NCBI RefSeq assembly: GCF_012163145.1
Contig: NZ_JAAVTX010000001.1
Coordinates: 558,001-622,000, forward strand
DNA: 64,000 nt
Origin: Falsiroseomonas frigidaquae
GTDB taxonomy: Bacteria; Pseudomonadota; Alphaproteobacteria; Acetobacterales; Acetobacteraceae
Direction of reading: 5' to 3'
The notes beneath the pieces were generated by a model that worked only from the letters and a program-made list of their open reading frames with translations, was not told the DNA's origin and did not search any database. Position 1 is the first letter of the stretch. The number at the start of each line of letters is the position of its first letter. Both the position numbers and the translations under genes were made by a program. Of the stretch, positions 1 to 64,000 are shown one piece after another.

Positions 1-731
1 TCGCGCATCGTCGGCACATCCGGGATCCAGGACAGGCGCTCCGCCGTGCCCACCGCCAGCGCCCGCATCGTGCCGCCACGGATATGGCCGAGCAGCACTG
101 GCAGGTCGGCAAAGCCGAGCTGCACCTCATTGGTCAGGATGGCGGTGGAGAGCGCACCGCCGGAGCGGTAGGAGATGTGGACGATATCCAGCCCCGCCGC
201 GGCGCGCAGCTGCTCCGCCGCCAGATGCGGCATGCTGCCCGATCCGGTGGAGCCGAAATTCAGCGCGCCCGGCCGCGCCTTGGCGGCGGCGATCAGTTCC
301 TGGATGGTCTGGAAGCCGGCGGCGACCGGCACCACCAGCGGCTCCGGCACCAGCACGCCCAGCGTCAGCGGCGCCAGGTCGGTCAGCGGGTTGTAGGGCG
401 TGCCGCGATCGAGGCCCGGCGAGATCGCCAAACCGCCGGCGCTGCCCATGCCGAAGACATAGCCATCCGGATCGGCGCGCGCGATCACGTTCACGCCGGT
501 CACGCCGCCGGCGCCGGCGCGGTTGTCCACCACCACCGGCTGGCCGAGCGTGGCCGAGATCTTCGGCACCAGGATGCGCGCCACGATGTCGCTCGGGCCG
601 CCGGCGCCGAAGGGCACCACCAGGCGGATCGGCCGGTCCGGCCAGGCCGGCTGTGCCCCGGCGGACTGCGTCAGGGCGGGCAGCACGGTGAGCGCGCCGA
701 GCAGCGCGCCGAGGGCGAGACGTCGGATCAT
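1..731 (-). CDS. Bug/TctC-family tripartite tricarboxylate transporter substrate-binding protein (3' end beyond the window)
   Basis: Periplasmic binding protein of the Bug (TctC) family, which captures small carboxylates or related solutes. About 243 codons are visible and the C-terminus lies beyond base 1. The start has a good GGAGG box in front of it, followed by a signal peptide ending near AGAQPAWP and the family's signature strand (PDRPIRLVVPFGAGG). Later family blocks are LGQPVVVDNRAGAGG and LNFGSTGSGSMPHL. The ATG overlaps the stop of the upstream amidohydrolase gene as ATGA, so the two are probably translated together in one catabolic operon. No TctA or TctB membrane gene is visible, so this may be an orphan receptor. 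The family is secure; the ligand is unknown. Confidence 0.93.
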   Translation of the reverse strand, partial: MIRRLALGALLGALTVLPALTQSAGAQPAWPDRPIRLVVPFGAGGPSDIVARILVPKISATLGQPVVVDNRAGAGGVTGVNVIARADPDGYVFGMGSAGGLAISPGLDRGTPYNPLTDLAPLTLGVLVPEPLVVPVAAGFQTIQELIAAAKARPGALNFGSTGSGSMPHLAAEQLRAAAGLDIVHISYRSGGALSTAILTNEVQLGFADLPVLLGHIRGGTMRALAVGTAERLSWIPDVPTMR

Positions 732-1768
732 GAATTTCCTCCTTCGTTGATGGGCAGGCGGTAGAAGCGGGTGGCGCTGCGCCAGAACAGGTCGGCCTTC
801 TCCGTCGCGCTCGCGCCCTGCGCCAGGCGCTTAAAGGCGTTCCAGCAGGCGACGTAGCCGTAGCCACCCTTGTCCACGGGGAAGTTGCTCTCGAACATGC
901 AGCGGCTGGTGCCGAAGATCTCGATGCAGGCTTCCATCCAGGGCCGCCAGGTCTCAGCCAGCAGGGCGGAGGACGGAGCGGTGGCGCCCTTCTCCAGCCC
1001 GAAGCCCGGCAGCCGCATGCCGAGGCCGCCGAGCTTGACCATCACATTCGGGCAGCTGGCCAATTCGCGCATGTGGCGCTGCCACTCGGCGAAGACCTCG
1101 TCCCGCTTCCCGGCGAAGCGGCCGATCCCCAGGATGCCGCCGCAATGGTCGAGCACGATCGGCGTGCCCGGAAAGGCGCGCGCCAGCGAAATCAGGCGCG
1201 GGAGTTGATGAAAATACAGCCAGGCATCGTAGCTGAGGCCGAGCGGGGCCAGATGCGCGAAGCCGGCGCGGAAGCCGGGGCTGTCCAGCATGTCTTCCGC
1301 CGGCTGGTAGGCCGGGTTCAGCAGCTCCGGCTCGAAATCCCAGGTCGCGATGTGGCGGATGCCGCGGAAACGGTCGCCGCCGGCGCGGCAATGCGCCTCC
1401 AGCACCGGGCGCACCTCATCGCCCAGCCGCAGATCGGCGAAGCCGACGATGCCGGCGCAGACGCGCACATCGCCATAGCCGCCGCTGGCGCACATGGCGG
1501 CGACGCCATTGGCGAATTCCGTCTCCCCCACCGGCTGCATCGCCGCCGGGCCGCCCGCGCGGTGCATGGCGCGGGCCTGCACGAAGACGGTGGCGCGCAC
1601 ATCATGGCCGCCGCGGATATCGGCCAGCATCTCATCCAGCAGGTAGCGCCAGCCCGGCCGGTCCCAGAGATGGTGGTGCGGATCGACGATCATCTGGCCG
1701 GGGTCGAGGATTTCCTCGGACGTCGTGGCGAGCCAATCCTCGCGCACCGGCAAATAATGCGTGCTCAT
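728..1768 (-). CDS. Amidohydrolase family 2 protein (metal-dependent hydrolase, LigI-like)
   Basis: A 346-residue TIM-barrel hydrolase of the amidohydrolase-2 family, whose members hydrolyse lactones or decarboxylate aromatic and pyrone acids. The metal-binding motif VDPHHHLWD is near residue 28. The barrel strand IVLDHCGG is near residue 207, and the C-terminal FESNFPVDK segment carries the usual catalytic Asp. The start is preceded by a GGAG box inside the end of the upstream gene and overlaps its stop (ATGA). The neighbouring carboxymuconolactone-decarboxylase-like gene and the Bug receptor suggest breakdown of an imported cyclic or aromatic acid; that is inference. Substrate unknown. Confidence 0.88.
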   Translation of the reverse strand: MSTHYLPVREDWLATTSEEILDPGQMIVDPHHHLWDRPGWRYLLDEMLADIRGGHDVRATVFVQARAMHRAGGPAAMQPVGETEFANGVAAMCASGGYGDVRVCAGIVGFADLRLGDEVRPVLEAHCRAGGDRFRGIRHIATWDFEPELLNPAYQPAEDMLDSPGFRAGFAHLAPLGLSYDAWLYFHQLPRLISLARAFPGTPIVLDHCGGILGIGRFAGKRDEVFAEWQRHMRELASCPNVMVKLGGLGMRLPGFGLEKGATAPSSALLAETWRPWMEACIEIFGTSRCMFESNFPVDKGGYGYVACWNAFKRLAQGASATEKADLFWRSATRFYRLPINEGGNS

Positions 1769-2322
1769 GATGCCGGCTCCAATTCCTCGGCATGTGCTTC
1801 GGGCAGGCCGATCTCGAAGGCGTTGAGCGTCAGCGCGACCATCGAATAGTAGCCGAGCAGCGCCACCAGCTCGACCATGCCGCGCTGGCCGAGCACCGCG
1901 GTGCCTTGGTCATGCAGCGACTGCGGCAGCCGCGCGGTGCCGATCAGCGTGCGTGCCACCTCATACACCGCGCGTTCCCGGTCATCGGCCAGCGCGGGCT
2001 CGCGCCGCGCCGCGATGGCGGCAACCACCGCCGGGTCCATGCCGGCCTTCAGCCCTTCGCGCTTATGCACCGTCCATTCGTAATGGGAGGTCCAGTGCCG
2101 CGCGCAGACCAGGATGGCGAGCTCGCTCAGCTTCGGCTCCAGCGTGGTCTGGTAGCGCAGCAACTCGCCCAGCTTCTGCGCGCGGCGCGCCAGTTCCGGG
2201 TTGCGGATCCAGGCGATCATCGGCGCCGGCACCCGGCCGCGGATGCCGGCGGTGGCCTCCGCGCAGGCTTCCGCCTGTTCCGGGGTGCGGTCGGCTTCCG
2301 CGGGTAGCTTCAGTCGGGCCAT
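1765..2322 (-). CDS. Carboxymuconolactone decarboxylase family protein
   Basis: A 185-residue, all-helical protein of the CMD/AhpD-like fold. The conserved helix with CARHWTSHYEWTVH (near residue 73) carries the family's Cys-x2-His and downstream acidic and His positions. These proteins act as lactone decarboxylases or peroxidase-like reductases. A strong purine-rich site (GAGGAGAGAG) precedes the ATG. The gene follows the IclR gene by 13 bases and overlaps the amidohydrolase gene by ATGA, so it sits second in the operon. The exact reaction cannot be told from sequence. Confidence 0.87.
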   Translation of the reverse strand: MARLKLPAEADRTPEQAEACAEATAGIRGRVPAPMIAWIRNPELARRAQKLGELLRYQTTLEPKLSELAILVCARHWTSHYEWTVHKREGLKAGMDPAVVAAIAARREPALADDRERAVYEVARTLIGTARLPQSLHDQGTAVLGQRGMVELVALLGYYSMVALTLNAFEIGLPEAHAEELEPAS

Positions 2323-2335
2323 GCGATCTCTCTCC

Positions 2336-3097
2336 TCAGGCCAAAGCCGCGATCGGCGCGGGGTCGCCGCCCAGCGCCGCGGTGACCGCCAGCGCCTCCT
2401 GCATCACCAGCGTGGTGCAAAGCCGTTCGGCGGCGGCGTCGAAGCGGTACAGCGGCAGGGTCAGGCCGATGGACCCGGCCACCACGCCCTCCGCCCCCAG
2501 CACCGGGGCGGCGATGGCGGCCACATCCTGCAGCCGCTCGCCCCGGCTGATGATCGGCAGGCGCGGCCTTTCGCCGGGCGGCGGGTCCAGCGCCAGCAGC
2601 GCGCGGCCATGCCCGCCGATGCCGAGCGGCTGCATTTCCCCCACCCGCGCGAAATCGCGCACCGGATGCGGGCTTTCCAGGCGGAACAGGCAGCGGCGGC
2701 GGTCGCCGTCGCGGACGAAGAAGGTGGCGCTCTCGCCGCTTTCGCCACGCAGCCGTTCCAGTGCCGGGCGCACATGGTCATCGAGGCGCAGGCTGCGCCG
2801 GAAGCGCTCGCCCAGCAGCAGCAGCGTGGCGCCCAGCACATAGCCGCCGGCGGGCAGGCGGGTGACGAAGCCGTGGCTTTCCAGCGTGCCGAGCAGCCGC
2901 AGCGCGGTGGTCAGGTGCAGCCCGCTGCGCCGCGCGAGATCGGCCAGCGGCAGCGGCCCGTCTTCCTCCCGGAACGCGTCGAGCAGCGCCAGGGCGCGGT
3001 CCACCGCGCGCACATTGCCCTCCACCGTGCCCAGGGCCTCAGGCATGATCTCGGGCGCACGCCGGGGGCGCGCGGGCAGGTCCTTGGACTTCCTCAC
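2336..3097 (-). CDS. IclR family transcriptional regulator
   Basis: A 253-residue regulator with an N-terminal winged helix (LADLARRSGLHLTTALRLLGTL, about residues 52-73) and a C-terminal IclR ligand-binding domain. It probably controls the downstream CMD, amidohydrolase and Bug genes, with which it is contiguous, and perhaps the divergent SDR that starts about 110 bases away. The longest frame begins with GTG. An ATG at 3046 is an alternative that still keeps the whole DNA-binding domain. The family is clear; the effector is unknown. Confidence 0.92.
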   Translation of the reverse strand: MRKSKDLPARPRRAPEIMPEALGTVEGNVRAVDRALALLDAFREEDGPLPLADLARRSGLHLTTALRLLGTLESHGFVTRLPAGGYVLGATLLLLGERFRRSLRLDDHVRPALERLRGESGESATFFVRDGDRRRCLFRLESPHPVRDFARVGEMQPLGIGGHGRALLALDPPPGERPRLPIISRGERLQDVAAIAAPVLGAEGVVAGSIGLTLPLYRFDAAAERLCTTLVMQEALAVTAALGGDPAPIAALA

Positions 3098-3209
3098 CCG
3101 GGAAGCCTAGCGGGTCTTTCCGCAGCATGGAAGTGTGTTGCGCCTGGTGGAGAAGGCCGCTATCGCCGCGGCAGGACGGGCAAGACCCGCCACCAATCGG
3201 AGACCCCAC

Positions 3210-4010
3210 ATGTCCGCACGTTTCGCCGGCAAGATCGTCCTCGTCACCGGCGCGGGGTCTGTCGGCACAGGCTGGGGCAATGGCCGCGGCATCGCCGTGG
3301 GCTTCGCGCGCGAAGGTGCCACCGTGATCGGCGTCGACCGCGACATGGCCGCGATGGACGAAACCGCGCAGCGGGTGGCGGAGGTGCAGGGCATCTTCCA
3401 CGCCGCCGAATGCAACGTCACGGACAGCGCCGCCATCGCAGCCCTCGTCGCGCGCATCGTCGCCGAGCACGGCCGCATCGACATCCTGGTGAACAATGTC
3501 GGCGGTTCCGCGGCCGGCGGACCGGTGGAGATGGCGGAGGAGGTCTGGGACGCGCAGATCGACCACAATCTGAAAAGCGTGTTCCTGACCTGCAAGCATG
3601 TGATCCCGGTGATGGAGGCGGCCGGTGGCGGCGCCATCGTCAACCTGGCCTCCACCAGCGGCATCCGCTGGACCGGCGCGGCGCAGGTCGCCTATGCGGC
3701 GTCGAAGGCCGGCGTGATCCAGTTCTCCCGCGTCGTCGCAATCCAGTACGCCACCAAGGGCATCCGCGCGAACACCGTGGTGCCGGGCCAGATGCACACG
3801 CCGATGGTGGAAGTGCGCCTGGCCGGCCAGCGCGCAGGCGGCGATGTCGATGCGCTGATCAAGCAGCGCCTAGCGCGCATCCCGCTCGGCTTCGCCGGCG
3901 ATGGGCGGGACACGGCGAATGCCGTGCTGTTCCTGGCCTCGGAGGAAGCGCGCTTCATCACCGGGACCGAGCTGGTGGTGGATGGCGGCATGTCCGTGCG
4001 CTGCGGCTGA
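3210..4010 (+). CDS. SDR family NAD(P)-dependent oxidoreductase
   Basis: A classical short-chain dehydrogenase/reductase of 266 residues. It has the Rossmann glycine motif TGAGSVGTGWG near residue 13, NNVGG at 95-99, the catalytic YAASK (Tyr162, Lys166) and a serine just upstream in LASTSG. The C-terminal FITGTELVVDGGMSVRCG is typical of enzymes that oxidise hydroxy-acids or sugars. The start is set by a GGAGA box at 3199. It diverges from the IclR gene and may belong to the same regulon. Substrate unknown. Confidence 0.92.
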   Translation: MSARFAGKIVLVTGAGSVGTGWGNGRGIAVGFAREGATVIGVDRDMAAMDETAQRVAEVQGIFHAAECNVTDSAAIAALVARIVAEHGRIDILVNNVGGSAAGGPVEMAEEVWDAQIDHNLKSVFLTCKHVIPVMEAAGGGAIVNLASTSGIRWTGAAQVAYAASKAGVIQFSRVVAIQYATKGIRANTVVPGQMHTPMVEVRLAGQRAGGDVDALIKQRLARIPLGFAGDGRDTANAVLFLASEEARFITGTELVVDGGMSVRCG

Positions 4011-4020
4011 AGCTTTCCGG

Positions 4021-4040
4021 GCCAGGCGGCAACGCCTGGC
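4021..4040. terminator. Hairpin between convergent genes
   Basis: A perfect 8-base-pair inverted repeat (GCCAGGCG / CGCCTGGC) closes a GCAA tetraloop, ten bases after the SDR stop and 33 bases from the end of the convergent histidine kinase gene. There is no T-tract. It probably ends or stabilises transcripts from both directions. Confidence 0.55.
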
Positions 4041-4072
4041 AATCCGCAAGATGCGCCTGGATCGTCAGGCCC

Positions 4073-6595
4073 TCAGCGCGGCAGAGCCTGGATGCGGTCG
4101 AGCGGTAGCCAAGCGTGCCACAGCAGGCCCTCCGCCCGCCAGTCCACCGCCAGGCGGCCACCGAGCTGGCGCACCACCGTCGCCTCGATGAGGGATGAGC
4201 CGAAGCCGCGGCGCGGCGGCGTCCCGCAGGCATCCGGCCCGCCCGTCTCCGCCCAGCACAGCTGGAGCTGGCGCTTCCCGGCCTCATCGTCCACCAGCCA
4301 CCAGCTGATCCGGACCTGGCCGGCCGGCACCGAGAGCGCGCCGTATTTCGCGGCGTTGGTCGCCAGTTCGTGGAAGGTCATGGACAGCGCCTGCACCGCG
4401 GCAGGGGACAGCGCCAGGGCCGGGCCCTCGAACGCCGCGCCGGGGCCGGAAGCGGCCAGGAAGGCCGCCACCTCCCCCTGCAGCACCGATCGCAGCTCCG
4501 CGCCGGACCAATGCGCCGCGGCCAGCAGCGTATGGGCGCGGGACAGCGCCATCACGCGGCCCTCGATAGCGGTGGCGAAGGCCGTCGCATCGTCCCGCGG
4601 CGTCAGTCGCAACGCCGCCTGCACCACCGCCAGGGCGTTCTTGGCGCGGTGGTCCAGCTCCCGCGACAGCAGCGCCTGGCGTTCCTGCGCGTCCCGCCGC
4701 GCCGTCACGTCCTGCGTGGTGCCGATCAGCCGCAGCGCCGCGCCGGTGCCGGCATCGCGCTCCACCGCCCGGCCGTGGCTTTCCACCCAGCGCCACTGCC
4801 CATCCGGCCGCAGGAACCGGTACTCCACCACATAGCGTTCCGCTTCACCGCGCCGCACCGTCTCCACCGCCTCCGCCAGCCGGCTGCGGTCATCGGCGTG
4901 GATGCGGTCGCGCCAGGATGGGTAAGCGCCGAACTGCGCCTCCGAGCCGTAGCCGAAGATTTCCAGCGCGCGCCCGGTCCGTGTGGCACGGCCATTCTGC
5001 AGGTCCACCTCCCAGGCGCCGAGTTCCGCCGCCTCCAGCGCCAGGCGCAGGCGTTCCTCGCTGTCGCGCAGCGCCTGCTCGGCCAGCTTCAGCGCGGTAA
5101 CGTCGACATGGGCGCCGATCATCCGCACCGCGCGGCCCTGGGCATCGCGCTCCACCTCCGCCCGGGCGGAGACCCAGCGCGTGCCTTCCTCCGTCACCAC
5201 CCGGTAATCCTGCACATACTGGGTGGTGCCGGTACCCGCGGCGATGGCGTGCAGGAAATGGGCCTCGGCGCGGTCCCGGTCCTCCGGGTGCAGGTCGCGG
5301 ATCCAGCTTTCATGGCTGCCATCGACCTCGGTCCTGCTGCCGTGCAGGTCGAGATATTCGGCAGAACGGCGGCTTTCGCCGGTGCGGAAGTCGATCATGA
5401 AGCCACCGACGCGGCCGATCCGCTGCACCCGGCGGAGTTCCTCGCCCCTTTCGCGCAAGGCGGCCTCCGCCGCGGCCACGGCCAGGCGCAGCCGCTCGAA
5501 TTCCAGCACCTTGGCCGGCGCCACGCTGGCGGCCGGCGGGGTGCGGCCGCCGGCCACCGCCTCGGCATGCGCCACCAGCGCCTCCACCGGCCGCAGCAAC
5601 CGGCGGGTCAGCGCCGCGGCCAGCGCCAGCCCGATCAGCAGCGCCAGCGCCCCGCCGCCAACCAGCGCCAGCAGCGGCCCGCGCCGCGCCGCGGTGAAGG
5701 TCGATTCAGGCTCGTTCGCCCACACCATCCAGCCGGGCGCGGCTTCCAGGCGGTGGAAGGCGGTGCGGAGCGCCGCGCCATCCAGCAGGCTGCGTCCGTG
5801 CAGGATGCCCGATGTACCGAGTTCACCGTCCGCCGCCCGCGTGGGCCGGACCAGGCCGACCAGCTGCGCGGCGGCGCGCGAATGCCCCACTATCACGCCA
5901 AGGCCATCGGTCAGCGCGGTCGCACCCGGCCCGGTGCTCTCGCGCTGCGCCAGCAGGGCGGACAGGCGTTCCGGCCGCAGCGGCATGCCGACCACGCGCC
6001 AGACAGAGCCGCCGCGCAGGATGGGCGCGAAGACGAAGGCCACCGTCTGGCCGGAGACGCGACCGGCGGCAAGGTTCGTCACCACCGGTTGCCCGCTGGC
6101 GAAGACCTGGGCCACCCAGCGTCCGCCGCCGCCCGGCCCCAACGCGCCGCCCGGCCCGGGCAGTGCACTGCTTTCGGGATAGGTGTTCAGCAGCGGCCGC
6201 CCGCTCCGGTCCATGACCACCACCCAGCCCCCGAAAGCCGCGCCCACTTCGCGGGCCAGGCTGGCGAAGGCCGCTTCATTCGCCTGCGGAAAGGCCGCGA
6301 GGACGGTCAGCGCCGCGACATGCCCGGCAATATGGGCGTCGATCCCCGCCGACAGCGCCTGCGCCCGGTCGATCAGCGCCGTCTCGCCCGCCGCGGTGCG
6401 GCTGCGCAGCGCCTCCCACGACGCGGCCGCACCGAAGGCCAACGCCGGCAGCAGCACCGCCAGCACCAGCACGACCAGATGGCCACGCAGCCGGAAGGGC
6501 CGTCTGCCAGGCCAGATGGGAGCGGGTTTGGAGCGGGCGGGCGGCCCCTCCCCGGGCGCCGCGGCGGCCCTTCCGGGGGTCCGTTCGGATCTCAT
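4073..6595 (-). CDS. Membrane-bound PAS-domain HWE family sensor histidine kinase
   Basis: An 840-residue sensor kinase. It has a membrane segment near residues 40-60, a periplasmic sensing region, a second membrane segment near 305-330 (LALVGGGALALLIGLALA) followed by a HAMP-like stretch, and two cytoplasmic PAS domains (RVGGFMIDF... and LGAWEVDL..., each ending in the PAC pattern). The kinase is of the HWE type: the phosphoacceptor block is ELDHRAKNALAVV (His near 649), the N-box is FHELATNAAKYGALS, and a CWAETGGP segment supplies the W-x-E pattern. The frame is open further upstream, but the ATG at 6595 gives a sensible N-terminus and avoids the divergent gene's promoter. No cognate response regulator is adjacent. 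Confidence 0.9.
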   Translation of the reverse strand: MRSERTPGRAAAAPGEGPPARSKPAPIWPGRRPFRLRGHLVVLVLAVLLPALAFGAAASWEALRSRTAAGETALIDRAQALSAGIDAHIAGHVAALTVLAAFPQANEAAFASLAREVGAAFGGWVVVMDRSGRPLLNTYPESSALPGPGGALGPGGGGRWVAQVFASGQPVVTNLAAGRVSGQTVAFVFAPILRGGSVWRVVGMPLRPERLSALLAQRESTGPGATALTDGLGVIVGHSRAAAQLVGLVRPTRAADGELGTSGILHGRSLLDGAALRTAFHRLEAAPGWMVWANEPESTFTAARRGPLLALVGGGALALLIGLALAAALTRRLLRPVEALVAHAEAVAGGRTPPAASVAPAKVLEFERLRLAVAAAEAALRERGEELRRVQRIGRVGGFMIDFRTGESRRSAEYLDLHGSRTEVDGSHESWIRDLHPEDRDRAEAHFLHAIAAGTGTTQYVQDYRVVTEEGTRWVSARAEVERDAQGRAVRMIGAHVDVTALKLAEQALRDSEERLRLALEAAELGAWEVDLQNGRATRTGRALEIFGYGSEAQFGAYPSWRDRIHADDRSRLAEAVETVRRGEAERYVVEYRFLRPDGQWRWVESHGRAVERDAGTGAALRLIGTTQDVTARRDAQERQALLSRELDHRAKNALAVVQAALRLTPRDDATAFATAIEGRVMALSRAHTLLAAAHWSGAELRSVLQGEVAAFLAASGPGAAFEGPALALSPAAVQALSMTFHELATNAAKYGALSVPAGQVRISWWLVDDEAGKRQLQLCWAETGGPDACGTPPRRGFGSSLIEATVVRQLGGRLAVDWRAEGLLWHAWLPLDRIQALPR

Positions 6596-6789
6596 CGCGG
6601 CACCATACCAGGGTTGCCGCACCGTGCACGAATGCAACGGCCAGCGCCCCGATGCCGGCTGCGGGGCGGATCGGACGGCCTTGCGGGGCGCGCGTTTCGG
6701 ACCCAGATGGCAGGAATCGTCAAGGCGGCGGCTGCCGCCCACTGCCCGTTTTCTTGTGCCCAACCGGGGCCACACGATGGGAGGATGCG

Positions 6790-7809
6790 ATGCATCGCCG
6801 CGGCCTGCTTACCCTTACCGGGGCGGCCTTCGCCGCTCCCCTCGTCCTGAATGCACGCCGGTCCGCCGCCGCCACGCCAAGCCCGCCGCCGGGATACCGC
6901 GTGACCTGGTTCGACGCCAGGCAACCCGGTGCGACGGAGCGTGTCGGCTCGCGCGACATCACAGCCGCCGGCGACGGCACCTTCTGGTTCTGCGGCCAGC
7001 GCAACGGCACGCTGAACCGGCTCAATCCGCGCGAAGGGTCGATCCAGGAGGTGAAGCTGGGCGCCGGCGCCCGGCCGCATGGCGTCATCACCGGGCCGGA
7101 CGGCGCCGCCTGGGTGACGGAGGGCGGGCAGAACGCGATCGCGCGCGTCGATCCGAAGGACCACAGGGTCCAGATCTGGAAGCTGCCGGAGCGCTTCGCC
7201 AACGGCAACCTCAACACCGCCGTCTTCGACCCGCAGGGCACGCTGTGGTTCACCGGCCAGAACGGCATCTATGGCCGCTTCAGGCCGGCCTCCGAGCAGA
7301 TGGAGGTGTGGGAGGCGCCGCGCGGTCGCGGCCCCTATGGCATCACCCGCACGCCGCAGGGCGGCATCTGGTACGTCTCGCTCGCCGGCAACCACCTGGC
7401 GCAGATCGAGGATCTGGAGACCGCCCGGGTGCGGATCATCGAGCCGGCGACGCCGAACCAGGGCGCCCGCCGGGTCTGGAGCGACAGCCAGGGGCGCCTG
7501 TGGATCAGCGAATGGAACAGCGGCAACGTCTCCGTCCATGACCCGCGCGACGGGTCCTGGAAGGCCTGGCGCCTGCCGGGCGAGCGGCCGCGGGCCTATT
7601 CGGTGTGGGTCGACCCGACGGATAAGGTCTGGCTGACGGACTTCCCCGGCAACGCCATCGTCCGCTTCGACCCGGCGGATGAGAGCTTCCTGTCATTTCC
7701 GTCGAACCGGCCGGGCGCCAATGTGCGGCAGATGGACGGCGTGGCGGGCGAGGCCTGGGGCGGCGAGAGCGGCACGGATCGCATCGTCCGGATCGAATAC
7801 GGGCTTTGA
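6790..7809 (+). CDS. Secreted Vgb-like beta-propeller protein (virginiamycin B lyase family)
   Basis: A 339-residue protein beginning with a probable Tat signal (MHRRGLLTLTGAAFAAP, cut after an Ala-rich run). Repeated blade motifs follow, such as GPDGAAWVTEGGQNAIARVDP, PQGTLWFTGQNGIYG and SQGRLWISEWNSGNVSVHDP. This is the pattern of Vgb (streptogramin B lyase) and related propellers, most of which do not act on antibiotics. A GGGAGG box lies five bases before the ATG. Its stop overlaps the start of a cytochrome c gene, which argues for a periplasmic electron-transfer or scaffold role rather than antibiotic resistance. Confidence 0.88.
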   Translation: MHRRGLLTLTGAAFAAPLVLNARRSAAATPSPPPGYRVTWFDARQPGATERVGSRDITAAGDGTFWFCGQRNGTLNRLNPREGSIQEVKLGAGARPHGVITGPDGAAWVTEGGQNAIARVDPKDHRVQIWKLPERFANGNLNTAVFDPQGTLWFTGQNGIYGRFRPASEQMEVWEAPRGRGPYGITRTPQGGIWYVSLAGNHLAQIEDLETARVRIIEPATPNQGARRVWSDSQGRLWISEWNSGNVSVHDPRDGSWKAWRLPGERPRAYSVWVDPTDKVWLTDFPGNAIVRFDPADESFLSFPSNRPGANVRQMDGVAGEAWGGESGTDRIVRIEYGL

Positions 7810-8168
7810 TCCGCGGCTTGGTGCTGCTGCTGGCGCTACACGGGGCGGCGCTGGCGCAGGAGGGCCGCGCGGTCTTCGAGAACCACTGCGCGAGTTGCCA
7901 TGCCGTGGACCGCGATGCCCCGGAACAGGCCGGACCGAACCTGGCGGGCGTGATCGGCCGGCGCATCGGCGGCGACCCCGCCTTCGGCTACTCCCCGGCG
8001 CTGGACCAGGCAGGGAAGCAGGCCGGCGCCGTGTGGGACCGGGACCGGCTGCTGCGCTTCCTGGCCGATCCGGAGGAGATGTTCCCCGGCACCTGGATGG
8101 GCGCCAACTTCCTGGCCGATGCGGCGGACCGCGCGGCGGTGGCGGATTACCTTCAGTCGGCCAGGTAG
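7806..8168 (+). CDS. Small class I cytochrome c
   Basis: A 120-residue exported monohaem cytochrome. A short signal peptide (LVLLLALHGAALA) precedes haem motif CASCH near residue 29. PNLAGVIGR follows, and the distal methionine is likely in EEMFPGTWMG near residue 93. The first codon appears to be TTG overlapping the propeller gene's stop (TTGA); GTG at 7821 is an alternative start. The C-terminal 16 bases overlap the convergent carboxypeptidase gene. Coupling to the propeller suggests the two work together in the periplasm. Confidence 0.9.
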   Translation: MIRGLVLLLALHGAALAQEGRAVFENHCASCHAVDRDAPEQAGPNLAGVIGRRIGGDPAFGYSPALDQAGKQAGAVWDRDRLLRFLADPEEMFPGTWMGANFLADAADRAAVADYLQSAR

Positions 8169-9634
8169 CGCGAGGCGAGATGCGCGGTGAAATCGGCCGG
8201 GTCCAGTGGCTTGCCGGTGGCCGACCGCAGCAGGTCCTGGAAGCCGAGGCGGGCGCCCTGGCCATGCACCTTGTCGCGCAGCCAGGCCATCATCGGCGCC
8301 ATGTCGCCGCGGGCGAGCTGCGCATCCAGCTGCGGCTCCGCCCGGCGCAGCGCCGCCATCAGCTGAGCGGCGGCCATGGCACCCAGCGTATAGCTGGGGA
8401 AGTAGCCGAAGGCGCCGTCATGCCAGTGGATGTCCTGCAGGCAGCCCAGCGCGTCGTTCGGCGGGGCGATGCCGAGTGCCGTGGCGAGCCCCGCATTCCA
8501 GGCCTCCGGCAGTTCCGCCACCTCCAGGCTGCCCTGGATCATGGCGCGTTCCAGGCGGAAGCGCAGGATGACGTGTGCGGGGTAGGTCATTTCATCCGCA
8601 TCGACGCGGATGAAGCCGCGCTCCACCCGCCGCCACAGTTTTCCGAGGTTCTCCGCCGCATAGGGCGCGGGGTCGCCGCCGAAGGTGGCCTGCAGGCGGG
8701 CGCTGAGGAATTGCAGGAAGGCGTCGGAGCGGCAGGCCTGCATCTCGACGATCAGGGATTGCGATTCATGCGCCGCCATCCCCGCGGCCTCGCCAACCGG
8801 CTGGCGGGCGAAAGCCTCCGGCAGGCCGCGTTCGTACATCGCGTGGCCGGTCTCATGCAGCACGCCGAGCAGCGCCTTGGCGACGTTGGCCTCGTCGTAG
8901 AAGGTGGTGATGCGGACGTCGGTGGGCGTGCCGCCGCAGAAGGGATGCAGGCTTTCATCCAGCCGGGCATGGGCGAAATCCAGCCCGACCACCTGCGCCA
9001 TGGCGCGGCAAAGATCGCGCTGGGCGGCCACCGGGAAGGGGCCGGGCAGCGGCAGGGCCGGGCCGCGGCGGGCCTGGATCGCCTCCGCCCGCGGCAGCGC
9101 CTCGGCCAGCCAGGCCTCGTAGGCCGCGAAGACCGGGTCCACGTCATCGGCGGTGACGCCGCGCTGGTAGCCATCCATCAGCGCATCATAGGGCGCCATG
9201 CCCAGCGCCTCCCCCAGCCCTTGCGCCACTTCCCGCTGCAGCCGCACCACTTCGGCGAGGTAGGGGCGGACCAGGGCGAAGTCGGCGGCGGCCTTGGCCT
9301 GGCGCCATACCTTCTCGCAAGCCGAATTGGCCCGCTCCACCGCCTCCACCAGCGCGGTCGGCAGGGCGGTGGCGCGCAGGTGTTCGTGGCGCATCAGGTC
9401 GAGATTGGCCTGTTCCCAGGGCGTCGTCCCGGTCGCCTCGCCCAGGTCGAGCGAGACATCCGGCGACACCAGCAGGTCGTGCCGCAGGCCGGCCAGCGCG
9501 GCGAGCTGTTCGCCACGCGCCGCGCCGCCGCCCGGCGGCATCATGGCGCTGGCATCCCAATGCAGCATGCCCGCCGCCTCCCCCAGGGCACCGAGGCGGG
9601 CGAAGCGGGCGGTCAGGCGCTGATAGGCGGTCAT
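8153..9634 (-). CDS. Carboxypeptidase M32 (thermostable carboxypeptidase Taq family)
   Basis: A 493-residue cytoplasmic zinc carboxypeptidase. The metal site HETGH is at residues 260-264 and is preceded by the family block GGTPTDVRITTFYDE. IRVDADEMTYPAHVILRF and the C-terminal LGAMAAAQLMAAL segments also match M32. The length is normal for the family. The ATG overlaps the SURF1 stop as ATGA, so the enzyme is the last gene of the cytochrome oxidase operon, although no functional link to oxidase assembly is known. Confidence 0.95.
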   Translation of the reverse strand: MTAYQRLTARFARLGALGEAAGMLHWDASAMMPPGGGAARGEQLAALAGLRHDLLVSPDVSLDLGEATGTTPWEQANLDLMRHEHLRATALPTALVEAVERANSACEKVWRQAKAAADFALVRPYLAEVVRLQREVAQGLGEALGMAPYDALMDGYQRGVTADDVDPVFAAYEAWLAEALPRAEAIQARRGPALPLPGPFPVAAQRDLCRAMAQVVGLDFAHARLDESLHPFCGGTPTDVRITTFYDEANVAKALLGVLHETGHAMYERGLPEAFARQPVGEAAGMAAHESQSLIVEMQACRSDAFLQFLSARLQATFGGDPAPYAAENLGKLWRRVERGFIRVDADEMTYPAHVILRFRLERAMIQGSLEVAELPEAWNAGLATALGIAPPNDALGCLQDIHWHDGAFGYFPSYTLGAMAAAQLMAALRRAEPQLDAQLARGDMAPMMAWLRDKVHGQGARLGFQDLLRSATGKPLDPADFTAHLASRYLAD

Positions 9635-10299
9635 GCAGGTTCCCTCAGGCGGCGGCGGGCCCAGACGGCGAAGACGCCGAGCAGGGACAGCGCCAGGCCA
9701 TACCAGGTGATTGCGTAGCCGAGATGGCTGTTGGTCGGGCGCGGCAAGGTGCGGGCCGGGTCGGGAAGCCCGTCAGCCGGGCCGAGCACCACGAGGCCAT
9801 AGGGCGCCACCCGATCCAGCCCCAGGGCGCCGCCGATCGCGGCCGGGACGAAACTGTAGAACCGCCGGCCCACGGTATCGTCGGTGGCCGCGAACAGGCC
9901 GAGCGTCTCGCCGGGGCGCACATAGCCTTCCAGCGTCACCGGGCCCTCCGCCCGGGCGATGGGCCGGCTGCTTTCCAGCGGCACCCAGCCGCGATCCACC
10001 AGGATGGCCGGCGCATCCTCGCGCAGCAGCGGCACCAGCAGGTGGGTGCCGAGCACCGGCCCGCGCACCTCCAGGCCCAGCAGCGCCTCCCGCCCATGGT
10101 CCAGGCGGCCGGTGACGGCGACCTTGGTCCAGGGCTGCGGCTCGGCCGGGATGGGGATGGCGGGGTTGGCCTCGGCGGCGGCGATATCGGCCAGCAGCTG
10201 CGTCTTCCAGCCCAGCCGCTGCACCTGCCAGGTGCCGAGGGCCAGCAGCACGCCCAGCACCGGCAACATCACCAGCACGGGAAGCAACAGCCGGCGCAT
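9631..10299 (-). CDS. SURF1 family cytochrome oxidase biogenesis protein
   Basis: A 222-residue membrane protein with two transmembrane helices, one N-terminal (LLPVLVMLPVLGVLLALGTWQVQRL) and one C-terminal (WYGLALSLLGVFAVWARRR). Between them is the SURF1 periplasmic domain with GPVLGTHLLVPLL, ILVDRGWVP and NSHLGYAITWYG. SURF1 helps insert or retain haem a in oxidase subunit I. The ATG at 10299 overlaps the stop of the DUF983 gene (ATGA), which sets the start. The position at the end of the cta operon agrees with the function. Confidence 0.94.
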   Translation of the reverse strand: MRRLLLPVLVMLPVLGVLLALGTWQVQRLGWKTQLLADIAAAEANPAIPIPAEPQPWTKVAVTGRLDHGREALLGLEVRGPVLGTHLLVPLLREDAPAILVDRGWVPLESSRPIARAEGPVTLEGYVRPGETLGLFAATDDTVGRRFYSFVPAAIGGALGLDRVAPYGLVVLGPADGLPDPARTLPRPTNSHLGYAITWYGLALSLLGVFAVWARRRLREPA

Positions 10300-10673
10300 C
10301 AGGCCCCCCGTTGGCGCCAGGTCAGCGCGACCAGCGCCGCCTTGGCAAAGCGCATGGTCACGATGGAGGCCGGGATCAGCAACGCGGGCCACAGCAGCGC
10401 ATGCACCCAGAGCGGCGGTTCCAGGCGGAATTCCACCAGGAAGGCGCCGATCATGGTCAGCGCGCCGAGCACGAAGATGCCGAGCACGGCCGGGCCATCC
10501 CCCTGATCCTGCGCCGAAAGATCAAGCCCGCAGGCGGCGCAGCGCGGCACCACGGTGAGCAGGCCGGAAAACAGGTGCCCCTGGCCGCAGCGCGGGCACC
10601 GGCCGAGGATCGCGACCCTCCAGAACGGCGCGACCCCGCCCGCCGAGGCGGACGGGGTCGTTTCATGCGTCAT
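10299..10673 (-). CDS. DUF983 family membrane protein
   Basis: A 124-residue protein with an N-terminal zinc-ribbon-like pair (RCPRCGQGHLF and RCAACGLDL) and two transmembrane helices after residue 60. DUF983 genes commonly lie between ctaE and SURF1 in alphaproteobacteria and are presumed oxidase assembly factors, though no biochemical role is established. The start (MTHETT) was chosen because it lies 11 bases after the ctaE stop; a longer frame would overlap ctaE. Confidence 0.88.
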   Translation of the reverse strand: MTHETTPSASAGGVAPFWRVAILGRCPRCGQGHLFSGLLTVVPRCAACGLDLSAQDQGDGPAVLGIFVLGALTMIGAFLVEFRLEPPLWVHALLWPALLIPASIVTMRFAKAALVALTWRQRGA

Positions 10674-10684
10674 ACGGGTGCCGC

Positions 10685-11521
10685 TCAGTGCGGCATGATC
10701 TCCCCGGCGCCCCACCAGTAGATGGAGACGAACAGGAACAGCCAGACCACGTCGACGAAGTGCCAGTACCAGGCGGCCGCCTCGAAGCCGAAATGCTTTT
10801 CCGGCGTGAAGCCGCCGCGCAGCGCGCGGATCAGGCAGACCGTCAGGAAGATGGTGCCGACGATGACATGGAAGCCGTGGAAGCCGGTGGCGAGGAAGAA
10901 GGTCGAGGGATAGACGCCGCCGGAGAACTGGAACGGCGCCTCGAGGTACTCCACCGCCTGGAAGAAGGTGAAGAACATGCCGAGGAACACGGTCAGCGCC
11001 AGGCCGGTGATCAGCCCCTTGCGGTCATTCTCGATCAGCGCGTGGTGCGCCCAGGTCACCGTGCAGCCGGACAGCAGCAGGATCAGGGTGTTCAGCAGCG
11101 GCAGGCCGAAGGGGTCGAAGGTCAGCGTGCCGGCCGGCGGCCAGACCGCGGTGGCGGCGGCGGAGCCGGAGACATGGTCCGGGAACAGGGCGAAGTGGAA
11201 ATAGGCCCAGAAGAAGGCCACGAAGAACATCACCTCGGAGGCGATGAACAGGATCATGCCGTAGCGCAGGCCGAGCCGGACCACCGGCGAATGCAGGCCG
11301 GCGGTGCTGCTCTCCTTCAGGATGTCGCGCCACCAGAAGAACATGGTCGCCAGCACGCCCGCCAGGCCGACGCCGAGCATCCACCAGCTGTTGTAATGGG
11401 CGATCATGACGATGCCGAGCACCAGCGCGCCGCCGGCGAAGGCGCCGAGCAGCGGCCAGGGGGACGGATCCACCAGGTGGTAGGGGTGCTTGTAGGTCGG
11501 GTGGCCGGATTCGCTTGCCAT
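10685..11521 (-). CDS. ctaE: Cytochrome c oxidase subunit III (aa3-type)
   Basis: Subunit III of the haem-copper oxidase, 278 residues with seven membrane helices. It starts MASESGHPTYKHPYHLVDPSPWP, the typical alphaproteobacterial N-terminus. Family blocks include VMFFVAFFWAYFH, ATGFHGFHVIVGT and the C-terminal EAAAWYWHFVDVVWLFLFVSIYWWG. The frame extends upstream, but the MASES start fits the family. About 106 bases separate it from ctaG. Confidence 0.97.
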   Translation of the reverse strand: MASESGHPTYKHPYHLVDPSPWPLLGAFAGGALVLGIVMIAHYNSWWMLGVGLAGVLATMFFWWRDILKESSTAGLHSPVVRLGLRYGMILFIASEVMFFVAFFWAYFHFALFPDHVSGSAAATAVWPPAGTLTFDPFGLPLLNTLILLLSGCTVTWAHHALIENDRKGLITGLALTVFLGMFFTFFQAVEYLEAPFQFSGGVYPSTFFLATGFHGFHVIVGTIFLTVCLIRALRGGFTPEKHFGFEAAAWYWHFVDVVWLFLFVSIYWWGAGEIMPH

Positions 11522-11627
11522 GGTCGTCCTGGTATCCGTTCGGTCTGCGCGCATCCTGGCGGGCTGCGCGAAATCAATCCTCGAAGGCGGCGACTTTTTC
11601 AAGCCTCCGCCCGCGCGGGGTGGGGTC

Positions 11628-12245
11628 TCAAGGCGTGGCGGAGGGCCGCCGGCCGACATGCGGTCCGGCACTGGCCAGCGCGCCGGCGCGATCCGCGTCG
11701 TTCAGGCTGCGGAAGAAGGTGTAGCTGACGGTGATGGTGCGGATGTCCCGCGTGTTCGGGTCCTGCGAGATCGCCGGGTCCACCCAGAAGGCCAGCGGCA
11801 TGTCCACCTGCTGGCCTGGCTGCAGGGTCTGTTCCTCGAAGCAGAAGCAGGCGGTCTTGTGGAAATACTTGCCCACCACCTCGGGCGTCACGTTGTAGGT
11901 CGAGATGCCGGTGGAGGGGCGTTCGCCGCTGCTGGTGGCGTTGTAGAAGGCGACCCCCTCCTCCCCCACCCGCAGGCGCAGGCTCGGCACCGCCGGCTCG
12001 AAGCGCCACGGCAGGTTGGGCTGCGTATTCGCGTTGAAGCGGATGGTCAGCACCTGTTCCCCGGCGCCGGGCGCCGCGGCGCCGCCGATCATCGGCGTGC
12101 CGTTGAAGCCGGTGACGCGGCAGAACAGGTCGTATAGCGGCACGGCCGCGAAGCTGACGCCCACCATGCCCGCCACGCCGGTAAAGGCGGCCAGCACGGT
12201 GCGGCGGTTGCGGCGGTCGAGGCGTGATTGCTGGTCCGGTGTCAT
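11628..12245 (-). CDS. ctaG: Cytochrome c oxidase assembly protein CtaG/Cox11 (copper chaperone for CuB)
   Basis: A 205-residue membrane-anchored copper chaperone that delivers copper to the CuB site of subunit I. One N-terminal helix (TVLAAFTGVAGMVGVSFAAVPLYDLFC) anchors a periplasmic immunoglobulin-like domain. The Cox11 copper motif CFCFEEQTL is near residue 138, followed by VDMPLAFWVDP and TITVSYTFF. The position between ctaB (with the small ORF) and ctaE is the standard alphaproteobacterial arrangement. Confidence 0.96.
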   Translation of the reverse strand: MTPDQQSRLDRRNRRTVLAAFTGVAGMVGVSFAAVPLYDLFCRVTGFNGTPMIGGAAAPGAGEQVLTIRFNANTQPNLPWRFEPAVPSLRLRVGEEGVAFYNATSSGERPSTGISTYNVTPEVVGKYFHKTACFCFEEQTLQPGQQVDMPLAFWVDPAISQDPNTRDIRTITVSYTFFRSLNDADRAGALASAGPHVGRRPSATP

Positions 12246-12249
12246 GGCG

Positions 12250-12378
12250 TCAGCCCTGCATCAGCCGCGCGGTGGCGATGAAGTAGAACAGCACCACCAG
12301 CGCCAGCAGCGCGCCGAGCAGCGCCCAGTTGCGGCCGCGGCGGCGCTTCTCGAAGGCCAGCTTTTCTTCCGGCGTCAT
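12250..12378 (-). CDS. Small single-helix protein of the oxidase operon (CoxF-like)
   Basis: A 42-residue ORF. Its N-terminus is charged ([18 protein letters not shown]) and is followed by one hydrophobic helix ([19 protein letters not shown]) ending at RLMQG. Its ATG overlaps the ctaB stop (ATGA) and it ends four bases before the ctaG start. Short membrane proteins are often found in exactly this slot in alphaproteobacterial oxidase operons and are sometimes called CoxF. Location and topology support it as a real gene; a role in oxidase assembly is inferred. Confidence 0.8.
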
Positions 12379-13316
12379 GCGAGCACCAGGCGGTCGATCG
12401 CGAGGGCACCGAACAGGATGAACAGGTACATCAGCGAATAGGCGAAGGTGCGGCGCGCGGCCGCGTCCTGCACCAGGCTGCGGCCGGTCTCGTCCTGCTC
12501 CTCCCGCCAGGTGCGGATGGCGTGGTAGAGGAAGCCGCCGCCCAGCGCCACGGCCACCGCGGCATAGGGCAGGCCGGCGAAGCCGACGAACCAGGGCGCC
12601 AGGCCGGCGACGGCCAGCACCACGGTGTAGATCAGGATTTGCTTGCGGGTTTCCCGCGCGCCCTTCACCACCGGCAGCATCGGCACGCCGGCGCGGGCGT
12701 AGTCACCATGCGCCCAGAGCGACAGCGCCCAGAAATGCGGCGGGGTCCAGGCGAAGACGATGGTGAACAGCAGCCAGGGCACCAGCGTGACGTCGCCGGT
12801 GACGGCGGCCCAGCCGATGATCGGCGGGAAGGCCCCGGCGGCGCCGCCGATGACGATGTTCTGGCTGGTCCGGCGCTTCAGCCAGGCGGTGTAGACCACC
12901 ACGTAGAACAGGATGGAGAAGGCCAGCCAGCCGGCCGCCACCCAGTTCGTCGCCAGCCCCATCATGGCGACGGAGGTGACGGACAGCACAACGCCGAAGC
13001 CGAGCGCCGCATTCGGCGCGATGCGCCCGGCCGGGATAGGCCGGCGCTGGGTGCGGCGCATCACCGCATCGATGTCGCGGTCGTACCACATGTTCAGCGC
13101 ACCGGCGGCGCCGGCGCCGATGGTGATGCAGAGCACCGCCGTCAGCCCCAGCACCGGGTGGATGTGCCCTGGCGCCACCAGCAGCCCGATCAGGCCGGTG
13201 AACACCACGAGCGTCAGCACGCGCGGCTTCAGCAACGCGATCCAGTCGCGAACCTCGGACAGGTCGCTGCCGGAGGCCGTCTCGGGACCGGCAACAGGGA
13301 TCGTGGTGCTGCTCAT
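12375..13316 (-). CDS. ctaB: Protohaem IX farnesyltransferase (haem O synthase)
   Basis: A 313-residue UbiA-superfamily prenyltransferase that converts haem B to haem O, the precursor of haem A. The first Asp-rich motif is [21 protein letters not shown] near residue 75. The second is in the [12 protein letters not shown]...[13 protein letters not shown] region, and hydrophobic helices run throughout. The ATG at 13316 was preferred over an adjacent in-frame TTG. It lies six bases downstream of ctaD. Confidence 0.97.
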
Positions 13317-13322
13317 CAAGCC

Positions 13323-14915
13323 TTACCGGACGCGCGGAAGTTCATCGAAGGAGTGGAAGGGCGGCGGGCTGCTGACCTGCCACTCCAGCGTCGTCGCACC
13401 CTCGCCCCACGGGTTCGCCGCCACCTTGGCGCCGCGCGCGAAGGTCACGTAGAGCACGTAGAAGAACATCAGGAACGCGGCGACCGAGATGTAGGAACCG
13501 ACGGAAACCACCAGGTTCCAGCCCGCGAAGGCATCCGGATAATCCGGATAGCGGCGCGGCATGCCCTGGTTGCCCAGGAAGTGCATCGGGAAGAAGGTCA
13601 GGTTCACGCCGATGAAGGTGAGCCAGAAATGGATCTTGCCCAGCATCTCCGGGTACTGCCGGCCGGACATCTTGCCGAGCCAGTAGTAGATCCCGCAGTA
13701 GATGCCGAACACGGCGCCCAGCGACAGCACATAGTGGAAGTGGGCGACCACGTAGTAGGTGTTGTGCAGGATCTGCGTCAGGCCGGCATTGGCCAGCACC
13801 ACGCCCGTCACGCCACCCACGGTGAACAGGAAGATGAAGCCGATGGCGAACAGCATCGGCGTGTCGAACTTCAGCGAACCACCCCACATGGTGGCGATCC
13901 AGGAGAAGATCTTGATGCCGGTCGGCACGGCGATGACCATCGTCGCCGCCATGAAGTAGGCGCGCGTGTCGACGTCGATGCCCGACTGGAACATGTGGTG
14001 GGCCCACACGATGAAGCCGACCACGCCGATCGCGACCATGGCATAGGCCATGCCGAGATAGCCGAAGATCGGCTTGCGGCTGAAGGTGGACACCACGTGG
14101 GAGACGATGCCGAAGGCCGGCAGGATCATGATGTAGACTTCGGGATGGCCGAAGAACCAGAACAGGTGCTGGAACAGCACCGGGTCGCCACCGCCGGCCG
14201 GGTCGAAGAAGGCCGTGCCGAAGTTGCGGTCGGTGATCAGCATGGTGATCGCACCCGCCAGCACCGGCACCGCCAGCAGCAGCAGGAAGGCGGTGACCAG
14301 CATGGACCACACGAACAGCGGCATCTTGTGCAGGGTCATGCCCGGCGCGCGCATGTTGAAGATGGTGGTGATGAAGTTCGCCGCGCCGAGGATGGAGGAG
14401 GCGCCAGCCAGGTGAAGGCCGAACAGCGCCAGGTCCATCGCCGGACCGGTCTGGTAGGTGTCATCCGACAGCGGCGGGTAGATCGTCCAGCCCGCGCCCG
14501 CGCCACCGCCGATGAACAGCGAGGCGCCCAGCAGCAGGAAGGCCGGGACCAGCAGCCAGAAGCTGATGTTGTTCATGCGCGGGAAGGCCATGTCCGGCGC
14601 GCCGATCATCAGCGGTACGAACCAGTTGCCGAAGCCACCGATCAGCGCCGGCATGATGACGAAGAACACCATGATCAGCCCGTGGGCCGAGACATAGGCG
14701 TTCCACATCTGGCCATCGGCGAAGATCTGCATGCCGGGCTGCTGCAGCTCGATCCGCATCAGCAGCGACAGGCCGATGCCGACCAGCGCGGCGATCAGCG
14801 AGAAGCCGATATAGAGGGTGCCGATGTCCTTGTGATTGGTGGAGAACAGCCACCGGTTCACGAAGTTCGGCTTGTGATCGTGATGATCGTCGTGCGCGTG
14901 TGCCGCGGTCGCCAT
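13323..14915 (-). CDS. ctaD: Cytochrome c oxidase subunit I (aa3-type)
   Basis: The catalytic haem-copper subunit, 530 residues with 12 helices. Visible signatures are the D-channel region ([19 protein letters not shown]), the CuB/crosslink block [28 protein letters not shown] with the two CuB histidines, and the K-channel and haem-ligand region [12 protein letters not shown]. The N-terminal [10 protein letters not shown] stretch is His/Asp-rich and may bind metal. The gene lies in the cta operon, 40 bases downstream of ctaC. Confidence 0.98.
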
Positions 14916-14954
14916 CGGGGTGTATCCGCTTCTGATGTTGGCTTCGGGGCCGCC

Positions 14955-15929
14955 TTACCGGCGGACCTCGGCGACGTTGATCTGGTTACCGGTGGCCGGC
15001 GCGCCAGGGGTGGCGCTGGCGGCGATCGCCGCGGGCGGGCCCGGCGGCAGACCCTCGGCGAAGCGCGTGCGCGCCTGCGCGACCCAGGCGTCATATTCCG
15101 CCTGCGGCACGGCGCGGACCACGATCGGCATGAACCAGTGGTTCACACCGCAGATCTGGTTGCACTGGCCGTAGAAGGTCCCAGGGCGGTCGGCGCGCAT
15201 CCAGGTCTCCAGCGTCCGGCCGGGGATGGAATAGCGCTGCACGCCGAGCGAGGGGACGAAGAAGGAATGGATCACGTCCTGGCCCGTGGTCAGCACCCGC
15301 ACATTGGCGCCCACCGGGATCACCAGGGGGTTGTCGACCTCCAGGTTCCGCATCTGCCCGGCCTGCAGGTCTTCGTTCTGCACCGGGTAGCTGTCGAAGG
15401 TGAAGTTGCCGTTGTCCGGGTAGCCATAGTGCCAATACCACTGGCGGCCCTGGACGTTGACCGTCAGGTCCGCCTCCACCGTCCGGTCCTGGTAGTAGAT
15501 CAGCCGGAAGGACGGGATGGCGATGACCACGAGGATCAGCACCGGCACCACCGTCCAGGCGATCTCCAGCATCGTGTTGTGGCTGGTGCGGGAGGGGTTG
15601 GGGTTCGACGCGGCCTTGAAGCGCCACATCACATAGGCCAGCAGCGCCGCCACGAAGATCGTGATGGCGACGATGATCCAGAACACCAGCGTGTTGAAGG
15701 ACGAGATCGCGTCCTTGATCGGCCCGCCGGAGGCCTGCAGCCCCATGCCCCAGGGCTGCGGCGCGCCAATCATGGCGTCCTGCGCCACGGCCGCCTGGGC
15801 CAGGGCTGCCGCCGGCACGCCGAAGGCGGCCAGCGCCGCCGCCAGGCATGCCAGACCCAGCAGGCCGGTCACCCGGCCCGCCACCTGCCGACCCGTCATT
15901 TTCCGAAACGCACCGATCACGTGCCGCAT
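14955..15929 (-). CDS. ctaC: Cytochrome c oxidase subunit II (CuA subunit)
   Basis: A 324-residue subunit II with a signal peptide, two transmembrane helices (about residues 80-100 and 120-145) and a periplasmic cupredoxin domain. The CuA site is CNQICGVNHWFM (C-x3-C-x3-H-x2-M), and the aromatic electron-entry segment QWYWHYGYPD is present. An Ala/Pro-rich tail ends the protein but carries no haem motif, so it is the plain aa3 type. It is the first gene of the oxidase operon. ATG at 15899 (MTGRQ) is an alternative start. Confidence 0.97.
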   Translation of the reverse strand: MRHVIGAFRKMTGRQVAGRVTGLLGLACLAAALAAFGVPAAALAQAAVAQDAMIGAPQPWGMGLQASGGPIKDAISSFNTLVFWIIVAITIFVAALLAYVMWRFKAASNPNPSRTSHNTMLEIAWTVVPVLILVVIAIPSFRLIYYQDRTVEADLTVNVQGRQWYWHYGYPDNGNFTFDSYPVQNEDLQAGQMRNLEVDNPLVIPVGANVRVLTTGQDVIHSFFVPSLGVQRYSIPGRTLETWMRADRPGTFYGQCNQICGVNHWFMPIVVRAVPQAEYDAWVAQARTRFAEGLPPGPPAAIAASATPGAPATGNQINVAEVRR

Positions 15930-16222
15930 CCTGTCATCCCGTCAGCGCACCGCGTCGCGCGCCGAAACTGTCGCAAGACCGAGGGGCGGCCCGCCCGCCC
16001 CGGTCCCAAGCGCGCCTCTTCCACCGCCGCCGCGGCAGGTCGCGCTGCGGGCGGACCATAGTGTCCGCCCTTGCACCGCACAAGTGACGCCGCCCATCAC
16101 TTCCGCAAGCCGCCGGCCTGCTGCCCCGTTGGTAAGGTTAAGAAATTACCAGGTCGAGCATGCCCATGGGCATAGTCGCACCCGAATCGTCAACGGGGAG
16201 GAAACGCCGAGACGCCGTGGAA
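15930..16222. promoter_or_regulatory. Intergenic region upstream of the oxidase operon, with a 14-bp palindrome
   Basis: About 290 bases without a gene, between ctaC and the PmtA-like gene that ends at 16223 on the same strand. It should hold the promoter of the oxidase operon. A perfect 14-base palindrome ATGCCCATGGGCAT lies at 16160-16173 and may be an operator or end a transcript. No clear sigma-70 boxes could be assigned. Confidence 0.35.
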
Positions 16223-16915
16223 TCAGGCAGCTACGGCAAAACTGGCTTCCGGCAGGTTGCGCACCCGCACCAGGGTGAACAGGCCGGCCGGCCTGCAGGC
16301 TTCAATCGCCTCCACCTGCACCAGGCTCGGATCCAGCAGGTCCCGCAGCGCGAAATCCGGGTGCCAGCCCAGCAGGCGGGACAGCGGCGCCATCGCGCGC
16401 TCCACCCACCAGCGGGGACCATCCTCGGCCGCGAAATGGTTCACGAACAGCAGGTGCCCGCCGGGCCGCACGACGCGCGACATCTCGCCGTACAGGCGCT
16501 TCGCATCCGGCACCACGCTGGCGGTGAACATCGCCACGGCGATGTCGAAAGCGCCATCGGCGAAGGCCATCCGCTCGGCGTCCATCTCCGCCAGGCCGAC
16601 GACCTGCCCGAGTCGCTCCTCCCGCACCCGCTCCGCCGCCTTCTCCAGCATCTCCCGCGACAGGTCGATGCCGACCACGCGCTTGTCGCCGCCGTAGCGC
16701 GGCAGGGCGAGGCCGGTGCCGACGCCAACTTCCAGCACGCGGGTGCCGGGCAGGCGGTTCACCTCCGCCACCGCGCGGCGGCGGCCGAAGGCGGAGACCC
16801 CGCCGAACACCGTGTCATACACCCCGGCCCAACGCCGGTAGGCATCGCGCACGCCCGCCGCATCGAGCGCGGTGCGCGGGTGGTCGCGTTCGGGAGCGTC
16901 GGTTCGGATGGTCAT
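16223..16915 (-). CDS. pmtA: Class I SAM-dependent methyltransferase, PmtA-like phosphatidylethanolamine N-methyltransferase
   Basis: A 230-residue soluble methyltransferase resembling the Rhodobacter-type PmtA, which methylates phosphatidylethanolamine to phosphatidylcholine. It has YRRWAGVYDTVFGG near residue 27, SAM motif I VLEVGVGTGLALPRYG near 61, GIDLSREMLEKAAERV near 80, and the PmtA-like late segment RPGGHLLFVNHFAAEDGP. Phosphatidylcholine synthesis is common in Acetobacteraceae. UbiE-type methyltransferases are the main alternative. The gene appears to be transcribed alone. Confidence 0.75.
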   Translation of the reverse strand: MTIRTDAPERDHPRTALDAAGVRDAYRRWAGVYDTVFGGVSAFGRRRAVAEVNRLPGTRVLEVGVGTGLALPRYGGDKRVVGIDLSREMLEKAAERVREERLGQVVGLAEMDAERMAFADGAFDIAVAMFTASVVPDAKRLYGEMSRVVRPGGHLLFVNHFAAEDGPRWWVERAMAPLSRLLGWHPDFALRDLLDPSLVQVEAIEACRPAGLFTLVRVRNLPEASFAVAA

Positions 16916-17112
16916 GCCGGGCCAATTGCAGGAATAAGCAAGGGGCTAGTCCTTTCAGGCTGGTTTAGGCAAGCCCGATGATGACACCGGGTTGTCACGC
17001 AAGCGCCGGGCAGCCGCCAAAAGGCCATCACGTCCCTGCCATCGGCGCTGTTCCGGCCGCTGCTCACGGCCCGCGCGGGTTTGCCGCTCACGGATCACGA
17101 CCCTGGCGGCTC

Positions 17113-17979
17113 TCACCGGGTCGCCCGCCTCTCCGGCAGTGCCACCAGGATGCCGCCCGCGGCAATGATGACCGCCCCCAGCGCCGTCCATCCATCCGGC
17201 CAGTCGCCGAACACCAGCACCCCGGCCAGCCCCGCCCACAGAAGCTGCGTGTAGGACATCGGCGCCAGGACGGAGGCCGGCGCGCGGGCGAAGGCCAGCA
17301 CCAGCAGGCAATGCCCGGCCCCGCCGAGCAGGCCGAGCGCGGCGAACAGCGGCCAGTCCCACACCCCCGGCGTCACCCATACGAAGGGCTGCGCCAGGCC
17401 GGTCACCAGCGCGGCGGCGATCGAGGTGTGCACGAAGGTGGTGTGCGGCTCATCGACCCCGGCCAGCTTGCGGGTCAGGATCTGGTAGACCGTATTGGCC
17501 ACCGCGGTGACCAGCGGCAGCAGCATGGCCCAGTGCAGCGCCTCCCCGGTCAGGAAGGGCGGGCGCAGCGCCACCAGCACGCCGGCCAGCCCGATGCCAC
17601 AGCCCAGCCAGCGGCGGGGCGAGACCTTCTCGCCAAGCCAGACCGCGGCCAGCGCCACGGTCAGCACCGGTGCGGCGAAGGCCACCGCCGTGGCATCGGC
17701 CAGGGGGATATGGATCAGCGCCACGGACAGCGCCGCATTGGCGGTGGCGAGGCACAGGCTTCGCAGGGTCTGCAGCCACGGTGCGCGGCTGCGGAACGGC
17801 ACCTTGCCGGTCAGCAGCTTCAGCGCCGCCATCACCAGCAGCGTGTGGAAGACGAAGCGCACGAACATGAGCTGCGGCACGGCGTGGTTCGCCACCAGCA
17901 CCTTGAGCAGCGCATCCATGGTGACGAACAGCGCGAGCGCCACGAGTTGCAGCAGCACGCCCTGGAGGGACCGTGACAT
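17113..17979 (-). CDS. DMT superfamily (EamA) transporter
   Basis: A 288-residue inner-membrane permease with ten predicted helices in two EamA repeats, for example ALFVTMDALLKVLVANHAVPQL at the N-terminus and LLWAGLAGVLVFGDWPDGWTALGAVII near the end. Such proteins export amino acids or other metabolites. An AGGGAC box precedes the ATG. Neighbours give no clue to the substrate. Confidence 0.88.
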   Translation of the reverse strand: MSRSLQGVLLQLVALALFVTMDALLKVLVANHAVPQLMFVRFVFHTLLVMAALKLLTGKVPFRSRAPWLQTLRSLCLATANAALSVALIHIPLADATAVAFAAPVLTVALAAVWLGEKVSPRRWLGCGIGLAGVLVALRPPFLTGEALHWAMLLPLVTAVANTVYQILTRKLAGVDEPHTTFVHTSIAAALVTGLAQPFVWVTPGVWDWPLFAALGLLGGAGHCLLVLAFARAPASVLAPMSYTQLLWAGLAGVLVFGDWPDGWTALGAVIIAAGGILVALPERRATR

Positions 17980-18060
17980 GCCAGTCCCTATGCCAGCGAC
18001 GATCCTGCCCGAGCACCCCGTATCCCGGCGTGGCCGCCCCGCGCGCGGGGCGGGGCGACG

Positions 18061-18573
18061 TCAGGCCGCGTCTTCGCGCCGGTCCCGCGCCTTCACATAG
18101 GCCACCGCCGCATGCTGCGTGCAGTACGGCTTGCCCGGTGTCGCCTCGGCGGAGCAGAAGCGGAAATCCGGCGTCCCCGGCTCGCCGATCGGCCAGCAGC
18201 AGCTGCGTGCCGAACCGAAGCGCGGGAAGGAGCGGACGACCGCCGGCTGCGGCGGCGCCATCGGGACCGGGGGCGGAACCTGGGGCTGGTTCGCCGCCTG
18301 CGGCGCACCAGCGGCCTGGCTGGCTGGCGGGGCAGGCAGCGTGCTGCGCGAAGCCACCGCGACCGGGCGCGGCAGGCGCATCGGCGCGGGCTGCGCCGGG
18401 CGTTCCACCGCCTCGCGGCGGATCGGGCTGGGACGCGCCGGCAGGTTCAGGCGATGCGCCTTGCCCACCACCGCATTCTTCGAGATGCCCATCCGGCGGC
18501 CGATCTCAGCCGTCGAATGACCTTCCGCCCAGAGCGCCCGAAGCCGCTCGATGGCCTCCGCTGTCCAATCCAT
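18061..18573 (-). CDS. gcrA: GcrA cell-cycle regulator
   Basis: A 170-residue GcrA-family regulator, an alphaproteobacterial protein that binds sigma-70 and activates promoters carrying CcrM-methylated GANTC sites. The N-terminal helix-turn-helix is unmistakable (MDWTAEAIERLRALWAEG, then RRMGISKNAVVGKAHRLNLPARPSPI). A Pro/Ala-rich linker follows, and the C-terminal sigma-interacting domain has CCWPIGEPGTPDFRFC with PYCTQHAAVAY. The start MDWT is family-standard and trims a longer open frame. This gene is a strong taxonomic marker. Confidence 0.96.
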   Translation of the reverse strand: MDWTAEAIERLRALWAEGHSTAEIGRRMGISKNAVVGKAHRLNLPARPSPIRREAVERPAQPAPMRLPRPVAVASRSTLPAPPASQAAGAPQAANQPQVPPPVPMAPPQPAVVRSFPRFGSARSCCWPIGEPGTPDFRFCSAEATPGKPYCTQHAAVAYVKARDRREDAA

Positions 18574-18630
18574 GCGCTCTCTCCACAACCCCGCCTGACA
18601 CAACATACGGTAGGGCAACGCGGGGGACGA

Positions 18631-18665
18631 CTACAAGTTGTAGAATGAGCCGAAGCGCATGATTC
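18631..18665 (-). promoter_or_regulatory. Palindrome and GANTC site upstream of gcrA
   Basis: Fifty-eight bases before the gcrA start lies the perfect inverted repeat CTACAA-G-TTGTAG (18631-18643). A GANTC site (GATTC, 18661-18665) lies a little further upstream. GANTC is the CcrM methylation target that GcrA reads, so autoregulation is conceivable. A single GANTC can occur by chance. Confidence 0.35.
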
Positions 18666-18709
18666 CTGTGGACAGACTGGGGCGAAGCTTTCCGAACCTT
18701 AACGCAAGG

Positions 18710-19675
18710 TCAGAACAGCAGTCCTTTCTTCAGCATCCCGTGAACACCCTTCTCGCCGTTCACCGTCTGCGTCACCCGGAAATCCACCGCCAGCGAGCAG
18801 AGCTGGTAGGCATCGGCGGCGGAGACGTTCATCCGCGCGACGATGAAGGCGATCATCTCCCGCAGCGCCTGCTTCATGGCAAGGTCGAGATCCTCGTTCA
18901 TCCCCATGGAAATGAAATGCGTCTTCGTCTCGGCGCGCGGGAAACGCAGCGCCGGGTCCTGCGCGCCGCCGCCCTTTTCCAGTGTCAGGCGGAAATGGCC
19001 GGTCAGGCACATCTCCAGCGCGTTGATGCAGACCTCGCCATCACCCTGCACGCCGTGGCCGTCGCCGGCCGAGAAATTACCGCCGGGCACATGCACCGGC
19101 AGCCACAGCGTGGTGCCGGCCGTCAGTTCCTTGTTGTCCAGGTTGCCGCCATGCGCCCGCGGTTCCTTGGTGGAGATCGCGCCCCAGGGTGCCGGCGGGG
19201 CCACGCCCATCACGCCGAAGAACGGCGACAACGGCAGGGTCACGCCCGGGCCGACCGGCACGTGCCCGGTCATCGCCGCCTTGTCGACCGGGATATGCAG
19301 CATGCGCTGGTAGGGGAAATCCTCCGGCAGCGTGCCGAATAGCGGGCGGAAGCCGCAGAAGCCCCAGTCGCAGCCCAGCTCGATCTGCTCGATGTCGATC
19401 CGCAGCGCATCGCCCGGCTCGGCGCCCGCCACCGCCACCGGCCCGGTCAGCATGTGCGGCCCCAGGCGCGGCGGCTTGGCGGCGTGGATGGCGGCCAGCG
19501 CGTGCGGGATCCGCAGCCCCGTCTCCGGCTTCGGCATCACCTCGGGCGCGCCGGAGACGCATTCCAGCACCACCAGGTCGCCGCTGGCGATGGTGAGGAC
19601 CGGGTCGAAGCTGGCGTCGAAGGCGCCCCATCGAATGGTCTCGGGCGTGGCGGCGATGCGGTGGCTGGCGGGCAT
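18710..19675 (-). CDS. Acetamidase/formamidase family protein
   Basis: A 321-residue enzyme of the FmdA/AmdA family, which hydrolyses formamide or short amides to ammonia and the acid. Family blocks include LTGPVAVAGAEPGDALRIDI, DWGFCGFRPLFGTLPEDFPYQ, HGGNLDNKELTAGTTLWLPVHVPGGNFSAGDGHGVQGDGE and SMGMNEDLDLAMKQALREM. The start MPASHR has a GAGG box; a longer frame has no such site. It stands alone, without urea or amide transporter genes. Substrate uncertain. Confidence 0.9.
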   Translation of the reverse strand: MPASHRIAATPETIRWGAFDASFDPVLTIASGDLVVLECVSGAPEVMPKPETGLRIPHALAAIHAAKPPRLGPHMLTGPVAVAGAEPGDALRIDIEQIELGCDWGFCGFRPLFGTLPEDFPYQRMLHIPVDKAAMTGHVPVGPGVTLPLSPFFGVMGVAPPAPWGAISTKEPRAHGGNLDNKELTAGTTLWLPVHVPGGNFSAGDGHGVQGDGEVCINALEMCLTGHFRLTLEKGGGAQDPALRFPRAETKTHFISMGMNEDLDLAMKQALREMIAFIVARMNVSAADAYQLCSLAVDFRVTQTVNGEKGVHGMLKKGLLF

Positions 19676-19739
19676 GGGGCACCTCAGTGGATCAGGAAGG
19701 CAGTGCAGCAAGGCCGCAAGGGCCGGTCAATGTGGTGGC

Positions 19740-20444
19740 CTAATGCGACTGCAGCCGGGTGCTGAGGCGGCGCTGGTCGGTCGGGCAGACGCGGCCGAGG
19801 CGGCGGTATTCCTGCGGGGTGTCGATCGCGTCATGCCCCGCCTCCCGCGCCTCGCGCAGCCGCGCCAGCACCGGCTCCACCGCCGCCGTCAGATCCTCCT
19901 GCAGCTGCAGCGCGGCGGCGCCGGCATCGGGGGCTTCGGCCCGGGCGCGGGCCGCCCAGGCGCGCGCCGCCTGGCGCAGGCCATCCGCGGCGTCGCGCAG
20001 CGTGCGGCGGTTGACCTCGGCATGGCGGCGCTCATGCGCCAGCACCTGCCGCGCCAGGCAGCCGCCGCGCGGAATCTCCCGTGCCAGGCGGATGCTGTGC
20101 TCGGCATGCACCAGGCTCAGCCGCACCTCGGAGGGCACGCCGCAGACCGGCCCGGCATCCGGCCCCTGGCTGCGGACCGTGATCTCGCTGCGCCATTCCA
20201 CCCGCGACATGGTCAGGCCCAGATGGTGCAGCACGGTGCCTGGGGTGGATTCCTCCGGCAGGTCGGCCAGCCGGCGCAGATCCTCCGCGCTGACCGGGGC
20301 CAGCACGCGCGGATCGGGGTCCGAGACGGTGACGCGGACCAGCGGCGCACCGCGCGGCGGGCAGGCCACCGGTGCCGGGACGGGCGGCGGCATGGCCGGC
20401 TGCGGCGAAGGCTGGGCCTGCCCCTGCCCCGCGGCCAGCAGCAA
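19740..20444 (-). CDS. Predicted secreted protein with an HERRH motif
   Basis: Not recognised as a named family. About 234 residues: a hydrophobic export signal ending in AAGQGQAQPSP, a Pro-rich linker, a beta-type domain (LHHLGLTMSRVEWRSEITVRSQG), then an all-helical part with LAHERRHAEVNRRTL near residue 137. HERRH matches the HExxH zinc-protease pattern in the style of DUF922-like proteins. A CGVPSEVRLSLVHAEHSI segment resembles the strand that precedes such sites. The only conventional start is TTG at 20444, inside the hydrophobic run, which continues upstream toward the corA stop without an ATG, GTG or TTG. The true start may therefore be atypical. Confidence 0.7.
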   Translation of the reverse strand: MLLAAGQGQAQPSPQPAMPPPVPAPVACPPRGAPLVRVTVSDPDPRVLAPVSAEDLRRLADLPEESTPGTVLHHLGLTMSRVEWRSEITVRSQGPDAGPVCGVPSEVRLSLVHAEHSIRLAREIPRGGCLARQVLAHERRHAEVNRRTLRDAADGLRQAARAWAARARAEAPDAGAAALQLQEDLTAAVEPVLARLREAREAGHDAIDTPQEYRRLGRVCPTDQRRLSTRLQSH

Positions 20445-20473
20445 CAGCAGCGCGAGGAACAGGAAGGGCAGGA

Positions 20474-21469
20474 TCAGAACCAGCCCTTGCGCTTGAAGTA
20501 GACGATCGGCAGCACGGCGGAGACCACCATCAGCCCGAGCGCCGCCGGGTAGCCCCAGGCCTGGTTCAGCTCCGGCATGTACTGGAAATTCATGCCGTAG
20601 ATGCTGGCGATCAGCGTTGGCGGCATCAGTGCGACGGAGGCCACGGTGAAGGTCTTGATGATGTTGCTCTGCTCGACATTGACGATTCCGAGCACCGCGT
20701 CCAGCAGGAACTGCGCCTTGTCGTTCAGCACCTTCGAATGGTCCACCAGGCTTCGCACGTCCCGCACCAGGGTCTTGATGAGAACCTGGTTCTCCTTGCG
20801 GACCGCGTGCGACTTCTCCGCGCCCACGAAGGTCAGGATGCGCGACAGGCCCAGCAGCGTCTCCGAGGCGCGGGTCGTCACCTCTCCCACCAGGCCGAGC
20901 GTGATCAGCGTGTCGCGCAGATGCTCGCCGCCCAGCGTGGTCTTCGGGCCGGTCTTGGCCTTGGCCCGGGCGCCGCGGAAGGTGGCGGAGGAGGCGCGGT
21001 CCATATCCGCCCCCAGCCGTTCCAGGATATCCGCCAGCCGGTCGACGATCTGCTCGAACAGATGCAGCATAACCCCGTCGGCGGTGGAAACCAGCACCGG
21101 GTTGCGCTGGCAGCGCAGGGCGAAGACGGAAAACGCCTTCGGCGTGGCATAGCGCACGGTGACCAGCGCCTGGTTGCTCAGCACGAAGGTGATGGGGGTG
21201 GAGCCGTAGTCGCCGCCATCCACGCCGTAGAGAAAGTTGGCGGTCAGGAACAGCGCATCATCCTCCCGATACAGGCGGGAGGAGCTTTCGATTTCCTGCA
21301 TCTCCTCCCGGGTCGGGATTTCCAGGCGCAGCGCATCCTGCACCGCCCGCTCCTCCTCCGCCGTCGGATTGAGCAGGTCGATCCAGACCGCGCCGGCGAT
21401 CTGTTCCGGCGGCAGGACCCCGTCGCGCAGGGCGAGGCGACCGTCAAGGACGGCGTAGCTCGTCATCAT
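20474..21469 (-). CDS. corA: CorA family divalent-cation (Mg2+) transporter
   Basis: A 331-residue inner-membrane channel for magnesium and related cations. It has a long cytoplasmic alpha/beta domain, then two C-terminal helices separated by the selectivity signature GMN (YGMNFQYMPELNQAWGYP). The N-terminus (MMTSYAVLDGRLALRDG) has two adjacent ATGs. It lies 38 bases downstream of mtnC on the same strand and could be cotranscribed, although the functions are not obviously linked. Confidence 0.94.
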   Translation of the reverse strand: MMTSYAVLDGRLALRDGVLPPEQIAGAVWIDLLNPTAEEERAVQDALRLEIPTREEMQEIESSSRLYREDDALFLTANFLYGVDGGDYGSTPITFVLSNQALVTVRYATPKAFSVFALRCQRNPVLVSTADGVMLHLFEQIVDRLADILERLGADMDRASSATFRGARAKAKTGPKTTLGGEHLRDTLITLGLVGEVTTRASETLLGLSRILTFVGAEKSHAVRKENQVLIKTLVRDVRSLVDHSKVLNDKAQFLLDAVLGIVNVEQSNIIKTFTVASVALMPPTLIASIYGMNFQYMPELNQAWGYPAALGLMVVSAVLPIVYFKRKGWF

Positions 21470-21507
21470 GGTTGATTGGACTCCCGCGCCCGGGGGGCAC
21501 GGGGCAT

Positions 21508-22218
21508 CTAGCCTGCCGCGATGGTGCCTGTCACCGGGGGCAGCGGCAGCTTGAACAGCCGGGCGACACCGGGGAAATCGGCCGCCTGCCGGTGTCGCCC
21601 GCAGGCCACGGTGCCATCCTGCGGACGGACGAGTTGGCAGGTCATCAGTCCGCTGGAAGCCGCGGCGTCCAGTTCCTCCGCCACGTCGGACAGGAACAGG
21701 ATGTCCCCCGGCGGGTGGCCGGCCTCGGCGGCGATGGATGCATAGGCGGCGGCCTCCCGCTTGGCGCCGATGCGGGTGTCGAAGAAGCCGGAGAACAGCG
21801 GCAGCAGGTCACCGGCCTCCGAATGGCCGAACAGCAGCTTCTGCGCGCCGACCGAGCCCGAGGAATAGACCGCGAGCGCCACCCCCGACGCATGCCAGGC
21901 GCGCAGGCAGGGCGCCACATCCGGCCAGAGATGGCCGCGCAGCCGCCCATCGGCGAAACCCGCCGCCCAGATCAGCCCCTGCAGGGATTTCAGCGCGGTC
22001 ACCTTGGCATCCGCCGCCATCCAGCCGCGCAGGGTCGCCGCCTGGTCCGGGCCCGGCACCTCGGCCAGGATCGCCGCCACCTCAGGCTCCGTGCCGCGCG
22101 CGGCCAGGAAGGCATCCAGCTCCGCCTCGGCGAAGGGGAACAGCGTATCCTTGACGAAGGCGATGGCGCTGGTGGTGCCCTCGATATCCGTCAGCACCAG
22201 CGCCGGGCGGGTGCTCAT
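21508..22218 (-). CDS. mtnC: Acireductone synthase (enolase-phosphatase E1)
   Basis: A 236-residue HAD-superfamily enzyme of the methionine salvage pathway. It enolises and dephosphorylates 2,3-diketo-5-methylthiopentyl-1-phosphate to the acireductone. HAD motif I is LTDIEGTTSAI near residue 9, motif II is in AVYSSGS, and motif III/IV is in FFDTRIGAKREAAAY and ILFLSDVAEELDAA. The start at 22218 overlaps the mtnD stop (ATGA); the open frame runs further upstream through mtnD but is not coding there. Confidence 0.95.
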   Translation of the reverse strand: MSTRPALVLTDIEGTTSAIAFVKDTLFPFAEAELDAFLAARGTEPEVAAILAEVPGPDQAATLRGWMAADAKVTALKSLQGLIWAAGFADGRLRGHLWPDVAPCLRAWHASGVALAVYSSGSVGAQKLLFGHSEAGDLLPLFSGFFDTRIGAKREAAAYASIAAEAGHPPGDILFLSDVAEELDAAASSGLMTCQLVRPQDGTVACGRHRQAADFPGVARLFKLPLPPVTGTIAAG

Positions 22219-22754
22219 GCCGTGGCGGCGGGGAAGCGGTTCGCCATGTCCGTGCCGGTGTAGTGCGGGGTCCAGCCGGAGGTGTCGGTGAAGACGCGCA
22301 GCACGGCGAAGTTCGGGTTCTCCCCGGCGTCGAACCAGTGCTTGGAATTGGCCGGCACGGAAATCAGGTCGCCCGGCGTGCAATGGGCGTCAAAGACCTT
22401 CCCATCCACATGCAGCACGAAATTGCCCGAGCCGGCATGGAAGAAGCGCACCTCATCCTCGGTGTGGATGTGCTCCGACAGGAACTTGGCGCGCATCGCG
22501 TCCTTCTGCGGGTGGTCCGGCGTCAGCTTGATGACATCCGCGGTGCCCGCGCCAGTCTCGCCCATGAAGGCATCGAGGCGCGGGCGATAGGCCTCCAGCA
22601 CCGCCTCGGCCGGGGCGTCGGCGGGCAGGTCGGCCAGCGGCCATTGCTCGAAGCGCACGCCGATGGCGGACAGGGCCCGGCCGATCTCGGCGGGGTCCTC
22701 GGTGACCTGGATCTGCGCGTCGGTCGCGGCATCCCAGACTGTCAGGCGGCTCAT
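22215..22754 (-). CDS. mtnD: Acireductone dioxygenase
   Basis: A 179-residue cupin dioxygenase. It splits the acireductone to formate and 4-methylthio-2-oxobutanoate, the keto acid transaminated to methionine. The metal ligands are visible as His95, His97, Glu101 and His139 (HIHTEDE and SKHW), matching the known ARD ligand set. It sits between mtnB and mtnC with ATGA overlaps on both sides. Confidence 0.96.
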   Translation of the reverse strand: MSRLTVWDAATDAQIQVTEDPAEIGRALSAIGVRFEQWPLADLPADAPAEAVLEAYRPRLDAFMGETGAGTADVIKLTPDHPQKDAMRAKFLSEHIHTEDEVRFFHAGSGNFVLHVDGKVFDAHCTPGDLISVPANSKHWFDAGENPNFAVLRVFTDTSGWTPHYTGTDMANRFPAATA

Positions 22755-23362
22755 CGCAGGCTCCTTTCCTCAAGCACACAGCGCAGCATGAATTCCAGCC
22801 CCTCCATGCGGGCCAGCGCCATGGGCATGTCGGGCGCCCATACATAGGACCCGTGGCCTTGGATCAAGTAGCCTGGCGGGATGGCTCCCATGCCGTCCCA
22901 CAATGCATCCAGGCCGCGCTGCATGCGGGCGATGTCCTGGTCGTTCGGCACCACCGGAAGGTCCACGCTGGCCTCATGCGTCGGCAGGCCGGGAAACACC
23001 TTCAGCAACTCGTAGCCTGCCAGTGTCACGCTGCCGCCCGCGACGCGGGACAGCACGGTGTTGGCGATGGAATGGCCATGCAGCACGGCGCCGGCTTCCG
23101 GGAAGCGACGGTAGATGCCGCAATGCAGAAGGGTCTCGGCGGAGGATCGCTTCGCCGGATCCTCCGCCACGCCATCCAGGTCCACCACCATCACGTCATC
23201 GGTGGTGAGAAAGCCCTTGTGGCGGCCGGAGACGGTGACGGCGAGGCGCCGCGCATCCAGCCGCACGGAGAAATTGCCCGCCGTTGCCGGCACCCAGCCC
23301 AGCGCATCCAGCCGCCGCCCGGCGGCGACGATCTGCACCGCCGCCTGCTCCTCCAGCCTCAT
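22751..23362 (-). CDS. mtnB: Methylthioribulose-1-phosphate dehydratase
   Basis: A 203-residue class II aldolase-fold enzyme that dehydrates methylthioribulose-1-phosphate in methionine salvage. Metal-binding histidines lie in VLHGHSIANT and LIQGHGSYVWAPD, and the substrate loop GNFSVRLD is near residue 32. It starts with an ATG overlapping the stop of the TRAP permease gene and ends overlapping mtnD. The genes for the earlier salvage steps (mtnA and mtnK or mtnP) are not in this window. Confidence 0.94.
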   Translation of the reverse strand: MRLEEQAAVQIVAAGRRLDALGWVPATAGNFSVRLDARRLAVTVSGRHKGFLTTDDVMVVDLDGVAEDPAKRSSAETLLHCGIYRRFPEAGAVLHGHSIANTVLSRVAGGSVTLAGYELLKVFPGLPTHEASVDLPVVPNDQDIARMQRGLDALWDGMGAIPPGYLIQGHGSYVWAPDMPMALARMEGLEFMLRCVLEERSLR

Positions 23363-25422
23363 GCCGCGCGCGCTTCCGGATAGGCGCGGTACTGCCAGGC
23401 GAGCAGGCCGACGCCGACGGCGAGGCCAACGAGATCGGTCATGCCCTCCGGCGCCATCAGGGCGAGGCCGGCGGCGCCCGCCACCAGGCGCAGCGGCAGA
23501 ATGAGGCGGCCATTCAGCATCCAGCCTTCCGTCGCGCAGGCCAGCAGGAACACGCCGCAGCCCGCTGTAGCCACCGCCTGCAGGATCACCACCAGTTCCC
23601 CCTGCGCCAGCAGCGCCGGAGAGATCCAGAACATGAAGGGCACGATGAAGGTGGCAAGACCCAGCTTCACCGCGATCATGCTGGTCTTCCACATATCGGC
23701 ACCGGCCATGGATGCAGCGGCGAAGGAGGCCAGCGCAACCGGCGGCGTGATCGAGGACAGGATGGCGAAGTAGAAGATGAACATATGCGCCACCAGCGCC
23801 GGCACGCCGATGTTGATCAGCCCTGGCGCCACCACGGCCGCCGCGATGGCATAGGCCGCCGTGGTCGGCACTCCCATGCCGAGGATGATCGCCACCACCA
23901 TCGCGAACAGCATCGCCAGGAACTCGGAGGAAGACGCGATCTCCAGCAGCATGTTGGCGAAGCGCCCGCCCACCCCGGTGAGTCCGATGACACCGGCCAC
24001 CAGCCCGGCCGCGGCGCAGACGGCGATGAGCTGCATCACCTCCTTCGCCGAGCCTGCCAGGGCGCGCTCGATGGCCTGGAACAGCTCCACCATGGCGCCC
24101 ACCACGCCGGCCACCAGCCCTTCCCGCCGCAGCACAAGGCGATGCACCAGGAAGGTCACCAGCATGATGGCGATGGTGGCGGCGATGCCGGTGGCCGCCG
24201 CGCGGAATGGCGAATACCCCAACACCAGCATGACGATCATCAGGATCAGCGGCGCCGCCATGTAGGCGCGCCGGCCGAGGTCCACCCAGCGCGGCAATTC
24301 GTCGCGCCGCAGACCCATGATGCCGGACTTGCGGGCGTTCAGGTCGCAATGGATGTAGTTGGCCAGGTAGAACAGCAGCGCCGGGATCAGCCCGGCGAGC
24401 GCGATCTCCGTGTAGGGAATGCCGAGCACCTCGGCCATGATGAACGCGCCGGCGCCCATCACCGGCGGCGTGATCTGCCCGCCGGTCGAGCTCGTCGCCT
24501 CCACGGCCGCCGCGGTTTCCCGCGAATAGCCGACGCGGCGCATCATCGGGATGGTGAAGGTGCCGGAGGCGACGACATTTGCCACCGCGGAGCCGGAGAT
24601 GGCGCCGAACAGGATGCCGGAGATGACGGTGACCTTGGCCGGCCCACCGCGCGCCCGGCCAACCAGCGCCAGGGCGAAGTCGTTGAAATAATCGCCGGCC
24701 TTGGAGGCTGTCAGGAAGGCGGCGAAGGTGACGAACAGGATGATGAAGGTGGCCGAAACCTGCACGATGGTGCCGAGCACCCCGTTGTTGTTGAACAGTT
24801 CCACGACCGCCTGATCGAAGGCGATTCCGCCGTGGAACAGGATGCCGGGCATCCAGGGGCCGACGAAGCAGTAGGAGATGAACAGCACGGCGATCAGCGG
24901 CATGATGAAGCCGGCGGTGCGACGGGCGAATTCCAGCACCAGCAGGATGCCGACGCTGCCGACGGCGATGTCCTGCCAGTTCGGTCCCATGAAGGACCGC
25001 ATCTCGATGCCGTCCGCATCCAGCATGTAGTGCAACGGCACCAGCAGGCAGGGGATCATCAGCAACCAGTCGTACCAGGGCACCCGGGTTCCAGCGCCTG
25101 CCCCACCCTGGACCGCGACCGGCGCGAACAGCGCGAAGCCGAGCGCGGCGCCAAGAAACACATGGGCCGCGCGCGCCACCGTGGGATCGGCAGGCGCGAC
25201 CAACAGGATCCACATGTGCCACAGCACGAAGGCAACGGCGGCAGCGCGCCAGGCATAGCCCTGCCACCCGGCCAGCTCACGCCGGGCGGACGCGAACTCC
25301 ATGTCGTCGATCTGCACAACGCCCGGGCTGGCGCCAGAAGTTGCTGCCGCAGCCGCGTCCGCAGTCGCGCCTGGCGCACCACCCGAGGCGTGCCCTGCGC
25401 CGCCCATTGCCGGCCTATTCAT
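23359..25422 (-). CDS. TRAP transporter fused permease subunit (4TM + 12TM)
   Basis: A 687-residue membrane protein fusing the small (DctQ-like) and large (DctM-like) TRAP permease subunits, the kind that normally works with a TAXI-type binding protein. The DctM core is recognisable in GAISGSAVANVVASGTFTIPMM, the segment EATSSTGGQITPPVMGAGAF and ILGMGVPTTAAYAIAAAVVAPGL. Its stop overlaps the mtnB start (ATGA) and it heads the mtnB-mtnD-mtnC chain. This suggests it imports a methionine-salvage substrate such as methylthioribose or a related thio-sugar; that is inference. No TAXI receptor is visible nearby. Confidence 0.93.
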   Translation of the reverse strand: MNRPAMGGAGHASGGAPGATADAAAAATSGASPGVVQIDDMEFASARRELAGWQGYAWRAAAVAFVLWHMWILLVAPADPTVARAAHVFLGAALGFALFAPVAVQGGAGAGTRVPWYDWLLMIPCLLVPLHYMLDADGIEMRSFMGPNWQDIAVGSVGILLVLEFARRTAGFIMPLIAVLFISYCFVGPWMPGILFHGGIAFDQAVVELFNNNGVLGTIVQVSATFIILFVTFAAFLTASKAGDYFNDFALALVGRARGGPAKVTVISGILFGAISGSAVANVVASGTFTIPMMRRVGYSRETAAAVEATSSTGGQITPPVMGAGAFIMAEVLGIPYTEIALAGLIPALLFYLANYIHCDLNARKSGIMGLRRDELPRWVDLGRRAYMAAPLILMIVMLVLGYSPFRAAATGIAATIAIMLVTFLVHRLVLRREGLVAGVVGAMVELFQAIERALAGSAKEVMQLIAVCAAAGLVAGVIGLTGVGGRFANMLLEIASSSEFLAMLFAMVVAIILGMGVPTTAAYAIAAAVVAPGLINIGVPALVAHMFIFYFAILSSITPPVALASFAAASMAGADMWKTSMIAVKLGLATFIVPFMFWISPALLAQGELVVILQAVATAGCGVFLLACATEGWMLNGRLILPLRLVAGAAGLALMAPEGMTDLVGLAVGVGLLAWQYRAYPEARAA

Positions 25423-25625
25423 TCTTGAAGCCCCCCAAACGCAACGCGCCGGCCCCGTTTACCAGGGTCGGCGCGCGACCCCACCTTCTGGCGGGGCACG
25501 TCCATTGCGCTCCGAGACTAGGCCGGGGGCGCCTTGCGATCAACCAGCGATGCCAGCAACCCGCGACGCCGGCGCTCCACGACCGGCACGGGCCTGCGCC
25601 CGCCCCGGAGAGCCGACCGGCTGCC

Positions 25626-25895
25626 TCAGGCCGCCGGGCGGGACGGATTCGCCGTCTGCGCCGTGGTCTGCTGGGTGCCAGGCGCGGCGATGGAGCCGGT
25701 GGGCGGCACCGGCGTCTGCGCCGCCGGGTCTGCCGCCATGGAGGCGTCCTTGCCGTCCTCCTCCTTGATGTTGGCCTTGAAGGACTTGATGCCCTTCGCG
25801 ACGTCACCCATCAGCCCGCTGATCTTGCCGCTGCCAAACAGCAGCAGGACGACCAGCAGAACGACAAGCCAATGCCAGATGCTGAAAGAACCCAT
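25626..25895 (-). CDS. tatA: Sec-independent protein translocase subunit TatA
   Basis: An 89-residue Tat pore component. The N-terminal helix ([38 protein letters not shown]) has the conserved FGSGKI hinge and amphipathic helix. A variable Ala/Pro/Thr tail follows. The gene stands alone here, without tatB or tatC. The frame is open far upstream, but MGSFSIWHW is the family start. Confidence 0.96.
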
Positions 25896-26351
25896 AGCGA
25901 CGCCTCGATCCCGTGAGTGGCCCACCCGTGGCAGGGGGCCGGATTGCCTCGGGGCCGGAGAGTAATCCGCCCCGGCGTCTTCCGCAAACCGCACATGGCC
26001 TGTCGCCGCGCCCGAGACAACCGGGGGCGGCCCGATAATCGGTTTTCCGCGCCGGCCGGCGGGGCCTGCCGGGGCCGCGGGACAGATGGCCAAATTATTT
26101 CCGCCCGTCCATGTGCGGAGGGGTTGAAGCTCCCTCCCTCCGCCCCCAATTCGCGCCTCGATCCGGGCCCCTCTGGCGGTCCGGGCGGTTTTCCGGCGCT
26201 TCGCCGGCCGCCGCCCCCGTGATGTCGGATCGCCAGAGCCTGCCACGACCCCGGCCCGGATCGTGACACCCGCGCCGGGGTGCCCCTGTGAAGTCGTCTG
26301 ATTCCGTCCCGAAAGGGCGGCGGCTTCCGCATGACCCGGAGCGAAACCTTC
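25896..26351. other. Intergenic region between divergent tatA and terC-family genes
   Basis: About 450 bases with no supportable gene. It must hold the divergent promoters of tatA (minus) and the TerC-family gene (plus). TerC-family genes are often preceded by a yybP-ykoY manganese riboswitch, but its conserved blocks could not be found here by eye. No further structure was recognised. Confidence 0.4.
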
Positions 26352-27392
26352 ATGGATTTTCTACTGTTCGAATGGATCGGCAAGCCGATCTGGATGTGGG
26401 CCGGCTTCCTGGCCATCGTTTTCGCCCTGCTCGCCTTCGACCTCGGCGTCCTCAACAGGAAGGACCGCGAGATGGGCATCGGCGAGAGCCTGTGGCTGTC
26501 CGCCTTCTACATCGGCTTCGCCACGCTGTATGGCGGCATGATCTGGTGGGCCTATGAGGCCGGGCACATCGCCACCGAGGACGGCACCCATGCGGGCGTC
26601 ACCTATTTCACCGGCTTCTTCATCGAAAAGGCATTGTCGATCGACAATGTCTTCGTCATCAGCCTGATCTTCGGCTTCTTCGCGATCCCCCGGAAGTACC
26701 AGTACCGCGCCCTGGTCTGGGGCATCATCGCCGTCATCGTGCTGCGCGGCATCATGATCGGCGTCGGCGCGGCGCTTGTGCAGGAATATGACTGGCTGCT
26801 GTTCATCTTCGGCGCCTTCCTGATCGGCACCGGCATCAAGATGATGGTGGTGCCGGAAGGCGATGCCGACATCTCGAAGAACCCCGTGGTGCGCTTCCTG
26901 AAGCGCCACATGCGGGTGACGGATGAGCTGCACGACCAGAAGTTCTTCGTCCGCAAGCCGGACCCGAAGACGGGCAAGATCGTCGCCTGGGCCACGCCGC
27001 TGTTCCTGGCGCTGGTCGTCATCAACCTGGCCGACCTGGTCTTCGCGGTGGACAGCGTGCCGGCGATCTTCGCCATCACGACCGACACCTTCATCGTCTA
27101 TACCGCCAATATCATGGCGATCCTCGGCCTGCGCGCGCTGTACTTCGCGCTGTCCGCCATGGTGCACCGCTTCCACTACCTGAAGTATGCGCTGGCCATG
27201 GTGCTGGTGTTCATCGGCGCGAAGATCTTCTGGAACCAGATCTTCGGGAAGGTGGACCCGGCCGTCTCGCTCGGCGTCACCGCGGCGCTGATCGCGGGCG
27301 GCGTGTTCTACTCCCTGTGGAAGACCCGCAACGCGCCACCGGCAGATAATGCGCTGGAGGCCGAGCAGGCGGCGATCGAGCGCGCCGGCTGA
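26352..27392 (+). CDS. TerC family integral membrane protein, probable manganese exporter
   Basis: A 346-residue membrane protein of the TerC/Alx family, some members of which export manganese. Family signatures are [37 protein letters not shown] and [14 protein letters not shown], all with acidic residues inside helices as expected for metal transport. ATG at 26352 gives the usual N-terminus (MDFLLFEW) with an upstream GGAG; ATG at 26331 is an alternative. The convergent neighbour is a manganese catalase, which supports a manganese connection. Confidence 0.9.
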
Positions 27393-27403
27393 ACCTGCGA
27401 AAA

Positions 27404-27432
27404 GGGCCGGCACCCGTCCCGGGTGCCGGCCC
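27404..27432. terminator. Strong hairpin between convergent terC-family and Mn-catalase genes
   Basis: A perfect 12-base-pair stem (GGGCCGGCACCC / GGGTGCCGGCCC) with a five-base loop lies 11 bases after the TerC-family stop and 15 bases from the end of the convergent catalase gene. There is no T-tract. Its position indicates a bidirectional terminator. Confidence 0.75.
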
Positions 27433-27447
27433 CTGGCCTCGTGCGGC

Positions 27448-28371
27448 TCAGATCTTCGCGGTCAGCTTCGCGGCGATCTCGAACATCTCCTCCGGCGCGT
27501 AGTCGGGCGTGAAGGCGGAGGGCACGCCGGTGAGCTGGTGGATCTTGCCGCCCTCCGGCATGCCGGGCACCACCTCCAGCTCACCCGGCGGATCGCCGGG
27601 CAGCGCCATCTCGCCCTGCCCCCAGATCGCCGACATCTCGGCATAGTCGTTCGGGCTGAAGCGATAGAGCCGGCGGTGCGACCCCTCATCCAGGTATTTC
27701 TGGCATTCGGGGATGTTCATCAGGTTGATGTTCGGCGTCGGCAGCATCTTGTGGATGTCGACGCCGGTCAGCTGCTGTAGCGCCAGGCCATAGGCATGGG
27801 CATGCACCGATCCGCGCACCAGCAGGTAGCCGCAGACCTCCCGCGCCGTCGGGTCCTTCACCGTCTCATAGACCCGCAGCTTGTGCAGCCGCGCGCCGCA
27901 TTCCAGGTGGAAATTGTGCAGCAGGTCCACCACCACATTGCCCGTGGTGGTCACCATGTCCGCATTCCAGGACATGCCGTTGCTGTTCACCGGCACCGCG
28001 CCACCGCCATGCGAGAAGAAGCCGGCGGCCAGGCGGATGTCCTTCATGTCCGCGAAGGGCGCGCCGGAGATGTCGCCGCCATCACCCTCGTCATCGCCTT
28101 CGCTGTCGGGGCCGTTGTTCAGCATCGCCACGCCGTTGCTCACCAGCTCGACATGGCCCAGCTCCTCCGCCGTGATGCTGGCGACCAGGCTGTAGAAGGG
28201 GCGGAGCTTGGCCTTGCTGCGGAAGTTGAAGCTCTGGAACAGGTAGTTCCCGAGGGTCGACATCTCGCCATACTTGCCGCCGAGTAGTTCCTGCAGGGCC
28301 GCGGCCTCGTTGGGGTCCTGGCGCCGGGGCGGCGGCAATTCGGTCTGCAGCTTGTCGATGCGCAGGAACAT
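27448..28371 (-). CDS. Manganese catalase (non-haem)
   Basis: A 307-residue ferritin-fold catalase with a di-manganese centre that breaks down hydrogen peroxide. The dimetal ligands are in the helix with ASITAEELGHVELV (around residue 70) and in DLLHNFHLECGARLHKLRVYE with RGSVHAHAY (around residues 150-195). The N-terminal MFLRIDKLQTELP is the family start and a GGGAGA box precedes it. Its substrate metal matches the putative manganese exporter that converges on it. Confidence 0.95.
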   Translation of the reverse strand: MFLRIDKLQTELPPPRRQDPNEAAALQELLGGKYGEMSTLGNYLFQSFNFRSKAKLRPFYSLVASITAEELGHVELVSNGVAMLNNGPDSEGDDEGDGGDISGAPFADMKDIRLAAGFFSHGGGAVPVNSNGMSWNADMVTTTGNVVVDLLHNFHLECGARLHKLRVYETVKDPTAREVCGYLLVRGSVHAHAYGLALQQLTGVDIHKMLPTPNINLMNIPECQKYLDEGSHRRLYRFSPNDYAEMSAIWGQGEMALPGDPPGELEVVPGMPEGGKIHQLTGVPSAFTPDYAPEEMFEIAAKLTAKI

Positions 28372-28523
28372 GGGGCTTCTCCCGTTGGGTATACGGGACG
28401 AACGGCATCAGGCGGCAGCGGTTCTTTGCGGGAGACGGCGGATCGGCGCGGGCATCACCGCGCCCCGTCACCTGTGCGTGGTGACGGGGACGAGTGCATC
28501 AGGAAGCCGGTCCGGGAAGCGCC

Positions 28524-28667
28524 TCAGGCATCCATGCGGATGCGGCTTCAGGCATCCATGCGGATGCGGGCTTCAGGCATCCATGCGGATGCGGGCTTCA
28601 GGCATCCATGCGGATGCGGGCTTCAGGCATCCATGCGGATGCGGGCTTCAGGCATCCATGCGGATGC
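28524..28667. repeat. Six tandem 25-bp repeats, each a small hairpin
   Basis: Six copies begin at 28524, 28548, 28573, 28598, 28623 and 28648; the first interval is 24 bases and the rest are 25. Each contains GCATCC-ATGC-GGATGC, a six-pair stem with a four-base loop. The last copy is the end of the Bug gene and includes its stop codon (…RMDA*), so the array looks like amplification of the gene's own 3' terminus. It lies in the transcript between the Bug gene and the manganese catalase. Confidence 0.9.
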
Positions 28668-29631
28668 CGAGGCGCCGGATCATGCCGCCCCAGCGATCCG
28701 TCTCCTCCGCCAGGAAGGCGGCGGCTTCCTCGGGGCCGGTGGCCATCACCTCGAAGCCGGCAGCCTCCAGCCGCTGGCGCCCGGCCGGCTCGCGCAGGCC
28801 CTTCTGCGCTTCCGCCGCAAGCCGCGCGATGCGATCGGGCGGCGTGTTGGCCGGTGCCACCATGATCTGCCAGCCATAGGATTCCGCATTGGCGATGCCC
28901 TGTTCCGCCAGCGTCGGCACATCCGGCGTCAGCCGGAACCGGTCCTTGGAGGTCACGGCCAGCGCACGGATGCTGCCGGCACGCACCTGGCCCATGACGG
29001 CGGCGGTGGTCACCACCATCGCCTGGATGCGCCCGGCGATCAGGTCCAGCGTCGCATCCGGGAAGCCGCGATAGGGCACGTGCAGCATCTCAAGCCCGCC
29101 GGCCTTGGCCATCAGGTCGATCATGCCGAGATGCCCGCCAGAGCCGGGGCCGACCGACCCGAAGGCCAGCTTGCCCGGATTGGCCTTCGCATGCGCCACG
29201 AAGCCGGCGAGGTCGGTGACCGGCAGGTCGTTGTTCACCACCAGGAATTGCGGCCCGCGCACCAGCAGCGACACCGCCTTCAGGTCGCGCACCGGGTCAT
29301 AGGGCAGGTTGGCAAACAGTGCCGGCGCGGTGGAAAGCGGGCCGTTGATCGACAGGCCGATGGTGTGGCCGTCATTCGCCTTGGCCACCGCATCCGTGCC
29401 GATATTGCCGCCCGCGCCCGCTCGGTTCTCCACCACCACCGGCTGGCCGAGCGCAGTCGCCAGATGCGCCGTGACCACGCGCCCGGTCAGGTCCGGGCTG
29501 GACCCCGCGGGGAAGGGCACGATGAATCGCACCGGCCGGTCCGGCCAGCTGGATTGTGCGCGCGCGGACAGGATCGGGGCGCTGGCGAGGCCTGCGGCAG
29601 CGGCCAGCAGGCCACGGCGGGTCTGGGTCAT
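28648..29631 (-). CDS. Bug/TctC-family substrate-binding protein
   Basis: A 327-residue periplasmic binding protein. It has a signal peptide (MTQTRRGLLAAAAGLASAPILSARA), the family strand PDRPVRFIVPFPAGSSPD, GQPVVVENRAGAGGNIGTDAV, and LAFGSVGPGSGGHLGMIDL. The GGAGG box before MTQTRR fixes the start; the frame is open further upstream. No TctA or TctB gene accompanies it. Its last codons form the final unit of the tandem hairpin array downstream. Ligand unknown. Confidence 0.94.
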   Translation of the reverse strand: MTQTRRGLLAAAAGLASAPILSARAQSSWPDRPVRFIVPFPAGSSPDLTGRVVTAHLATALGQPVVVENRAGAGGNIGTDAVAKANDGHTIGLSINGPLSTAPALFANLPYDPVRDLKAVSLLVRGPQFLVVNNDLPVTDLAGFVAHAKANPGKLAFGSVGPGSGGHLGMIDLMAKAGGLEMLHVPYRGFPDATLDLIAGRIQAMVVTTAAVMGQVRAGSIRALAVTSKDRFRLTPDVPTLAEQGIANAESYGWQIMVAPANTPPDRIARLAAEAQKGLREPAGRQRLEAAGFEVMATGPEEAAAFLAEETDRWGGMIRRLGIRMDA

Positions 29632-29750
29632 GGGGGAATTCCTCCGGGATTGTTGGGACGCAGAATGCCCGCTGCATGCCATGGCGGAAAGACCTCGGCG
29701 GAAAGGCCTGGGCGGAAACACCTGGGCCGCTGGCGTCGCGGTGGCGGCCC

Positions 29751-30257
29751 TCAGCCGCCGGCGTAGCGGCTGGCGGAATGGATGAAGCCATGCGCCGGAA
29801 AGGCGGTGCTGCCGAGCGCGCCGATCGGCGGATACCAGACCCGCACCCGCGACCAATCATTGTAGGACGAGACATCGACCACGCGCTGATCCGTCATGAT
29901 CCGCCCGCGCGCCGCCCCGGTCGCCCAATTGGCGTGGTCCACCATGATCTCGCGCGGCCCCAGCACGCGGGACACCACGGCGACGTGGCCGGCCCGCATG
30001 CGGGGGGTGCGGCCCAGCACCAGCACGCTGCCCGGCCGCGGCGCCGCGCCGCGGTCATACCGCCCGGCCGCGGCATCCCACCACTGCCAGGCATCACCCG
30101 ACAGGCCGATGCCGGACCGCGCGCGGGCATAGGGGACGCAGGAAATCGGCTCGCCGAGATGCGGCCGCAGCGGCGCGACCACGGCAGGCGCCGCGCCCCG
30201 CCCGCCGCCACAGGCCGCGAGCGTCAGCAGCATCAGCATGGCAAGGACGGCGCGCAT
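29751..30257 (-). CDS. CHAP domain lipoprotein (putative peptidoglycan amidase/peptidase)
   Basis: A 168-residue protein with a lipoprotein signal (LLTLAAC, Cys16) and a CHAP domain, a cysteine peptidase fold that cuts peptidoglycan peptides. The catalytic pair is probably Cys40 (GEPISCVPYAR) and His91 (AGHVAVV), with DHANW downstream. It is a small single-domain form. It lies 38 bases upstream of the HMG-CoA-lyase-like gene's end, with no obvious functional link. Confidence 0.88.
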   Translation of the reverse strand: MRAVLAMLMLLTLAACGGGRGAAPAVVAPLRPHLGEPISCVPYARARSGIGLSGDAWQWWDAAAGRYDRGAAPRPGSVLVLGRTPRMRAGHVAVVSRVLGPREIMVDHANWATGAARGRIMTDQRVVDVSSYNDWSRVRVWYPPIGALGSTAFPAHGFIHSASRYAGG

Positions 30258-30296
30258 GACCTTGTTCTAACAAAGCCGCCGCGCCGAAGCCAGTCG

Positions 30297-31208
30297 TTAC
30301 GCCGCCCGCGCCGCCGGCACCGCCCGCATCCGCCCGCCGGGCAGCGCGCCTGGAATGGCCGCCGCGAAATCCGCCGCCTGCAGCAGCGCCGGCCAATCCA
30401 CCCCGGTGGCAACGCCCATGCGGCCGAACAGCCAGGCGACATCCTCCGTCGCCACATTGCCGGTGGCGCCCGGCGCGAAGGGGCAGCCGCCGAGGCCGCC
30501 GGCGGCGCTGTCGAAGACCCGGCAGCCGGCCTCCCATGCCGCGGCGCAATTGGCCACGCCCATGCCGTAGGTATCGTGGCCGTGGAAGGCGAAGCGCGGG
30601 CCGCCATCGGCATCCGGCCAGCTTCGGATGGCCTGGGCGAAGACGCGGCGCACCTGGTCGGGCGCGGCATTGCCGGTGGTGTCGCAGATGCTGATCTCGA
30701 TGCCCTGGTCCAGCGCCTGCACCCGCTCCACCCAATCCAGCGCGTCATGCTCCGGCACCACGCCCTCGAATGGGCAGTGGAAAGCGCAGGACAGGTTGAA
30801 CCGCACCTTCATACCCACCGCCACGGCATCGGCCACGATGCCCGACAGGTCGAGGAAACTGTCCATCCGGCTGCGGTTCACATTGGCCTTGTTGTGGCTT
30901 TCGGTGATGGACATGAAGACGCCGACGCGATGCGCGCCAGCCGCCTTCGCCATCTCGAAGCCCCGCCGGTTCGGTGCCAGCACGGTGCATTCCAGCCCGG
31001 GCAGGGCCAGCGCCGCCTCCAGCACCGCGCCGGTATCGGCCATCTGCGGCACCGCCTTCGGGCTGACGAAGGACCCGATCTCCATGCGCCGCAGCCCGGC
31101 CGCGTGCAGCCTCCGCACCAGCTCGATCTTGGTCTCGGTCGGCACGAAGGGGCCGATGGACTGCAGCCCGTCGCGCGGCGCGACCTCGGATATCACCGCG
31201 TCAGCCAT
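30297..31208 (-). CDS. Hydroxymethylglutaryl-CoA lyase family protein
   Basis: A 303-residue HMGL-like TIM-barrel lyase that cleaves a 3-hydroxy-3-methyl-acyl-CoA to acetyl-CoA plus a keto acid. Motifs are EVAPRDGLQSIGPFVPTETKIELV at the N-terminus, SICDTTGNAAPDQV, FHGHDTYGMGVAN with metal-ligand histidines, and GGLGGCPFAPGATGNVATED with the catalytic Cys. It overlaps the class III CoA-transferase gene by eight bases, so a CoA-ester made by the transferase is probably cleaved by this lyase (for example a citramalyl-like or branched acid; inference). Confidence 0.93.
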   Translation of the reverse strand: MADAVISEVAPRDGLQSIGPFVPTETKIELVRRLHAAGLRRMEIGSFVSPKAVPQMADTGAVLEAALALPGLECTVLAPNRRGFEMAKAAGAHRVGVFMSITESHNKANVNRSRMDSFLDLSGIVADAVAVGMKVRFNLSCAFHCPFEGVVPEHDALDWVERVQALDQGIEISICDTTGNAAPDQVRRVFAQAIRSWPDADGGPRFAFHGHDTYGMGVANCAAAWEAGCRVFDSAAGGLGGCPFAPGATGNVATEDVAWLFGRMGVATGVDWPALLQAADFAAAIPGALPGGRMRAVPAARAA

Positions 31209-32409
31209 TGGCCTTCTCCCCCAGCAATTCACCGAACACATGGTCGTTGTGCGCACCCACCGCAGGCGCCGTCCATCGCACCATCTCCCGCGGCGTCACG
31301 CCGTCGAAGCGGAAAGGCGCGGCGGGGTGCAGCAGGGTGGTGCCCATCAGCGGATCCTCCACCTCCATCACCGTCTGCCGGGCGCGGAAATGCGGGTCCT
31401 CGGCGCAGTCGCGGATGTCATACAGGCGTGAACAGGGAATATCCGCCGCCTCCAGCACCGCCTCGGCCTCCGCCGCCGGCAGGGTGCGGGTCCAGCGGCC
31501 GATCTCGGCATCGATCTCCGCCATATTGGCGCAGCGGCCGCGATTATCGACGAAGCGCGGGTCTGCGCCCATGGCCGGGTTGCCGATGGCGTCGCACAGG
31601 CGCTTGAAGATGGGGTCCGAATTGCCGCCGATGCACAGCCATTTCCCATCGGCGCAGAGATAGGTGTTGGTCGGCGCCGCGGTCAGGATGGCAGACCCGG
31701 CCGGCTGCCGCACCGCCCCGGTCAGCCCGTATTCCGGCAGCATCCCCTCCATCAGGCTGAACACCGCGCCCACCAGGTCCACATCGATGATGCGGCCGCG
31801 CGCCCCGGGGTTGCCCTTGATGCCCCAGCAGGCCGCGGTCACCGCCAGCGCCGCGTACATCCCGGCCAGATCGTCGCTGATGGAAACGCCGCAGCGCGGC
31901 GGCGGATGGTCGGTCACGCCAGGTGTCGCCGTCAGGTGGCGCAGCCCGCCCATCGCCTCCCCGATCGAGCCGAAGGCCGGCTTGTCCCGGTACGGGCCGT
32001 CCTGGCCGTAGCCGGAGACGCGGGCGATGACGAGGCGCGGATTGGCCTGGTGCAGCACCTCCGGCCCCAGCCCGATGCGTTCCAGATAGCCGGGGCGGAA
32101 ATTCTCCACCAGCGCATCGGCGCGGCCCACCAGCTTCAGGATGCGCGCGCGCCCCTCGGCCGATTTCAGGTCCAGCGTGACGGACATCTTGTTGCGGCCA
32201 TGGATGCTGAACCACACCGGATGGCCATTGTGCCGGCTGCCCCAGCCGCGGATCGGGTCACCCTCCGGCGGCTCGATCTTGATGACCTCGGCGCCCAGAT
32301 CGGCCAGCAGCCGCGTGGCGAAGGGCCCGGCGATGTAGTGGCCAAGTTCCACCACCCGCAGCCCCGCCAGCGGCAATCCGCCCTGCTGCGGCGCATTCGC
32401 CCCATCCAT
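31201..32409 (-). CDS. CaiB/BaiF family class III CoA-transferase
   Basis: A 402-residue class III CoA-transferase. The N-terminal GLRVVELGHYIAGPFATRLLADLGAEVIKIEPPEGDP and VENFRPG segments are diagnostic, and the catalytic Asp is in SISDDLAGMYAAL near residue 190. The ATG at 32409 was chosen because GAAGGGG lies nine bases upstream; in-frame ATG 32418 and TTG 32427 are alternatives. Paired with the downstream lyase in a two-gene catabolic operon. Confidence 0.93.
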   Translation of the reverse strand: MDGANAPQQGGLPLAGLRVVELGHYIAGPFATRLLADLGAEVIKIEPPEGDPIRGWGSRHNGHPVWFSIHGRNKMSVTLDLKSAEGRARILKLVGRADALVENFRPGYLERIGLGPEVLHQANPRLVIARVSGYGQDGPYRDKPAFGSIGEAMGGLRHLTATPGVTDHPPPRCGVSISDDLAGMYAALAVTAACWGIKGNPGARGRIIDVDLVGAVFSLMEGMLPEYGLTGAVRQPAGSAILTAAPTNTYLCADGKWLCIGGNSDPIFKRLCDAIGNPAMGADPRFVDNRGRCANMAEIDAEIGRWTRTLPAAEAEAVLEAADIPCSRLYDIRDCAEDPHFRARQTVMEVEDPLMGTTLLHPAAPFRFDGVTPREMVRWTAPAVGAHNDHVFGELLGEKANG

Positions 32410-32564
32410 GCCAGCCATCCCCTTCAAGTCGCGGGAAGGGCTTACGGCAGCGCCGGCTTCACGAAAAGGCCACGCGATTCATCGCACCGGCAACAAAGGG
32501 GAAACCATTTTGCCTGCATAACGGTCCTGGGGTTGCCGAGCTTCCGCACCCCGTCTCTCCCTCG

Positions 32565-32601
32565 GGATGCTGGCTGCCTCCCCCCGATCTCGCCAGCATC
32601 C
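32565..32601. repeat. 10-bp inverted repeat in the MFS/CoA-transferase intergenic region
   Basis: Perfect arms GGATGCTGGC (32565-32574) and GCCAGCATCC (32592-32601) are separated by 17 bases. They lie just before a second hairpin with a T-tract. It may be a regulatory site for the CoA-transferase operon or part of a termination region. Confidence 0.5.
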
Positions 32602-32608
32602 GAAACTC

Positions 32609-32645
32609 GGCGGGGCCCCTTCCCCGGGGTCCCGCCTTTTCTTTG
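32609..32645 (+). terminator. Rho-independent-type terminator, plus-strand orientation
   Basis: An 11-pair stem (GGCGGGGCCCC / GGGGTCCCGCC, one G-U pair) with a six-base loop is followed by TTTTCTTT. It reads as a strong terminator on the plus strand, yet both flanking genes are on the minus strand. It may stop antisense transcription or be left from a rearrangement. Confidence 0.6.
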
Positions 32646-32660
32646 CCCGCAAGATGCACG

Positions 32661-33779
32661 TCAGCCGCGGGCCAGGGAGGCTGCGAGCGCGCAGGCAGAC
32701 AGCAGAAGCCCCGCGCCGAACACCGCCGCATGGCTGTCGCCGGTCGCGGCGAACAGCGCGGCCAGGGCGAAGGCCACCGCCGCCTGCGCCACGGCATAGC
32801 AGGCGGTCGCGCGGATCCACACCACGCCTGCCCGCGCGCCCGCCACCTCCTGCGTCGCCGCCAGCGTTACCGCCGTGGCGCCGATGCCGGCGAAGCCGCC
32901 GAGCGGCGCGGCCAGCAGCAGAGCCGGCCACCAGGGCAGCAGCGCCAGGGCCAGCGCCAGCACCTGCACGCCGAGCCAGATCGGCAGCGCCCGCCTGCCA
33001 CCGATGCGCCCGGCAATCCGGCCGCCCAGCAGCGTGCCGGCCACCGCCCCCAGCCCGAACAGCACCCAGACCAGCGACGCCGCCTCGACAGCCAGGCCGC
33101 GGCCGCGCACGGCGAGATCCGCGAGATAGACCATCGGCGCCACCATCCCGGCGCCCGAAAGCCCATAGGCCAGCAGCAGCCGCAGCGCGCGGGGCACCGC
33201 CTGCGCCACCTCCGCCGCCGCCAGCGCCGGCGGATTCGGCCAGGAAGGCCGCGCCGCCAGCCACAGCAGCCCCACCACCACCGCAAGCCCGGCCCAGGCG
33301 AAGGCCAGCCCGCCCCACAGCAGCAGCGGCACCAGCAGCCCGGCCGCCGCCACGCCGCTGCCGGCGCCGGACATCACCACGCCGCCCGCCATGCTGCGCC
33401 GATCCGGCGCCACGCTGGCCTGCGCGGCCGGCCCGGCCAGCGCCATCAGCACGCCGCCCGCCGCTCCGGCCAGGCCGCGCCACAGCACGAACCACCACAG
33501 CCCGCCCTGCACCGCACAGGCGGCGAAGGCCAGCAGCGCCAGCGCCATGCCGGCATCCAGCGCCCGCGGCACACCGAGCCGCGCCGCCAGGCCACGCCCG
33601 CCCAGCACCCCGGCCAGGTAGCCCGCCAGATTGGCCGCCCCGAGCAGCCCGGCGCCGCCGCCATCCACCCAGCCGGCCCCCACCATCGCCGGGAACAGCG
33701 GCACATAGGCGAAGCGGGCCAGGCCGATGCCGGCGAAGACCGTCGCCGCCGCCGCCAGGGCGGGCCGCCAGAAGCTCAT
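32661..33779 (-). CDS. MFS transporter (YbfB/YjiJ-like)
   Basis: A 372-residue, 12-helix permease. The first helix (FAGIGLARFAYVPLFPAMV) carries the YbfB/YjiJ signature G-x2-RFAY-x-PL-P, and RGLAGAAGGVLMALAGPAAQ occupies the usual conserved loop. It follows the histidine kinase gene; ATG at 33806 would overlap nearly to its stop, while 33779 gives the better family N-terminus. It could belong to the two-component operon. Substrate unknown. Confidence 0.87.
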   Translation of the reverse strand: MSFWRPALAAAATVFAGIGLARFAYVPLFPAMVGAGWVDGGGAGLLGAANLAGYLAGVLGGRGLAARLGVPRALDAGMALALLAFAACAVQGGLWWFVLWRGLAGAAGGVLMALAGPAAQASVAPDRRSMAGGVVMSGAGSGVAAAGLLVPLLLWGGLAFAWAGLAVVVGLLWLAARPSWPNPPALAAAEVAQAVPRALRLLLAYGLSGAGMVAPMVYLADLAVRGRGLAVEAASLVWVLFGLGAVAGTLLGGRIAGRIGGRRALPIWLGVQVLALALALLPWWPALLLAAPLGGFAGIGATAVTLAATQEVAGARAGVVWIRATACYAVAQAAVAFALAALFAATGDSHAAVFGAGLLLSACALAASLARG

Positions 33780-33810
33780 CCGCGCCGATCCGGCCAGGCC
33801 GGGCATCGCC

Positions 33811-35298
33811 TCATGCCGCCGCCGCGGCCGGCGTGGATCCTGGTCCGCCCGCGGGCCCCATACCCGGCCCCATACCCGGCCCAGCACCCAGCCCGGACAG
33901 CTTGCCGGCCGGCAGCCGCAGCGTCACGCGCAGGCCACGGGCTTCGGCGCCGGGGTGGCGGTCCGCCAGCACCATCTCCCCGCCATGCAGCGCCACCACG
34001 GCGCGGACCAGCGACAGGCCGAGGCCGGAGCCAGGGGTGGTGCGCGCCGCATCGGTGCGGAAGAAGCGCTCGCCGACCCGGACGCGATCCTCCGGCGACA
34101 GCCCCGGCCCGTCATCCGCCACGCTGATTTCCACCAGCCCACCATGCCATCGCGCCGCCAGCGCCACCGTGCCGCCCGGCGGATTGAACTTCAGCGCGTT
34201 GTCGAGCAGGTTCGCCACCGCCTGCAGCAGCAGGTCGCGGTCGCCGACCATGATCAGGCTATCGGGCAGCGTGCCTTCCAGCGTCTGTTCGCCGGCTTCC
34301 GCCGCCGCGCCATACAGCTCCGCCACATCGGCCAGCATCGGCGCCAGGTCGAAGGGCGCGAAGGCGGCGCGGCGGGCGCCGGCCTCCACCTCCGCGATGC
34401 GCAGCACCGCCTTGAAGACGCGCGCGATGTCATCAAGGTCGGCGATGCCCTGTTCCACCGCCGCGCGCAGCGCCTCCTCATCCGCCGCCGAGTCCAGGCT
34501 TTCCTCCAGCTTGGCGCGGGCGCGGGCGATCGGGGTCCGCAGGTCATGCGCAATGGCGTCGGAAACGCCGCGCACCCCCTCCATCAACTGGGCGATGCGG
34601 TCCAGCATCGCGTTCATCGTCATGCCCAGCCGGTCGAATTCATCCTGCCGGTCGGACAGCGGCACGCGGCGGGACAGGTCGCCGCCGCTGATCGCCGCCG
34701 CGGTGCCGTAGACCGGCGCCAGCCGGTCCTCCAGCGCCCGGCGCAGCAACCAGGCGCCCAGCACGGCGATCAGGGCGGAGGAGGCGGCGGCCCAGGCGAT
34801 TCCCTCGCTCAGCAGGGCGCGCAGGCGCAGCTTCTCCGCCACGTCGCGGCCGACCAGCAGGCGATAGCCGTCGTCGAGGTCCACCCGCAGCAGCCGCGCC
34901 TCGCTTTCCGTGCCGTCGCGCAGCAGCGGCATGCGGATCCAGGGCGCGTCGGCCTCGGCCTGCGGCGGCCAGGCCTCCAGATTGCCGGCCAGGATGCCGC
35001 GGCTCGGCGTCACCAGCAGGTACAGCGCCTCATTCTGCACATCCAGCGCCAGCCGATCATCGATGGCGGTGACCAGCCCGGCCAGCCCCGCGCCATGCTG
35101 GCGCTCGGACAGCGCCACCGCATCGGCGCGGATCGCCGCATCGGTCTGCCGGTCCAGCGCGCCGGCGGTGTTCCACCACAGCACCACCGCCGCCGCGGTG
35201 GCGGCGGCGGCGAACAGTGCGGTGAACAGCAGGGCGAAGCGGCCCGAAGCACTCCGCAACAGCCCGATCAGCGGCAATTGCGCCAGGCTTGGGTTCAT
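33811..35298 (-). CDS. Sensor histidine kinase of an OmpR-type two-component system
   Basis: A 495-residue inner-membrane kinase. It has helix 1 near residues 20-45 (FALLFTALFAAAATAAAVVLWW), a periplasmic sensor, helix 2 near 165-190, HAMP, HisKA with IAHDLRTPIARARAKLEES (His251), and an ATPase domain with NLLDNALKFNPPGG and DDGPGLSPED. The C-terminus has an odd low-complexity tail GPGMGPGMGPAGGPG. It follows its response regulator gene by about 30 bases. Confidence 0.94.
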   Translation of the reverse strand: MNPSLAQLPLIGLLRSASGRFALLFTALFAAAATAAAVVLWWNTAGALDRQTDAAIRADAVALSERQHGAGLAGLVTAIDDRLALDVQNEALYLLVTPSRGILAGNLEAWPPQAEADAPWIRMPLLRDGTESEARLLRVDLDDGYRLLVGRDVAEKLRLRALLSEGIAWAAASSALIAVLGAWLLRRALEDRLAPVYGTAAAISGGDLSRRVPLSDRQDEFDRLGMTMNAMLDRIAQLMEGVRGVSDAIAHDLRTPIARARAKLEESLDSAADEEALRAAVEQGIADLDDIARVFKAVLRIAEVEAGARRAAFAPFDLAPMLADVAELYGAAAEAGEQTLEGTLPDSLIMVGDRDLLLQAVANLLDNALKFNPPGGTVALAARWHGGLVEISVADDGPGLSPEDRVRVGERFFRTDAARTTPGSGLGLSLVRAVVALHGGEMVLADRHPGAEARGLRVTLRLPAGKLSGLGAGPGMGPGMGPAGGPGSTPAAAAA

Positions 35299-35329
35299 GC
35301 CGGGCGGCGCCTGCGCAGGGCGGGCCCGT

Positions 35330-36010
35330 TCAGGCCTGCGCCCGGATCATGTAGCCGGCATTCCGCACCGTGTGGATCAGCGGCTTGTCGAAGCCCTTGT
35401 CCAGCTTGTGCCGCAGCCGGCTGACATGCACGTCGATCACGTTGGTCTGCGGGTCGAAATGGTAGTCCCACACCTTCTCCAGCAGCATGGTGCGGGTGAC
35501 CACCTGGCCGGCATGGCGCATCAGATGCTCCAGCAGGCGGAATTCGCGCGGCTGCACCTCGATCTTGCGGCCGGCGCGGGTCACGGTGCGCGACAGCAGG
35601 TCCAGCTCCAGATCGGCCACCTTCAGCCGCGTGGTCGGCACCTCGGCGGAGGGGCGGCGCCCCAGCGCCTCCACCCGCGCCAGCAATTCGGCGAAGGCGA
35701 AGGGCTTGGTGAGGTAGTCGTCGCCCCCGGCCTTCAGGCCCTTCACCCGCTCATCCACCGCGGTCAGGGCGGACAGGAACAGCACGGGGCAGCGGTTGCC
35801 CTGGCCGCGCAGCGTCTCCACCAGCCGCACGCCATCCACCCCGCCGGGCAGCATGCGGTCCAGCACCAGCACGTCGAATCCCTCGGACGCCGCCAGGAAC
35901 AGGCCGTCGCGGCCATTCGCGGCGTGTTCAACCGTATGCCCGGCCTCCTGCAACCCCTTCTTCACGAAGCGGGCGACTTCGACGTCGTCCTCCACCAGCA
36001 GGATCCGCAT
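35330..36010 (-). CDS. OmpR/PhoB-type response regulator
   Basis: A 226-residue regulator. The receiver domain starts MRILLVEDDVEVARF, with phospho-acceptor Asp51 (VLDRMLPGG) and Lys in DDYLTKPFAF. The winged-helix DNA-binding domain has EFRLLEHLMRHAGQVVTRTMLLEKVWDYHFDPQTNVIDVHVSRLRHKLD. That last segment is typical of CusR/QseB-like regulators of metal or envelope stress. It is the partner of the kinase downstream, and HtrA lies just upstream on the DNA. Confidence 0.95.
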   Translation of the reverse strand: MRILLVEDDVEVARFVKKGLQEAGHTVEHAANGRDGLFLAASEGFDVLVLDRMLPGGVDGVRLVETLRGQGNRCPVLFLSALTAVDERVKGLKAGGDDYLTKPFAFAELLARVEALGRRPSAEVPTTRLKVADLELDLLSRTVTRAGRKIEVQPREFRLLEHLMRHAGQVVTRTMLLEKVWDYHFDPQTNVIDVHVSRLRHKLDKGFDKPLIHTVRNAGYMIRAQA

Positions 36011-36168
36011 GGGTGTTCCAGTGCAATGCGCTAGATTTGAAGAATAGGGCGGGACGCCGCGCCGCGTCACCTGCCGCCATAGCGCATCAGGCATGGCCCG
36101 GCCGCAACCTCCGGGTCATGCCGATCGCCGTAAAACCCCGCCTGGGTTCGGCCGGGGGCGGCCCGCGA

Positions 36169-37263
36169 TCAGCCCTGCGGTTCCACCGGCCGCCGCCCGA
36201 CCTGCACGGGCAACTCCATCGGCCGCCCGTTGCGGAGGATGGACAGCCGCACCGTCTGCCCCGGCGGCACCGCGGCGATGCCCCGCACCAGCGCCCGGCT
36301 GGTATCCACCGCATCGCCGTTGATCGCCACCACCTGGTCGCCCTGCCGCAGCCCAGCGCGGGAGGCCGGGCTGCCCCGCACCACCCCCGCCACCAGCACG
36401 CCGCCGGCTGGCGCCGCGCCGCGCCGCAGCGCGCCCGGCTCCGCCTCCGCATCCTGCACCGAGACGCCGAGCCAGCCGCGCTCCACCCGCCCGGTGCCGC
36501 GCAGCTGGTCGATCACGCCGCGCGCCAGGTCCGACGGCACCGCGAAGCCGATGCCGGCGGAGGCGCCGGAAGGGGAATAGATGGCCGTGTTGATGCCGAT
36601 CACCTCGCCAGCCATGTTGAACAGCGGCCCGCCGGAATTGCCCGGATTGATCGGCGCATCGGTCTGGATGAAGTCGTCGAACGGCCCCGCCCCGATCTCC
36701 CGCCCGCGGGCGGAGACGATGCCGGAGGTGATGGAGCCGCCGAGCCCGAAGGGGTTGCCCGCCGCCAGCACCCAATTGCCCACCCGCAGCGCCGCGGAAC
36801 TGCCCCAGCTCAGCGCCGGCAGCGCGCCCTGCGCCTCGATCCGCAGCAGAGCGAGGTCGGTCAGCTCATCCATCCCGACCAGGCGCGCGGGGTATTCCTG
36901 GCCGTTCTGGAAGGTGACCTGCACCCGGCTGGCATTGCCGATGACGTGGTTGTTGGTGACCAGCAGGCCGGAGGGATCGATGACGAAGCCCGACCCCGCA
37001 CCCATCACCTGCGGGCCACGGCCGCGCTGCCGGTCGCGGAAATAGCGCTCGAAGGGTGTGCCGCGCAGTTCTGGGGGAATCTCGCGCGCCTCGGAGGTGA
37101 CGGAGATGCTGACCACCGCCGGCAGCACCCGCTCCGCCAGATCGGCGAAATCGGGCAGCGCCAGCAGCGCGCCCCGTTGCGCCTGGGCGGGCGGCGCGGC
37201 GCAACCGAACAGCGGCAGCAGGGCAAGGCCGGCGAAGGCGCGGCGGGGAAGCGCGTGGGACAT
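36169..37263 (-). CDS. Periplasmic HtrA/DegP-type serine protease
   Basis: A 364-residue trypsin-like protease with the triad His106 (TNNHVIG), Asp136 (DELTDLALL) and Ser210 (PGNSGGPLF), followed by one PDZ domain (RGWLGVSVQD ... SPASRAGLRQGDQVVAINGDAV). The N-terminus (MSHALPRRAFAGLALLPLFGCAAP) has twin Arg and a lipobox-like LFGC, so it may be lipid-anchored. Only one PDZ makes it DegS-like in layout. Its neighbour is an envelope-type two-component system. Confidence 0.94.
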   Translation of the reverse strand: MSHALPRRAFAGLALLPLFGCAAPPAQAQRGALLALPDFADLAERVLPAVVSISVTSEAREIPPELRGTPFERYFRDRQRGRGPQVMGAGSGFVIDPSGLLVTNNHVIGNASRVQVTFQNGQEYPARLVGMDELTDLALLRIEAQGALPALSWGSSAALRVGNWVLAAGNPFGLGGSITSGIVSARGREIGAGPFDDFIQTDAPINPGNSGGPLFNMAGEVIGINTAIYSPSGASAGIGFAVPSDLARGVIDQLRGTGRVERGWLGVSVQDAEAEPGALRRGAAPAGGVLVAGVVRGSPASRAGLRQGDQVVAINGDAVDTSRALVRGIAAVPPGQTVRLSILRNGRPMELPVQVGRRPVEPQG

Positions 37264-37355
37264 GCGGACTCCGAAGCAAATGAGCACGGGGCGAGGGAGC
37301 ATATGGTTGCCCCTCAAGCGGGCGCCATGCCGGGCGACAGGTCAAGGGCCACGGA

Positions 37356-39830
37356 TCAGGTGGAGCGGGGCGGCGGTGGTTCCGCAGCCCAGGGTTCCTC
37401 CGGCCAGGGGTGGCGCGGGTAGCGGCCGCGCATGTCGCGCCGCACATCGGCCCAGGCGCCGCGCCAGAAGCCGGCGAGGTCCCCGGTGATGGCCACCGGC
37501 CGCTGCGCCGGGGACAGCAGCGCCACCTGCAGCGGCACCCGGCCGCCAGCCAGCGGCGGCAGGCGTTCCAGCCCGAACAGATGCTGCGCGCGGGCTTCCA
37601 GCGTCGGCACCTCCCGGTCGTAGTCGATGGCGGCGGAGCGGCCGGCCGGCAGGTCCAGCCGTGCCGGCAGCGCCGCATCCAGCCGCCGCTGCTGATCCCA
37701 GGGCAGCATGCCGCGCAGCACCGCGACCAGATCCAGCGCCTTCGCCTCCGCCAGCTTGGTACGGCCATGCAGATGCGGCGCCAGCCATTCGGCGGCCGTC
37801 GTGGCCAAGGCGGCGTCGGTGAGGTCGGGCCAGGCCTCGCCCTCGGCCTGGCGCATCCAGCCGATGCGCGCGCGCAGCTGCTTCGCGGCGTTGGACCAGT
37901 CCAGGTCGCGCAGCCCGCGTTCCGCCACGGCGGTCGCCAGGGCGGCGGCGATGGCGGCGGGGTCGGCACTGGGCTGGGCGTGGTCCTCCAGCACCAGGGG
38001 GCCGAACATCAGGCGGCGGCGGGCCAGCACGGCACCGGCGCGGGCATCGAAGGCGGCGCCCTCCACCCAGCGCAGCCGGTCGGGGAAGCGGGCCTCCAGC
38101 GCGGCGCGGTCCAGCGGCGCGGCCATGCGGATGCGTGCCTCGGTGCCCTGCAATTCCAGATCCGCCACGGCCAGCAGCGGCGCGCGGGACAGCGGATCGG
38201 TCGCGCCGAGCCGCGCACCCTGCCCCGAGGCCAGGCGGAAGGCGCCATCCATGCTGCCGCGTTTCGCCGCGATCCGGTCCGGGAACCCCGCCGCCAGCAG
38301 CGGCCCGGCGGCACCACCCGGCAGCGCCGACCCATGCAGCTTCAGCCGCCGCCGGTGCAGCGCCCCGGCACGGCGGATGCGCTGGATGGTCGGGCGGTCC
38401 GCATCCCGGTGGTCGCCGCCATGCAGCAATTCCAGGCGCAGGTTGATGTCGGCCGGCTGGTCCCGCCCCCGGATCGGGTCGCGTTCCTCCAGCAGCGCGG
38501 CGAGGTCGGCGGCCAGCGCCTTCTCTCCCTCATCCTCCGCGGCAAGCAGCATGCGCGCCAGCCGCGGATGCGTGCCCATCCGGGCCATGCCGCGCCCCAT
38601 GGCGGTGATGCGCCCCTGGCCATCCAGCGCATCCAGATCCGCCAGCAGCGCCCGCGCCGCGGCCAGCGCGCCGGCCGGCGGCGGATCGAGGAAGGGCAGG
38701 TCGGCCGGCGCCGCGCCCCAGGCGGCGCAGTCGAGCGCGAGGCCGGACAGCTCCGCCTCCAATATCTCGGGCCTGTCCTGCAGCGGCAGGCCGCGATGCA
38801 GCGCTTCCGACCACAGCCGTATCGCCACCCCCGGCGCGGTGCGCCCGGCGCGGCCGGCCCGCTGGTCCGCCGCCGCGCGGCTGATCCGCACGGTCGCCAG
38901 CCGCGCCAGGCCGGATGCCGGGTCCAGCCGCGGCGTGCGCCGGAAGCCGCCATCCACCACGATCCGCACGCCGGGCACGGTCAGCGAGGTTTCGGCGATC
39001 GAGGTCGCCAGCACCACTTTCCGGCGGTCCGACGGGTTCAGCGCCCGGTCCTGCTCGGCCGGCGGCAATTCGCCATGCAGCGGCAGCACCTCCGCCTCGA
39101 TGCCCGAGAGGCGCTCCGCGGTGCGGCGGATCTCGCCCCAGCCGGGCAGGAAGGCCAGCACGTCTCCGGGATGGGCCCGCAGAGCGTCGCGGATGGCGCC
39201 GGCCATGGCCTCCGGCAGGTCCCGCGCCTCCTTCAGGTCGCGCAGCCGGTGTTCCACCTGCACCGGCCAGGCACGACCGAGCGATTCGATCACCGGGCAA
39301 TCGCCCAGAAGGCCCCCAAGCAGGCCGACAAAGCGGGACACGTCGAGCGTGGCGGACATCGCCAGCAGCCGCAGTTCCGGCCGCAGCGCCCGCTGCATGT
39401 CGAGGCAGAAGGCGAGCGCCAGGTCGGTGTCCAGGTTGCGCTCATGCGCCTCGTCGAACAGCACGGCGGCCACCCCTTCCAGCGAGGGGTCGGATTGCAG
39501 CCGGCGCACCAGCAGCCCCTCCGTCACCACCTCCACCCGGGTGCGGTCGGAGACCATGCGATCCAGCCGCGTCGCCAGGCCGATGGTGCCGCCGGGCTGA
39601 CCCTCCCCCAGCAGATCCGCCATGCGCCGGGCGGCGGCCCGCGCCGCCACGCGCCGCGGCTCCAGCACCAGGATCTTCCCGACGGCCCAGGGTTCCTGCA
39701 TCAGCGCAAGCGGCGCCAGCGTGGTCTTGCCGGCGCCGGGAGGGGCCACCAGCACGGCGTTGGAGCCCGCGCGGAGTGCCGCCGTCAGGCGCGGCAGGGC
39801 TTCGGTGACAGGCAATTCGGGAAGCATCAT
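37356..39830 (-). CDS. hrpB: ATP-dependent helicase HrpB
   Basis: An 824-residue DEAH-box RNA helicase. Walker A is VAPPGAGKTTLAPLAL near residue 29, motif II is LFDEAHERNLDTDLALAF, motif III is LLAMSATLD, and motif VI is QRAGRAGRTAPGVAIRLW. The C-terminal HrpB domain ends with QRPVAITGDLAGFWRGAWADVRRDMRGRYPRHPWPE, which identifies HrpB rather than HrpA. The protein is of normal length and complete. Confidence 0.96.
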   Translation of the reverse strand: MMLPELPVTEALPRLTAALRAGSNAVLVAPPGAGKTTLAPLALMQEPWAVGKILVLEPRRVAARAAARRMADLLGEGQPGGTIGLATRLDRMVSDRTRVEVVTEGLLVRRLQSDPSLEGVAAVLFDEAHERNLDTDLALAFCLDMQRALRPELRLLAMSATLDVSRFVGLLGGLLGDCPVIESLGRAWPVQVEHRLRDLKEARDLPEAMAGAIRDALRAHPGDVLAFLPGWGEIRRTAERLSGIEAEVLPLHGELPPAEQDRALNPSDRRKVVLATSIAETSLTVPGVRIVVDGGFRRTPRLDPASGLARLATVRISRAAADQRAGRAGRTAPGVAIRLWSEALHRGLPLQDRPEILEAELSGLALDCAAWGAAPADLPFLDPPPAGALAAARALLADLDALDGQGRITAMGRGMARMGTHPRLARMLLAAEDEGEKALAADLAALLEERDPIRGRDQPADINLRLELLHGGDHRDADRPTIQRIRRAGALHRRRLKLHGSALPGGAAGPLLAAGFPDRIAAKRGSMDGAFRLASGQGARLGATDPLSRAPLLAVADLELQGTEARIRMAAPLDRAALEARFPDRLRWVEGAAFDARAGAVLARRRLMFGPLVLEDHAQPSADPAAIAAALATAVAERGLRDLDWSNAAKQLRARIGWMRQAEGEAWPDLTDAALATTAAEWLAPHLHGRTKLAEAKALDLVAVLRGMLPWDQQRRLDAALPARLDLPAGRSAAIDYDREVPTLEARAQHLFGLERLPPLAGGRVPLQVALLSPAQRPVAITGDLAGFWRGAWADVRRDMRGRYPRHPWPEEPWAAEPPPPRST

Positions 39831-40017
39831 CGGCGCTGCCTACGACGCCGCGAAACATATGTCACATGATGTGTCACGGCCGGCGCCCACCGCGCAGCAA
39901 TCGGACTGACGGTGAAGCAATCATTACGATTACATCCGGCGTGCGAAATTCCCCGGCAAGGTTTGCCGGGCAGAAGGGCCCCACGACGCGCTGCCGCCGC
40001 GTCCAAGGACCAGGTCC

Positions 40018-40773
40018 ATGTACGCCGCCCTGCCCCGCCTGCTCATCCTCATCCTTGTCGCCCTGCCGGGTCTCGCGGCGGCGCAGGGCGCCCAGCCCGC
40101 GACCGGGCCGATGTGCCGTGCGGAATGCGACCGGATGGCTGCCACCCGGGTGGGCGGCGCCACCCAGCAGGCGGTGCAGGCCTGCGCCATTCGCTGCGCC
40201 GCGACGCAGGCCCATCTGAACAGCCAGGCCGCACGAGGCACCACCCGCGCCCCGGACTGGGTCACCAGCCGGCCCACCGGCCGCACCCCGGACCGGGCCG
40301 CCAGAAGCGGCCGGCCGGCGCACCAGGACCACCGCGCGTCCCGGCCTGCCTCGGCGCGGCCGCCAATCCAGCCCACCAGCACCCGGTCCAGCACCCAGCC
40401 TGGCACCCAGCCCGGCACCGGCCACGGCGCCATCTACGCCGCGCGCGCCCCCTCCGCCGCCTTCGGCCTGGTGGTGGGCGAGCCGGACCGGATGGCGGCG
40501 CATCGCCGGGCCGAGCGCAGCTGCGCCGCCACCGGCCCGGGCTGCCGCATGCTGGCTGAGTTCACGGAGAGCTGCGCCGCCGCGGCGCAGGGCGTGCGGC
40601 GCAGCCAATGGGCGCTGTTCATGACCTCCGACCCCGCCTCCTACACCGTCACCTCGCTCTCCGCCGGCAGCGGGCGGACCAAGGGGCAGGCAGAACAGCA
40701 GGCGGTGGCCGAGTGCCGGGCGCGCGACCCGATGGCCACCTGCCGCATCGCCGCCTCCGCCTGCCGCGGCTGA
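40018..40773 (+). CDS. Secreted DUF4189 domain protein
   Basis: A 251-residue exported protein with a signal peptide (LLILILVALPGLAAAQGAQ) and a small Cys-containing segment (MCRAECDRM ... CAIRCAATQ). A low-complexity linker (STRSSTQPGTQPGTG) follows. The C-terminal DUF4189 domain (GHGAIYAARAPSAAFGLV ... ERSCAATGPGCRMLAEF ... KGQAEQQAVAECRARD) has paired cysteines. DUF4189 has no known activity. It diverges from hrpB; the 187 bases between them should hold both promoters. Confidence 0.85.
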   Translation: MYAALPRLLILILVALPGLAAAQGAQPATGPMCRAECDRMAATRVGGATQQAVQACAIRCAATQAHLNSQAARGTTRAPDWVTSRPTGRTPDRAARSGRPAHQDHRASRPASARPPIQPTSTRSSTQPGTQPGTGHGAIYAARAPSAAFGLVVGEPDRMAAHRRAERSCAATGPGCRMLAEFTESCAAAAQGVRRSQWALFMTSDPASYTVTSLSAGSGRTKGQAEQQAVAECRARDPMATCRIAASACRG

Positions 40774-40831
40774 TTGCCGGGACCGCCGGCGCCCCGTAGC
40801 GTCGGCCGGCCCTGGTAGAGGACCGCACCCG

Positions 40832-41770
40832 ATGAAGCTGCCCAGCCACAGCCGCTACGCACCCAGCGCCATCCCCACCCGCCCCACCTATCGCTGGCCG
40901 AATGGCGCGAGCCTGGCCGTGGTGGTCTGCAACAACATCGAGCATTTCGCCTATCGCGCCGGAATGGGCAGCGACAGCGCGCAGCCCAACGCACCGCAAT
41001 CCTTCCGCAACTACGCCTGGCGTGACTACGGCAACCGCGTCGGCCTGTGGAACATGCTGGAGATGCTGGACGAGCTGCAGATTCCCAGCGCCCACAACGT
41101 CAACAGCGCCGCGCTGGACTACATGCCGGAGATCGCGGAAGCGCTGCGCAAGCGCGGCGACGAATTCATCGGCCACGGCCGCAGCAACGCCGAGCGCCAG
41201 GACACGATGTGGGAGGAGGATGAGCGCCGCCTGATCATCGAGACCCGCGACGCCATCACGCGTCATGCCGGCGTGGCGCCCACGGGCTGGCTCGGCCCCT
41301 ATCTCGCGCAGAGTCACGTCACCCTCGACCTGCTGCGGGAGGAAGGCTTTCGCTACATGATGGACCTGCCGGCGGATGACCAGCCGTTCTGGATGGCGAC
41401 GCGCGCCGGGCCGATCCTGTCCGTGCCCTATTCGATCGAGCTGAACGACAGCCCTGCAATGGTGTTCCGCCAGCACAGCGGCCGCGAATTCGCCGACATG
41501 ATCGTCGACCAGTTCGATGAGATGCTGGAGCAGTCGGCGCGAAGGCCGCTGGTGTGCAGCGTGGTGCTGCACACCTTCGTCGTCGGCCAACCCTTCCGCC
41601 TGCGCCCCCTGCGCGCCGCGCTGCGCCACATCCTGGGCCATCGCGACCGCATCTGGCTGTGCCGGCCGGGCGAGCTGGCGGCCTATGCCGCCGGGCTGCC
41701 GCGCGGCGTGGTGCCGGGCTCGGAGATGCTGGACTCCGAGATGCCGGGTCCAGAGATGCTGGGCGGCTAG
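40832..41770 (+). CDS. Polysaccharide deacetylase family protein (PuuE-like)
   Basis: A 312-residue NodB-fold hydrolase of the kind used on allantoin, peptidoglycan-like or amide substrates. YRWPNGASLAVVVCNNIEHF, YAWRDYGNRVGLWNMLEMLDE and EFIGHGRSNAERQ fit the family's allantoinase/PuuE branch, where the metal site is often altered. The C-terminus has a short repeat, GSEMLDSEMPGPEMLGG. It follows the DUF4189 gene by 58 bases and converges on the exporter cluster, overlapping it by three bases. Substrate unknown. Confidence 0.88.
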   Translation: MKLPSHSRYAPSAIPTRPTYRWPNGASLAVVVCNNIEHFAYRAGMGSDSAQPNAPQSFRNYAWRDYGNRVGLWNMLEMLDELQIPSAHNVNSAALDYMPEIAEALRKRGDEFIGHGRSNAERQDTMWEEDERRLIIETRDAITRHAGVAPTGWLGPYLAQSHVTLDLLREEGFRYMMDLPADDQPFWMATRAGPILSVPYSIELNDSPAMVFRQHSGREFADMIVDQFDEMLEQSARRPLVCSVVLHTFVVGQPFRLRPLRAALRHILGHRDRIWLCRPGELAAYAAGLPRGVVPGSEMLDSEMPGPEMLGG

Positions 41771-44643
41771 GCCGCCCGCAGCTCCGCCCCGCCATCCAAG
41801 ATGCCGCGCGCCACCAGCGCGTCGAAGCTGCCGGAATGGGCGACCTTGCCGCGCTCGATCACCAGGATGCGGTCGGCGCCGCGGATCGTCTCCAGCCGGT
41901 GCGCGATGACGATGCGCGTGCAGGTCAGCGATGCCAGGGTCCGCGTGGTGACCGCCTGCGTCGCAGGGTCCAGCGCGCTGGTCGCCTCGTCCAGGATCAG
42001 CACATCCGGCTTGTTCACCAACGCGCGCGCCAGCAGCAGGCGCTGCACCTGGCCGCCCGAGAGCACATGCGCCGCATCGGCGATCGGGGTGCGCAGGCCG
42101 AGCGGCATGGCGCGCACGTCATCGGCGATGGCCGCCGCGGCCAGTGCCTGCCAGATCTGCGCCTCCGTCGCCTCGCTGAAGCCGCGCAGCACGTCCAGCA
42201 AAGCGCCGGGCGGCAGCTGCGCGCCCTGCAGCACCGTGCCGATGCGCCGCCGCAGCAGGCCGAGGTCGAGCGAGACCAGATCCTGCCGGTCGAATGTCAC
42301 GCTGCCGAAGCGGGCGCGTTCCAGCCCCAGCAGCAGCCGCACCAGCGTGGATTTGCCACAGCCGGACCGCCCGACGATGGCAACGAACTCGCCCGGCTCG
42401 ATCGACAGGTTCAGGCCGGAGAACAGCGGCGTATCGGCACCCTCATAGCCGAAGGCGACATTGGTCATGGCGATGCGGCCGGTCAGCCGGCCCGGATCGA
42501 TGCGCCCGGCCGTCGGTTCCGGCTGCGCCTGCAGCAGCGGCGCGGCGTAGCTGCGCATCGCATGCAGCGGGTAGAAGCCGGTGAAGGCCTGGCCCATGCC
42601 GTTGGCCGCGCCATTGGCGATCATGAAGGCCATCAGGAAGCCGACCACCGCGGCATTGTCGGGCGCGGCGCCGGACATGAACAGCAGGAACAGCAGCCCG
42701 ACGCCGAAGAAGGACAGGAAGGCGGCGGCGGAGGCCAGCCAGGTGTCGATATGCTCCTCCACCAGCTTGGTGCGGCGCATGCCGATGAAGCGTTCCGCCC
42801 AGGCGCCCAGCAGCCGGTGTTCCACGCCGGCCAGCCGCAGCTTGGTGATGCCGCCCACCGCCTCGATCGCCAGGCTATCCGCCTGCCCCGAAAGCTGCTG
42901 CCCGGTCTGCTGCACGCGGGATTTCAGGATGCCGCCGACCACCGCGATGCCGAGCTGCACCGCCAGGATGCCCAGCGCCACCAGCGCCGCGATGGCGTGG
43001 TACATGAACAGCATGGCCATGGAGGTGGCCAGCGCCGCGCCATAGCCCAGCATGGAAAGCCGGAAGCCCTGCGCGCCGAGCGGCAGGGACAGCGCCACGT
43101 TCAGCCGGGACGATATCTCGGATGGCGTGAATTTGCGCAGCACCGGCATCGGCAGCCGCAGCAGCCGGTCCCACAGACCCGCATGCAGCGGCGCTTCCGC
43201 CGTGGCCGTCAGCCGGTGCTTGGCGATGTCGCCCGCCATCTGCACCACGAAATTGGCCGCGCCGACGCAGGCCAGCGCGATGCCCAGCTCCACCAGGCCC
43301 ATCCGGTTGCCGCCCGGAATCAGCGACCCGGTGGCGAAGGACATGGCGATCGGCATGCCAAGCCCGAGGAAGGCACCGAGCAGCGCCGCGCCCAGCGCCA
43401 GACCGCGGTCGCCGCGATTGGGCAGCACGAAGCGGCCGAGATCGGCCACCGTCAGCTGCTGGTCCGACAGCGGCTCGATCATCGTCCAGGCGCGCAGCGC
43501 CAGGCGCTCGGCCAGCGCCGCGGTCATCGGCTGCGCGGCGGTACCGAAGCCCTGCAGCAGGTAGCCGCCCTTGCGCGGCAGCAGCGCCACCGGCTCGCCA
43601 TCATCCAGATGGCCCAGCAGCGGGCCGAGGTCGCGCTGCCACCATTCCGCCGGCAGCGCCACGGGCCGCAGCCGCAGGCCGGAGGCGCGGGCGATCTCGT
43701 CCATGGTCGGCGGGGTGTCGATGTCCTGCTCCCGCAGCCGGGTCGGGCGCTGGATGCGCGGGCGCATGCGGGCCGCCTTCGCCACCGCGACCATCGCCTG
43801 GAACAGCGGCTCCGCCGGCCCGGCTTCCACCGGCTTGGCGGCCAGTTGCGGCGCCGGCGCGTGCAGCAGCGCGGCGGCCAGTTCCGTGGTGCGCTGCGCG
43901 CCTTCCGCATCATGCTGGGCGCGCTGGCCCAGCCGGCCGCTTTCGTCGATCTCGGCCAGGCTGCGCAGCCCCGGCAGCATGGCGACGCAGGCATCGGTGA
44001 AGGCGGTGATACCCTCCACCGCCTCCGCCAGCAGGGAAGGTGGCGGCGCGCTGAGCACCAGCGCATCCAGCTCCGTGCCGCCGATCAGCCAGGCCTCCGG
44101 CGGCAAGGGCAGCAGGCCGCCCACCGGCTCCAGCCCGAGCAGCATGCCGCAGCCCGGCGGCAGTTCCAGCCACACACCCTCCCCGCGCGCCGTGGCGGAT
44201 TGGCCCTCGGCGAGGTGCAGGCGGCGGCCCGGGCGGGCGACCTTGTCGATGTTGGAGGGGCGCCACAGCCGCGCGCCCATGCCACCGGCCAGCGCCGAGG
44301 CCCAGAGCTGCATCGCATCGACCAGCGCCTGGTGCCCGCCCAGCGCCGAGAGCTGTGGCAGCCGCCGCAGCCGGGCCCCGGCGGCCGGGCGCAGCACCAG
44401 GCATTCCAGATCCGGCCCGTGGCCGACCACCAGGGTGCCGGCGCGGATGCGGCCGATGAACATGTGGGGACCGGGCGGCGCCTGGCCGGGTTCCCAATCA
44501 TCCAGCCCGCCCTGGGCCGCGAAGATGTCGGCTTCGCCGGCCTCCAGCAGCCAGAAGGCACCGGGTTCCCCCAGGCTGCGCGGCGGCTGCTGGAAATGCG
44601 GGTCGGGCTGGCCGGGCAGGTCGGGCGGTACGAAGGCGTCCAT
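41767..44643 (-). CDS. NHLM-type exporter, permease/ATPase subunit without peptidase
   Basis: A 958-residue ABC transporter half. About 400 N-terminal residues form a regulatory part typical of the second NHLM exporter subunit (WLLEAGEADIFA, FIGRIRAGTLVVGHGPD). Then come six helices (about 400-680) and an ATPase domain with Walker A GRSGCGKSTLV (near 756), signature LSGGQVQRLLLARAL (near 861) and Walker B VLILDEATSALD (near 884). It starts one base after the C39-ABC gene and is last in the cluster. It is expected to pair with that subunit in the inner membrane. Confidence 0.9.
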   Translation of the reverse strand: MDAFVPPDLPGQPDPHFQQPPRSLGEPGAFWLLEAGEADIFAAQGGLDDWEPGQAPPGPHMFIGRIRAGTLVVGHGPDLECLVLRPAAGARLRRLPQLSALGGHQALVDAMQLWASALAGGMGARLWRPSNIDKVARPGRRLHLAEGQSATARGEGVWLELPPGCGMLLGLEPVGGLLPLPPEAWLIGGTELDALVLSAPPPSLLAEAVEGITAFTDACVAMLPGLRSLAEIDESGRLGQRAQHDAEGAQRTTELAAALLHAPAPQLAAKPVEAGPAEPLFQAMVAVAKAARMRPRIQRPTRLREQDIDTPPTMDEIARASGLRLRPVALPAEWWQRDLGPLLGHLDDGEPVALLPRKGGYLLQGFGTAAQPMTAALAERLALRAWTMIEPLSDQQLTVADLGRFVLPNRGDRGLALGAALLGAFLGLGMPIAMSFATGSLIPGGNRMGLVELGIALACVGAANFVVQMAGDIAKHRLTATAEAPLHAGLWDRLLRLPMPVLRKFTPSEISSRLNVALSLPLGAQGFRLSMLGYGAALATSMAMLFMYHAIAALVALGILAVQLGIAVVGGILKSRVQQTGQQLSGQADSLAIEAVGGITKLRLAGVEHRLLGAWAERFIGMRRTKLVEEHIDTWLASAAAFLSFFGVGLLFLLFMSGAAPDNAAVVGFLMAFMIANGAANGMGQAFTGFYPLHAMRSYAAPLLQAQPEPTAGRIDPGRLTGRIAMTNVAFGYEGADTPLFSGLNLSIEPGEFVAIVGRSGCGKSTLVRLLLGLERARFGSVTFDRQDLVSLDLGLLRRRIGTVLQGAQLPPGALLDVLRGFSEATEAQIWQALAAAAIADDVRAMPLGLRTPIADAAHVLSGGQVQRLLLARALVNKPDVLILDEATSALDPATQAVTTRTLASLTCTRIVIAHRLETIRGADRILVIERGKVAHSGSFDALVARGILDGGAELRAA

Positions 44644-44644
44644 C

Positions 44645-46795
44645 TCAGGCCCCTACTTCAGCAACGGACGGCAGCATCAGCTTGGCGAAGGCGCTGCGTC
44701 GCGACGCAAGCTCCGCCGGCGGGCCCATCTCGATGATGGCGCCGCGTTCCATCACCACCACGCGGTCGCAATCGCGCAGCGGCGCCAGGCGGTGGGCCAC
44801 CACCAGCATGGTGGCGCCACGACGCCGGATATTGGACAGCAGCTCCGCCTCGGTCTGGTCGTCCAGCGCCGCGGTCGCCTCGTCGAACAGCAGGATGCGC
44901 GGGTCCTGCACCAGGGCGCGGGCAATCTCGATACGCGCGCGCTGGCCGCCGGACAGGTTGGTGCCGCCGCCGGAGATCGGGAAGGCGTAGCCCTCGCGCC
45001 GCTCCAGGATGAAGTCGTGGATGGCGGCATCGCGCGCCGCGGCGTGCAGGCGTTCCTCGGAGACCGTCGGATCCCACAATGCGATGTTGTCGCGCACCGT
45101 GCCGGTGAACAGCATCGCCGTCTGGTCCACCACCTGCACGCTCTGCCGCAGCACGGCGCGCGGAATCTCCCGCAACGGCTTGCCATCCAGCAACACCTGG
45201 CCCGACCACGGCTCATGCAGCCCGGCGGCGAGCAGCGCCAGGGTGGACTTGCCGGAGCCGGAGGCACCGACGATGCCGACCCGCTCGCCCGGCTCCACCA
45301 CCAGCGACACGCCGGAGATCAGCGGCGCGGCGCGGCGCGAATGGCCGAAGGTGACGTCGCGCAGCTCGATCCGTCCATCCAGGCGGCGGATCAGCCGTGG
45401 CGCCGCCGGGGGATTGGTGAACTCCTCCGCCAGCGGGTGTTGCAGCGTGTCGTCCAGCAGGCGCAGGCTGGCACCGGCTTCCTGCATGCGCGGGCCGAGC
45501 TGCACCAGGCGGCCGACCGGGGACAGGAACACCGCCAGCAGGAACTGGAAGGCGACCAGCGCGCCGATCGACATCTGCCCGCCGATCACCAGCCCGCCGC
45601 CGATCGCCAGCGACGTGGCCGCGGCGACGGCGGTGGCCAGCCCCGGCAGGTGCCGCAGCGCGGTGCGGCCCAGCATCAGCGATTGCCGCAGGTTCAGCGC
45701 GCGGGCGCGGCGCGCCATCAGCCGGTCGAACAGCAGCGCCTCGCTGCCGCTGGCGCGGTAGCTCTCGATCATGCGCAGGCCCTGCTTCGCCTCCGCCGCC
45801 TCCATCGCCTGTTCGTTCATCAGGCGCTGCTGGTCCTCCTTCAGCCGTGCCGAGAGGAAGGCCAGCGCCACCGCCAGCGCCGCGGCCGCGGCCAGCGCCA
45901 CCAGGCCCAGCCGCAGGTCGAACAGCAGCAGCACCGCCAGGTAGATCGCCGCCATGATCAGCGCCAGCATGGTGCCGCCGATCTCGCCGGCGACGATGCC
46001 GGCGACGCGGTCGTTCAGCATGACGCGGTCGGCGATGCTGGCCGGGCCGCGCTGGCCGTAGAAGGACATCGGCAGGCGCAGCACGCGTTCCATGAAGCCG
46101 ATGCCACCGGCCACGGCGACGCGGGTTTCCAGATTGTGCTGCAGCGTCTTCTGCATCCAGGTGCACAGCGCCGCGAAGGCGCCGACGCCCAGCATCGCCA
46201 GCAGCATCGGCCACAGCCAGGCGATGACGCCGGCGGACAGGATGCGGTCCATGAAGACCTGGCGGAAGGACGGGCCGAGCACGCCCGGCAGCGCCAGGAT
46301 CACGCTGATGCCGATCGCCAGCAGCACGGCGCGGCGGCAGCCACGCAGCCGGTCCGCCAGGCCACGCATCGCGCTCGGCGGCGATCCGCCCTTCTTGAAG
46401 GCGGGGCCGGGCTTGATCATCAGCACGATGCCGCTGAACTGGCGGCGCAGCTCGCGGTCATCGACGCGGCGGCGACCACGCGCCGGGTCGTTGAGTTGCC
46501 AGCTGCCGCCGCGCTTGCCCTCCAGCACCAGGAAGTGGTCCATGCCCCAATGCAGGATCACCGGGCCTTCGACGGTGGCCAGCGCCTCCGGCTCGCCGCG
46601 CACGGCGCGCACCTCGAAGCCCATCTCGCGCGCTGCCGCCGCGATGTGCTGTGCCTTGCTGCCGTCGCGGGAGACGCCGCAGCGGGCGCGCAGGTCCTCC
46701 AGCGTCAGCCACAGCCCGTGATGGGCGGCGATGATGCCGAGCGCGGCGGCGCCGCATTCCGCGGCCTCGATCTGCAGGATGGTGGGGGTGCGCAT
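44645..46795 (-). CDS. NHLM-type exporter, C39 peptidase/permease/ATPase subunit
   Basis: A 716-residue PCAT-type transporter that cuts double-glycine leaders and exports the rest. The N-terminal C39 domain keeps all key residues: Gln8, Cys14 (QIEAAEC), His87 (GMDHFLV) and Asp103 (QLNDPARG). Six helices follow, then an ATPase with Walker A GASGSGKSTLA (near 508), signature LSGGQRARIEIARAL and Walker B ILLFDEATAALD. The ATG at 46795 lies five bases after the adaptor's stop; the frame is open upstream, but the extra part is antisense-like Arg repeat. Its likely substrates are the two large double-glycine proteins in this cluster. Confidence 0.94.
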   Translation of the reverse strand: MRTPTILQIEAAECGAAALGIIAAHHGLWLTLEDLRARCGVSRDGSKAQHIAAAAREMGFEVRAVRGEPEALATVEGPVILHWGMDHFLVLEGKRGGSWQLNDPARGRRRVDDRELRRQFSGIVLMIKPGPAFKKGGSPPSAMRGLADRLRGCRRAVLLAIGISVILALPGVLGPSFRQVFMDRILSAGVIAWLWPMLLAMLGVGAFAALCTWMQKTLQHNLETRVAVAGGIGFMERVLRLPMSFYGQRGPASIADRVMLNDRVAGIVAGEIGGTMLALIMAAIYLAVLLLFDLRLGLVALAAAAALAVALAFLSARLKEDQQRLMNEQAMEAAEAKQGLRMIESYRASGSEALLFDRLMARRARALNLRQSLMLGRTALRHLPGLATAVAAATSLAIGGGLVIGGQMSIGALVAFQFLLAVFLSPVGRLVQLGPRMQEAGASLRLLDDTLQHPLAEEFTNPPAAPRLIRRLDGRIELRDVTFGHSRRAAPLISGVSLVVEPGERVGIVGASGSGKSTLALLAAGLHEPWSGQVLLDGKPLREIPRAVLRQSVQVVDQTAMLFTGTVRDNIALWDPTVSEERLHAAARDAAIHDFILERREGYAFPISGGGTNLSGGQRARIEIARALVQDPRILLFDEATAALDDQTEAELLSNIRRRGATMLVVAHRLAPLRDCDRVVVMERGAIIEMGPPAELASRRSAFAKLMLPSVAEVGA

Positions 46796-46799
46796 GGCC

Positions 46800-48212
46800 C
46801 TAGCGCGCCACGGCGATTGTTGCAGGCGCCGCCGCCGCAACCGTGCCAGGCGGCGCCGCCGCCAGGGTGCCGGGCGGCGCCGCCGCCAGGGTGCCGGGCG
46901 GCGCCGCCGCCACGCGAACATCCTCGCCCAGCCAGCGTTGCAGCGCGGGCAGGCCGAGCGAGATCATCCGCACGTTGCGGACGGTGGCCTGCATCGCCAC
47001 CGGCGTGCCGCCCTCGATGGTGAAGGGCGGGCCGTTGCCGGCGGACCACAGCAGCCCACCCTGCGCGTTGCGCTCCATCACGATGTTCACCTCGAACAGC
47101 GTGCGCTGGTTGCGCTGGAATTCCGTCACCAGCGCGTCGTTCTGCAGCGTCCGCAGCATGCCGGCGGAGGAGGCCGGCGTATCCGCCACGCGCACCACCC
47201 GGCCGCGCAGATAGCCGTATTCCTGCTGCGGCGCGGTGGCCGGCGACAGTTCCACGGACATGCCCGGCTGCAGCTTCTTGCCGTCCTGCGCGCCGACATA
47301 GATCAGCCCGACCAGGCCGCCCGCCTCGGCGCCCGGCACGTCGCTGCGGACCAGGGTCAGCAGCGGGCCGCCGCGGTTGACCACCTGGCCGGCATTGGCC
47401 TTCGCCTCCACCACCCGCCCGTCGAAGGGCGACCGGATGGCGCCCATGCGGCGGATGCGTTCGTTCAGCGTGGTCACCTGGCGTTCCGCCTGGGCGACGC
47501 GCTGGTCCGCCGTCATCAGGTCCTTCTCGCGCTGGGTCTGCCGCATCACGGCGTCGAGCCCCAGCACACGGCGGTCGTTGCGGACCGTCTCGATCTGGTC
47601 GCGGATGCCGAACAGCTCGACCTGCGCACCGATCGCGCGATCGCGGGTTGCCAGCGAGCGGGAGGCGAGGTCGCGCACCACCTGCTCGCGTTCCGTCATC
47701 AGCCGCAGCCGTTCCTGCGCCGAGCGCAGGCTCTGCGACAGGCCCTCGTCGCGCGCCACGCGCCAGGCGCGGTCCGCTTCCGTGTCGCGTTCCTGGAAGC
47801 GCAGCACTTCCGCCCGTGCCGCCTGCGCGTCGCGCAGCTCGCCTTCCGCCGCCGTCAGCAGAAGGCGTTGTTCCGCCTGGTCCACCACCGCGACCACGCT
47901 GCCGGCGGTGACGGTATCGCCCGGCGCCACCAGCAATTCCACGACGCGGCCTTCGGTGTCGGAGACGATATCGGTCAGCCCGCCGGCCGAGAGCAGGATG
48001 CCCTGGCCGCCGATCTTCACCGGCACGTCGGTGGTCGCCGACCAGGTGAGCAGGCCGACAACCAGCGCCGCCAGACCCCACCAGAGCACCATCAGCGGCG
48101 GCTGCACCACCTCCAGCGCATCCTCGACCACGGTGACGGAGGTTGCCGAGGCGACCGCCTCGGCGCGGAAGGTCGGTGGACTGGCGGGTGCGCTGCTGGA
48201 GGGGGCGCTCAT
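46800..48212 (-). CDS. NHLM-type HlyD-family periplasmic adaptor
   Basis: A 470-residue membrane-fusion protein. It has a cytoplasmic N-tail, one helix (residues 38-58, PPLMVLWWGLAALVVGLLTW), a lipoyl half-motif (GRVVELLVAPGDTVTAGSVVAVVDQ), a long coiled coil (about 110-270), and the second half (IRSPFDGRVVEAKANAGQVVNRGGPLLTLV). It links the ABC pair to the periplasm. The C-terminus ends in repeats of AAAPPGTL. Its first 26 or so residues are echoed by a remnant at 57552-57713. Confidence 0.92.
   Translation of the reverse strand: MSAPSSSAPASPPTFRAEAVASATSVTVVEDALEVVQPPLMVLWWGLAALVVGLLTWSATTDVPVKIGGQGILLSAGGLTDIVSDTEGRVVELLVAPGDTVTAGSVVAVVDQAEQRLLLTAAEGELRDAQAARAEVLRFQERDTEADRAWRVARDEGLSQSLRSAQERLRLMTEREQVVRDLASRSLATRDRAIGAQVELFGIRDQIETVRNDRRVLGLDAVMRQTQREKDLMTADQRVAQAERQVTTLNERIRRMGAIRSPFDGRVVEAKANAGQVVNRGGPLLTLVRSDVPGAEAGGLVGLIYVGAQDGKKLQPGMSVELSPATAPQQEYGYLRGRVVRVADTPASSAGMLRTLQNDALVTEFQRNQRTLFEVNIVMERNAQGGLLWSAGNGPPFTIEGGTPVAMQATVRNVRMISLGLPALQRWLGEDVRVAAAPPGTLAAAPPGTLAAAPPGTVAAAAPATIAVAR
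46842..46908 (-). repeat. 24-bp in-frame repeats at the 3' end of the adaptor gene
   Basis: Two and a half to three copies of a 24-base unit encode AAPPGTLA near the C-terminus of the HlyD-like adaptor. The last copy is diverged to PPGTVAAAA. The unit stays in frame, so the repeat number can vary without breaking the protein. Confidence 0.8.
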
Positions 48213-48251
48213 GCAGATAGTTCCCTCTGGGACTGGAAACGGAAAGCCGTG

Positions 48252-48273
48252 CCCGCGCCCGGTCGGGCGCGGG
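48252..48273 (-). terminator. GC hairpin between the large leader gene and the adaptor gene
   Basis: Arms CCCGCGCCCG and CGGGCGCGGG flank two bases, giving about nine pairs around a four-base loop, 40 bases before the adaptor ATG on the transcript. There is no T-tract. It may attenuate read-through so that the secreted protein is made in excess of its exporter. A weaker hairpin sits in the equivalent place of the second copy (about 57760-57776). Confidence 0.45.
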
Positions 48274-48355
48274 GCAGGCGGAGGCAGGTTTGGACCAGCA
48301 GCGGGCGGCGTCGCGCCTCAGTGGCGCTCCGCCGCCCGACTGCCGGATCAGGGCG

Positions 48356-49864
48356 TCAGAGCTTGAAGGCCTTCTTGATGGAGTTGCCCGCGCTGGTCGC
48401 ACCCTTGCTGATGGCGTTGCCGGCGCTGGCCGCCGCGGAGGCCGCGGCATCCGCAACCGCCTTCGCCTCGGCCGCCACCTTCTCGGCCGCCGCCTGCACC
48501 TCGGCCGCCGCCTTCTCGGCCGCCGCCTGCGCCTCGGCCGCAGCCTTCTCGGCCGCCGCCTTCACCTCGGCCGCCGCCTTCTCGGCCGCCGCCTGCGCCT
48601 CGGCCGCGGCCTTCTCGGCCGCCGCCTCGATCTGCTCGGCCGTGGCCTTCACCGCATCGGACGCGTTGTCGAGCAGCTTCCCGGCGGTGCCTTCGGCGCT
48701 GTCCAGGACCTTCTGGGCAGCGGCGAGCGTGGCCGCCGCCTTGCTCGCGGCCGCCTCCAGGCCATCCGCCACCGCATCAGCGGCCTGGGCCTGCGCCTTC
48801 TCGATCTGCGCCTTGACCTGATTGCCGATGTTGCCGATGTTGCCGAAGCCGCGACCCACCTTGCCCGCCGCATTGGCGGCTTCCTTCGCCTCCTTCTCGG
48901 CGACCTCGCGCGCATTGTCCGCGGCCTGCTCGGCCTTCTCGGCGGCTTCCCGCGCCTCGGCCACCGCCTCGCGCGCTTCGGCGGCGGCCTGTTCCGCCGC
49001 CACCAACGCCTGCGCCTCGGCCTGCACCGCAGCCTCGCTGGCCGTGTCGCCAACCGCGTTCACATCGACCGTGCCGCTGACGCCAACATTCACGCCGCCG
49101 ACCAGCAGCGACACCTCGCCGCCCACGCCGATCGTGATCTCGCCATCCTGGTAGCCCGCGTCGACCTCCGCGCCGACGCCCGCCGAACCCGGATCCACAT
49201 AGCCCACCGACGCGGTGCCGGAGCCTTCCTCGCCGCCGATCGTCGCTTCCACCGTCACCGAGGCATAGGCCCCGGCCATGATCTCGGCCTCGGTCTGCAC
49301 GCCCTCCGTGCCGATCGAGACGGTACCCTCGACGCCGGCCTTCACGCCCACTTCCGTGGTGGTGGTGGTGGTCGCGGTGGTGCCGTTGCCCAGGTCGTGC
49401 TCGGTCGCGACCTCCACCGTCACGCTGCCGCCAACACCCGCCGAGGCGGAGTAGCCAATGCCGGTGACGCCGACTTCCACGCCGACCTGCGCGCCCGCGC
49501 CAGCTTCCAGCGTCACGGTGGTGGTGACGTTGCCGTCCGTCACGCTGCCGGTCGCGTAGACGCCAGCGCCGACGCCCGCACCGGCACCCGCACCGGTATG
49601 CGTCACTTCGTATTCGGCACCCGCCGCCCAGCCCGCGCCGGCTTCCAGCGTCACGCCGTTCACCACGATGCTGGTCGAGACCGACTCACCCGTCGAGGCG
49701 CCACCCGACACCACGGTCGGGCTGGAGATGCTGCCGCCGAACTCGGCCTCATCCTCCTCGCCACCACCGGTCGGCGCTGCGTTGGTCGAACCGCTGCCGC
49801 CGACGACGGAGGCGAGGGAGCCCTCATCAAGATCGACCCATGCGTTGTTGTCAGGAGGGCTCAT
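48356..49864 (-). CDS. Large double-glycine-leader protein, copy 1 (502 aa)
   Basis: Not a recognised named family. It begins [15 protein letters not shown], followed by SLASVVGG. This is a canonical C39 leader, with hydrophobic residues at -4, -7 and -12 before Gly-Gly, predicting cleavage after residue 23. Residues about 60-270 are Gly/Val/Thr-rich with alternating strand patterns ([25 protein letters not shown]). Residues about 270-480 are an Ala/Glu/Lys coiled coil with 11-residue periodicity ([11 protein letters not shown]). The C-terminus is [21 protein letters not shown]. No cysteine is seen. The GGAG box before MSPPD is conserved in copy 2. It lies directly upstream of the NHLM exporter genes, so export by that system is the likely fate. 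A structural or adhesive surface role is inference. Confidence 0.9.
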
Positions 49865-50154
49865 AGGATGGCTCCATGGGTCAATTGTTCTGCGCACGAG
49901 TCGACAAGTTCAGGAGCCGTATTCAGGCGGCCTCCTTCGAATACTTTGCTCCGCATTCGTTACTTTTTTGTTGGCGAAACCTTTCGAGGCCGGGATGCCT
50001 GGTGGAAATCCGGCTTCCAGCGCCTGCGGCAGAGGCGGATGGCCGACGTGCCAATCCGGCAACGCGACCGGCTACGATCCCAAGGTTGTTCGAAATTCGC
50101 GCTTACGCACCGCATGGCCGGCGCATTGATCGCGCCGGCAGGCACAGCCGCCAA
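49865..50154 (-). promoter_or_regulatory. Promoter region of large leader protein copy 1
   Basis: About 290 bases without a gene. The first 35 or so bases before the ATG (including the ribosome site) match the same stretch before copy 2, then the sequences diverge. A T-rich run at about 49970-49980 (acttttttg) is less GC-rich than the surroundings and may belong to the promoter. No defined sigma-factor boxes could be assigned. Confidence 0.45.
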
Positions 50155-50586
50155 TCAGCCGCGCGGCAACAGGCGCTCCACGCGAAACCGGTTCTCGCCG
50201 TTTTCACGTTCATAGCGCTGCGCATCCGTCATCTCGCGCACCAGGAACATGCCAAGGCCGCCGATGCCGCGGTCATCCAGCGATGCCTCGATATCGGGTT
50301 CCGCCTGCGCGGTCGGGTCGAAGGCCACGCCATCGTCGATGGTCGTCATGCTGACATGCAGCCCGGCCTCGCGCGTTTCCGCCGCCAGCTCCACATGGAA
50401 TTGCGCGTCGACACCCTCCGGCCAGGCGCAGCGCGCGATGTTGGTAACGATCTCCTCCGCCACCAGGCGCATCTGCATCACCTCCGGCTCCGCCGCGCCG
50501 GCGGCCACCAGATGCGCCTCGATCGCATCGAGCGTGCTCTCTACCGCTTCGGGCGCGCGGTCGCTGCTCAGCCGGATCTCGACCAT
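50155..50586 (-). CDS. RsbW-like anti-sigma factor / serine-protein kinase (HATPase_c_2)
   Basis: A 143-residue GHKL-type ATPase of the RsbW/SpoIIAB kind, which phosphorylates a STAS partner and in many systems also binds a sigma factor. The N-box is [15 protein letters not shown], and the G1/G2 region is [12 protein letters not shown] and [17 protein letters not shown] at 50586 lies one base past the STAS stop; a longer TTG-initiated frame is less likely. It is the third gene of a phosphatase-STAS-kinase trio. Confidence 0.92.
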
Positions 50587-50587
50587 G

Positions 50588-50923
50588 TCAGGGCGCGACC
50601 GCCGCAAGGGCCGAGGCCTCGTCGTCGCGGATCGTCACCACCTTGTCGAAGCCCGACATGGCGAAGACCTCTCGCACCGTTGCCTGCAGCCCGAACAGGG
50701 AAATCGCGCCGCGATTGGCCTTGGCAAGCTTCGCCGCCATCAGCACCACGCGCAGCCCGGCGGAGGAGACATAGGCCACCCCCGTCATGTCCATCGCCAC
50801 ACGCCGGCCCTGGCGGACCTCCGCGGTCAGCTTGCGCTCCGCATCGGCGGCGGTGCCGGTATCGATGCGGCCGCTGACACGATGGATCAGCGCCTCGCCA
50901 TGCACTTCGGTGGTCACGTCCAT
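50588..50923 (-). CDS. STAS domain anti-sigma factor antagonist
   Basis: A 111-residue STAS protein (SpoIIAA/RsbV-like). The phosphorylatable serine is in MTGVAYVSSAGLRVV (Ser53 or Ser54). Its ATG shares one base with the stop of the SpoIIE phosphatase gene. In partner-switching systems the kinase phosphorylates and the SpoIIE phosphatase dephosphorylates this protein, which sets the kinase free or occupies it. Confidence 0.93.
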   Translation of the reverse strand: MDVTTEVHGEALIHRVSGRIDTGTAADAERKLTAEVRQGRRVAMDMTGVAYVSSAGLRVVLMAAKLAKANRGAISLFGLQATVREVFAMSGFDKVVTIRDDEASALAAVAP

Positions 50924-52962
50924 CAAACCGTCTCCTTCTCGCGGGTGTAGATGACTGACGCCGGCTCCGTGCCGCGCCAGTGCAAGGCCACCATGGTGAT
51001 GTCATCCGCCTGCGGCTCCGTCTCCGCAAAGACCTCGACGCTGGTTGCCACAGCCTCGACCAGCATCGCCGGGTCGGCGTTGCGCGGATCGCCGACGATG
51101 GCGGCCAGCCGTGCATCGCCGAACATCGCATCGCCCGGGCCCATCGCCTCCGTCACGCCGTCGGTGAACATCAGCAGATGGTCACCGGCTTCCAGCACCA
51201 GGGTCTGGTCGGCGAAGTCGATGCCATCCATCACGCCCAGCGCGATGCCGACCTCGACCGGCAACTCGCCTTCCCGGCCATCCTCGCAGCGACGGCGCGG
51301 CGCGTTATGGCCGGCATTGGCGTAGGTCAGCACGCCGGTGCGGCAATCCAGCACGGCGACGATCGCGGTGGCGAACATCAGCGTCGGATTATCCGCCGCC
51401 AGCGTGTCGTTGGCCTGGGCCAGCGCCTCCGCCGGCGTGGCGCCGCGGCTGATGGCGGCGCGCAGCAGGCTGCGTGCCATGGCGATGAAGATGGCGGCGC
51501 CGACGCCCTTGCCGGAGGCATCGCCGATCATCAGCACCAGGCGGTGCTCGTCCAGCATCACCAGGTCGCAGAAATCGCCGCCGACTTCCTTCGCCGGCAC
51601 CATCGCGGCGTGCAGGCGGAAGCAGGGGCGTTCCGGGAAGGTGGTGGGCAGCGAGGAAAGCTGCAGCCGCCGTGCGACGTCCAGTTCCTCCCGCATCCGG
51701 TTGAACTGCAGGCGTTCGTCCAGCGCCTGGCGCACCAGGGCCAGGTCACGGGTGCGTTCCGCCAGCAGTTCCGCCATGGCACGGTGCTGCTGCACCACAT
51801 GGCCGGAAAGTCGCGCGAAGGCCGGGCCGAGGGTTGCGCCCTCGCCTTCCAGCAGGCCAAGGATCTCACGCCGCGCCGGGCCTTCCAGCACGGCGGTCAG
51901 GCGGGCAATCTCCTGCCCGATCAGCGCGCGCTCGCGCAGCCCGGCGAGGCGGTTGCCGGTCTGCAGCCGGTCCAGCGTCAGGGTGTTGCTGCGCAGCGCC
52001 TCCAGCGCCTCGCCGATCGCGCCGACCTCATCGCCACGCCGGCCGATGGCGGCGGAGGCGAAGATGTCGCCGCCCGCCACCGCCTGCAGCGCGCGCGCCA
52101 GTTCGGTCAACGGGTCCAGCGCATCGCGGATCACGCCGTAAAGCGCCCGGCAGGTGACGGCGGCGGCCACCACCAGCAGGCCGAAGGCCACCAGCAGCAG
52201 CAGCCGGCGGGACTGGGTTTCCGCCGTGGCATCGGCCAGGACGAGGATCTCGCCGACCACCGCCCCCGACGAATTCTGCGAGGGCGTCGCCTCCAGCCGG
52301 AACAGCCGGCCGTTCATCTGCACCGTCTCGCCCGCCTGCAAAGCCCCGGCGTCTTCGCGCAAGGCCGGCGTACTGGCGAACAGGGGTGCGCCGCTACGGT
52401 TGCGCATCAGCAGGTCGGCACCGAGATGCCGCGCGATCTGCCCCAGCGCCGCTTCCGCCGGAACGCCGAGCGACAGCAATTCGCCCTGTGGCAGCCGCAG
52501 GCTGGCCACCAGCAGCACCTCGCCCTCGGCGGATTCGAAGCCGGCGCTGACCTGGCCCGGCACCAGGTCGCGCTGCAAGGCGGCGGCGCCGCTGGCCAGC
52601 GGGTCGGCCGCGGCGGGCGCCGCTGCCAGAAGCTGGCCCTGCCCGCCGACCATGTCCATGCGCCCGGCCATGCCCAGGCCCTCACGCAAGGCGGCGAGCC
52701 GCTGCCGCAGCGCCGATTCGTCATTGTCGGCACGGGCCGCGAGCAGCGCCGCGTCCGTCGCGGTGGCGCGGAGCGCGGCGACCAGCGGGGCCGCGGCGCG
52801 GTCCACCGCTTCGCGCAGCGTGGCGGATTGCAGGCTGGCGCGCAGCGTTGCCGCGCGCTCCTCGCCATCGCGCAGCACCAGCCAGGCCGGCAGCGCGACG
52901 GAAGCGGCGACCAGCAGCGTGGCCAGCGCGAACAGCAGCAGAATGCGGGATCGGAGGAGCAT
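50923..52962 (-). CDS. Membrane sensor SpoIIE-type PP2C phosphatase
   Basis: A 679-residue protein with two membrane helices (about residues 5-27 and 255-275), a periplasmic sensor between them and a HAMP-like and coiled-coil linker. The cytoplasmic PP2C/SpoIIE phosphatase domain has VGGDFCDLVMLDEHRLVLMIGDASGKG, metal-binding Asp residues, and TYANAGHNAPRR, then LLMFTDGVTEA. It most likely dephosphorylates the adjacent STAS protein in response to a periplasmic signal. It starts three bases after the binding-protein gene. Confidence 0.93.
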   Translation of the reverse strand: MLLRSRILLLFALATLLVAASVALPAWLVLRDGEERAATLRASLQSATLREAVDRAAAPLVAALRATATDAALLAARADNDESALRQRLAALREGLGMAGRMDMVGGQGQLLAAAPAAADPLASGAAALQRDLVPGQVSAGFESAEGEVLLVASLRLPQGELLSLGVPAEAALGQIARHLGADLLMRNRSGAPLFASTPALREDAGALQAGETVQMNGRLFRLEATPSQNSSGAVVGEILVLADATAETQSRRLLLLVAFGLLVVAAAVTCRALYGVIRDALDPLTELARALQAVAGGDIFASAAIGRRGDEVGAIGEALEALRSNTLTLDRLQTGNRLAGLRERALIGQEIARLTAVLEGPARREILGLLEGEGATLGPAFARLSGHVVQQHRAMAELLAERTRDLALVRQALDERLQFNRMREELDVARRLQLSSLPTTFPERPCFRLHAAMVPAKEVGGDFCDLVMLDEHRLVLMIGDASGKGVGAAIFIAMARSLLRAAISRGATPAEALAQANDTLAADNPTLMFATAIVAVLDCRTGVLTYANAGHNAPRRRCEDGREGELPVEVGIALGVMDGIDFADQTLVLEAGDHLLMFTDGVTEAMGPGDAMFGDARLAAIVGDPRNADPAMLVEAVATSVEVFAETEPQADDITMVALHWRGTEPASVIYTREKETV

Positions 52963-52965
52963 GGC

Positions 52966-53961
52966 TCAGACGGTCTCCGCAACGCGCAGCAGCCCGACGG
53001 GCGGGAAGATCTGCAGGCGCCGCGCGCTTTCCATGCGGATCAGGAAGGACAGGCGCGTCAGCGTCTCCACCGGGATGGTTTCCGGGGCGCGACCGCCGCG
53101 CAGGATCTGCTCCGCCTTGAAGCCCGTGAAGGCGCCGACGCTGTAGTAGCGGCTGACCAGCCCGGCCAGCCCCTCGGCGAACTGCACGAAGCGCTCGCTG
53201 GCGGAGAAGCAGGGCAGCCCCTCATCCAGCGCGGCGCGGGTCAACACGGCGCGATGGTCGTTCAGGAAAGTGTCGGGCGGAATGTACAACCATTCCGCGC
53301 CCGCGCGCCGCGCCTGCGCCACCACATCCGGGATCGATTCCGGCATCGGCTTGCGCGCCGCATCCAGCGCCACCGGCAGTTCCACCACGCCATCGCCCAG
53401 CAGCGCGCGCATCTGCGCCACCACGGACAGCGAGTTGCGCTCATTCGGGTTGAAGGTGGTGGCGACGCGGCGGAAGGCGCGGTAGCGCGCCATGGCCCGC
53501 ATCTGCACCTCGACCGGCGCGATGTATTCGGTGCCGGTCACCGCGCGGCCGGGTTCCGCACGGGACCGCACGATGCGGTTGCCGACGGGATCGGTGACGA
53601 TGTTGAACACCACCGGCACGCCGCTGATGTGCCGCACCGGGTCCGGCGCATCCCACGGGCCGAGCGCCGCGATGGCGAGCGAGGTGCCCCAGACATAGAC
53701 CAGGTCCGGCTTCACCTCCCGCACCTCCGCCACCAGATCCGGCACGCGGCGCAGATCCTGGGCGATGTCGCGCACGATCAGTTCCACCGGGATGCGGCGT
53801 GCCGCGAAATGGTCCCGGAACCCGTCGCAGGCTTCCTCCCAGCCGCGGAACAGCAGCATCATGATGCGGAAAGGCCGTTGCTGGGCCGTGGCAGGGGCCG
53901 CCAGCAGCAGCGCCGGTGCTGCAAGAACCGACGCGGCGAGAAGATGTCGACGATGCAGCAT
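52966..53961 (-). CDS. Periplasmic ABC-type substrate-binding protein (ABC_sub_bind family)
   Basis: A 331-residue exported protein with signal peptide MLHRRHLLAASVLAAPALLLAAPATA and the TrpX-like ABC_sub_bind fold. Visible blocks are VAEVREVKPDLVYVWGTSLA, IPVVFNI-type VPVVFNIVTDPVGN and IPPDTFLNDHRAVLTRAALDEGLPCFS. No ABC permease or ATPase gene accompanies it. It overlaps the HAMP-MFS fusion gene by ATGA, so it may be a sensory ligand-binding partner rather than part of an importer. Confidence 0.88.
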   Translation of the reverse strand: MLHRRHLLAASVLAAPALLLAAPATAQQRPFRIMMLLFRGWEEACDGFRDHFAARRIPVELIVRDIAQDLRRVPDLVAEVREVKPDLVYVWGTSLAIAALGPWDAPDPVRHISGVPVVFNIVTDPVGNRIVRSRAEPGRAVTGTEYIAPVEVQMRAMARYRAFRRVATTFNPNERNSLSVVAQMRALLGDGVVELPVALDAARKPMPESIPDVVAQARRAGAEWLYIPPDTFLNDHRAVLTRAALDEGLPCFSASERFVQFAEGLAGLVSRYYSVGAFTGFKAEQILRGGRAPETIPVETLTRLSFLIRMESARRLQIFPPVGLLRVAETV

Positions 53962-55988
53962 CACGCCGCCTCCCTCTGCCGAAGTCGCTGGAACGCCAGC
54001 GACAGCGCGTAGCCGATGGCGGTGGCGAGCGAGAGCACGCCCAGCGCCAGCATGGTTTCCTGCCCGGTGCCGAGCGCCAGCAGCGCCGCCGCCGCGGGCG
54101 GGCCGATGACGCTGCCGAAGCGCTCCGCCAGGCGCAGGAAGCTGAGCATGGCGGCCGAATTCGGCGCGCCGCGCATCAGGCTCAGCCCCGGGATGATCGC
54201 CAGCATCGGCGCCGCGGCCAGGCCCTGCGCCAGGCCGGTGCCGATGATCGCCAGCGGCAGCGCCGTCTCGCGGTCCAGCCACATCGGCAGCAGCAGCGCC
54301 ACGCCGTTCAGCGCGCCGGCGAAGGCGATGACCAGGCCGCCGCGCCCGGTGCGGTCGGTCAGCCAGGCGCCGACCAGGATCGCCGGCAGCATGCAAAGCC
54401 CATACAGCATCACGTTGCGGCCGATCGCGGCCTGGCTCAGCCCCAGCTCGCGCAGCTCCAGCGGCGCGAGGAAGAAGATGAAGCCGCCGAGCAGCACCTT
54501 GGCCGGGATCGCCGCGAACAGCACCAGCAAGGCGAAGCGCGGCTCGGCGAAGGCGGCGCGGGCGCTGTGCCACAGCCCCATCTGCTTCTGCTCGCTGGCA
54601 CCGCCGGCGGCGAAGGCACGCCACACCAGCAGCGCGGTGCCGGCCACCAGCAGCATGGACAGCACGAAGGTCAGGCGGAAGCCGACGCGGTCGGCCATCA
54701 CCGCGCCGATGGCGGTGCCGCAGACGGCGCCTGTCATCACCGCCGCGGTGAAGCCACCCAGGCTGCGCGCCACGCGGCCCTGCGGCGCTTCCTGCGCCAG
54801 GTGCACCTGGCAGGCGATGGTGACGATGGCATAGCCGGCGCCGCAGACGGCGCGGGCGATGGCGAAGGTGGTGAGGTCCGTCGCCAGCGCGGCGCCGACA
54901 TGGCCGATGGCCGCCGGCAGCAGCCCGATCAGCAGCGCATTGCGCGGCCCGTGGCGTGCCACCACGGCGCCGCCGAAGGGCGTGAACAGCGCCACCGCCG
55001 CCACGAAAGCCACGATCGGCAGCGCCGCGCCCATGATGCCACCCTGCCCGCCCGCAAGCTCCAGCGCGAAGATCGGGTTGAAGGAGGTGGAGAGCTGCTC
55101 GGCGAAGACGAACAGGAACAGCGGCAGCCGGGCCGAGGCCGCGCCCGCGCCCAGCCCTTCCTGCACGGCGGCGACGCCGAAGCGCAGCCGTTCGCGCACG
55201 CCGTCCAGCACTGCGCCGGCCCGCTGCGCGGCGCCGGACTGCGCCGCCATCCAGCACAGCCGGTCCCAGCGGTCGTTCATGCGGCGCACCAGCACATTCA
55301 GGTGCCGCGCCACGCGCCCGGCTTCCGCGCCCATGTCGCCCGGCGCGCGCAGCGTCCAGTCGCCGCCAGCCAGCCGCGACTGCAGGCGCAGCACCATGCC
55401 GATCGGCGCGGCCACGGTGCGGGACAGCACGAAGCGCAGGAATTCCGTGGTGGCCAGCAGCACCACCAGCAGCACGATCAACACGTCCCAGCGCATGTCA
55501 TCCAGCGCGGTATCGAGCCGTGCGCGGGCAATGCCCACATGCAGCCAGCCCGCGACCCGCCCGGATTCCAGCACCGGCAGCGCCGCATCGTAGCTGCCGC
55601 CGAGCAGGCGCATCAGCGCACCGCGCTCCGGCGCCACGGTGCCCGCCGGAAGGCCGGCGAAGTCACCCGAGGCATCGCCGGCACTGGCGATGCGCTGCCC
55701 CGCCGCATCGGTCAGCAGCACATAGGCAAGCCCCTGCCGTGCGGCGAGCAGGCTGGCCAGGTATTCATCCAGCCCCGACAGACCGTTGAACGGCACGCCG
55801 AGATCCAGCGCGCGCTGCAGCGTGCGCGCGCCGATGCTGCCGACGATGGTGGCCTCCCGCTCCAGCTCCGGCCGCAGCTCCGTCTCGAAGCTCCGCAGCG
55901 CGGTGTGGGAGACGAAGCCGACGGCGAGCGTCAGCAGCAGCACGGCGACCGCGACGACGCGGCCCACCAGGCGACGATCAGGCGTCAT
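53961..55988 (-). CDS. Fusion of a periplasmic sensor and HAMP domain with an MFS transporter
   Basis: A 675-residue protein with an unusual layout. Helix 1 (about 10-30) and a periplasmic domain (about 31-168) come first. Helix 2 (about 169-192, VLIVLLVVLLATTEFLRFVL) and a HAMP segment follow (PIGMVLRLQSRLAGGDWTLRAPGDMGAEAGRVARHLNVLV). A complete MFS permease follows (about 280-670; GGAVVARHGPRNALLIGLLP is the loop 2-3 motif). Receptors normally place a kinase or phosphatase after HAMP; here a transporter takes that place. It overlaps both neighbours by ATGA. No frameshift is seen, so the fusion is real in this sequence. Its substrate and whether it transports or signals are unknown. Confidence 0.88.
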   Translation of the reverse strand: MTPDRRLVGRVVAVAVLLLTLAVGFVSHTALRSFETELRPELEREATIVGSIGARTLQRALDLGVPFNGLSGLDEYLASLLAARQGLAYVLLTDAAGQRIASAGDASGDFAGLPAGTVAPERGALMRLLGGSYDAALPVLESGRVAGWLHVGIARARLDTALDDMRWDVLIVLLVVLLATTEFLRFVLSRTVAAPIGMVLRLQSRLAGGDWTLRAPGDMGAEAGRVARHLNVLVRRMNDRWDRLCWMAAQSGAAQRAGAVLDGVRERLRFGVAAVQEGLGAGAASARLPLFLFVFAEQLSTSFNPIFALELAGGQGGIMGAALPIVAFVAAVALFTPFGGAVVARHGPRNALLIGLLPAAIGHVGAALATDLTTFAIARAVCGAGYAIVTIACQVHLAQEAPQGRVARSLGGFTAAVMTGAVCGTAIGAVMADRVGFRLTFVLSMLLVAGTALLVWRAFAAGGASEQKQMGLWHSARAAFAEPRFALLVLFAAIPAKVLLGGFIFFLAPLELRELGLSQAAIGRNVMLYGLCMLPAILVGAWLTDRTGRGGLVIAFAGALNGVALLLPMWLDRETALPLAIIGTGLAQGLAAAPMLAIIPGLSLMRGAPNSAAMLSFLRLAERFGSVIGPPAAAALLALGTGQETMLALGVLSLATAIGYALSLAFQRLRQREAA

Positions 55989-56764
55989 GGCGCAATGGCC
56001 TCCATCGGTTGCGGAACACTCTCCGGCATTTGCGCCGCGATCTGTTCCAGCTGGGCCTCGGCCTCGGTCAGTACGGTATCGGTATCGGCGATCGCCACCT
56101 GCAGCCCCGCGGCGAGCGCGGCCGGCGCGGCGCCGGGCTGCATCGCCTCCTGCATCGCGGCGAACCAGCGGCGTGTATGGCGCGTGACCAGGTGCAGGCC
56201 GAGCGCGCCGGCCGGAATGGCGATGGCCAGCGCCAGCAGCGTCGCCTGCATCATGGCGAGCAGCGCGGCGGCCAGCCGTTCATCCACCGCGGAGCGTTCG
56301 TAGCGCAGCAGGATGGCGCCCTCGGGCTGGCCGAATCCGTTGATGATCGGCGCGCCGATGCCGTAGCGGGGGCCATCGCGGAAGCGCCAGGACTCGGCCT
56401 GGCCCTGCGGGGCCAGGTGGTCCCGCGGCAGCGTGCCGCCCATGTTCTGCCGGTCGGTGTCGAACAGCACGACATGGTCGGCATCCGCGATGGTCAGCCC
56501 GGCGATCAGCGGCTCCGCGGCACGCGAGCGTTCCAGCAGCGCCTGCGCGCCGGGCACGCCGGCCAGACGCACGCCCAGTGCCAGGCTGTTCTCCACCGTG
56601 CTGCCCAGCTCGCCGGCCAGGATCTCCAGCACGCGCGCCTGCTGTTCCAGCAGCATGCGTTCGAACTTCAGGTAGTTCAGCCCCGCCGCCAGGCCGCAGC
56701 CCAGCAGCAGCATGGTCGCCAGCACGCCGGTCAGGCGCGTGGCGAAGGAAAGCTCCCCCCTCAT
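55985..56764 (-). CDS. Two-helix membrane sensor protein without an output domain
   Basis: A 259-residue protein with a membrane helix near 12-32 (TGVLATMLLLGCGLAAGLNYL), a periplasmic dCache- or sCache-like domain (TVENSLALGVRLAGVPGAQALL, TIADADHVVLFDTD) and a second helix near 185-205. A short cytoplasmic helical tail ends the protein. It has no HAMP, kinase, phosphatase or cyclase domain. The sensor resembles that of the adjoining HAMP-MFS protein, so the two may act as a pair. ATGA overlaps connect it to both neighbours. Confidence 0.8.
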   Translation of the reverse strand: MRGELSFATRLTGVLATMLLLGCGLAAGLNYLKFERMLLEQQARVLEILAGELGSTVENSLALGVRLAGVPGAQALLERSRAAEPLIAGLTIADADHVVLFDTDRQNMGGTLPRDHLAPQGQAESWRFRDGPRYGIGAPIINGFGQPEGAILLRYERSAVDERLAAALLAMMQATLLALAIAIPAGALGLHLVTRHTRRWFAAMQEAMQPGAAPAALAAGLQVAIADTDTVLTEAEAQLEQIAAQMPESVPQPMEAIAP

Positions 56765-57555
56765 GCCGCCTGCCGCTGCGGCGTGCAGGTCTCCCCGTGA
56801 AGCGGCATGAAGGCGTCTCCCAGAACCTGCGCGTAGTCGCGCGCACGCACGATCGGAATGGGCAGGGCGGCGAAATCCGCGGCGCTGGGAAAGCGGAAAT
56901 AGGCGCCCCCCGCGGGCTGCGGCGTGCCAGCCGGCTGGCTGCCGCGCGCCAGCGTGGTGGCGGCCGTCGCGGCAATGGCGACACCACCGCGATACAGCCC
57001 CGCCGTGTGCCACATCAGCGACCGCGTGGCATCGAAGGGCACCCGCGCCACGCCGAGGATCGGTCCGGTATCGATGCCGCGATCCACCATGTGCACGGTG
57101 CAGCCCAGTTCCCGTTCGCCGCGCAGCACCTGCCAGAAGGGCGCGAACAGGCCGCGATAGCCCGGCAGCGCGCCGGGATGGACGTTGACGATGCCGCGCG
57201 GCACCGCATCAATCACGCGCTGCGGAAAGATCAGGCTGAAGCGCGCGGAGATGACGATGTCCGGCTTGAAGGCCAGCAGCGTTGCGGCCCCGCCATCGGC
57301 GCGCATGTCATGCAGCGGGACCCATTCGTCCGTGTGCGGCAGGCCGGGGGTCGGCGGCTCCATCATCGCCAGCGTGTCGATGGCGACATCGCGTTCCAGC
57401 AGCTTCATCAGCCGCAGCGCCGGAACGTCGTCCTCCGCCTGGCGCGTCTTGACGCTGCAGAAGAAGCGCAGCTCCGCGAATCCCAGCCGGGCGGCGAGAA
57501 TACGGGCCGCAAGAAGGCCGTGGATGTCCTTCTTGACGCAGATGGCGATCCTCAT
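56761..57555 (-). CDS. Formyltransferase family protein
   Basis: A 264-residue protein with the formyl_trans_N fold that moves formyl groups from 10-formyltetrahydrofolate. The catalytic Asn-His-Asp set is visible as Asn124 and His126 (IVNVHPGALPGYRG) and Asp162 (DRGIDTGPIL). It lacks the C-terminal domain of methionyl-tRNA formyltransferase and more resembles enzymes that formylate amino-sugars. It sits where an adaptor gene would be expected, just after the adaptor remnant, and starts by an ATGA overlap with it. Whether it modifies the exported protein or a surface sugar is unknown. Confidence 0.88.
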   Translation of the reverse strand: MRIAICVKKDIHGLLAARILAARLGFAELRFFCSVKTRQAEDDVPALRLMKLLERDVAIDTLAMMEPPTPGLPHTDEWVPLHDMRADGGAATLLAFKPDIVISARFSLIFPQRVIDAVPRGIVNVHPGALPGYRGLFAPFWQVLRGERELGCTVHMVDRGIDTGPILGVARVPFDATRSLMWHTAGLYRGGVAIAATAATTLARGSQPAGTPQPAGGAYFRFPSAADFAALPIPIVRARDYAQVLGDAFMPLHGETCTPQRQAA

Positions 57556-57713
57556 GCCGCGCTCCCGTGGATCTGCGGCGTGGCGGCCAGGTTGTCGACC
57601 ACGATGCGCGACGCGGGCCTTCGGTCGCCACCGCGGATGACGGTCGCCAAGGCAACCGCCCCGCCACGGAATGACGGTGGGCTGCCGGGTGCGCGACTGG
57701 CAAGTGCGCTCAT
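57552..57713 (-). pseudogene. Remnant of the HlyD-adaptor gene (53 codons)
   Basis: The reading frame MSALASRAPGSPPSFRGGAV matches the first residues of the adaptor at 46800-48212 (MSAPSSSAPASPPTFRAEAV), and about 26 residues align before similarity ends. It lies downstream of leader copy 2 at the same distance as the adaptor lies from copy 1, with the same ribosome-site context (GAGGGAACC before the ATG). The rest is unrelated and stops in an ATGA overlap with the formyltransferase. It may still be translated and so couple the leader gene to the formyltransferase. Confidence 0.8.
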
Positions 57714-59672
57714 GCAGGTGGTTCCCTCTGGCCGGGGTCTGAGAACGGGAGGCCGGGCCGCGCGCCGGGCGGGCGCGACACGAAGCTGGGCAGGCCGGGG
57801 TCCGGCAGCGGGCGGCGTGGCGCGCCAACGGCGCCACATCGTCCCGCGCCGGGCCCCGGAGATCAGAACCTGAACGCCTTCTTGATGGAGTTGCCCGCGC
57901 TGGTCGCACCCTTGCTGATGGCGTTGCCGGCGCTGGCCGCCGCGGAGGCCGCGGCATCCGCAACCGCCCTGGCCTCTGCCGCCGCCCGCTCCACAGCCGC
58001 CTGGGCCGCTGCCGCCGCTTCCGCCGCCGCCCGCTCCGCCGCGGCCTGCGCCGCTGCCGCAGCTGCCGCCGCTTCGGCTGCCGCCCGTTCCGCCGCGGCC
58101 TGCGCCTCGGCCGCTGCACGTTCCGCCGCCGCGCGGGCTTCCGCCGCCGCCCTCTCGGCCGCAGCGCGGGCCTCCGCCTCGGCTCGCTCGGCTGCCGCAC
58201 GGGCTTCCGCCTCGGCCCGCTCGGTCGCCGCCTTCAGCTCGGCCGCCGCCTTCTCCGCCGCCTTCTCGGCCGCCGCCTTCACCTCGGCCGCAACCTTCTC
58301 AGCCGCCGCCTGCGCCTCGGCCGCAGCCTTCTCGGCCGCCGCCTTCACCTCGGCCGCTGCCTTCTCGGCCGCAGCCTGCGCCTCGGCCGCCGCCTTCTCG
58401 GCTGCCGCCTCGATCTGCTCGGCGGTGGCCTTCACCGCGTCGGTCGCGCTGTCGAGCAGCTTCCCGGCGGTGGCTTCGGCGCTGTCCAGAACCTTCTCGG
58501 CGGCGGCGAGCGTGGCCGCAGCCTTGCTCGCGGCCGCCTCCAGGCCATCGGCCACCGCATCGGCGGCGCGGGCCTCCGCCTTCTCGATCTGCGCCTTGAT
58601 GGTGCCGGCGATGTTGCCGAAGCCGCGACCCACCTTGCCCGCCGCGTTGGCGGCTTCCTTCGCCTCCTTCTCGGCGATGTCGCGCGCCTTGTCCGCGGCC
58701 TGCTCGGCCTTCTCGGCGGCTTCCCGCGCCTCGGCCACCGCCTCGCGCGCTTCGGCGGCGGCCTGTTCCGCCGCCACCAGCGCCTGCGCCTCGGCCTGCA
58801 CCGCAGCCTCGCTGGCCGCGTCGCCAACCGCGTTCACATCGACCGTGCCGCTGACGCCAACATTCACGCCACCGAGCAGCAGCGACACCTCGCCGCCCAC
58901 GCCGATCGTGATCTCGCCATCCTTGTAGCCGGCCTCGACTTCCGCACCGACGCCCGCCGAGCCCGGATCCACATAGCCGACCGACGCGGTGCCGGAGCCT
59001 TCCTCGCCGCCGATCGTCGCTTCCACCGTCACCGAGGCATAGGCCCCGGCCATGATCTCGGCCTCGGTCTGCACGCCCTCCGTGCCGATCGAGACGGTAC
59101 CCTCGACGCCGGCCTTCACGCCCACTTCCGTGGTGGTGGTGGTGGTCGCGGTGGTGCCGTTGCCGAGGTCGTGCTCGGTCGCGACCTCCACCGTCACGCT
59201 GCCACCAATGCCCGCCGAGGCGGTGTAGCCGATGCCGGTGACGCCGACTTCCACGCCGACCTGCGCGCCCGCGCCGGCTTCCAGCGTCACGGTGGTGGTG
59301 ACGTTGCCGTCCGTCACGCTGCCGGTCGCGTAGACGCCAGCGCCGACGCCCGCACCGGCACCCGCGCCGGTATGCGTCACTTCGTATTCGGCGCCCGCCG
59401 CCCAGCCCGCGCCGGCTTCCAGCGTCACGCCGTTCACCACGATGCTGGTCGAGACCGACTCTCCCGTCGAGGCGCCACCCGACACCACGGTCGGGCTGGA
59501 GATGCTGCCGCCGAACTCGGCTTCATCCTCCTCGCCACCACCGGTCGGCGCTGCGTTGGTCGAACCGCTGCCGCCGACGACGGAGGCGAGGGAGCCCTCA
59601 TCAAGATCGACCCATGCGTTGTTGTCAGGAGGGCTCATAGGATGGCTCCGTGGGTCATCTGTTCGGTGCAAT
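57630..59672 (-). repeat. Duplicated segment, copy B (leader gene, spacer, adaptor remnant)
   Basis: Partner of the segment at 48130-49898, longer mainly because of extra coiled-coil repeat units. It carries the truncated adaptor frame. The spacer is recognisably similar (TTCCCTCTG and GCGGGCGGCG blocks) but diverged. Confidence 0.8.
57863..59638 (-). CDS. Large double-glycine-leader protein, copy 2 (591 aa)
   Basis: Paralogue of the 502-residue protein at 48356. The leader ([15 protein letters not shown], then SLASVVGG) is identical, and the beta-rich region to residue 270 or so differs by only a handful of conservative changes (for example YTASAGIGG for YSASAGVGG). The helical region is expanded with extra Ala/Glu/Arg units (RAEAEARAAAERA, QAAAERAAAE), which explains the extra length. 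The C-terminal tail differs only at the end (KKAFRF). No cysteine is seen. Like copy 1 it should be cut after residue 23 by the C39 peptidase. It heads the chain of sensor and regulatory genes. Confidence 0.9.
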   Translation of the reverse strand: MSPPDNNAWVDLDEGSLASVVGGSGSTNAAPTGGGEEDEAEFGGSISSPTVVSGGASTGESVSTSIVVNGVTLEAGAGWAAGAEYEVTHTGAGAGAGVGAGVYATGSVTDGNVTTTVTLEAGAGAQVGVEVGVTGIGYTASAGIGGSVTVEVATEHDLGNGTTATTTTTTEVGVKAGVEGTVSIGTEGVQTEAEIMAGAYASVTVEATIGGEEGSGTASVGYVDPGSAGVGAEVEAGYKDGEITIGVGGEVSLLLGGVNVGVSGTVDVNAVGDAASEAAVQAEAQALVAAEQAAAEAREAVAEAREAAEKAEQAADKARDIAEKEAKEAANAAGKVGRGFGNIAGTIKAQIEKAEARAADAVADGLEAAASKAAATLAAAEKVLDSAEATAGKLLDSATDAVKATAEQIEAAAEKAAAEAQAAAEKAAAEVKAAAEKAAAEAQAAAEKVAAEVKAAAEKAAEKAAAELKAATERAEAEARAAAERAEAEARAAAERAAAEARAAAERAAAEAQAAAERAAAEAAAAAAAAQAAAERAAAEAAAAAQAAVERAAAEARAVADAAASAAASAGNAISKGATSAGNSIKKAFRF

Positions 59673-59677
59673 ATCAA

Positions 59678-59725
59678 AATAACCTGAAGTCGAACCTCGG
59701 GTTATTCTAATGGTGAGATTAGAAT
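59678..59725 (-). promoter_or_regulatory. AT-rich upstream region with overlapping inverted repeats
   Basis: Immediately upstream of leader copy 2 the base composition drops sharply in GC. ATTCTAAT / ATTAGAAT (59704-59711 and 59718-59725) is a perfect 8-base inverted repeat with a six-base spacer. AATAACC / GGTTATT (59678-59684 and 59700-59706) is a second repeat that shares three bases with the first, so as RNA hairpins they would exclude each other. They lie 40-88 bases before the ATG and may be an operator or attenuator. Confidence 0.5.
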
Positions 59726-60348
59726 TTGATTTGTTTCTCCGGTGTTTACGCGAACGACTATCGACCGGAAGCCGATACCGCGTTCCATCCGAAGGCGAGC
59801 CCGAAACGGTCGAACGGAGTGCATGCGCGCACTGCCCAGTTCGCGCGGTTCGTGCCCATGCCGCGCGGCAGGGCACCAGCGGCCGCGCCACAGCCGCCGA
59901 TACGCGGCGCGGCATGCGTCACTCGGGTCAACCCAGGCAGTGTCGTGCAAACAGCCATGCCGCCAGTCCTTCTCGCGCCCCGGGGCCTGGCGACCGGGCC
60001 GGAGCCTGGACGCAGCTGGCGAGATCGGATTTTGGCGATGCGCGAAGATCCGCCGGCTCTGCCGCGGATGCTTCATGGTTCCGGGGAGGAACCGACCGGC
60101 CTGTCTCGTTCAGGCAATATGGCGCGGATTGGTTTCCGACGCGTTGACGCCAGAAACGATCGCATCCCCGGCCAATCATTCGGAATGTGTGGCGGGCGGG
60201 TCCCGGGCGTTTCTCCGCGGCGCAATAGCGGCCGCTTCATGCGGAACCGCGTCGCGCCGCGCACATGGTCAGGCAGGCCACGCCGCCGTTGCGGATGGCG
60301 GCGCCAGGCGGGGTACCGAAGCCGATCCCCGCCCTCCTCGGCCCCGGT
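59726..60348. other. Gene-free region of about 620 bases
   Basis: Open frames exist on both strands, but none shows a family motif, ribosome site or plausible composition. The part next to leader copy 2 is the likely promoter; the rest, up to the end of the amidohydrolase gene, shows nothing I can name. It marks the edge of the exporter island. Confidence 0.5.
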
Positions 60349-61593
60349 TCAAGCCGGGCGGTGCAACTCCGCCGGCTGGCGCGTCACGGTGCGGCGGCCG
60401 CGCTTGAAGGCGGCCAGCACCGGGGCGATGCCGCGCAGCGCCGCCACCTCATCCGGCGCATCCACCACCACCAGGTCGGCGGGCGCGCCGACGGCGATGC
60501 CGTAATCCTGCTGCCGCAGGATGCGCGCGGAATCATCCGTGATCATGCCCCACATCGCACGCACATCCGCGTCGTTGCCGCGCTGGATGATGTTGGCGTA
60601 GAGATTCGCCTGGCGGATCAACTGCCCATCCCCGAAAGGGGTAAATGGGTTCTGGATGTTGTTCGAGGACAGTGAGCACACCACGCCCGCCGCCACCAGC
60701 CGGTTCGCATCCACCACGCTGCGCGGCACGTCCGCATCCTTGTGCCGGCCGCCGAGATACAGATCCGTCGCCGGCAGCACGGTCAGCGCCACGCCGGCAT
60801 CGGCCATGCGCCGCGCCACCGCATCCACCTCCGCCGGCGGCATGGTGGACAGCTTGGTGACATGGCCGATGGCGACACGGCCGCCCCAGCTGAATTGCTC
60901 CGTCAGGTCGCAGACCAGCCGCGTATCCAGATCCGAGCCGCTGGTGCCGCTGTCCAGGTGCATGTCGATATCGACGTCGAATTCCCGCGCCATCTCGAAC
61001 ACGCGGCGGATCTGCGCGGCGCGGTCGCTGTCGTAGTTCGGCGCGGCGCCTACCACCTTCGCGCCGTTGCGCAGCGCGGCGACCATCAGTTCATCGGTGC
61101 CGGGATTGTTGGTCAGGCCTTCCTGCGGCATCACGCAGATCTCGACATCGATGGCCCAGGCGTAGCTGTCGATCAGCGCCTTCACGCCCTCGAAGAAGCG
61201 CAGGCCGATGCGCGGGTCCACTTCCACATGGGTGCGCATGCGCGTGCAGCCATGCAGCACGCACATCTCCAGCGTCCGGCTGGCGCGCTGCGTCACATCC
61301 TCCACCGTGATGTCGGGCTTGATGGCGGAGACACGCTCCATCGCCAGATGGGGGAAGCGCGTGGTCTTGCAGTCGCAGCGGTTGAACAGGCAGGATTTGT
61401 CGAGGTGGATGTGGGTTTCCACGAAGCCGGCGCAGACCAGCCTGCCCTTGCCCTGCACCGTCTCCCGCGCCTCGCTCTGCAGATTGGGCGCGATGGCGGC
61501 GATGCGGCCATCCTGCACGCCGATGTCCACCAACGGGTCAGATGCTGCCGAATGAGGCAGGCGCATCTCACGCAGGATCAGGTCGAGGGCCAA
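60349..61593 (-). CDS. Amidohydrolase family protein (cytosine deaminase-like)
   Basis: A 414-residue metal-dependent hydrolase resembling CodA. It has AGFVETHIHLDKSCLFNRC (HxH near residue 60), TRMRTHVEVDP, DIDMHLDSGTSGSDL, AIGHVTKLSTMP and the C-terminal VGAPADLVVVDA. The probable start is TTG at 61593, seven bases after GGAG (MALDLILREM); no ATG fits as well. It diverges from a Bug receptor gene about 130 bases away and likely shares its regulation, acting on an imported N-heterocycle or amide (inference). Confidence 0.88.
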   Translation of the reverse strand: MALDLILREMRLPHSAASDPLVDIGVQDGRIAAIAPNLQSEARETVQGKGRLVCAGFVETHIHLDKSCLFNRCDCKTTRFPHLAMERVSAIKPDITVEDVTQRASRTLEMCVLHGCTRMRTHVEVDPRIGLRFFEGVKALIDSYAWAIDVEICVMPQEGLTNNPGTDELMVAALRNGAKVVGAAPNYDSDRAAQIRRVFEMAREFDVDIDMHLDSGTSGSDLDTRLVCDLTEQFSWGGRVAIGHVTKLSTMPPAEVDAVARRMADAGVALTVLPATDLYLGGRHKDADVPRSVVDANRLVAAGVVCSLSSNNIQNPFTPFGDGQLIRQANLYANIIQRGNDADVRAMWGMITDDSARILRQQDYGIAVGAPADLVVVDAPDEVAALRGIAPVLAAFKRGRRTVTRQPAELHRPA

Positions 61594-61721
61594 TGCAATG
61601 CTCCGGGATACCAGTGGTCTCGCAGTGCAGCGAACCATGCAGGGGCGGCTTCGTCTACGGCACCGATGTTGCTTTCCCACCGCCCGACCGGATCACGGGA
61701 TCCACAAGGGGAGAGTTTCGT

Positions 61722-62711
61722 ATGCCTGATTCCGCCAGCCCGACCCGCCGCCTGCTGCTCGGCGGCCTTGCCGGGGCGCTGGCCGTGCCCGCCGTCGCGC
61801 GCGCGCAATCCAGCTGGCCGGAGCGGCCGATCCGCTGGATCGTGAACTTCCCGCCGGGCGGCGCGGCGGACATCCTCTCCCGCATCCTGGCCGAGTGGTT
61901 CGGCACGAAGCTTGGCCAGCCGATCGTGGTGGAGAACCGGCCCGGCGCCGGCGGCATGGTGGGCAGCGACCTGCTGGCGAAGGCGCGCGGCGACCAGCAC
62001 ATGGTGATGATCTCCAACGCCGCCTCACACGGCATCGGGCCCGTGCTCTACGCCAATGTGCCCTATGACCCGGTGGCCGATTTCACCCACATCCACCTGG
62101 TCGGCACCTTCCCGAGTGTGCTGGCGGTGGGGCCGGGCGTGGCGGCGCCGGACCTCGCCGCCTTCCTGGCGCAGGCGCGGGCGAAGCCGGGCGAGATGAA
62201 CTACGGCTCCGGCGGCAATGGCACGATGAACCACCTGATCGGCCAGTTGCTGGCCCGCGCCGCGGGGGTCGAGCTGACGCATGTGCCCTATCGCGGCTCG
62301 GCCCCTGCCATGACGGATGTGATGGGCGGCCAGATCCCGGCGCTGATGGAAAGCCTGCCCACCGCCCTGCCCAACCTCCGCGCCGGCCGCATGCGCCCGA
62401 TCGCGACCAGCGAGGCCGAACGCTCCCCCGCTTTGCCGGATGTGCCGACCTTCGCCGAGGCCGGCTTTCCCGCCGTGGCGTCGACCAACTGGTTCGGCTT
62501 CTCCGCCGCCGCCGGCATTTCGGCCGCAGTGAAGGCGCGGTGGGAGGAGGAGATGGGCCGCGCCATGGCCTCCCCCGAGATCGCCGAGAAATTCGGCCGT
62601 ATCGGCGTACGCCCCGGCACGCTGGGCGCCGAAGCCTACACCGCGATGATCCGCGCCGAGCTGGACAAGTGGCGGGAGGTGATCCGCGCCGGCAACATCA
62701 AGGTGGATTGA
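61722..62711 (+). CDS. Bug/TctC-family substrate-binding protein
   Basis: A 329-residue periplasmic receptor. The Tat-like signal is TRRLLLGGLAGALAVPAVARA, followed by PERPIRWIVNFPPGGAADILSR, GQPIVVENRPGAGGMVGSDLL, MNYGSGGNGTMNHL and VPYRGSAPAMTDV. A GGGGAGAG box at 61708-61715 sets the ATG. It diverges from the CodA-like gene and converges on the CoA-transferase gene seven bases away. No transporter membrane gene is present. Ligand unknown. Confidence 0.94.
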   Translation: MPDSASPTRRLLLGGLAGALAVPAVARAQSSWPERPIRWIVNFPPGGAADILSRILAEWFGTKLGQPIVVENRPGAGGMVGSDLLAKARGDQHMVMISNAASHGIGPVLYANVPYDPVADFTHIHLVGTFPSVLAVGPGVAAPDLAAFLAQARAKPGEMNYGSGGNGTMNHLIGQLLARAAGVELTHVPYRGSAPAMTDVMGGQIPALMESLPTALPNLRAGRMRPIATSEAERSPALPDVPTFAEAGFPAVASTNWFGFSAAAGISAAVKARWEEEMGRAMASPEIAEKFGRIGVRPGTLGAEAYTAMIRAELDKWREVIRAGNIKVD

Positions 62712-62717
62712 GCGGCG

Positions 62718-63902
62718 TCAGCCGGTCAGCGCGCCGCTTTCCCGCAACGCCGCGATCTCGGCCTCGGAATAGCCGAGCTCCGCCGCGATCGCGGCACCAT
62801 CGGCGCCCGGCGGCCGCAGGTCGCCGGTGCCGCCGGGGCGGACGCCGTCGATCGCCACCGGCAGTGCCGGCAGGTCGATCGGCGTGCCATCCGGCAGGTG
62901 CAGCGGCACAAGCCCGCCGCTGCCCAGCAGATGCGGGTCCTCGAACAGGTCCGCCGGCTTGCCGATGGGGGCGAAGGGCAGGCCCAGCGCCTCGCACTTC
63001 GCCATCAGCTCAGGCTTGGTATAGGCGGCCAGCGCGGCGGCGATGCGCGGGATCGTATGGTCCCGCCGCTCCACGCGCTGCTGCTTGGTGGCGAGGCTGG
63101 CATCGGCGGCCAGGTCCTCCAGCCCGAAGGCGGCGCAGAAGGCGGGCCACTGCGTATCCGTCACCACGCCGACGAAGACCTGCCCGCCATCGGAGGTGGC
63201 GAAGATGTCGTAGACCGGCCAGGCGGGGCGGCGCACGGACATCGGCGGCGGCGCCTGCCCGGTGATCTTCGTCTGCGCCATGTGCTGGGCCATCAGCAGG
63301 GCCACCGTCTCGAACAGCCCGGCCTGGATCTCGCCGCCCTGCCCGGTGCGCTGGCGCTCCGTCAGCGCCGAGAGAATGCCGATGACGGCGGATAGCCCGC
63401 CCATGATGTCGATGACGGAGGACCCGGCCCGCAGCGGCCGCCCCTCCAGCCCGGTCATATAGGCCAGGCCGCCCATCATCTGCACCACCTCGTCCAGCGC
63501 CGTGCGGTGTTCATAGGGGCCGGGCAGGAAGCCCTTGCAGGAGCAATAGACCAGGCCGGGATTGGTGGCGGAAAGCTGGGCATAGCCGAGGCCAAGCTTG
63601 GCCATGGCGCCGGGCCGGAAATTCTCCACCACCACGTCCGCCTTCGCCGCCAGCTTCTGCACCAGCGCCAGGCCTTCCGGCTGCTTCAGATCCACGCAGA
63701 GGCTGCGGCGGCCGCGGCCGAAGGCGGCGTAGAAGCCTGTACCGGAACCGGTCAGGCGGCGGGTGCTGTCACCGGCCGGCGCCGGCTCCACCTTGATGAC
63801 CTCGGCACCGAGGTCGGCCAGGGTCATGCCCACGGTGGGGCCCATCACCATGTGGGTGAATTCAAGAACGCGGATCCCGGCGAGCGGGGTCGGGCTGGTC
63901 AT
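62718..63902 (-). CDS. CaiB/BaiF family class III CoA-transferase
   Basis: A 394-residue class III CoA-transferase. It has GIRVLEFTHMVMGPTVGMTLADLGAEVIKVEP, VVENFRPGAMAKLGLGY and the probable catalytic Asp in GSSVIDIMGGLSAV near residue 165. It activates a carboxylic acid by CoA transfer. Its ATG overlaps the stop of the partial gene at the window's right edge. It is not closely similar to the CoA-transferase at 31201. Confidence 0.93.
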   Translation of the reverse strand: MTSPTPLAGIRVLEFTHMVMGPTVGMTLADLGAEVIKVEPAPAGDSTRRLTGSGTGFYAAFGRGRRSLCVDLKQPEGLALVQKLAAKADVVVENFRPGAMAKLGLGYAQLSATNPGLVYCSCKGFLPGPYEHRTALDEVVQMMGGLAYMTGLEGRPLRAGSSVIDIMGGLSAVIGILSALTERQRTGQGGEIQAGLFETVALLMAQHMAQTKITGQAPPPMSVRRPAWPVYDIFATSDGGQVFVGVVTDTQWPAFCAAFGLEDLAADASLATKQQRVERRDHTIPRIAAALAAYTKPELMAKCEALGLPFAPIGKPADLFEDPHLLGSGGLVPLHLPDGTPIDLPALPVAIDGVRPGGTGDLRPPGADGAAIAAELGYSEAEIAALRESGALTG

Positions 63903-64000
63903 GCGGATACTCCGGTGGGCGGCATCAGGTCGCCGCCGAGTCGTCGTGTCAGATCGGACGCGGCTTCGGCCAGCGCGGCAAGATGCGCCGCGACATGGGC
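63899..64000 (-). CDS. C-terminal end of a gene, possibly an IclR-type regulator
   Basis: Only 33 codons are visible, ending AALAEAASDLTRRLGGDL then MPPTGVSA and a stop that overlaps the CoA-transferase ATG (ATGA). The amphipathic helix ending in LTRRLGG resembles the last helix of IclR-family regulators, which often precede such operons. The assignment is tentative. Confidence 0.45.
   Translation of the reverse strand, partial: AHVAAHLAALAEAASDLTRRLGGDLMPPTGVSA

Follow-up and report, generated by a model that had tools for sequence, protein, structure and literature searches.

Large double-glycine proteins beside an NHLM-type exporter: a candidate secretion island in Falsiroseomonas frigidaquae

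Which substrates are handled by an NHLM-type exporter that is encoded beside large proteins with short double-glycine leaders? The question is raised by a minus-strand gene block (41767–59638) in the window, that is, the whole 64,000-nucleotide stretch of Falsiroseomonas frigidaquae DNA that was analysed. The reading favoured here, at a probability of roughly two in three, is that NHLM exporters have a separate branch which cuts and exports whole proteins of ~19–54 kDa with an N-terminal double-glycine leader, RTX-repeat proteins included. Such a branch would, with the same probability, amount to a type I secretion class in which a microcin-like cleavable leader is joined to cargo sizes nearer those of RTX systems.

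The three exporter genes were compared with the NHLM family models. The HlyD-type membrane fusion protein (46800–48212, 470 aa) scored 239.7 bits against TIGR03794, over the cut-off of 156.2 bits. The C39 peptidase-permease-ATPase, or C39-ABC (44645–46795, 716 aa; PF03412, 106.2 bits), reached 807.2 bits against the TIGR03796 equivalog (cut-off 853.3), and the second permease-ATPase without a peptidase, ABC2 (41767–44643, 958 aa), 563.5 bits against the TIGR03797 equivalog (cut-off 709.4). Both fall below the cut-offs, yet these remain their best families, and the C39-ABC of two other islands likewise scored under the TIGR03796 cut-off at 803.7 and 809.3 bits. The NHLM-type designation proposed from the sequence alone is upheld, with the HlyD score speaking for it and the two ABC scores counting against it. 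The exporter had also been called complete, which is accurate for HlyD, C39-ABC and ABC2 but not for an outer-membrane channel, as no such gene lies in the block; three OEP-type proteins are encoded elsewhere in the same genome. We take Cys14, His87 and Asp103 of the window C39-ABC, from their motif positions, to be the catalytic Cys, His and Asp; of 39 aligned rows, 37 share the Cys, 38 the His and 39 the Asp. The domain is a putative leader peptidase.

Both proposed cargo proteins have 23-residue leaders ending in Gly-Gly and mature parts in the expected range of about 480–570 residues. Copy A (48356–49864, 502 aa) has a mature part of 479 residues (45.2 kDa) and copy B (57863–59638, 591 aa) one of 568 residues (53.8 kDa), both with zero Cys. 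They had been described as two large proteins; they are in fact a duplicate pair. Positions 48625–48141 align with 58132–57642 at 77% identity by blastn, and the duplication carried the start of hlyD along with the cargo gene, leaving a remnant of ~72 nt (approximately 57642–57713). Because the gene at 57863 is a duplicate of that at 48356 plus this piece of hlyD, the block read as thirteen minus-strand frames does lie on that strand but consists of 12 genes and one hlyD remnant.

The double-glycine motif was found in 24 of 765 coding-like ORFs (at least 150 codons, 62 loci), 23 of these being cargo genes, so that just one of the other 742 ORFs carries it; the motif was defined with the cargos already in view, and the window and the loci fetched by cargo similarity supply 13 of the 23. 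Leader positions L12, L17, V20, G22 and G23 are invariant across 15 aligned rows. Among cargos of this kind the leader spans 22–35 residues and the Cys-free mature part 343–568, and all 23 mature cargos tabulated lack Cys and have a pI of 4.1–6.0. The alignment is conserved at both ends and variable in the middle. Behind the leader lies a beta domain with 18–23% Gly and alternating hydrophobicity (z 5.2–8.2 in 16 of 16 rows), followed by a long coil whose 11-residue period was detected by autocorrelation in 14 of 16 rows and which in copy A is encoded by 33-bp tandem repeats of 11-residue units (48457–48627, minus strand; TRF score 293). A PDB profile search with the cargo gave just two matches (E 0.17 and 0.22) and hence no PDB relative, and copies A and B had no match to the RTX-repeat model PF00353. 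A glycine zipper was tried as a cargo feature and ruled out, GxxxG being no more frequent than in shuffled sequences (z −1.7 to 1.7, 16 cargo rows).

This composition bears on what the cargo may do. A double-glycine leader, a C39 exporter, a Gly-rich beta domain and the presence of two cargo copies in six of the eight genus members that have this type of exporter would all suit a contact-dependent bacteriocin, that is, a Gly/Ala-rich protein on the cell surface that kills neighbours like CdzC/CdzD of Caulobacter. We nevertheless consider this unlikely. The extended glycine zippers reported for the 84–86 aa Cdz proteins (PMC5380434) have no counterpart in the GxxxG values given above, and an immunity-like gene was not apparent among the ORFs of 80 aa or longer. 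The beta domains of copies A and B differ at only 6 of 280 residues, the copies being duplicates and not two distinct partners, and single cargos occur in G304 and G305 (both draft genomes) and in one Azospirillum plasmid record.

The beta domain also raises the possibility that the exporter delivers an outer-membrane or periplasmic protein of the cell's own envelope that is neither released nor displayed. The alternation of hydrophobicity extends over ~230 residues, and 12 of 16 rows end in F-x-F/L/I. Yet a helical repeat precedes the C-terminus, which is basic (KKAFKL in copy A, KKAFRF in copy B), four of the 16 rows end in RLFR, the Azospirillum cargo ends in KKKMKKW, the long acidic coil is unlike a barrel, and no Sec-type signal was seen by eye in the cargo. 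Delivery to the envelope is on these grounds improbable, and export to the outside is preferred.

Between the two cargo copies lie the regulatory genes, again on the minus strand. They encode an RsbW-like HATPase_c_2 protein (50155–50607, 150 aa; PF13581, 61.1 bits), a STAS anti-sigma-antagonist-like protein (50588–50926, 112 aa; PF01740 and TIGR00377 over cut-off), a HAMP-SpoIIE phosphatase (50923–52962, 679 aa; PF07228, 163.7 bits), an ABC-type substrate-binding protein (52966–53961; PF04392, 67 bits), a fused sCache_3-HAMP-MFS protein (53961–55988, 675 aa; PF17203, 38.7 bits; PF07690, 98.2 bits; HAMP PF00672, 18.5 bits and below cut-off) and a membrane sensor-like protein (55985–56764, 259 aa) with a weak sCache_3_2 match below cut-off. 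A HAMP-SpoIIE phosphatase, a STAS protein and an RsbW-like protein are also features of the SiaABCD and RsbU-type partner switches. In the island these three components are joined to the Cache-HAMP-MFS and PF04392 proteins, and the SpoIIE protein is weakly similar to SiaA (NCBIfam NF038263, 60.1 of 700 bits). Sensory and partner-switch genes are thus present in the block as proposed, although they form a separable cassette: it recurs in 16 further alphaproteobacterial genomes whose fetched stretches contain no NHLM HlyD, two of these genomes (G472 and G579) having one on another contig. Within the eight islands of the genus the membrane sensor-like protein is always present, whereas STAS was not found in four and RsbW not in two. 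That the sensory and partner-switch operon, the exporter and the cargo pair together form a dedicated NHLM-family secretion island is on balance slightly favoured, the loss of STAS and RsbW from some islands counting against it.

A formyltransferase-like gene (56761–57555, minus strand, 264 aa; Formyl_trans_N PF00551, 77.8 bits), absent from the sequence-only reading, has as its best PDB match the GDP-amino-sugar formyltransferase 5vys (3e-14). Its position in the island, together with the HlyD over cut-off, could suggest export of a modified peptide as in other NHLM systems, with the large protein as a helper and the formyltransferase modifying the product. This is very unlikely, since copies A and B match neither the NHLP nor the Nif11 leader model (TIGR03793, TIGR03798) and their Cys-free mature parts are far from the short, Cys/Ser/Thr-rich core of NHLP/N11P. 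The formyltransferase, moreover, also occurs with the sensor cassette in L087 and L095, two stretches that lack NHLM HlyD, and the Azospirillum cassette has no such gene annotated next to it. No Pfam match among the 12 island genes points to a lanthionine or heterocycle modifying enzyme, which agrees with the earlier statement that no lanthipeptide, YcaO or radical-SAM modifying gene is visible.

The pairing of cargo and exporter was then followed through 16 genomes of the genus, L004 and G305:C187 being the same contig and counted once. Cargo was present wherever this exporter type was (eight of eight genomes) and in none of the eight genomes lacking it, and a cargo gene directly precedes hlyD in each of the eight islands. 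The sequence-only reading had named, as evidence against itself, cargo homologues found mostly without a C39 exporter nearby; by the eight-to-none distribution this check turned out in favour of that reading. Against it, five of 14 cargo genes in the genus lie away from any exporter, all in genomes possessing one. No upstream motif common to island and orphan cargo was seen in the alignment. The idea that orphan cargo evolves faster than its flanks was weakly backed and set aside, cargo-bearing stretches being 77–89% identical and flanks 83–92%. Least credible is the reading in which cytoplasmic proteins carry the leader motif by chance and cluster with the exporter for regulatory reasons only: although six of the 14 cargo genes are not adjacent to hlyD, the rarity of the motif in other ORFs, its invariant leader positions and the eight-to-none distribution all argue against it.

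Outside the genus, an Azospirillum oryzae plasmid has the identical cargo-hlyD-C39ABC-ABC2 gene order with different regulators, a response regulator and an ATP-binding protein standing in place of the sensory genes. Its C39-ABC is 68% and its cargo 40% identical to those of the window. In L055, from another genus of the family, two tandem cargo relatives precede an NHLM-like hlyD and C39-ABC. No cargo relative was present among 92 pattern matches in viral contigs, and a search of 21 genomes of the class with alignment A3, run without a positive control, gave no match. As a single-sequence tblastn of plasmids with the window cargo overlooked the Azospirillum relative, another single-sequence search that came back negative may understate the spread of the cargo.

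The exporter tree extends the pairing to other proteins. The window exporter falls inside a 21-row clade (support 100/100). At 19 of its loci a Cys-free double-glycine protein of 19–45 kDa adjoins hlyD; no cargo was visible alongside the L048 and L050 exporters, a point against the pairing. The clade cargo is of three unrelated kinds: window-type, RTX-repeat (L049, L051 and L052 by PF00353 match; L053, L054 and L123 by visible repeats) and helical. The genome of the window itself also has an RTX pair (C15). The kinds require three changes on the tree, the minimum possible, against a mean of 13.1 after shuffling and an equally low value in 0 of 200 shuffles, although clustering of close relatives also has other causes. 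The fragment L136 was left out of both trees, and the long branches L125 and L135 out of the cargo-kind tree. A "Nif11" label given by eye, and in the trees, to a precursor family of ~100 aa (P0002, L056, L124, L129 and L102:7021-7425) was dropped, being unconfirmed by HMM scans; the only Nif11 match was in another ORF of L102 (PF07862, 25.0 bits, over 23.8; TIGR03798, 26.4 bits, below 32.3). The proposed pairing of an NHLM exporter with giant double-glycine proteins stands, but the island is not alone, as its sister exporters are matched with proteins of the RTX-repeat and helical kinds.

In the proposed mechanism, the cargo would be synthesised with its 23-residue leader, which the first ABC subunit would bind and cut after Gly-Gly by means of its C39 domain. 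The unfolded, Cys-free and acidic cargo may then leave N-terminus first by way of HlyD, both ABC subunits and a TolC-type channel whose gene lies elsewhere. Outside, the beta-rich N-terminal domain could serve as a head and the helix of 11-residue repeats, variable in length, as a stalk. The basic/aromatic C-terminus, conserved and last to leave, could form an anchor, so that the cargo would act as a surface or matrix protein; the structural or adhesive role of the sequence-only reading is thus a candidate. Its production would follow an outside cue perceived by the Cache/substrate-binding/SpoIIE cassette.

If the branch operates in the way its gene pairs indicate, "NHLP bacteriocin export" annotations in such bacteria may misstate the product, cognate pairs become available for testing what limits cargo size, and a leader-cleaving export route for large unfolded proteins might be offered. 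The island can be placed among known systems. It shares HlyD (TIGR03794), a C39 peptidase-ABC, a second ABC and the double-glycine cleavage motif with NHLM/NHLP systems, in which the average leader end is residue 83 (NHLP) or 70 (N11P) and the cores are hypervariable and rich in Cys/Ser/Thr or Cys/Gly/Ser, one family averaging 26 residues (Haft, Basu and Mitchell 2010, PMC2887384), unlike the short leaders and long Cys-free mature parts of window-type cargo. With Cdz of Caulobacter, whose cargo comes with an immunity protein (PMC5380434), it has in common type I secretion, Gly-rich paired cargo and an alphaproteobacterial host, and differs in the much larger size of its cargo and in showing no enriched zipper; an immunity gene was not seen here among ORFs of 80 aa or longer. 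The C39-ABC, fusion protein and short double-glycine-type leader recall class II microcins such as MccV, for which CvaAB-TolC handles a cargo of 88 residues with secretion efficiency dropping at 116 residues (PMC10231218); the island cargo is 45–54 kDa, and there are two ABC subunits. According to a review (PMC8277102), active-C39 transporters appear limited to cargo up to ~10 kDa, large cargo going with C39-like domains and C-terminal signals. This limit and the drop in MccV secretion speak against the export proposed here. If the branch works as the gene pairs suggest, its large cargo runs counter to that size rule, to which three cargo families would form a natural exception, among them RTX proteins possibly using a cleavable N-terminal leader. 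In RTX secretion the C39-like domain of HlyB is degenerate and HlyA has no N-terminal leader (PMC8277102); the island resembles HlyB/HlyD in its large cargo, and its sister systems even bear RTX repeats, but its C39 catalytic residues are present and its leader is N-terminal.

The pairing of large double-glycine leader proteins with an NHLM-type exporter is the firm result of this analysis. Genes for this cargo numbered 17 in 10 genomes or records: 10 lie immediately before hlyD, one stands in tandem ahead of one such gene, one is a second copy (copy B) and five lie apart. Within the genus, cargo was present in 8 of 16 genomes (14 genes; 8 in the island, 1 copy B and 5 elsewhere), each with a HlyD at least 76% identical. 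A profile search of the 8 remaining genus genomes did not find cargo; HlyD occurred at 48–49% in two of these and was absent from six. The island cargo at locus L038 was placed by other searches, since tblastn of the fetched stretch left it unlisted. No NHLM exporter was seen within the 20 kb fetched around the five orphan cargo genes, of which L039–L042 share a common locus in four genus genomes and L037, from a fifth genome, sits elsewhere.

A profile search of the family sample matched cargo in 3 of 299 genomes, namely two of the genus and G005, from another genus, where two tandem cargo relatives (locus L055) precede an NHLM-like hlyD and a C39-ABC gene (791.3 bits for TIGR03796, under its cut-off). 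On an Azospirillum oryzae plasmid, a cargo relative (40% identity across 248 residues, E 1e-22) lies ahead of hlyD, a C39-ABC gene whose product is 68% identical to that of the window, and ABC2; upstream, the partner switch is replaced by genes for an ATP-binding protein and a response regulator.

The window covers bases 558001–622000 of contig C9 in a 6.08 Mb genome. Its minus-strand island (41767..59638) runs, from high to low coordinates, through cargo B (57863..59638), an hlyD remnant, seven further genes, cargo A (48356..49864), hlyD, C39-ABC and ABC2. The seven genes, which overlap or lie at most 3 nt apart, encode a formyltransferase, a sensor, a Cache/HAMP/MFS protein, a substrate-binding protein, a SpoIIE phosphatase, STAS and RsbW. 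A 290 nt gap separates them from cargo A, 143 nt separate cargo A from hlyD, and the exporter genes follow at 4 and 1 nt. HlyD scored above the TIGR03794 cut-off; C39-ABC (807.2 bits, cut-off 853.3) and ABC2 (563.5 bits, cut-off 709.4) fell under those of TIGR03796 and TIGR03797, still their best families. Peptidase residues C14, H87 and D103 and the ATPase motifs are all retained. No outer-membrane factor gene was found within the island block; three OEP proteins are encoded elsewhere in the genome, one on the same contig. The window HlyD ends in a PPGTLAAA repeat tail (46800–46900) that is missing from HlyD of the Falsiroseomonas MAG island L004, a member of the same genus group.

Cargos A and B (mature masses 45.2 and 53.8 kDa) share an identical 23-residue leader, followed by a Gly/Thr/Val-rich domain of ~250 residues with strong hydrophobicity alternation in 16 of 16 family members (z 5.2–8.2). 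The tail spans 98–320 residues, with a residue-identity peak at lag 11 in 14 of 16 rows, the exceptions being the two L055 proteins, and its C-terminal end is conserved (e.g. NSIKKAFKL or GRKIRRLFR). The coil is encoded with 33-bp tandem repeats and varies in length between copies. Neither cargo matched an NCBIfam or Pfam family above curated cut-offs; weak apolipoprotein-like matches below them were confined to the coil. Alignment by blastn of 49896–48464 with 59670–58247 (95%) and of 48625–48141 with 58132–57642 (77%) defines a duplicated unit that begins 32 nt 5' of the cargo start codon and ends ~72 nt inside hlyD. Copy B is absent from L004. In the beta domain the two copies differ at 12 of 198 fourfold sites, fewer than in the downstream part, which gene conversion could explain. 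Cargo genes were frequently paired.

A strict leader motif, defined after the cargos had been seen, was matched by 24 of 765 coding-like ORFs at 62 loci, comprising 23 cargo genes and one STAS-like gene. Thirteen of these cargos came from the window or loci fetched via cargo similarity and 10 did not (L052–L055, L138–L141, L146); four cargo genes (L046, L049, L051, L123) do not fit the motif. In a tree of 39 C39-ABC proteins, Azospirillum included, 21 fell on one side of a branch with support of 100/100 (20 rows and 100/99 before Azospirillum was added). Nine of the 21 go with this cargo, six with RTX-repeat proteins and four with helical proteins; at the remaining two, L048 and L050, the gene next to hlyD was not recognised as cargo. 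All 19 clade cargos (mature mass 18.6 to 45.2 kDa) have a double-glycine leader and an adjoining hlyD, four being divergent, at gaps of 26–205 nt except at L052 (782 nt), where a second double-glycine ORF sits between the RTX cargo and hlyD (L052:2923–4254 and 4258–5076). The other 18 rows comprise eight with precursors of ~80–120 residues, L055 and nine without assigned cargo. Three cargo groups (RTX, helical and a set of five ~100-aa precursors) require one change each on the tree, and this cargo requires two, with L055 apart on a long branch.

The window's genome carries an additional RTX cargo-exporter pair on contig C15 (L051), where the RTX-repeat protein at 9046–10137 is divergent to the second NHLM exporter; its leader is MSTKKPHVIDIKTLEIVVGG, provided that the chosen start is correct. 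Five similar RTX loci occur in the family (L049, L052, L053, L054, L123). The helical proteins adjoining hlyD at L138–L141 (mature 170–182 residues) are NHLM-paired, come from two other alphaproteobacterial families and gave no good Pfam match in the two scanned. HlyD exceeds the TIGR03794 cut-off at these four loci and L051; C39-ABC exceeds that of TIGR03796 at L051 and L053 and is slightly under at L138.

A sample of 336 alphaproteobacterial genomes other than that of the window yielded the sCache-HAMP-MFS protein in 16. None of the 16 fetched stretches (3.5–20 kb) contained HlyD, and the sensory cassette is therefore separable from the exporter; one stretch (L100) held two generic ABC matches, and two of the genomes (G472, G579) carry an NHLM HlyD on a different contig. 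A PF04392-type substrate-binding protein lay near the fusion in 15 of 16, a formyltransferase in 2, and SpoIIE in 9 via its phosphatase part and in 2 further via its sensor half only. In the window (53961–55988), an extracytoplasmic sCache_3 sensor with a weak HAMP match is fused to an entire MFS transporter, possibly forming a signal-gated transporter or a transporter-like receptor. STAS is absent in 4 of 8 islands and RsbW in 2; the L045 and L046 islands keep the SpoIIE phosphatase and have lost both. No sigma factor was recognised within the island block.

Because of the C39 family and the leader, the cargo is predicted to be cut and exported. The preferred reading is that it would end as a surface or matrix protein, since matches to toxin and enzyme families were lacking, the island showed no immunity gene among ORFs of at least 80 aa, repeat length varies and the ends are conserved; a contact bacteriocin is less likely. 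No title or opening abstract in the literature searched, which leaves out most subscription journals, described NHLM exporters with large double-glycine proteins. The portion seen of a Legionella paper mentions NHLP-type systems and contains no cargo of this kind (PMC6959600). According to a review (PMC8277102), active C39 transporters appear restricted to cargo of ~10 kDa, and secretion of MccV dropped at 116 residues (PMC10231218).
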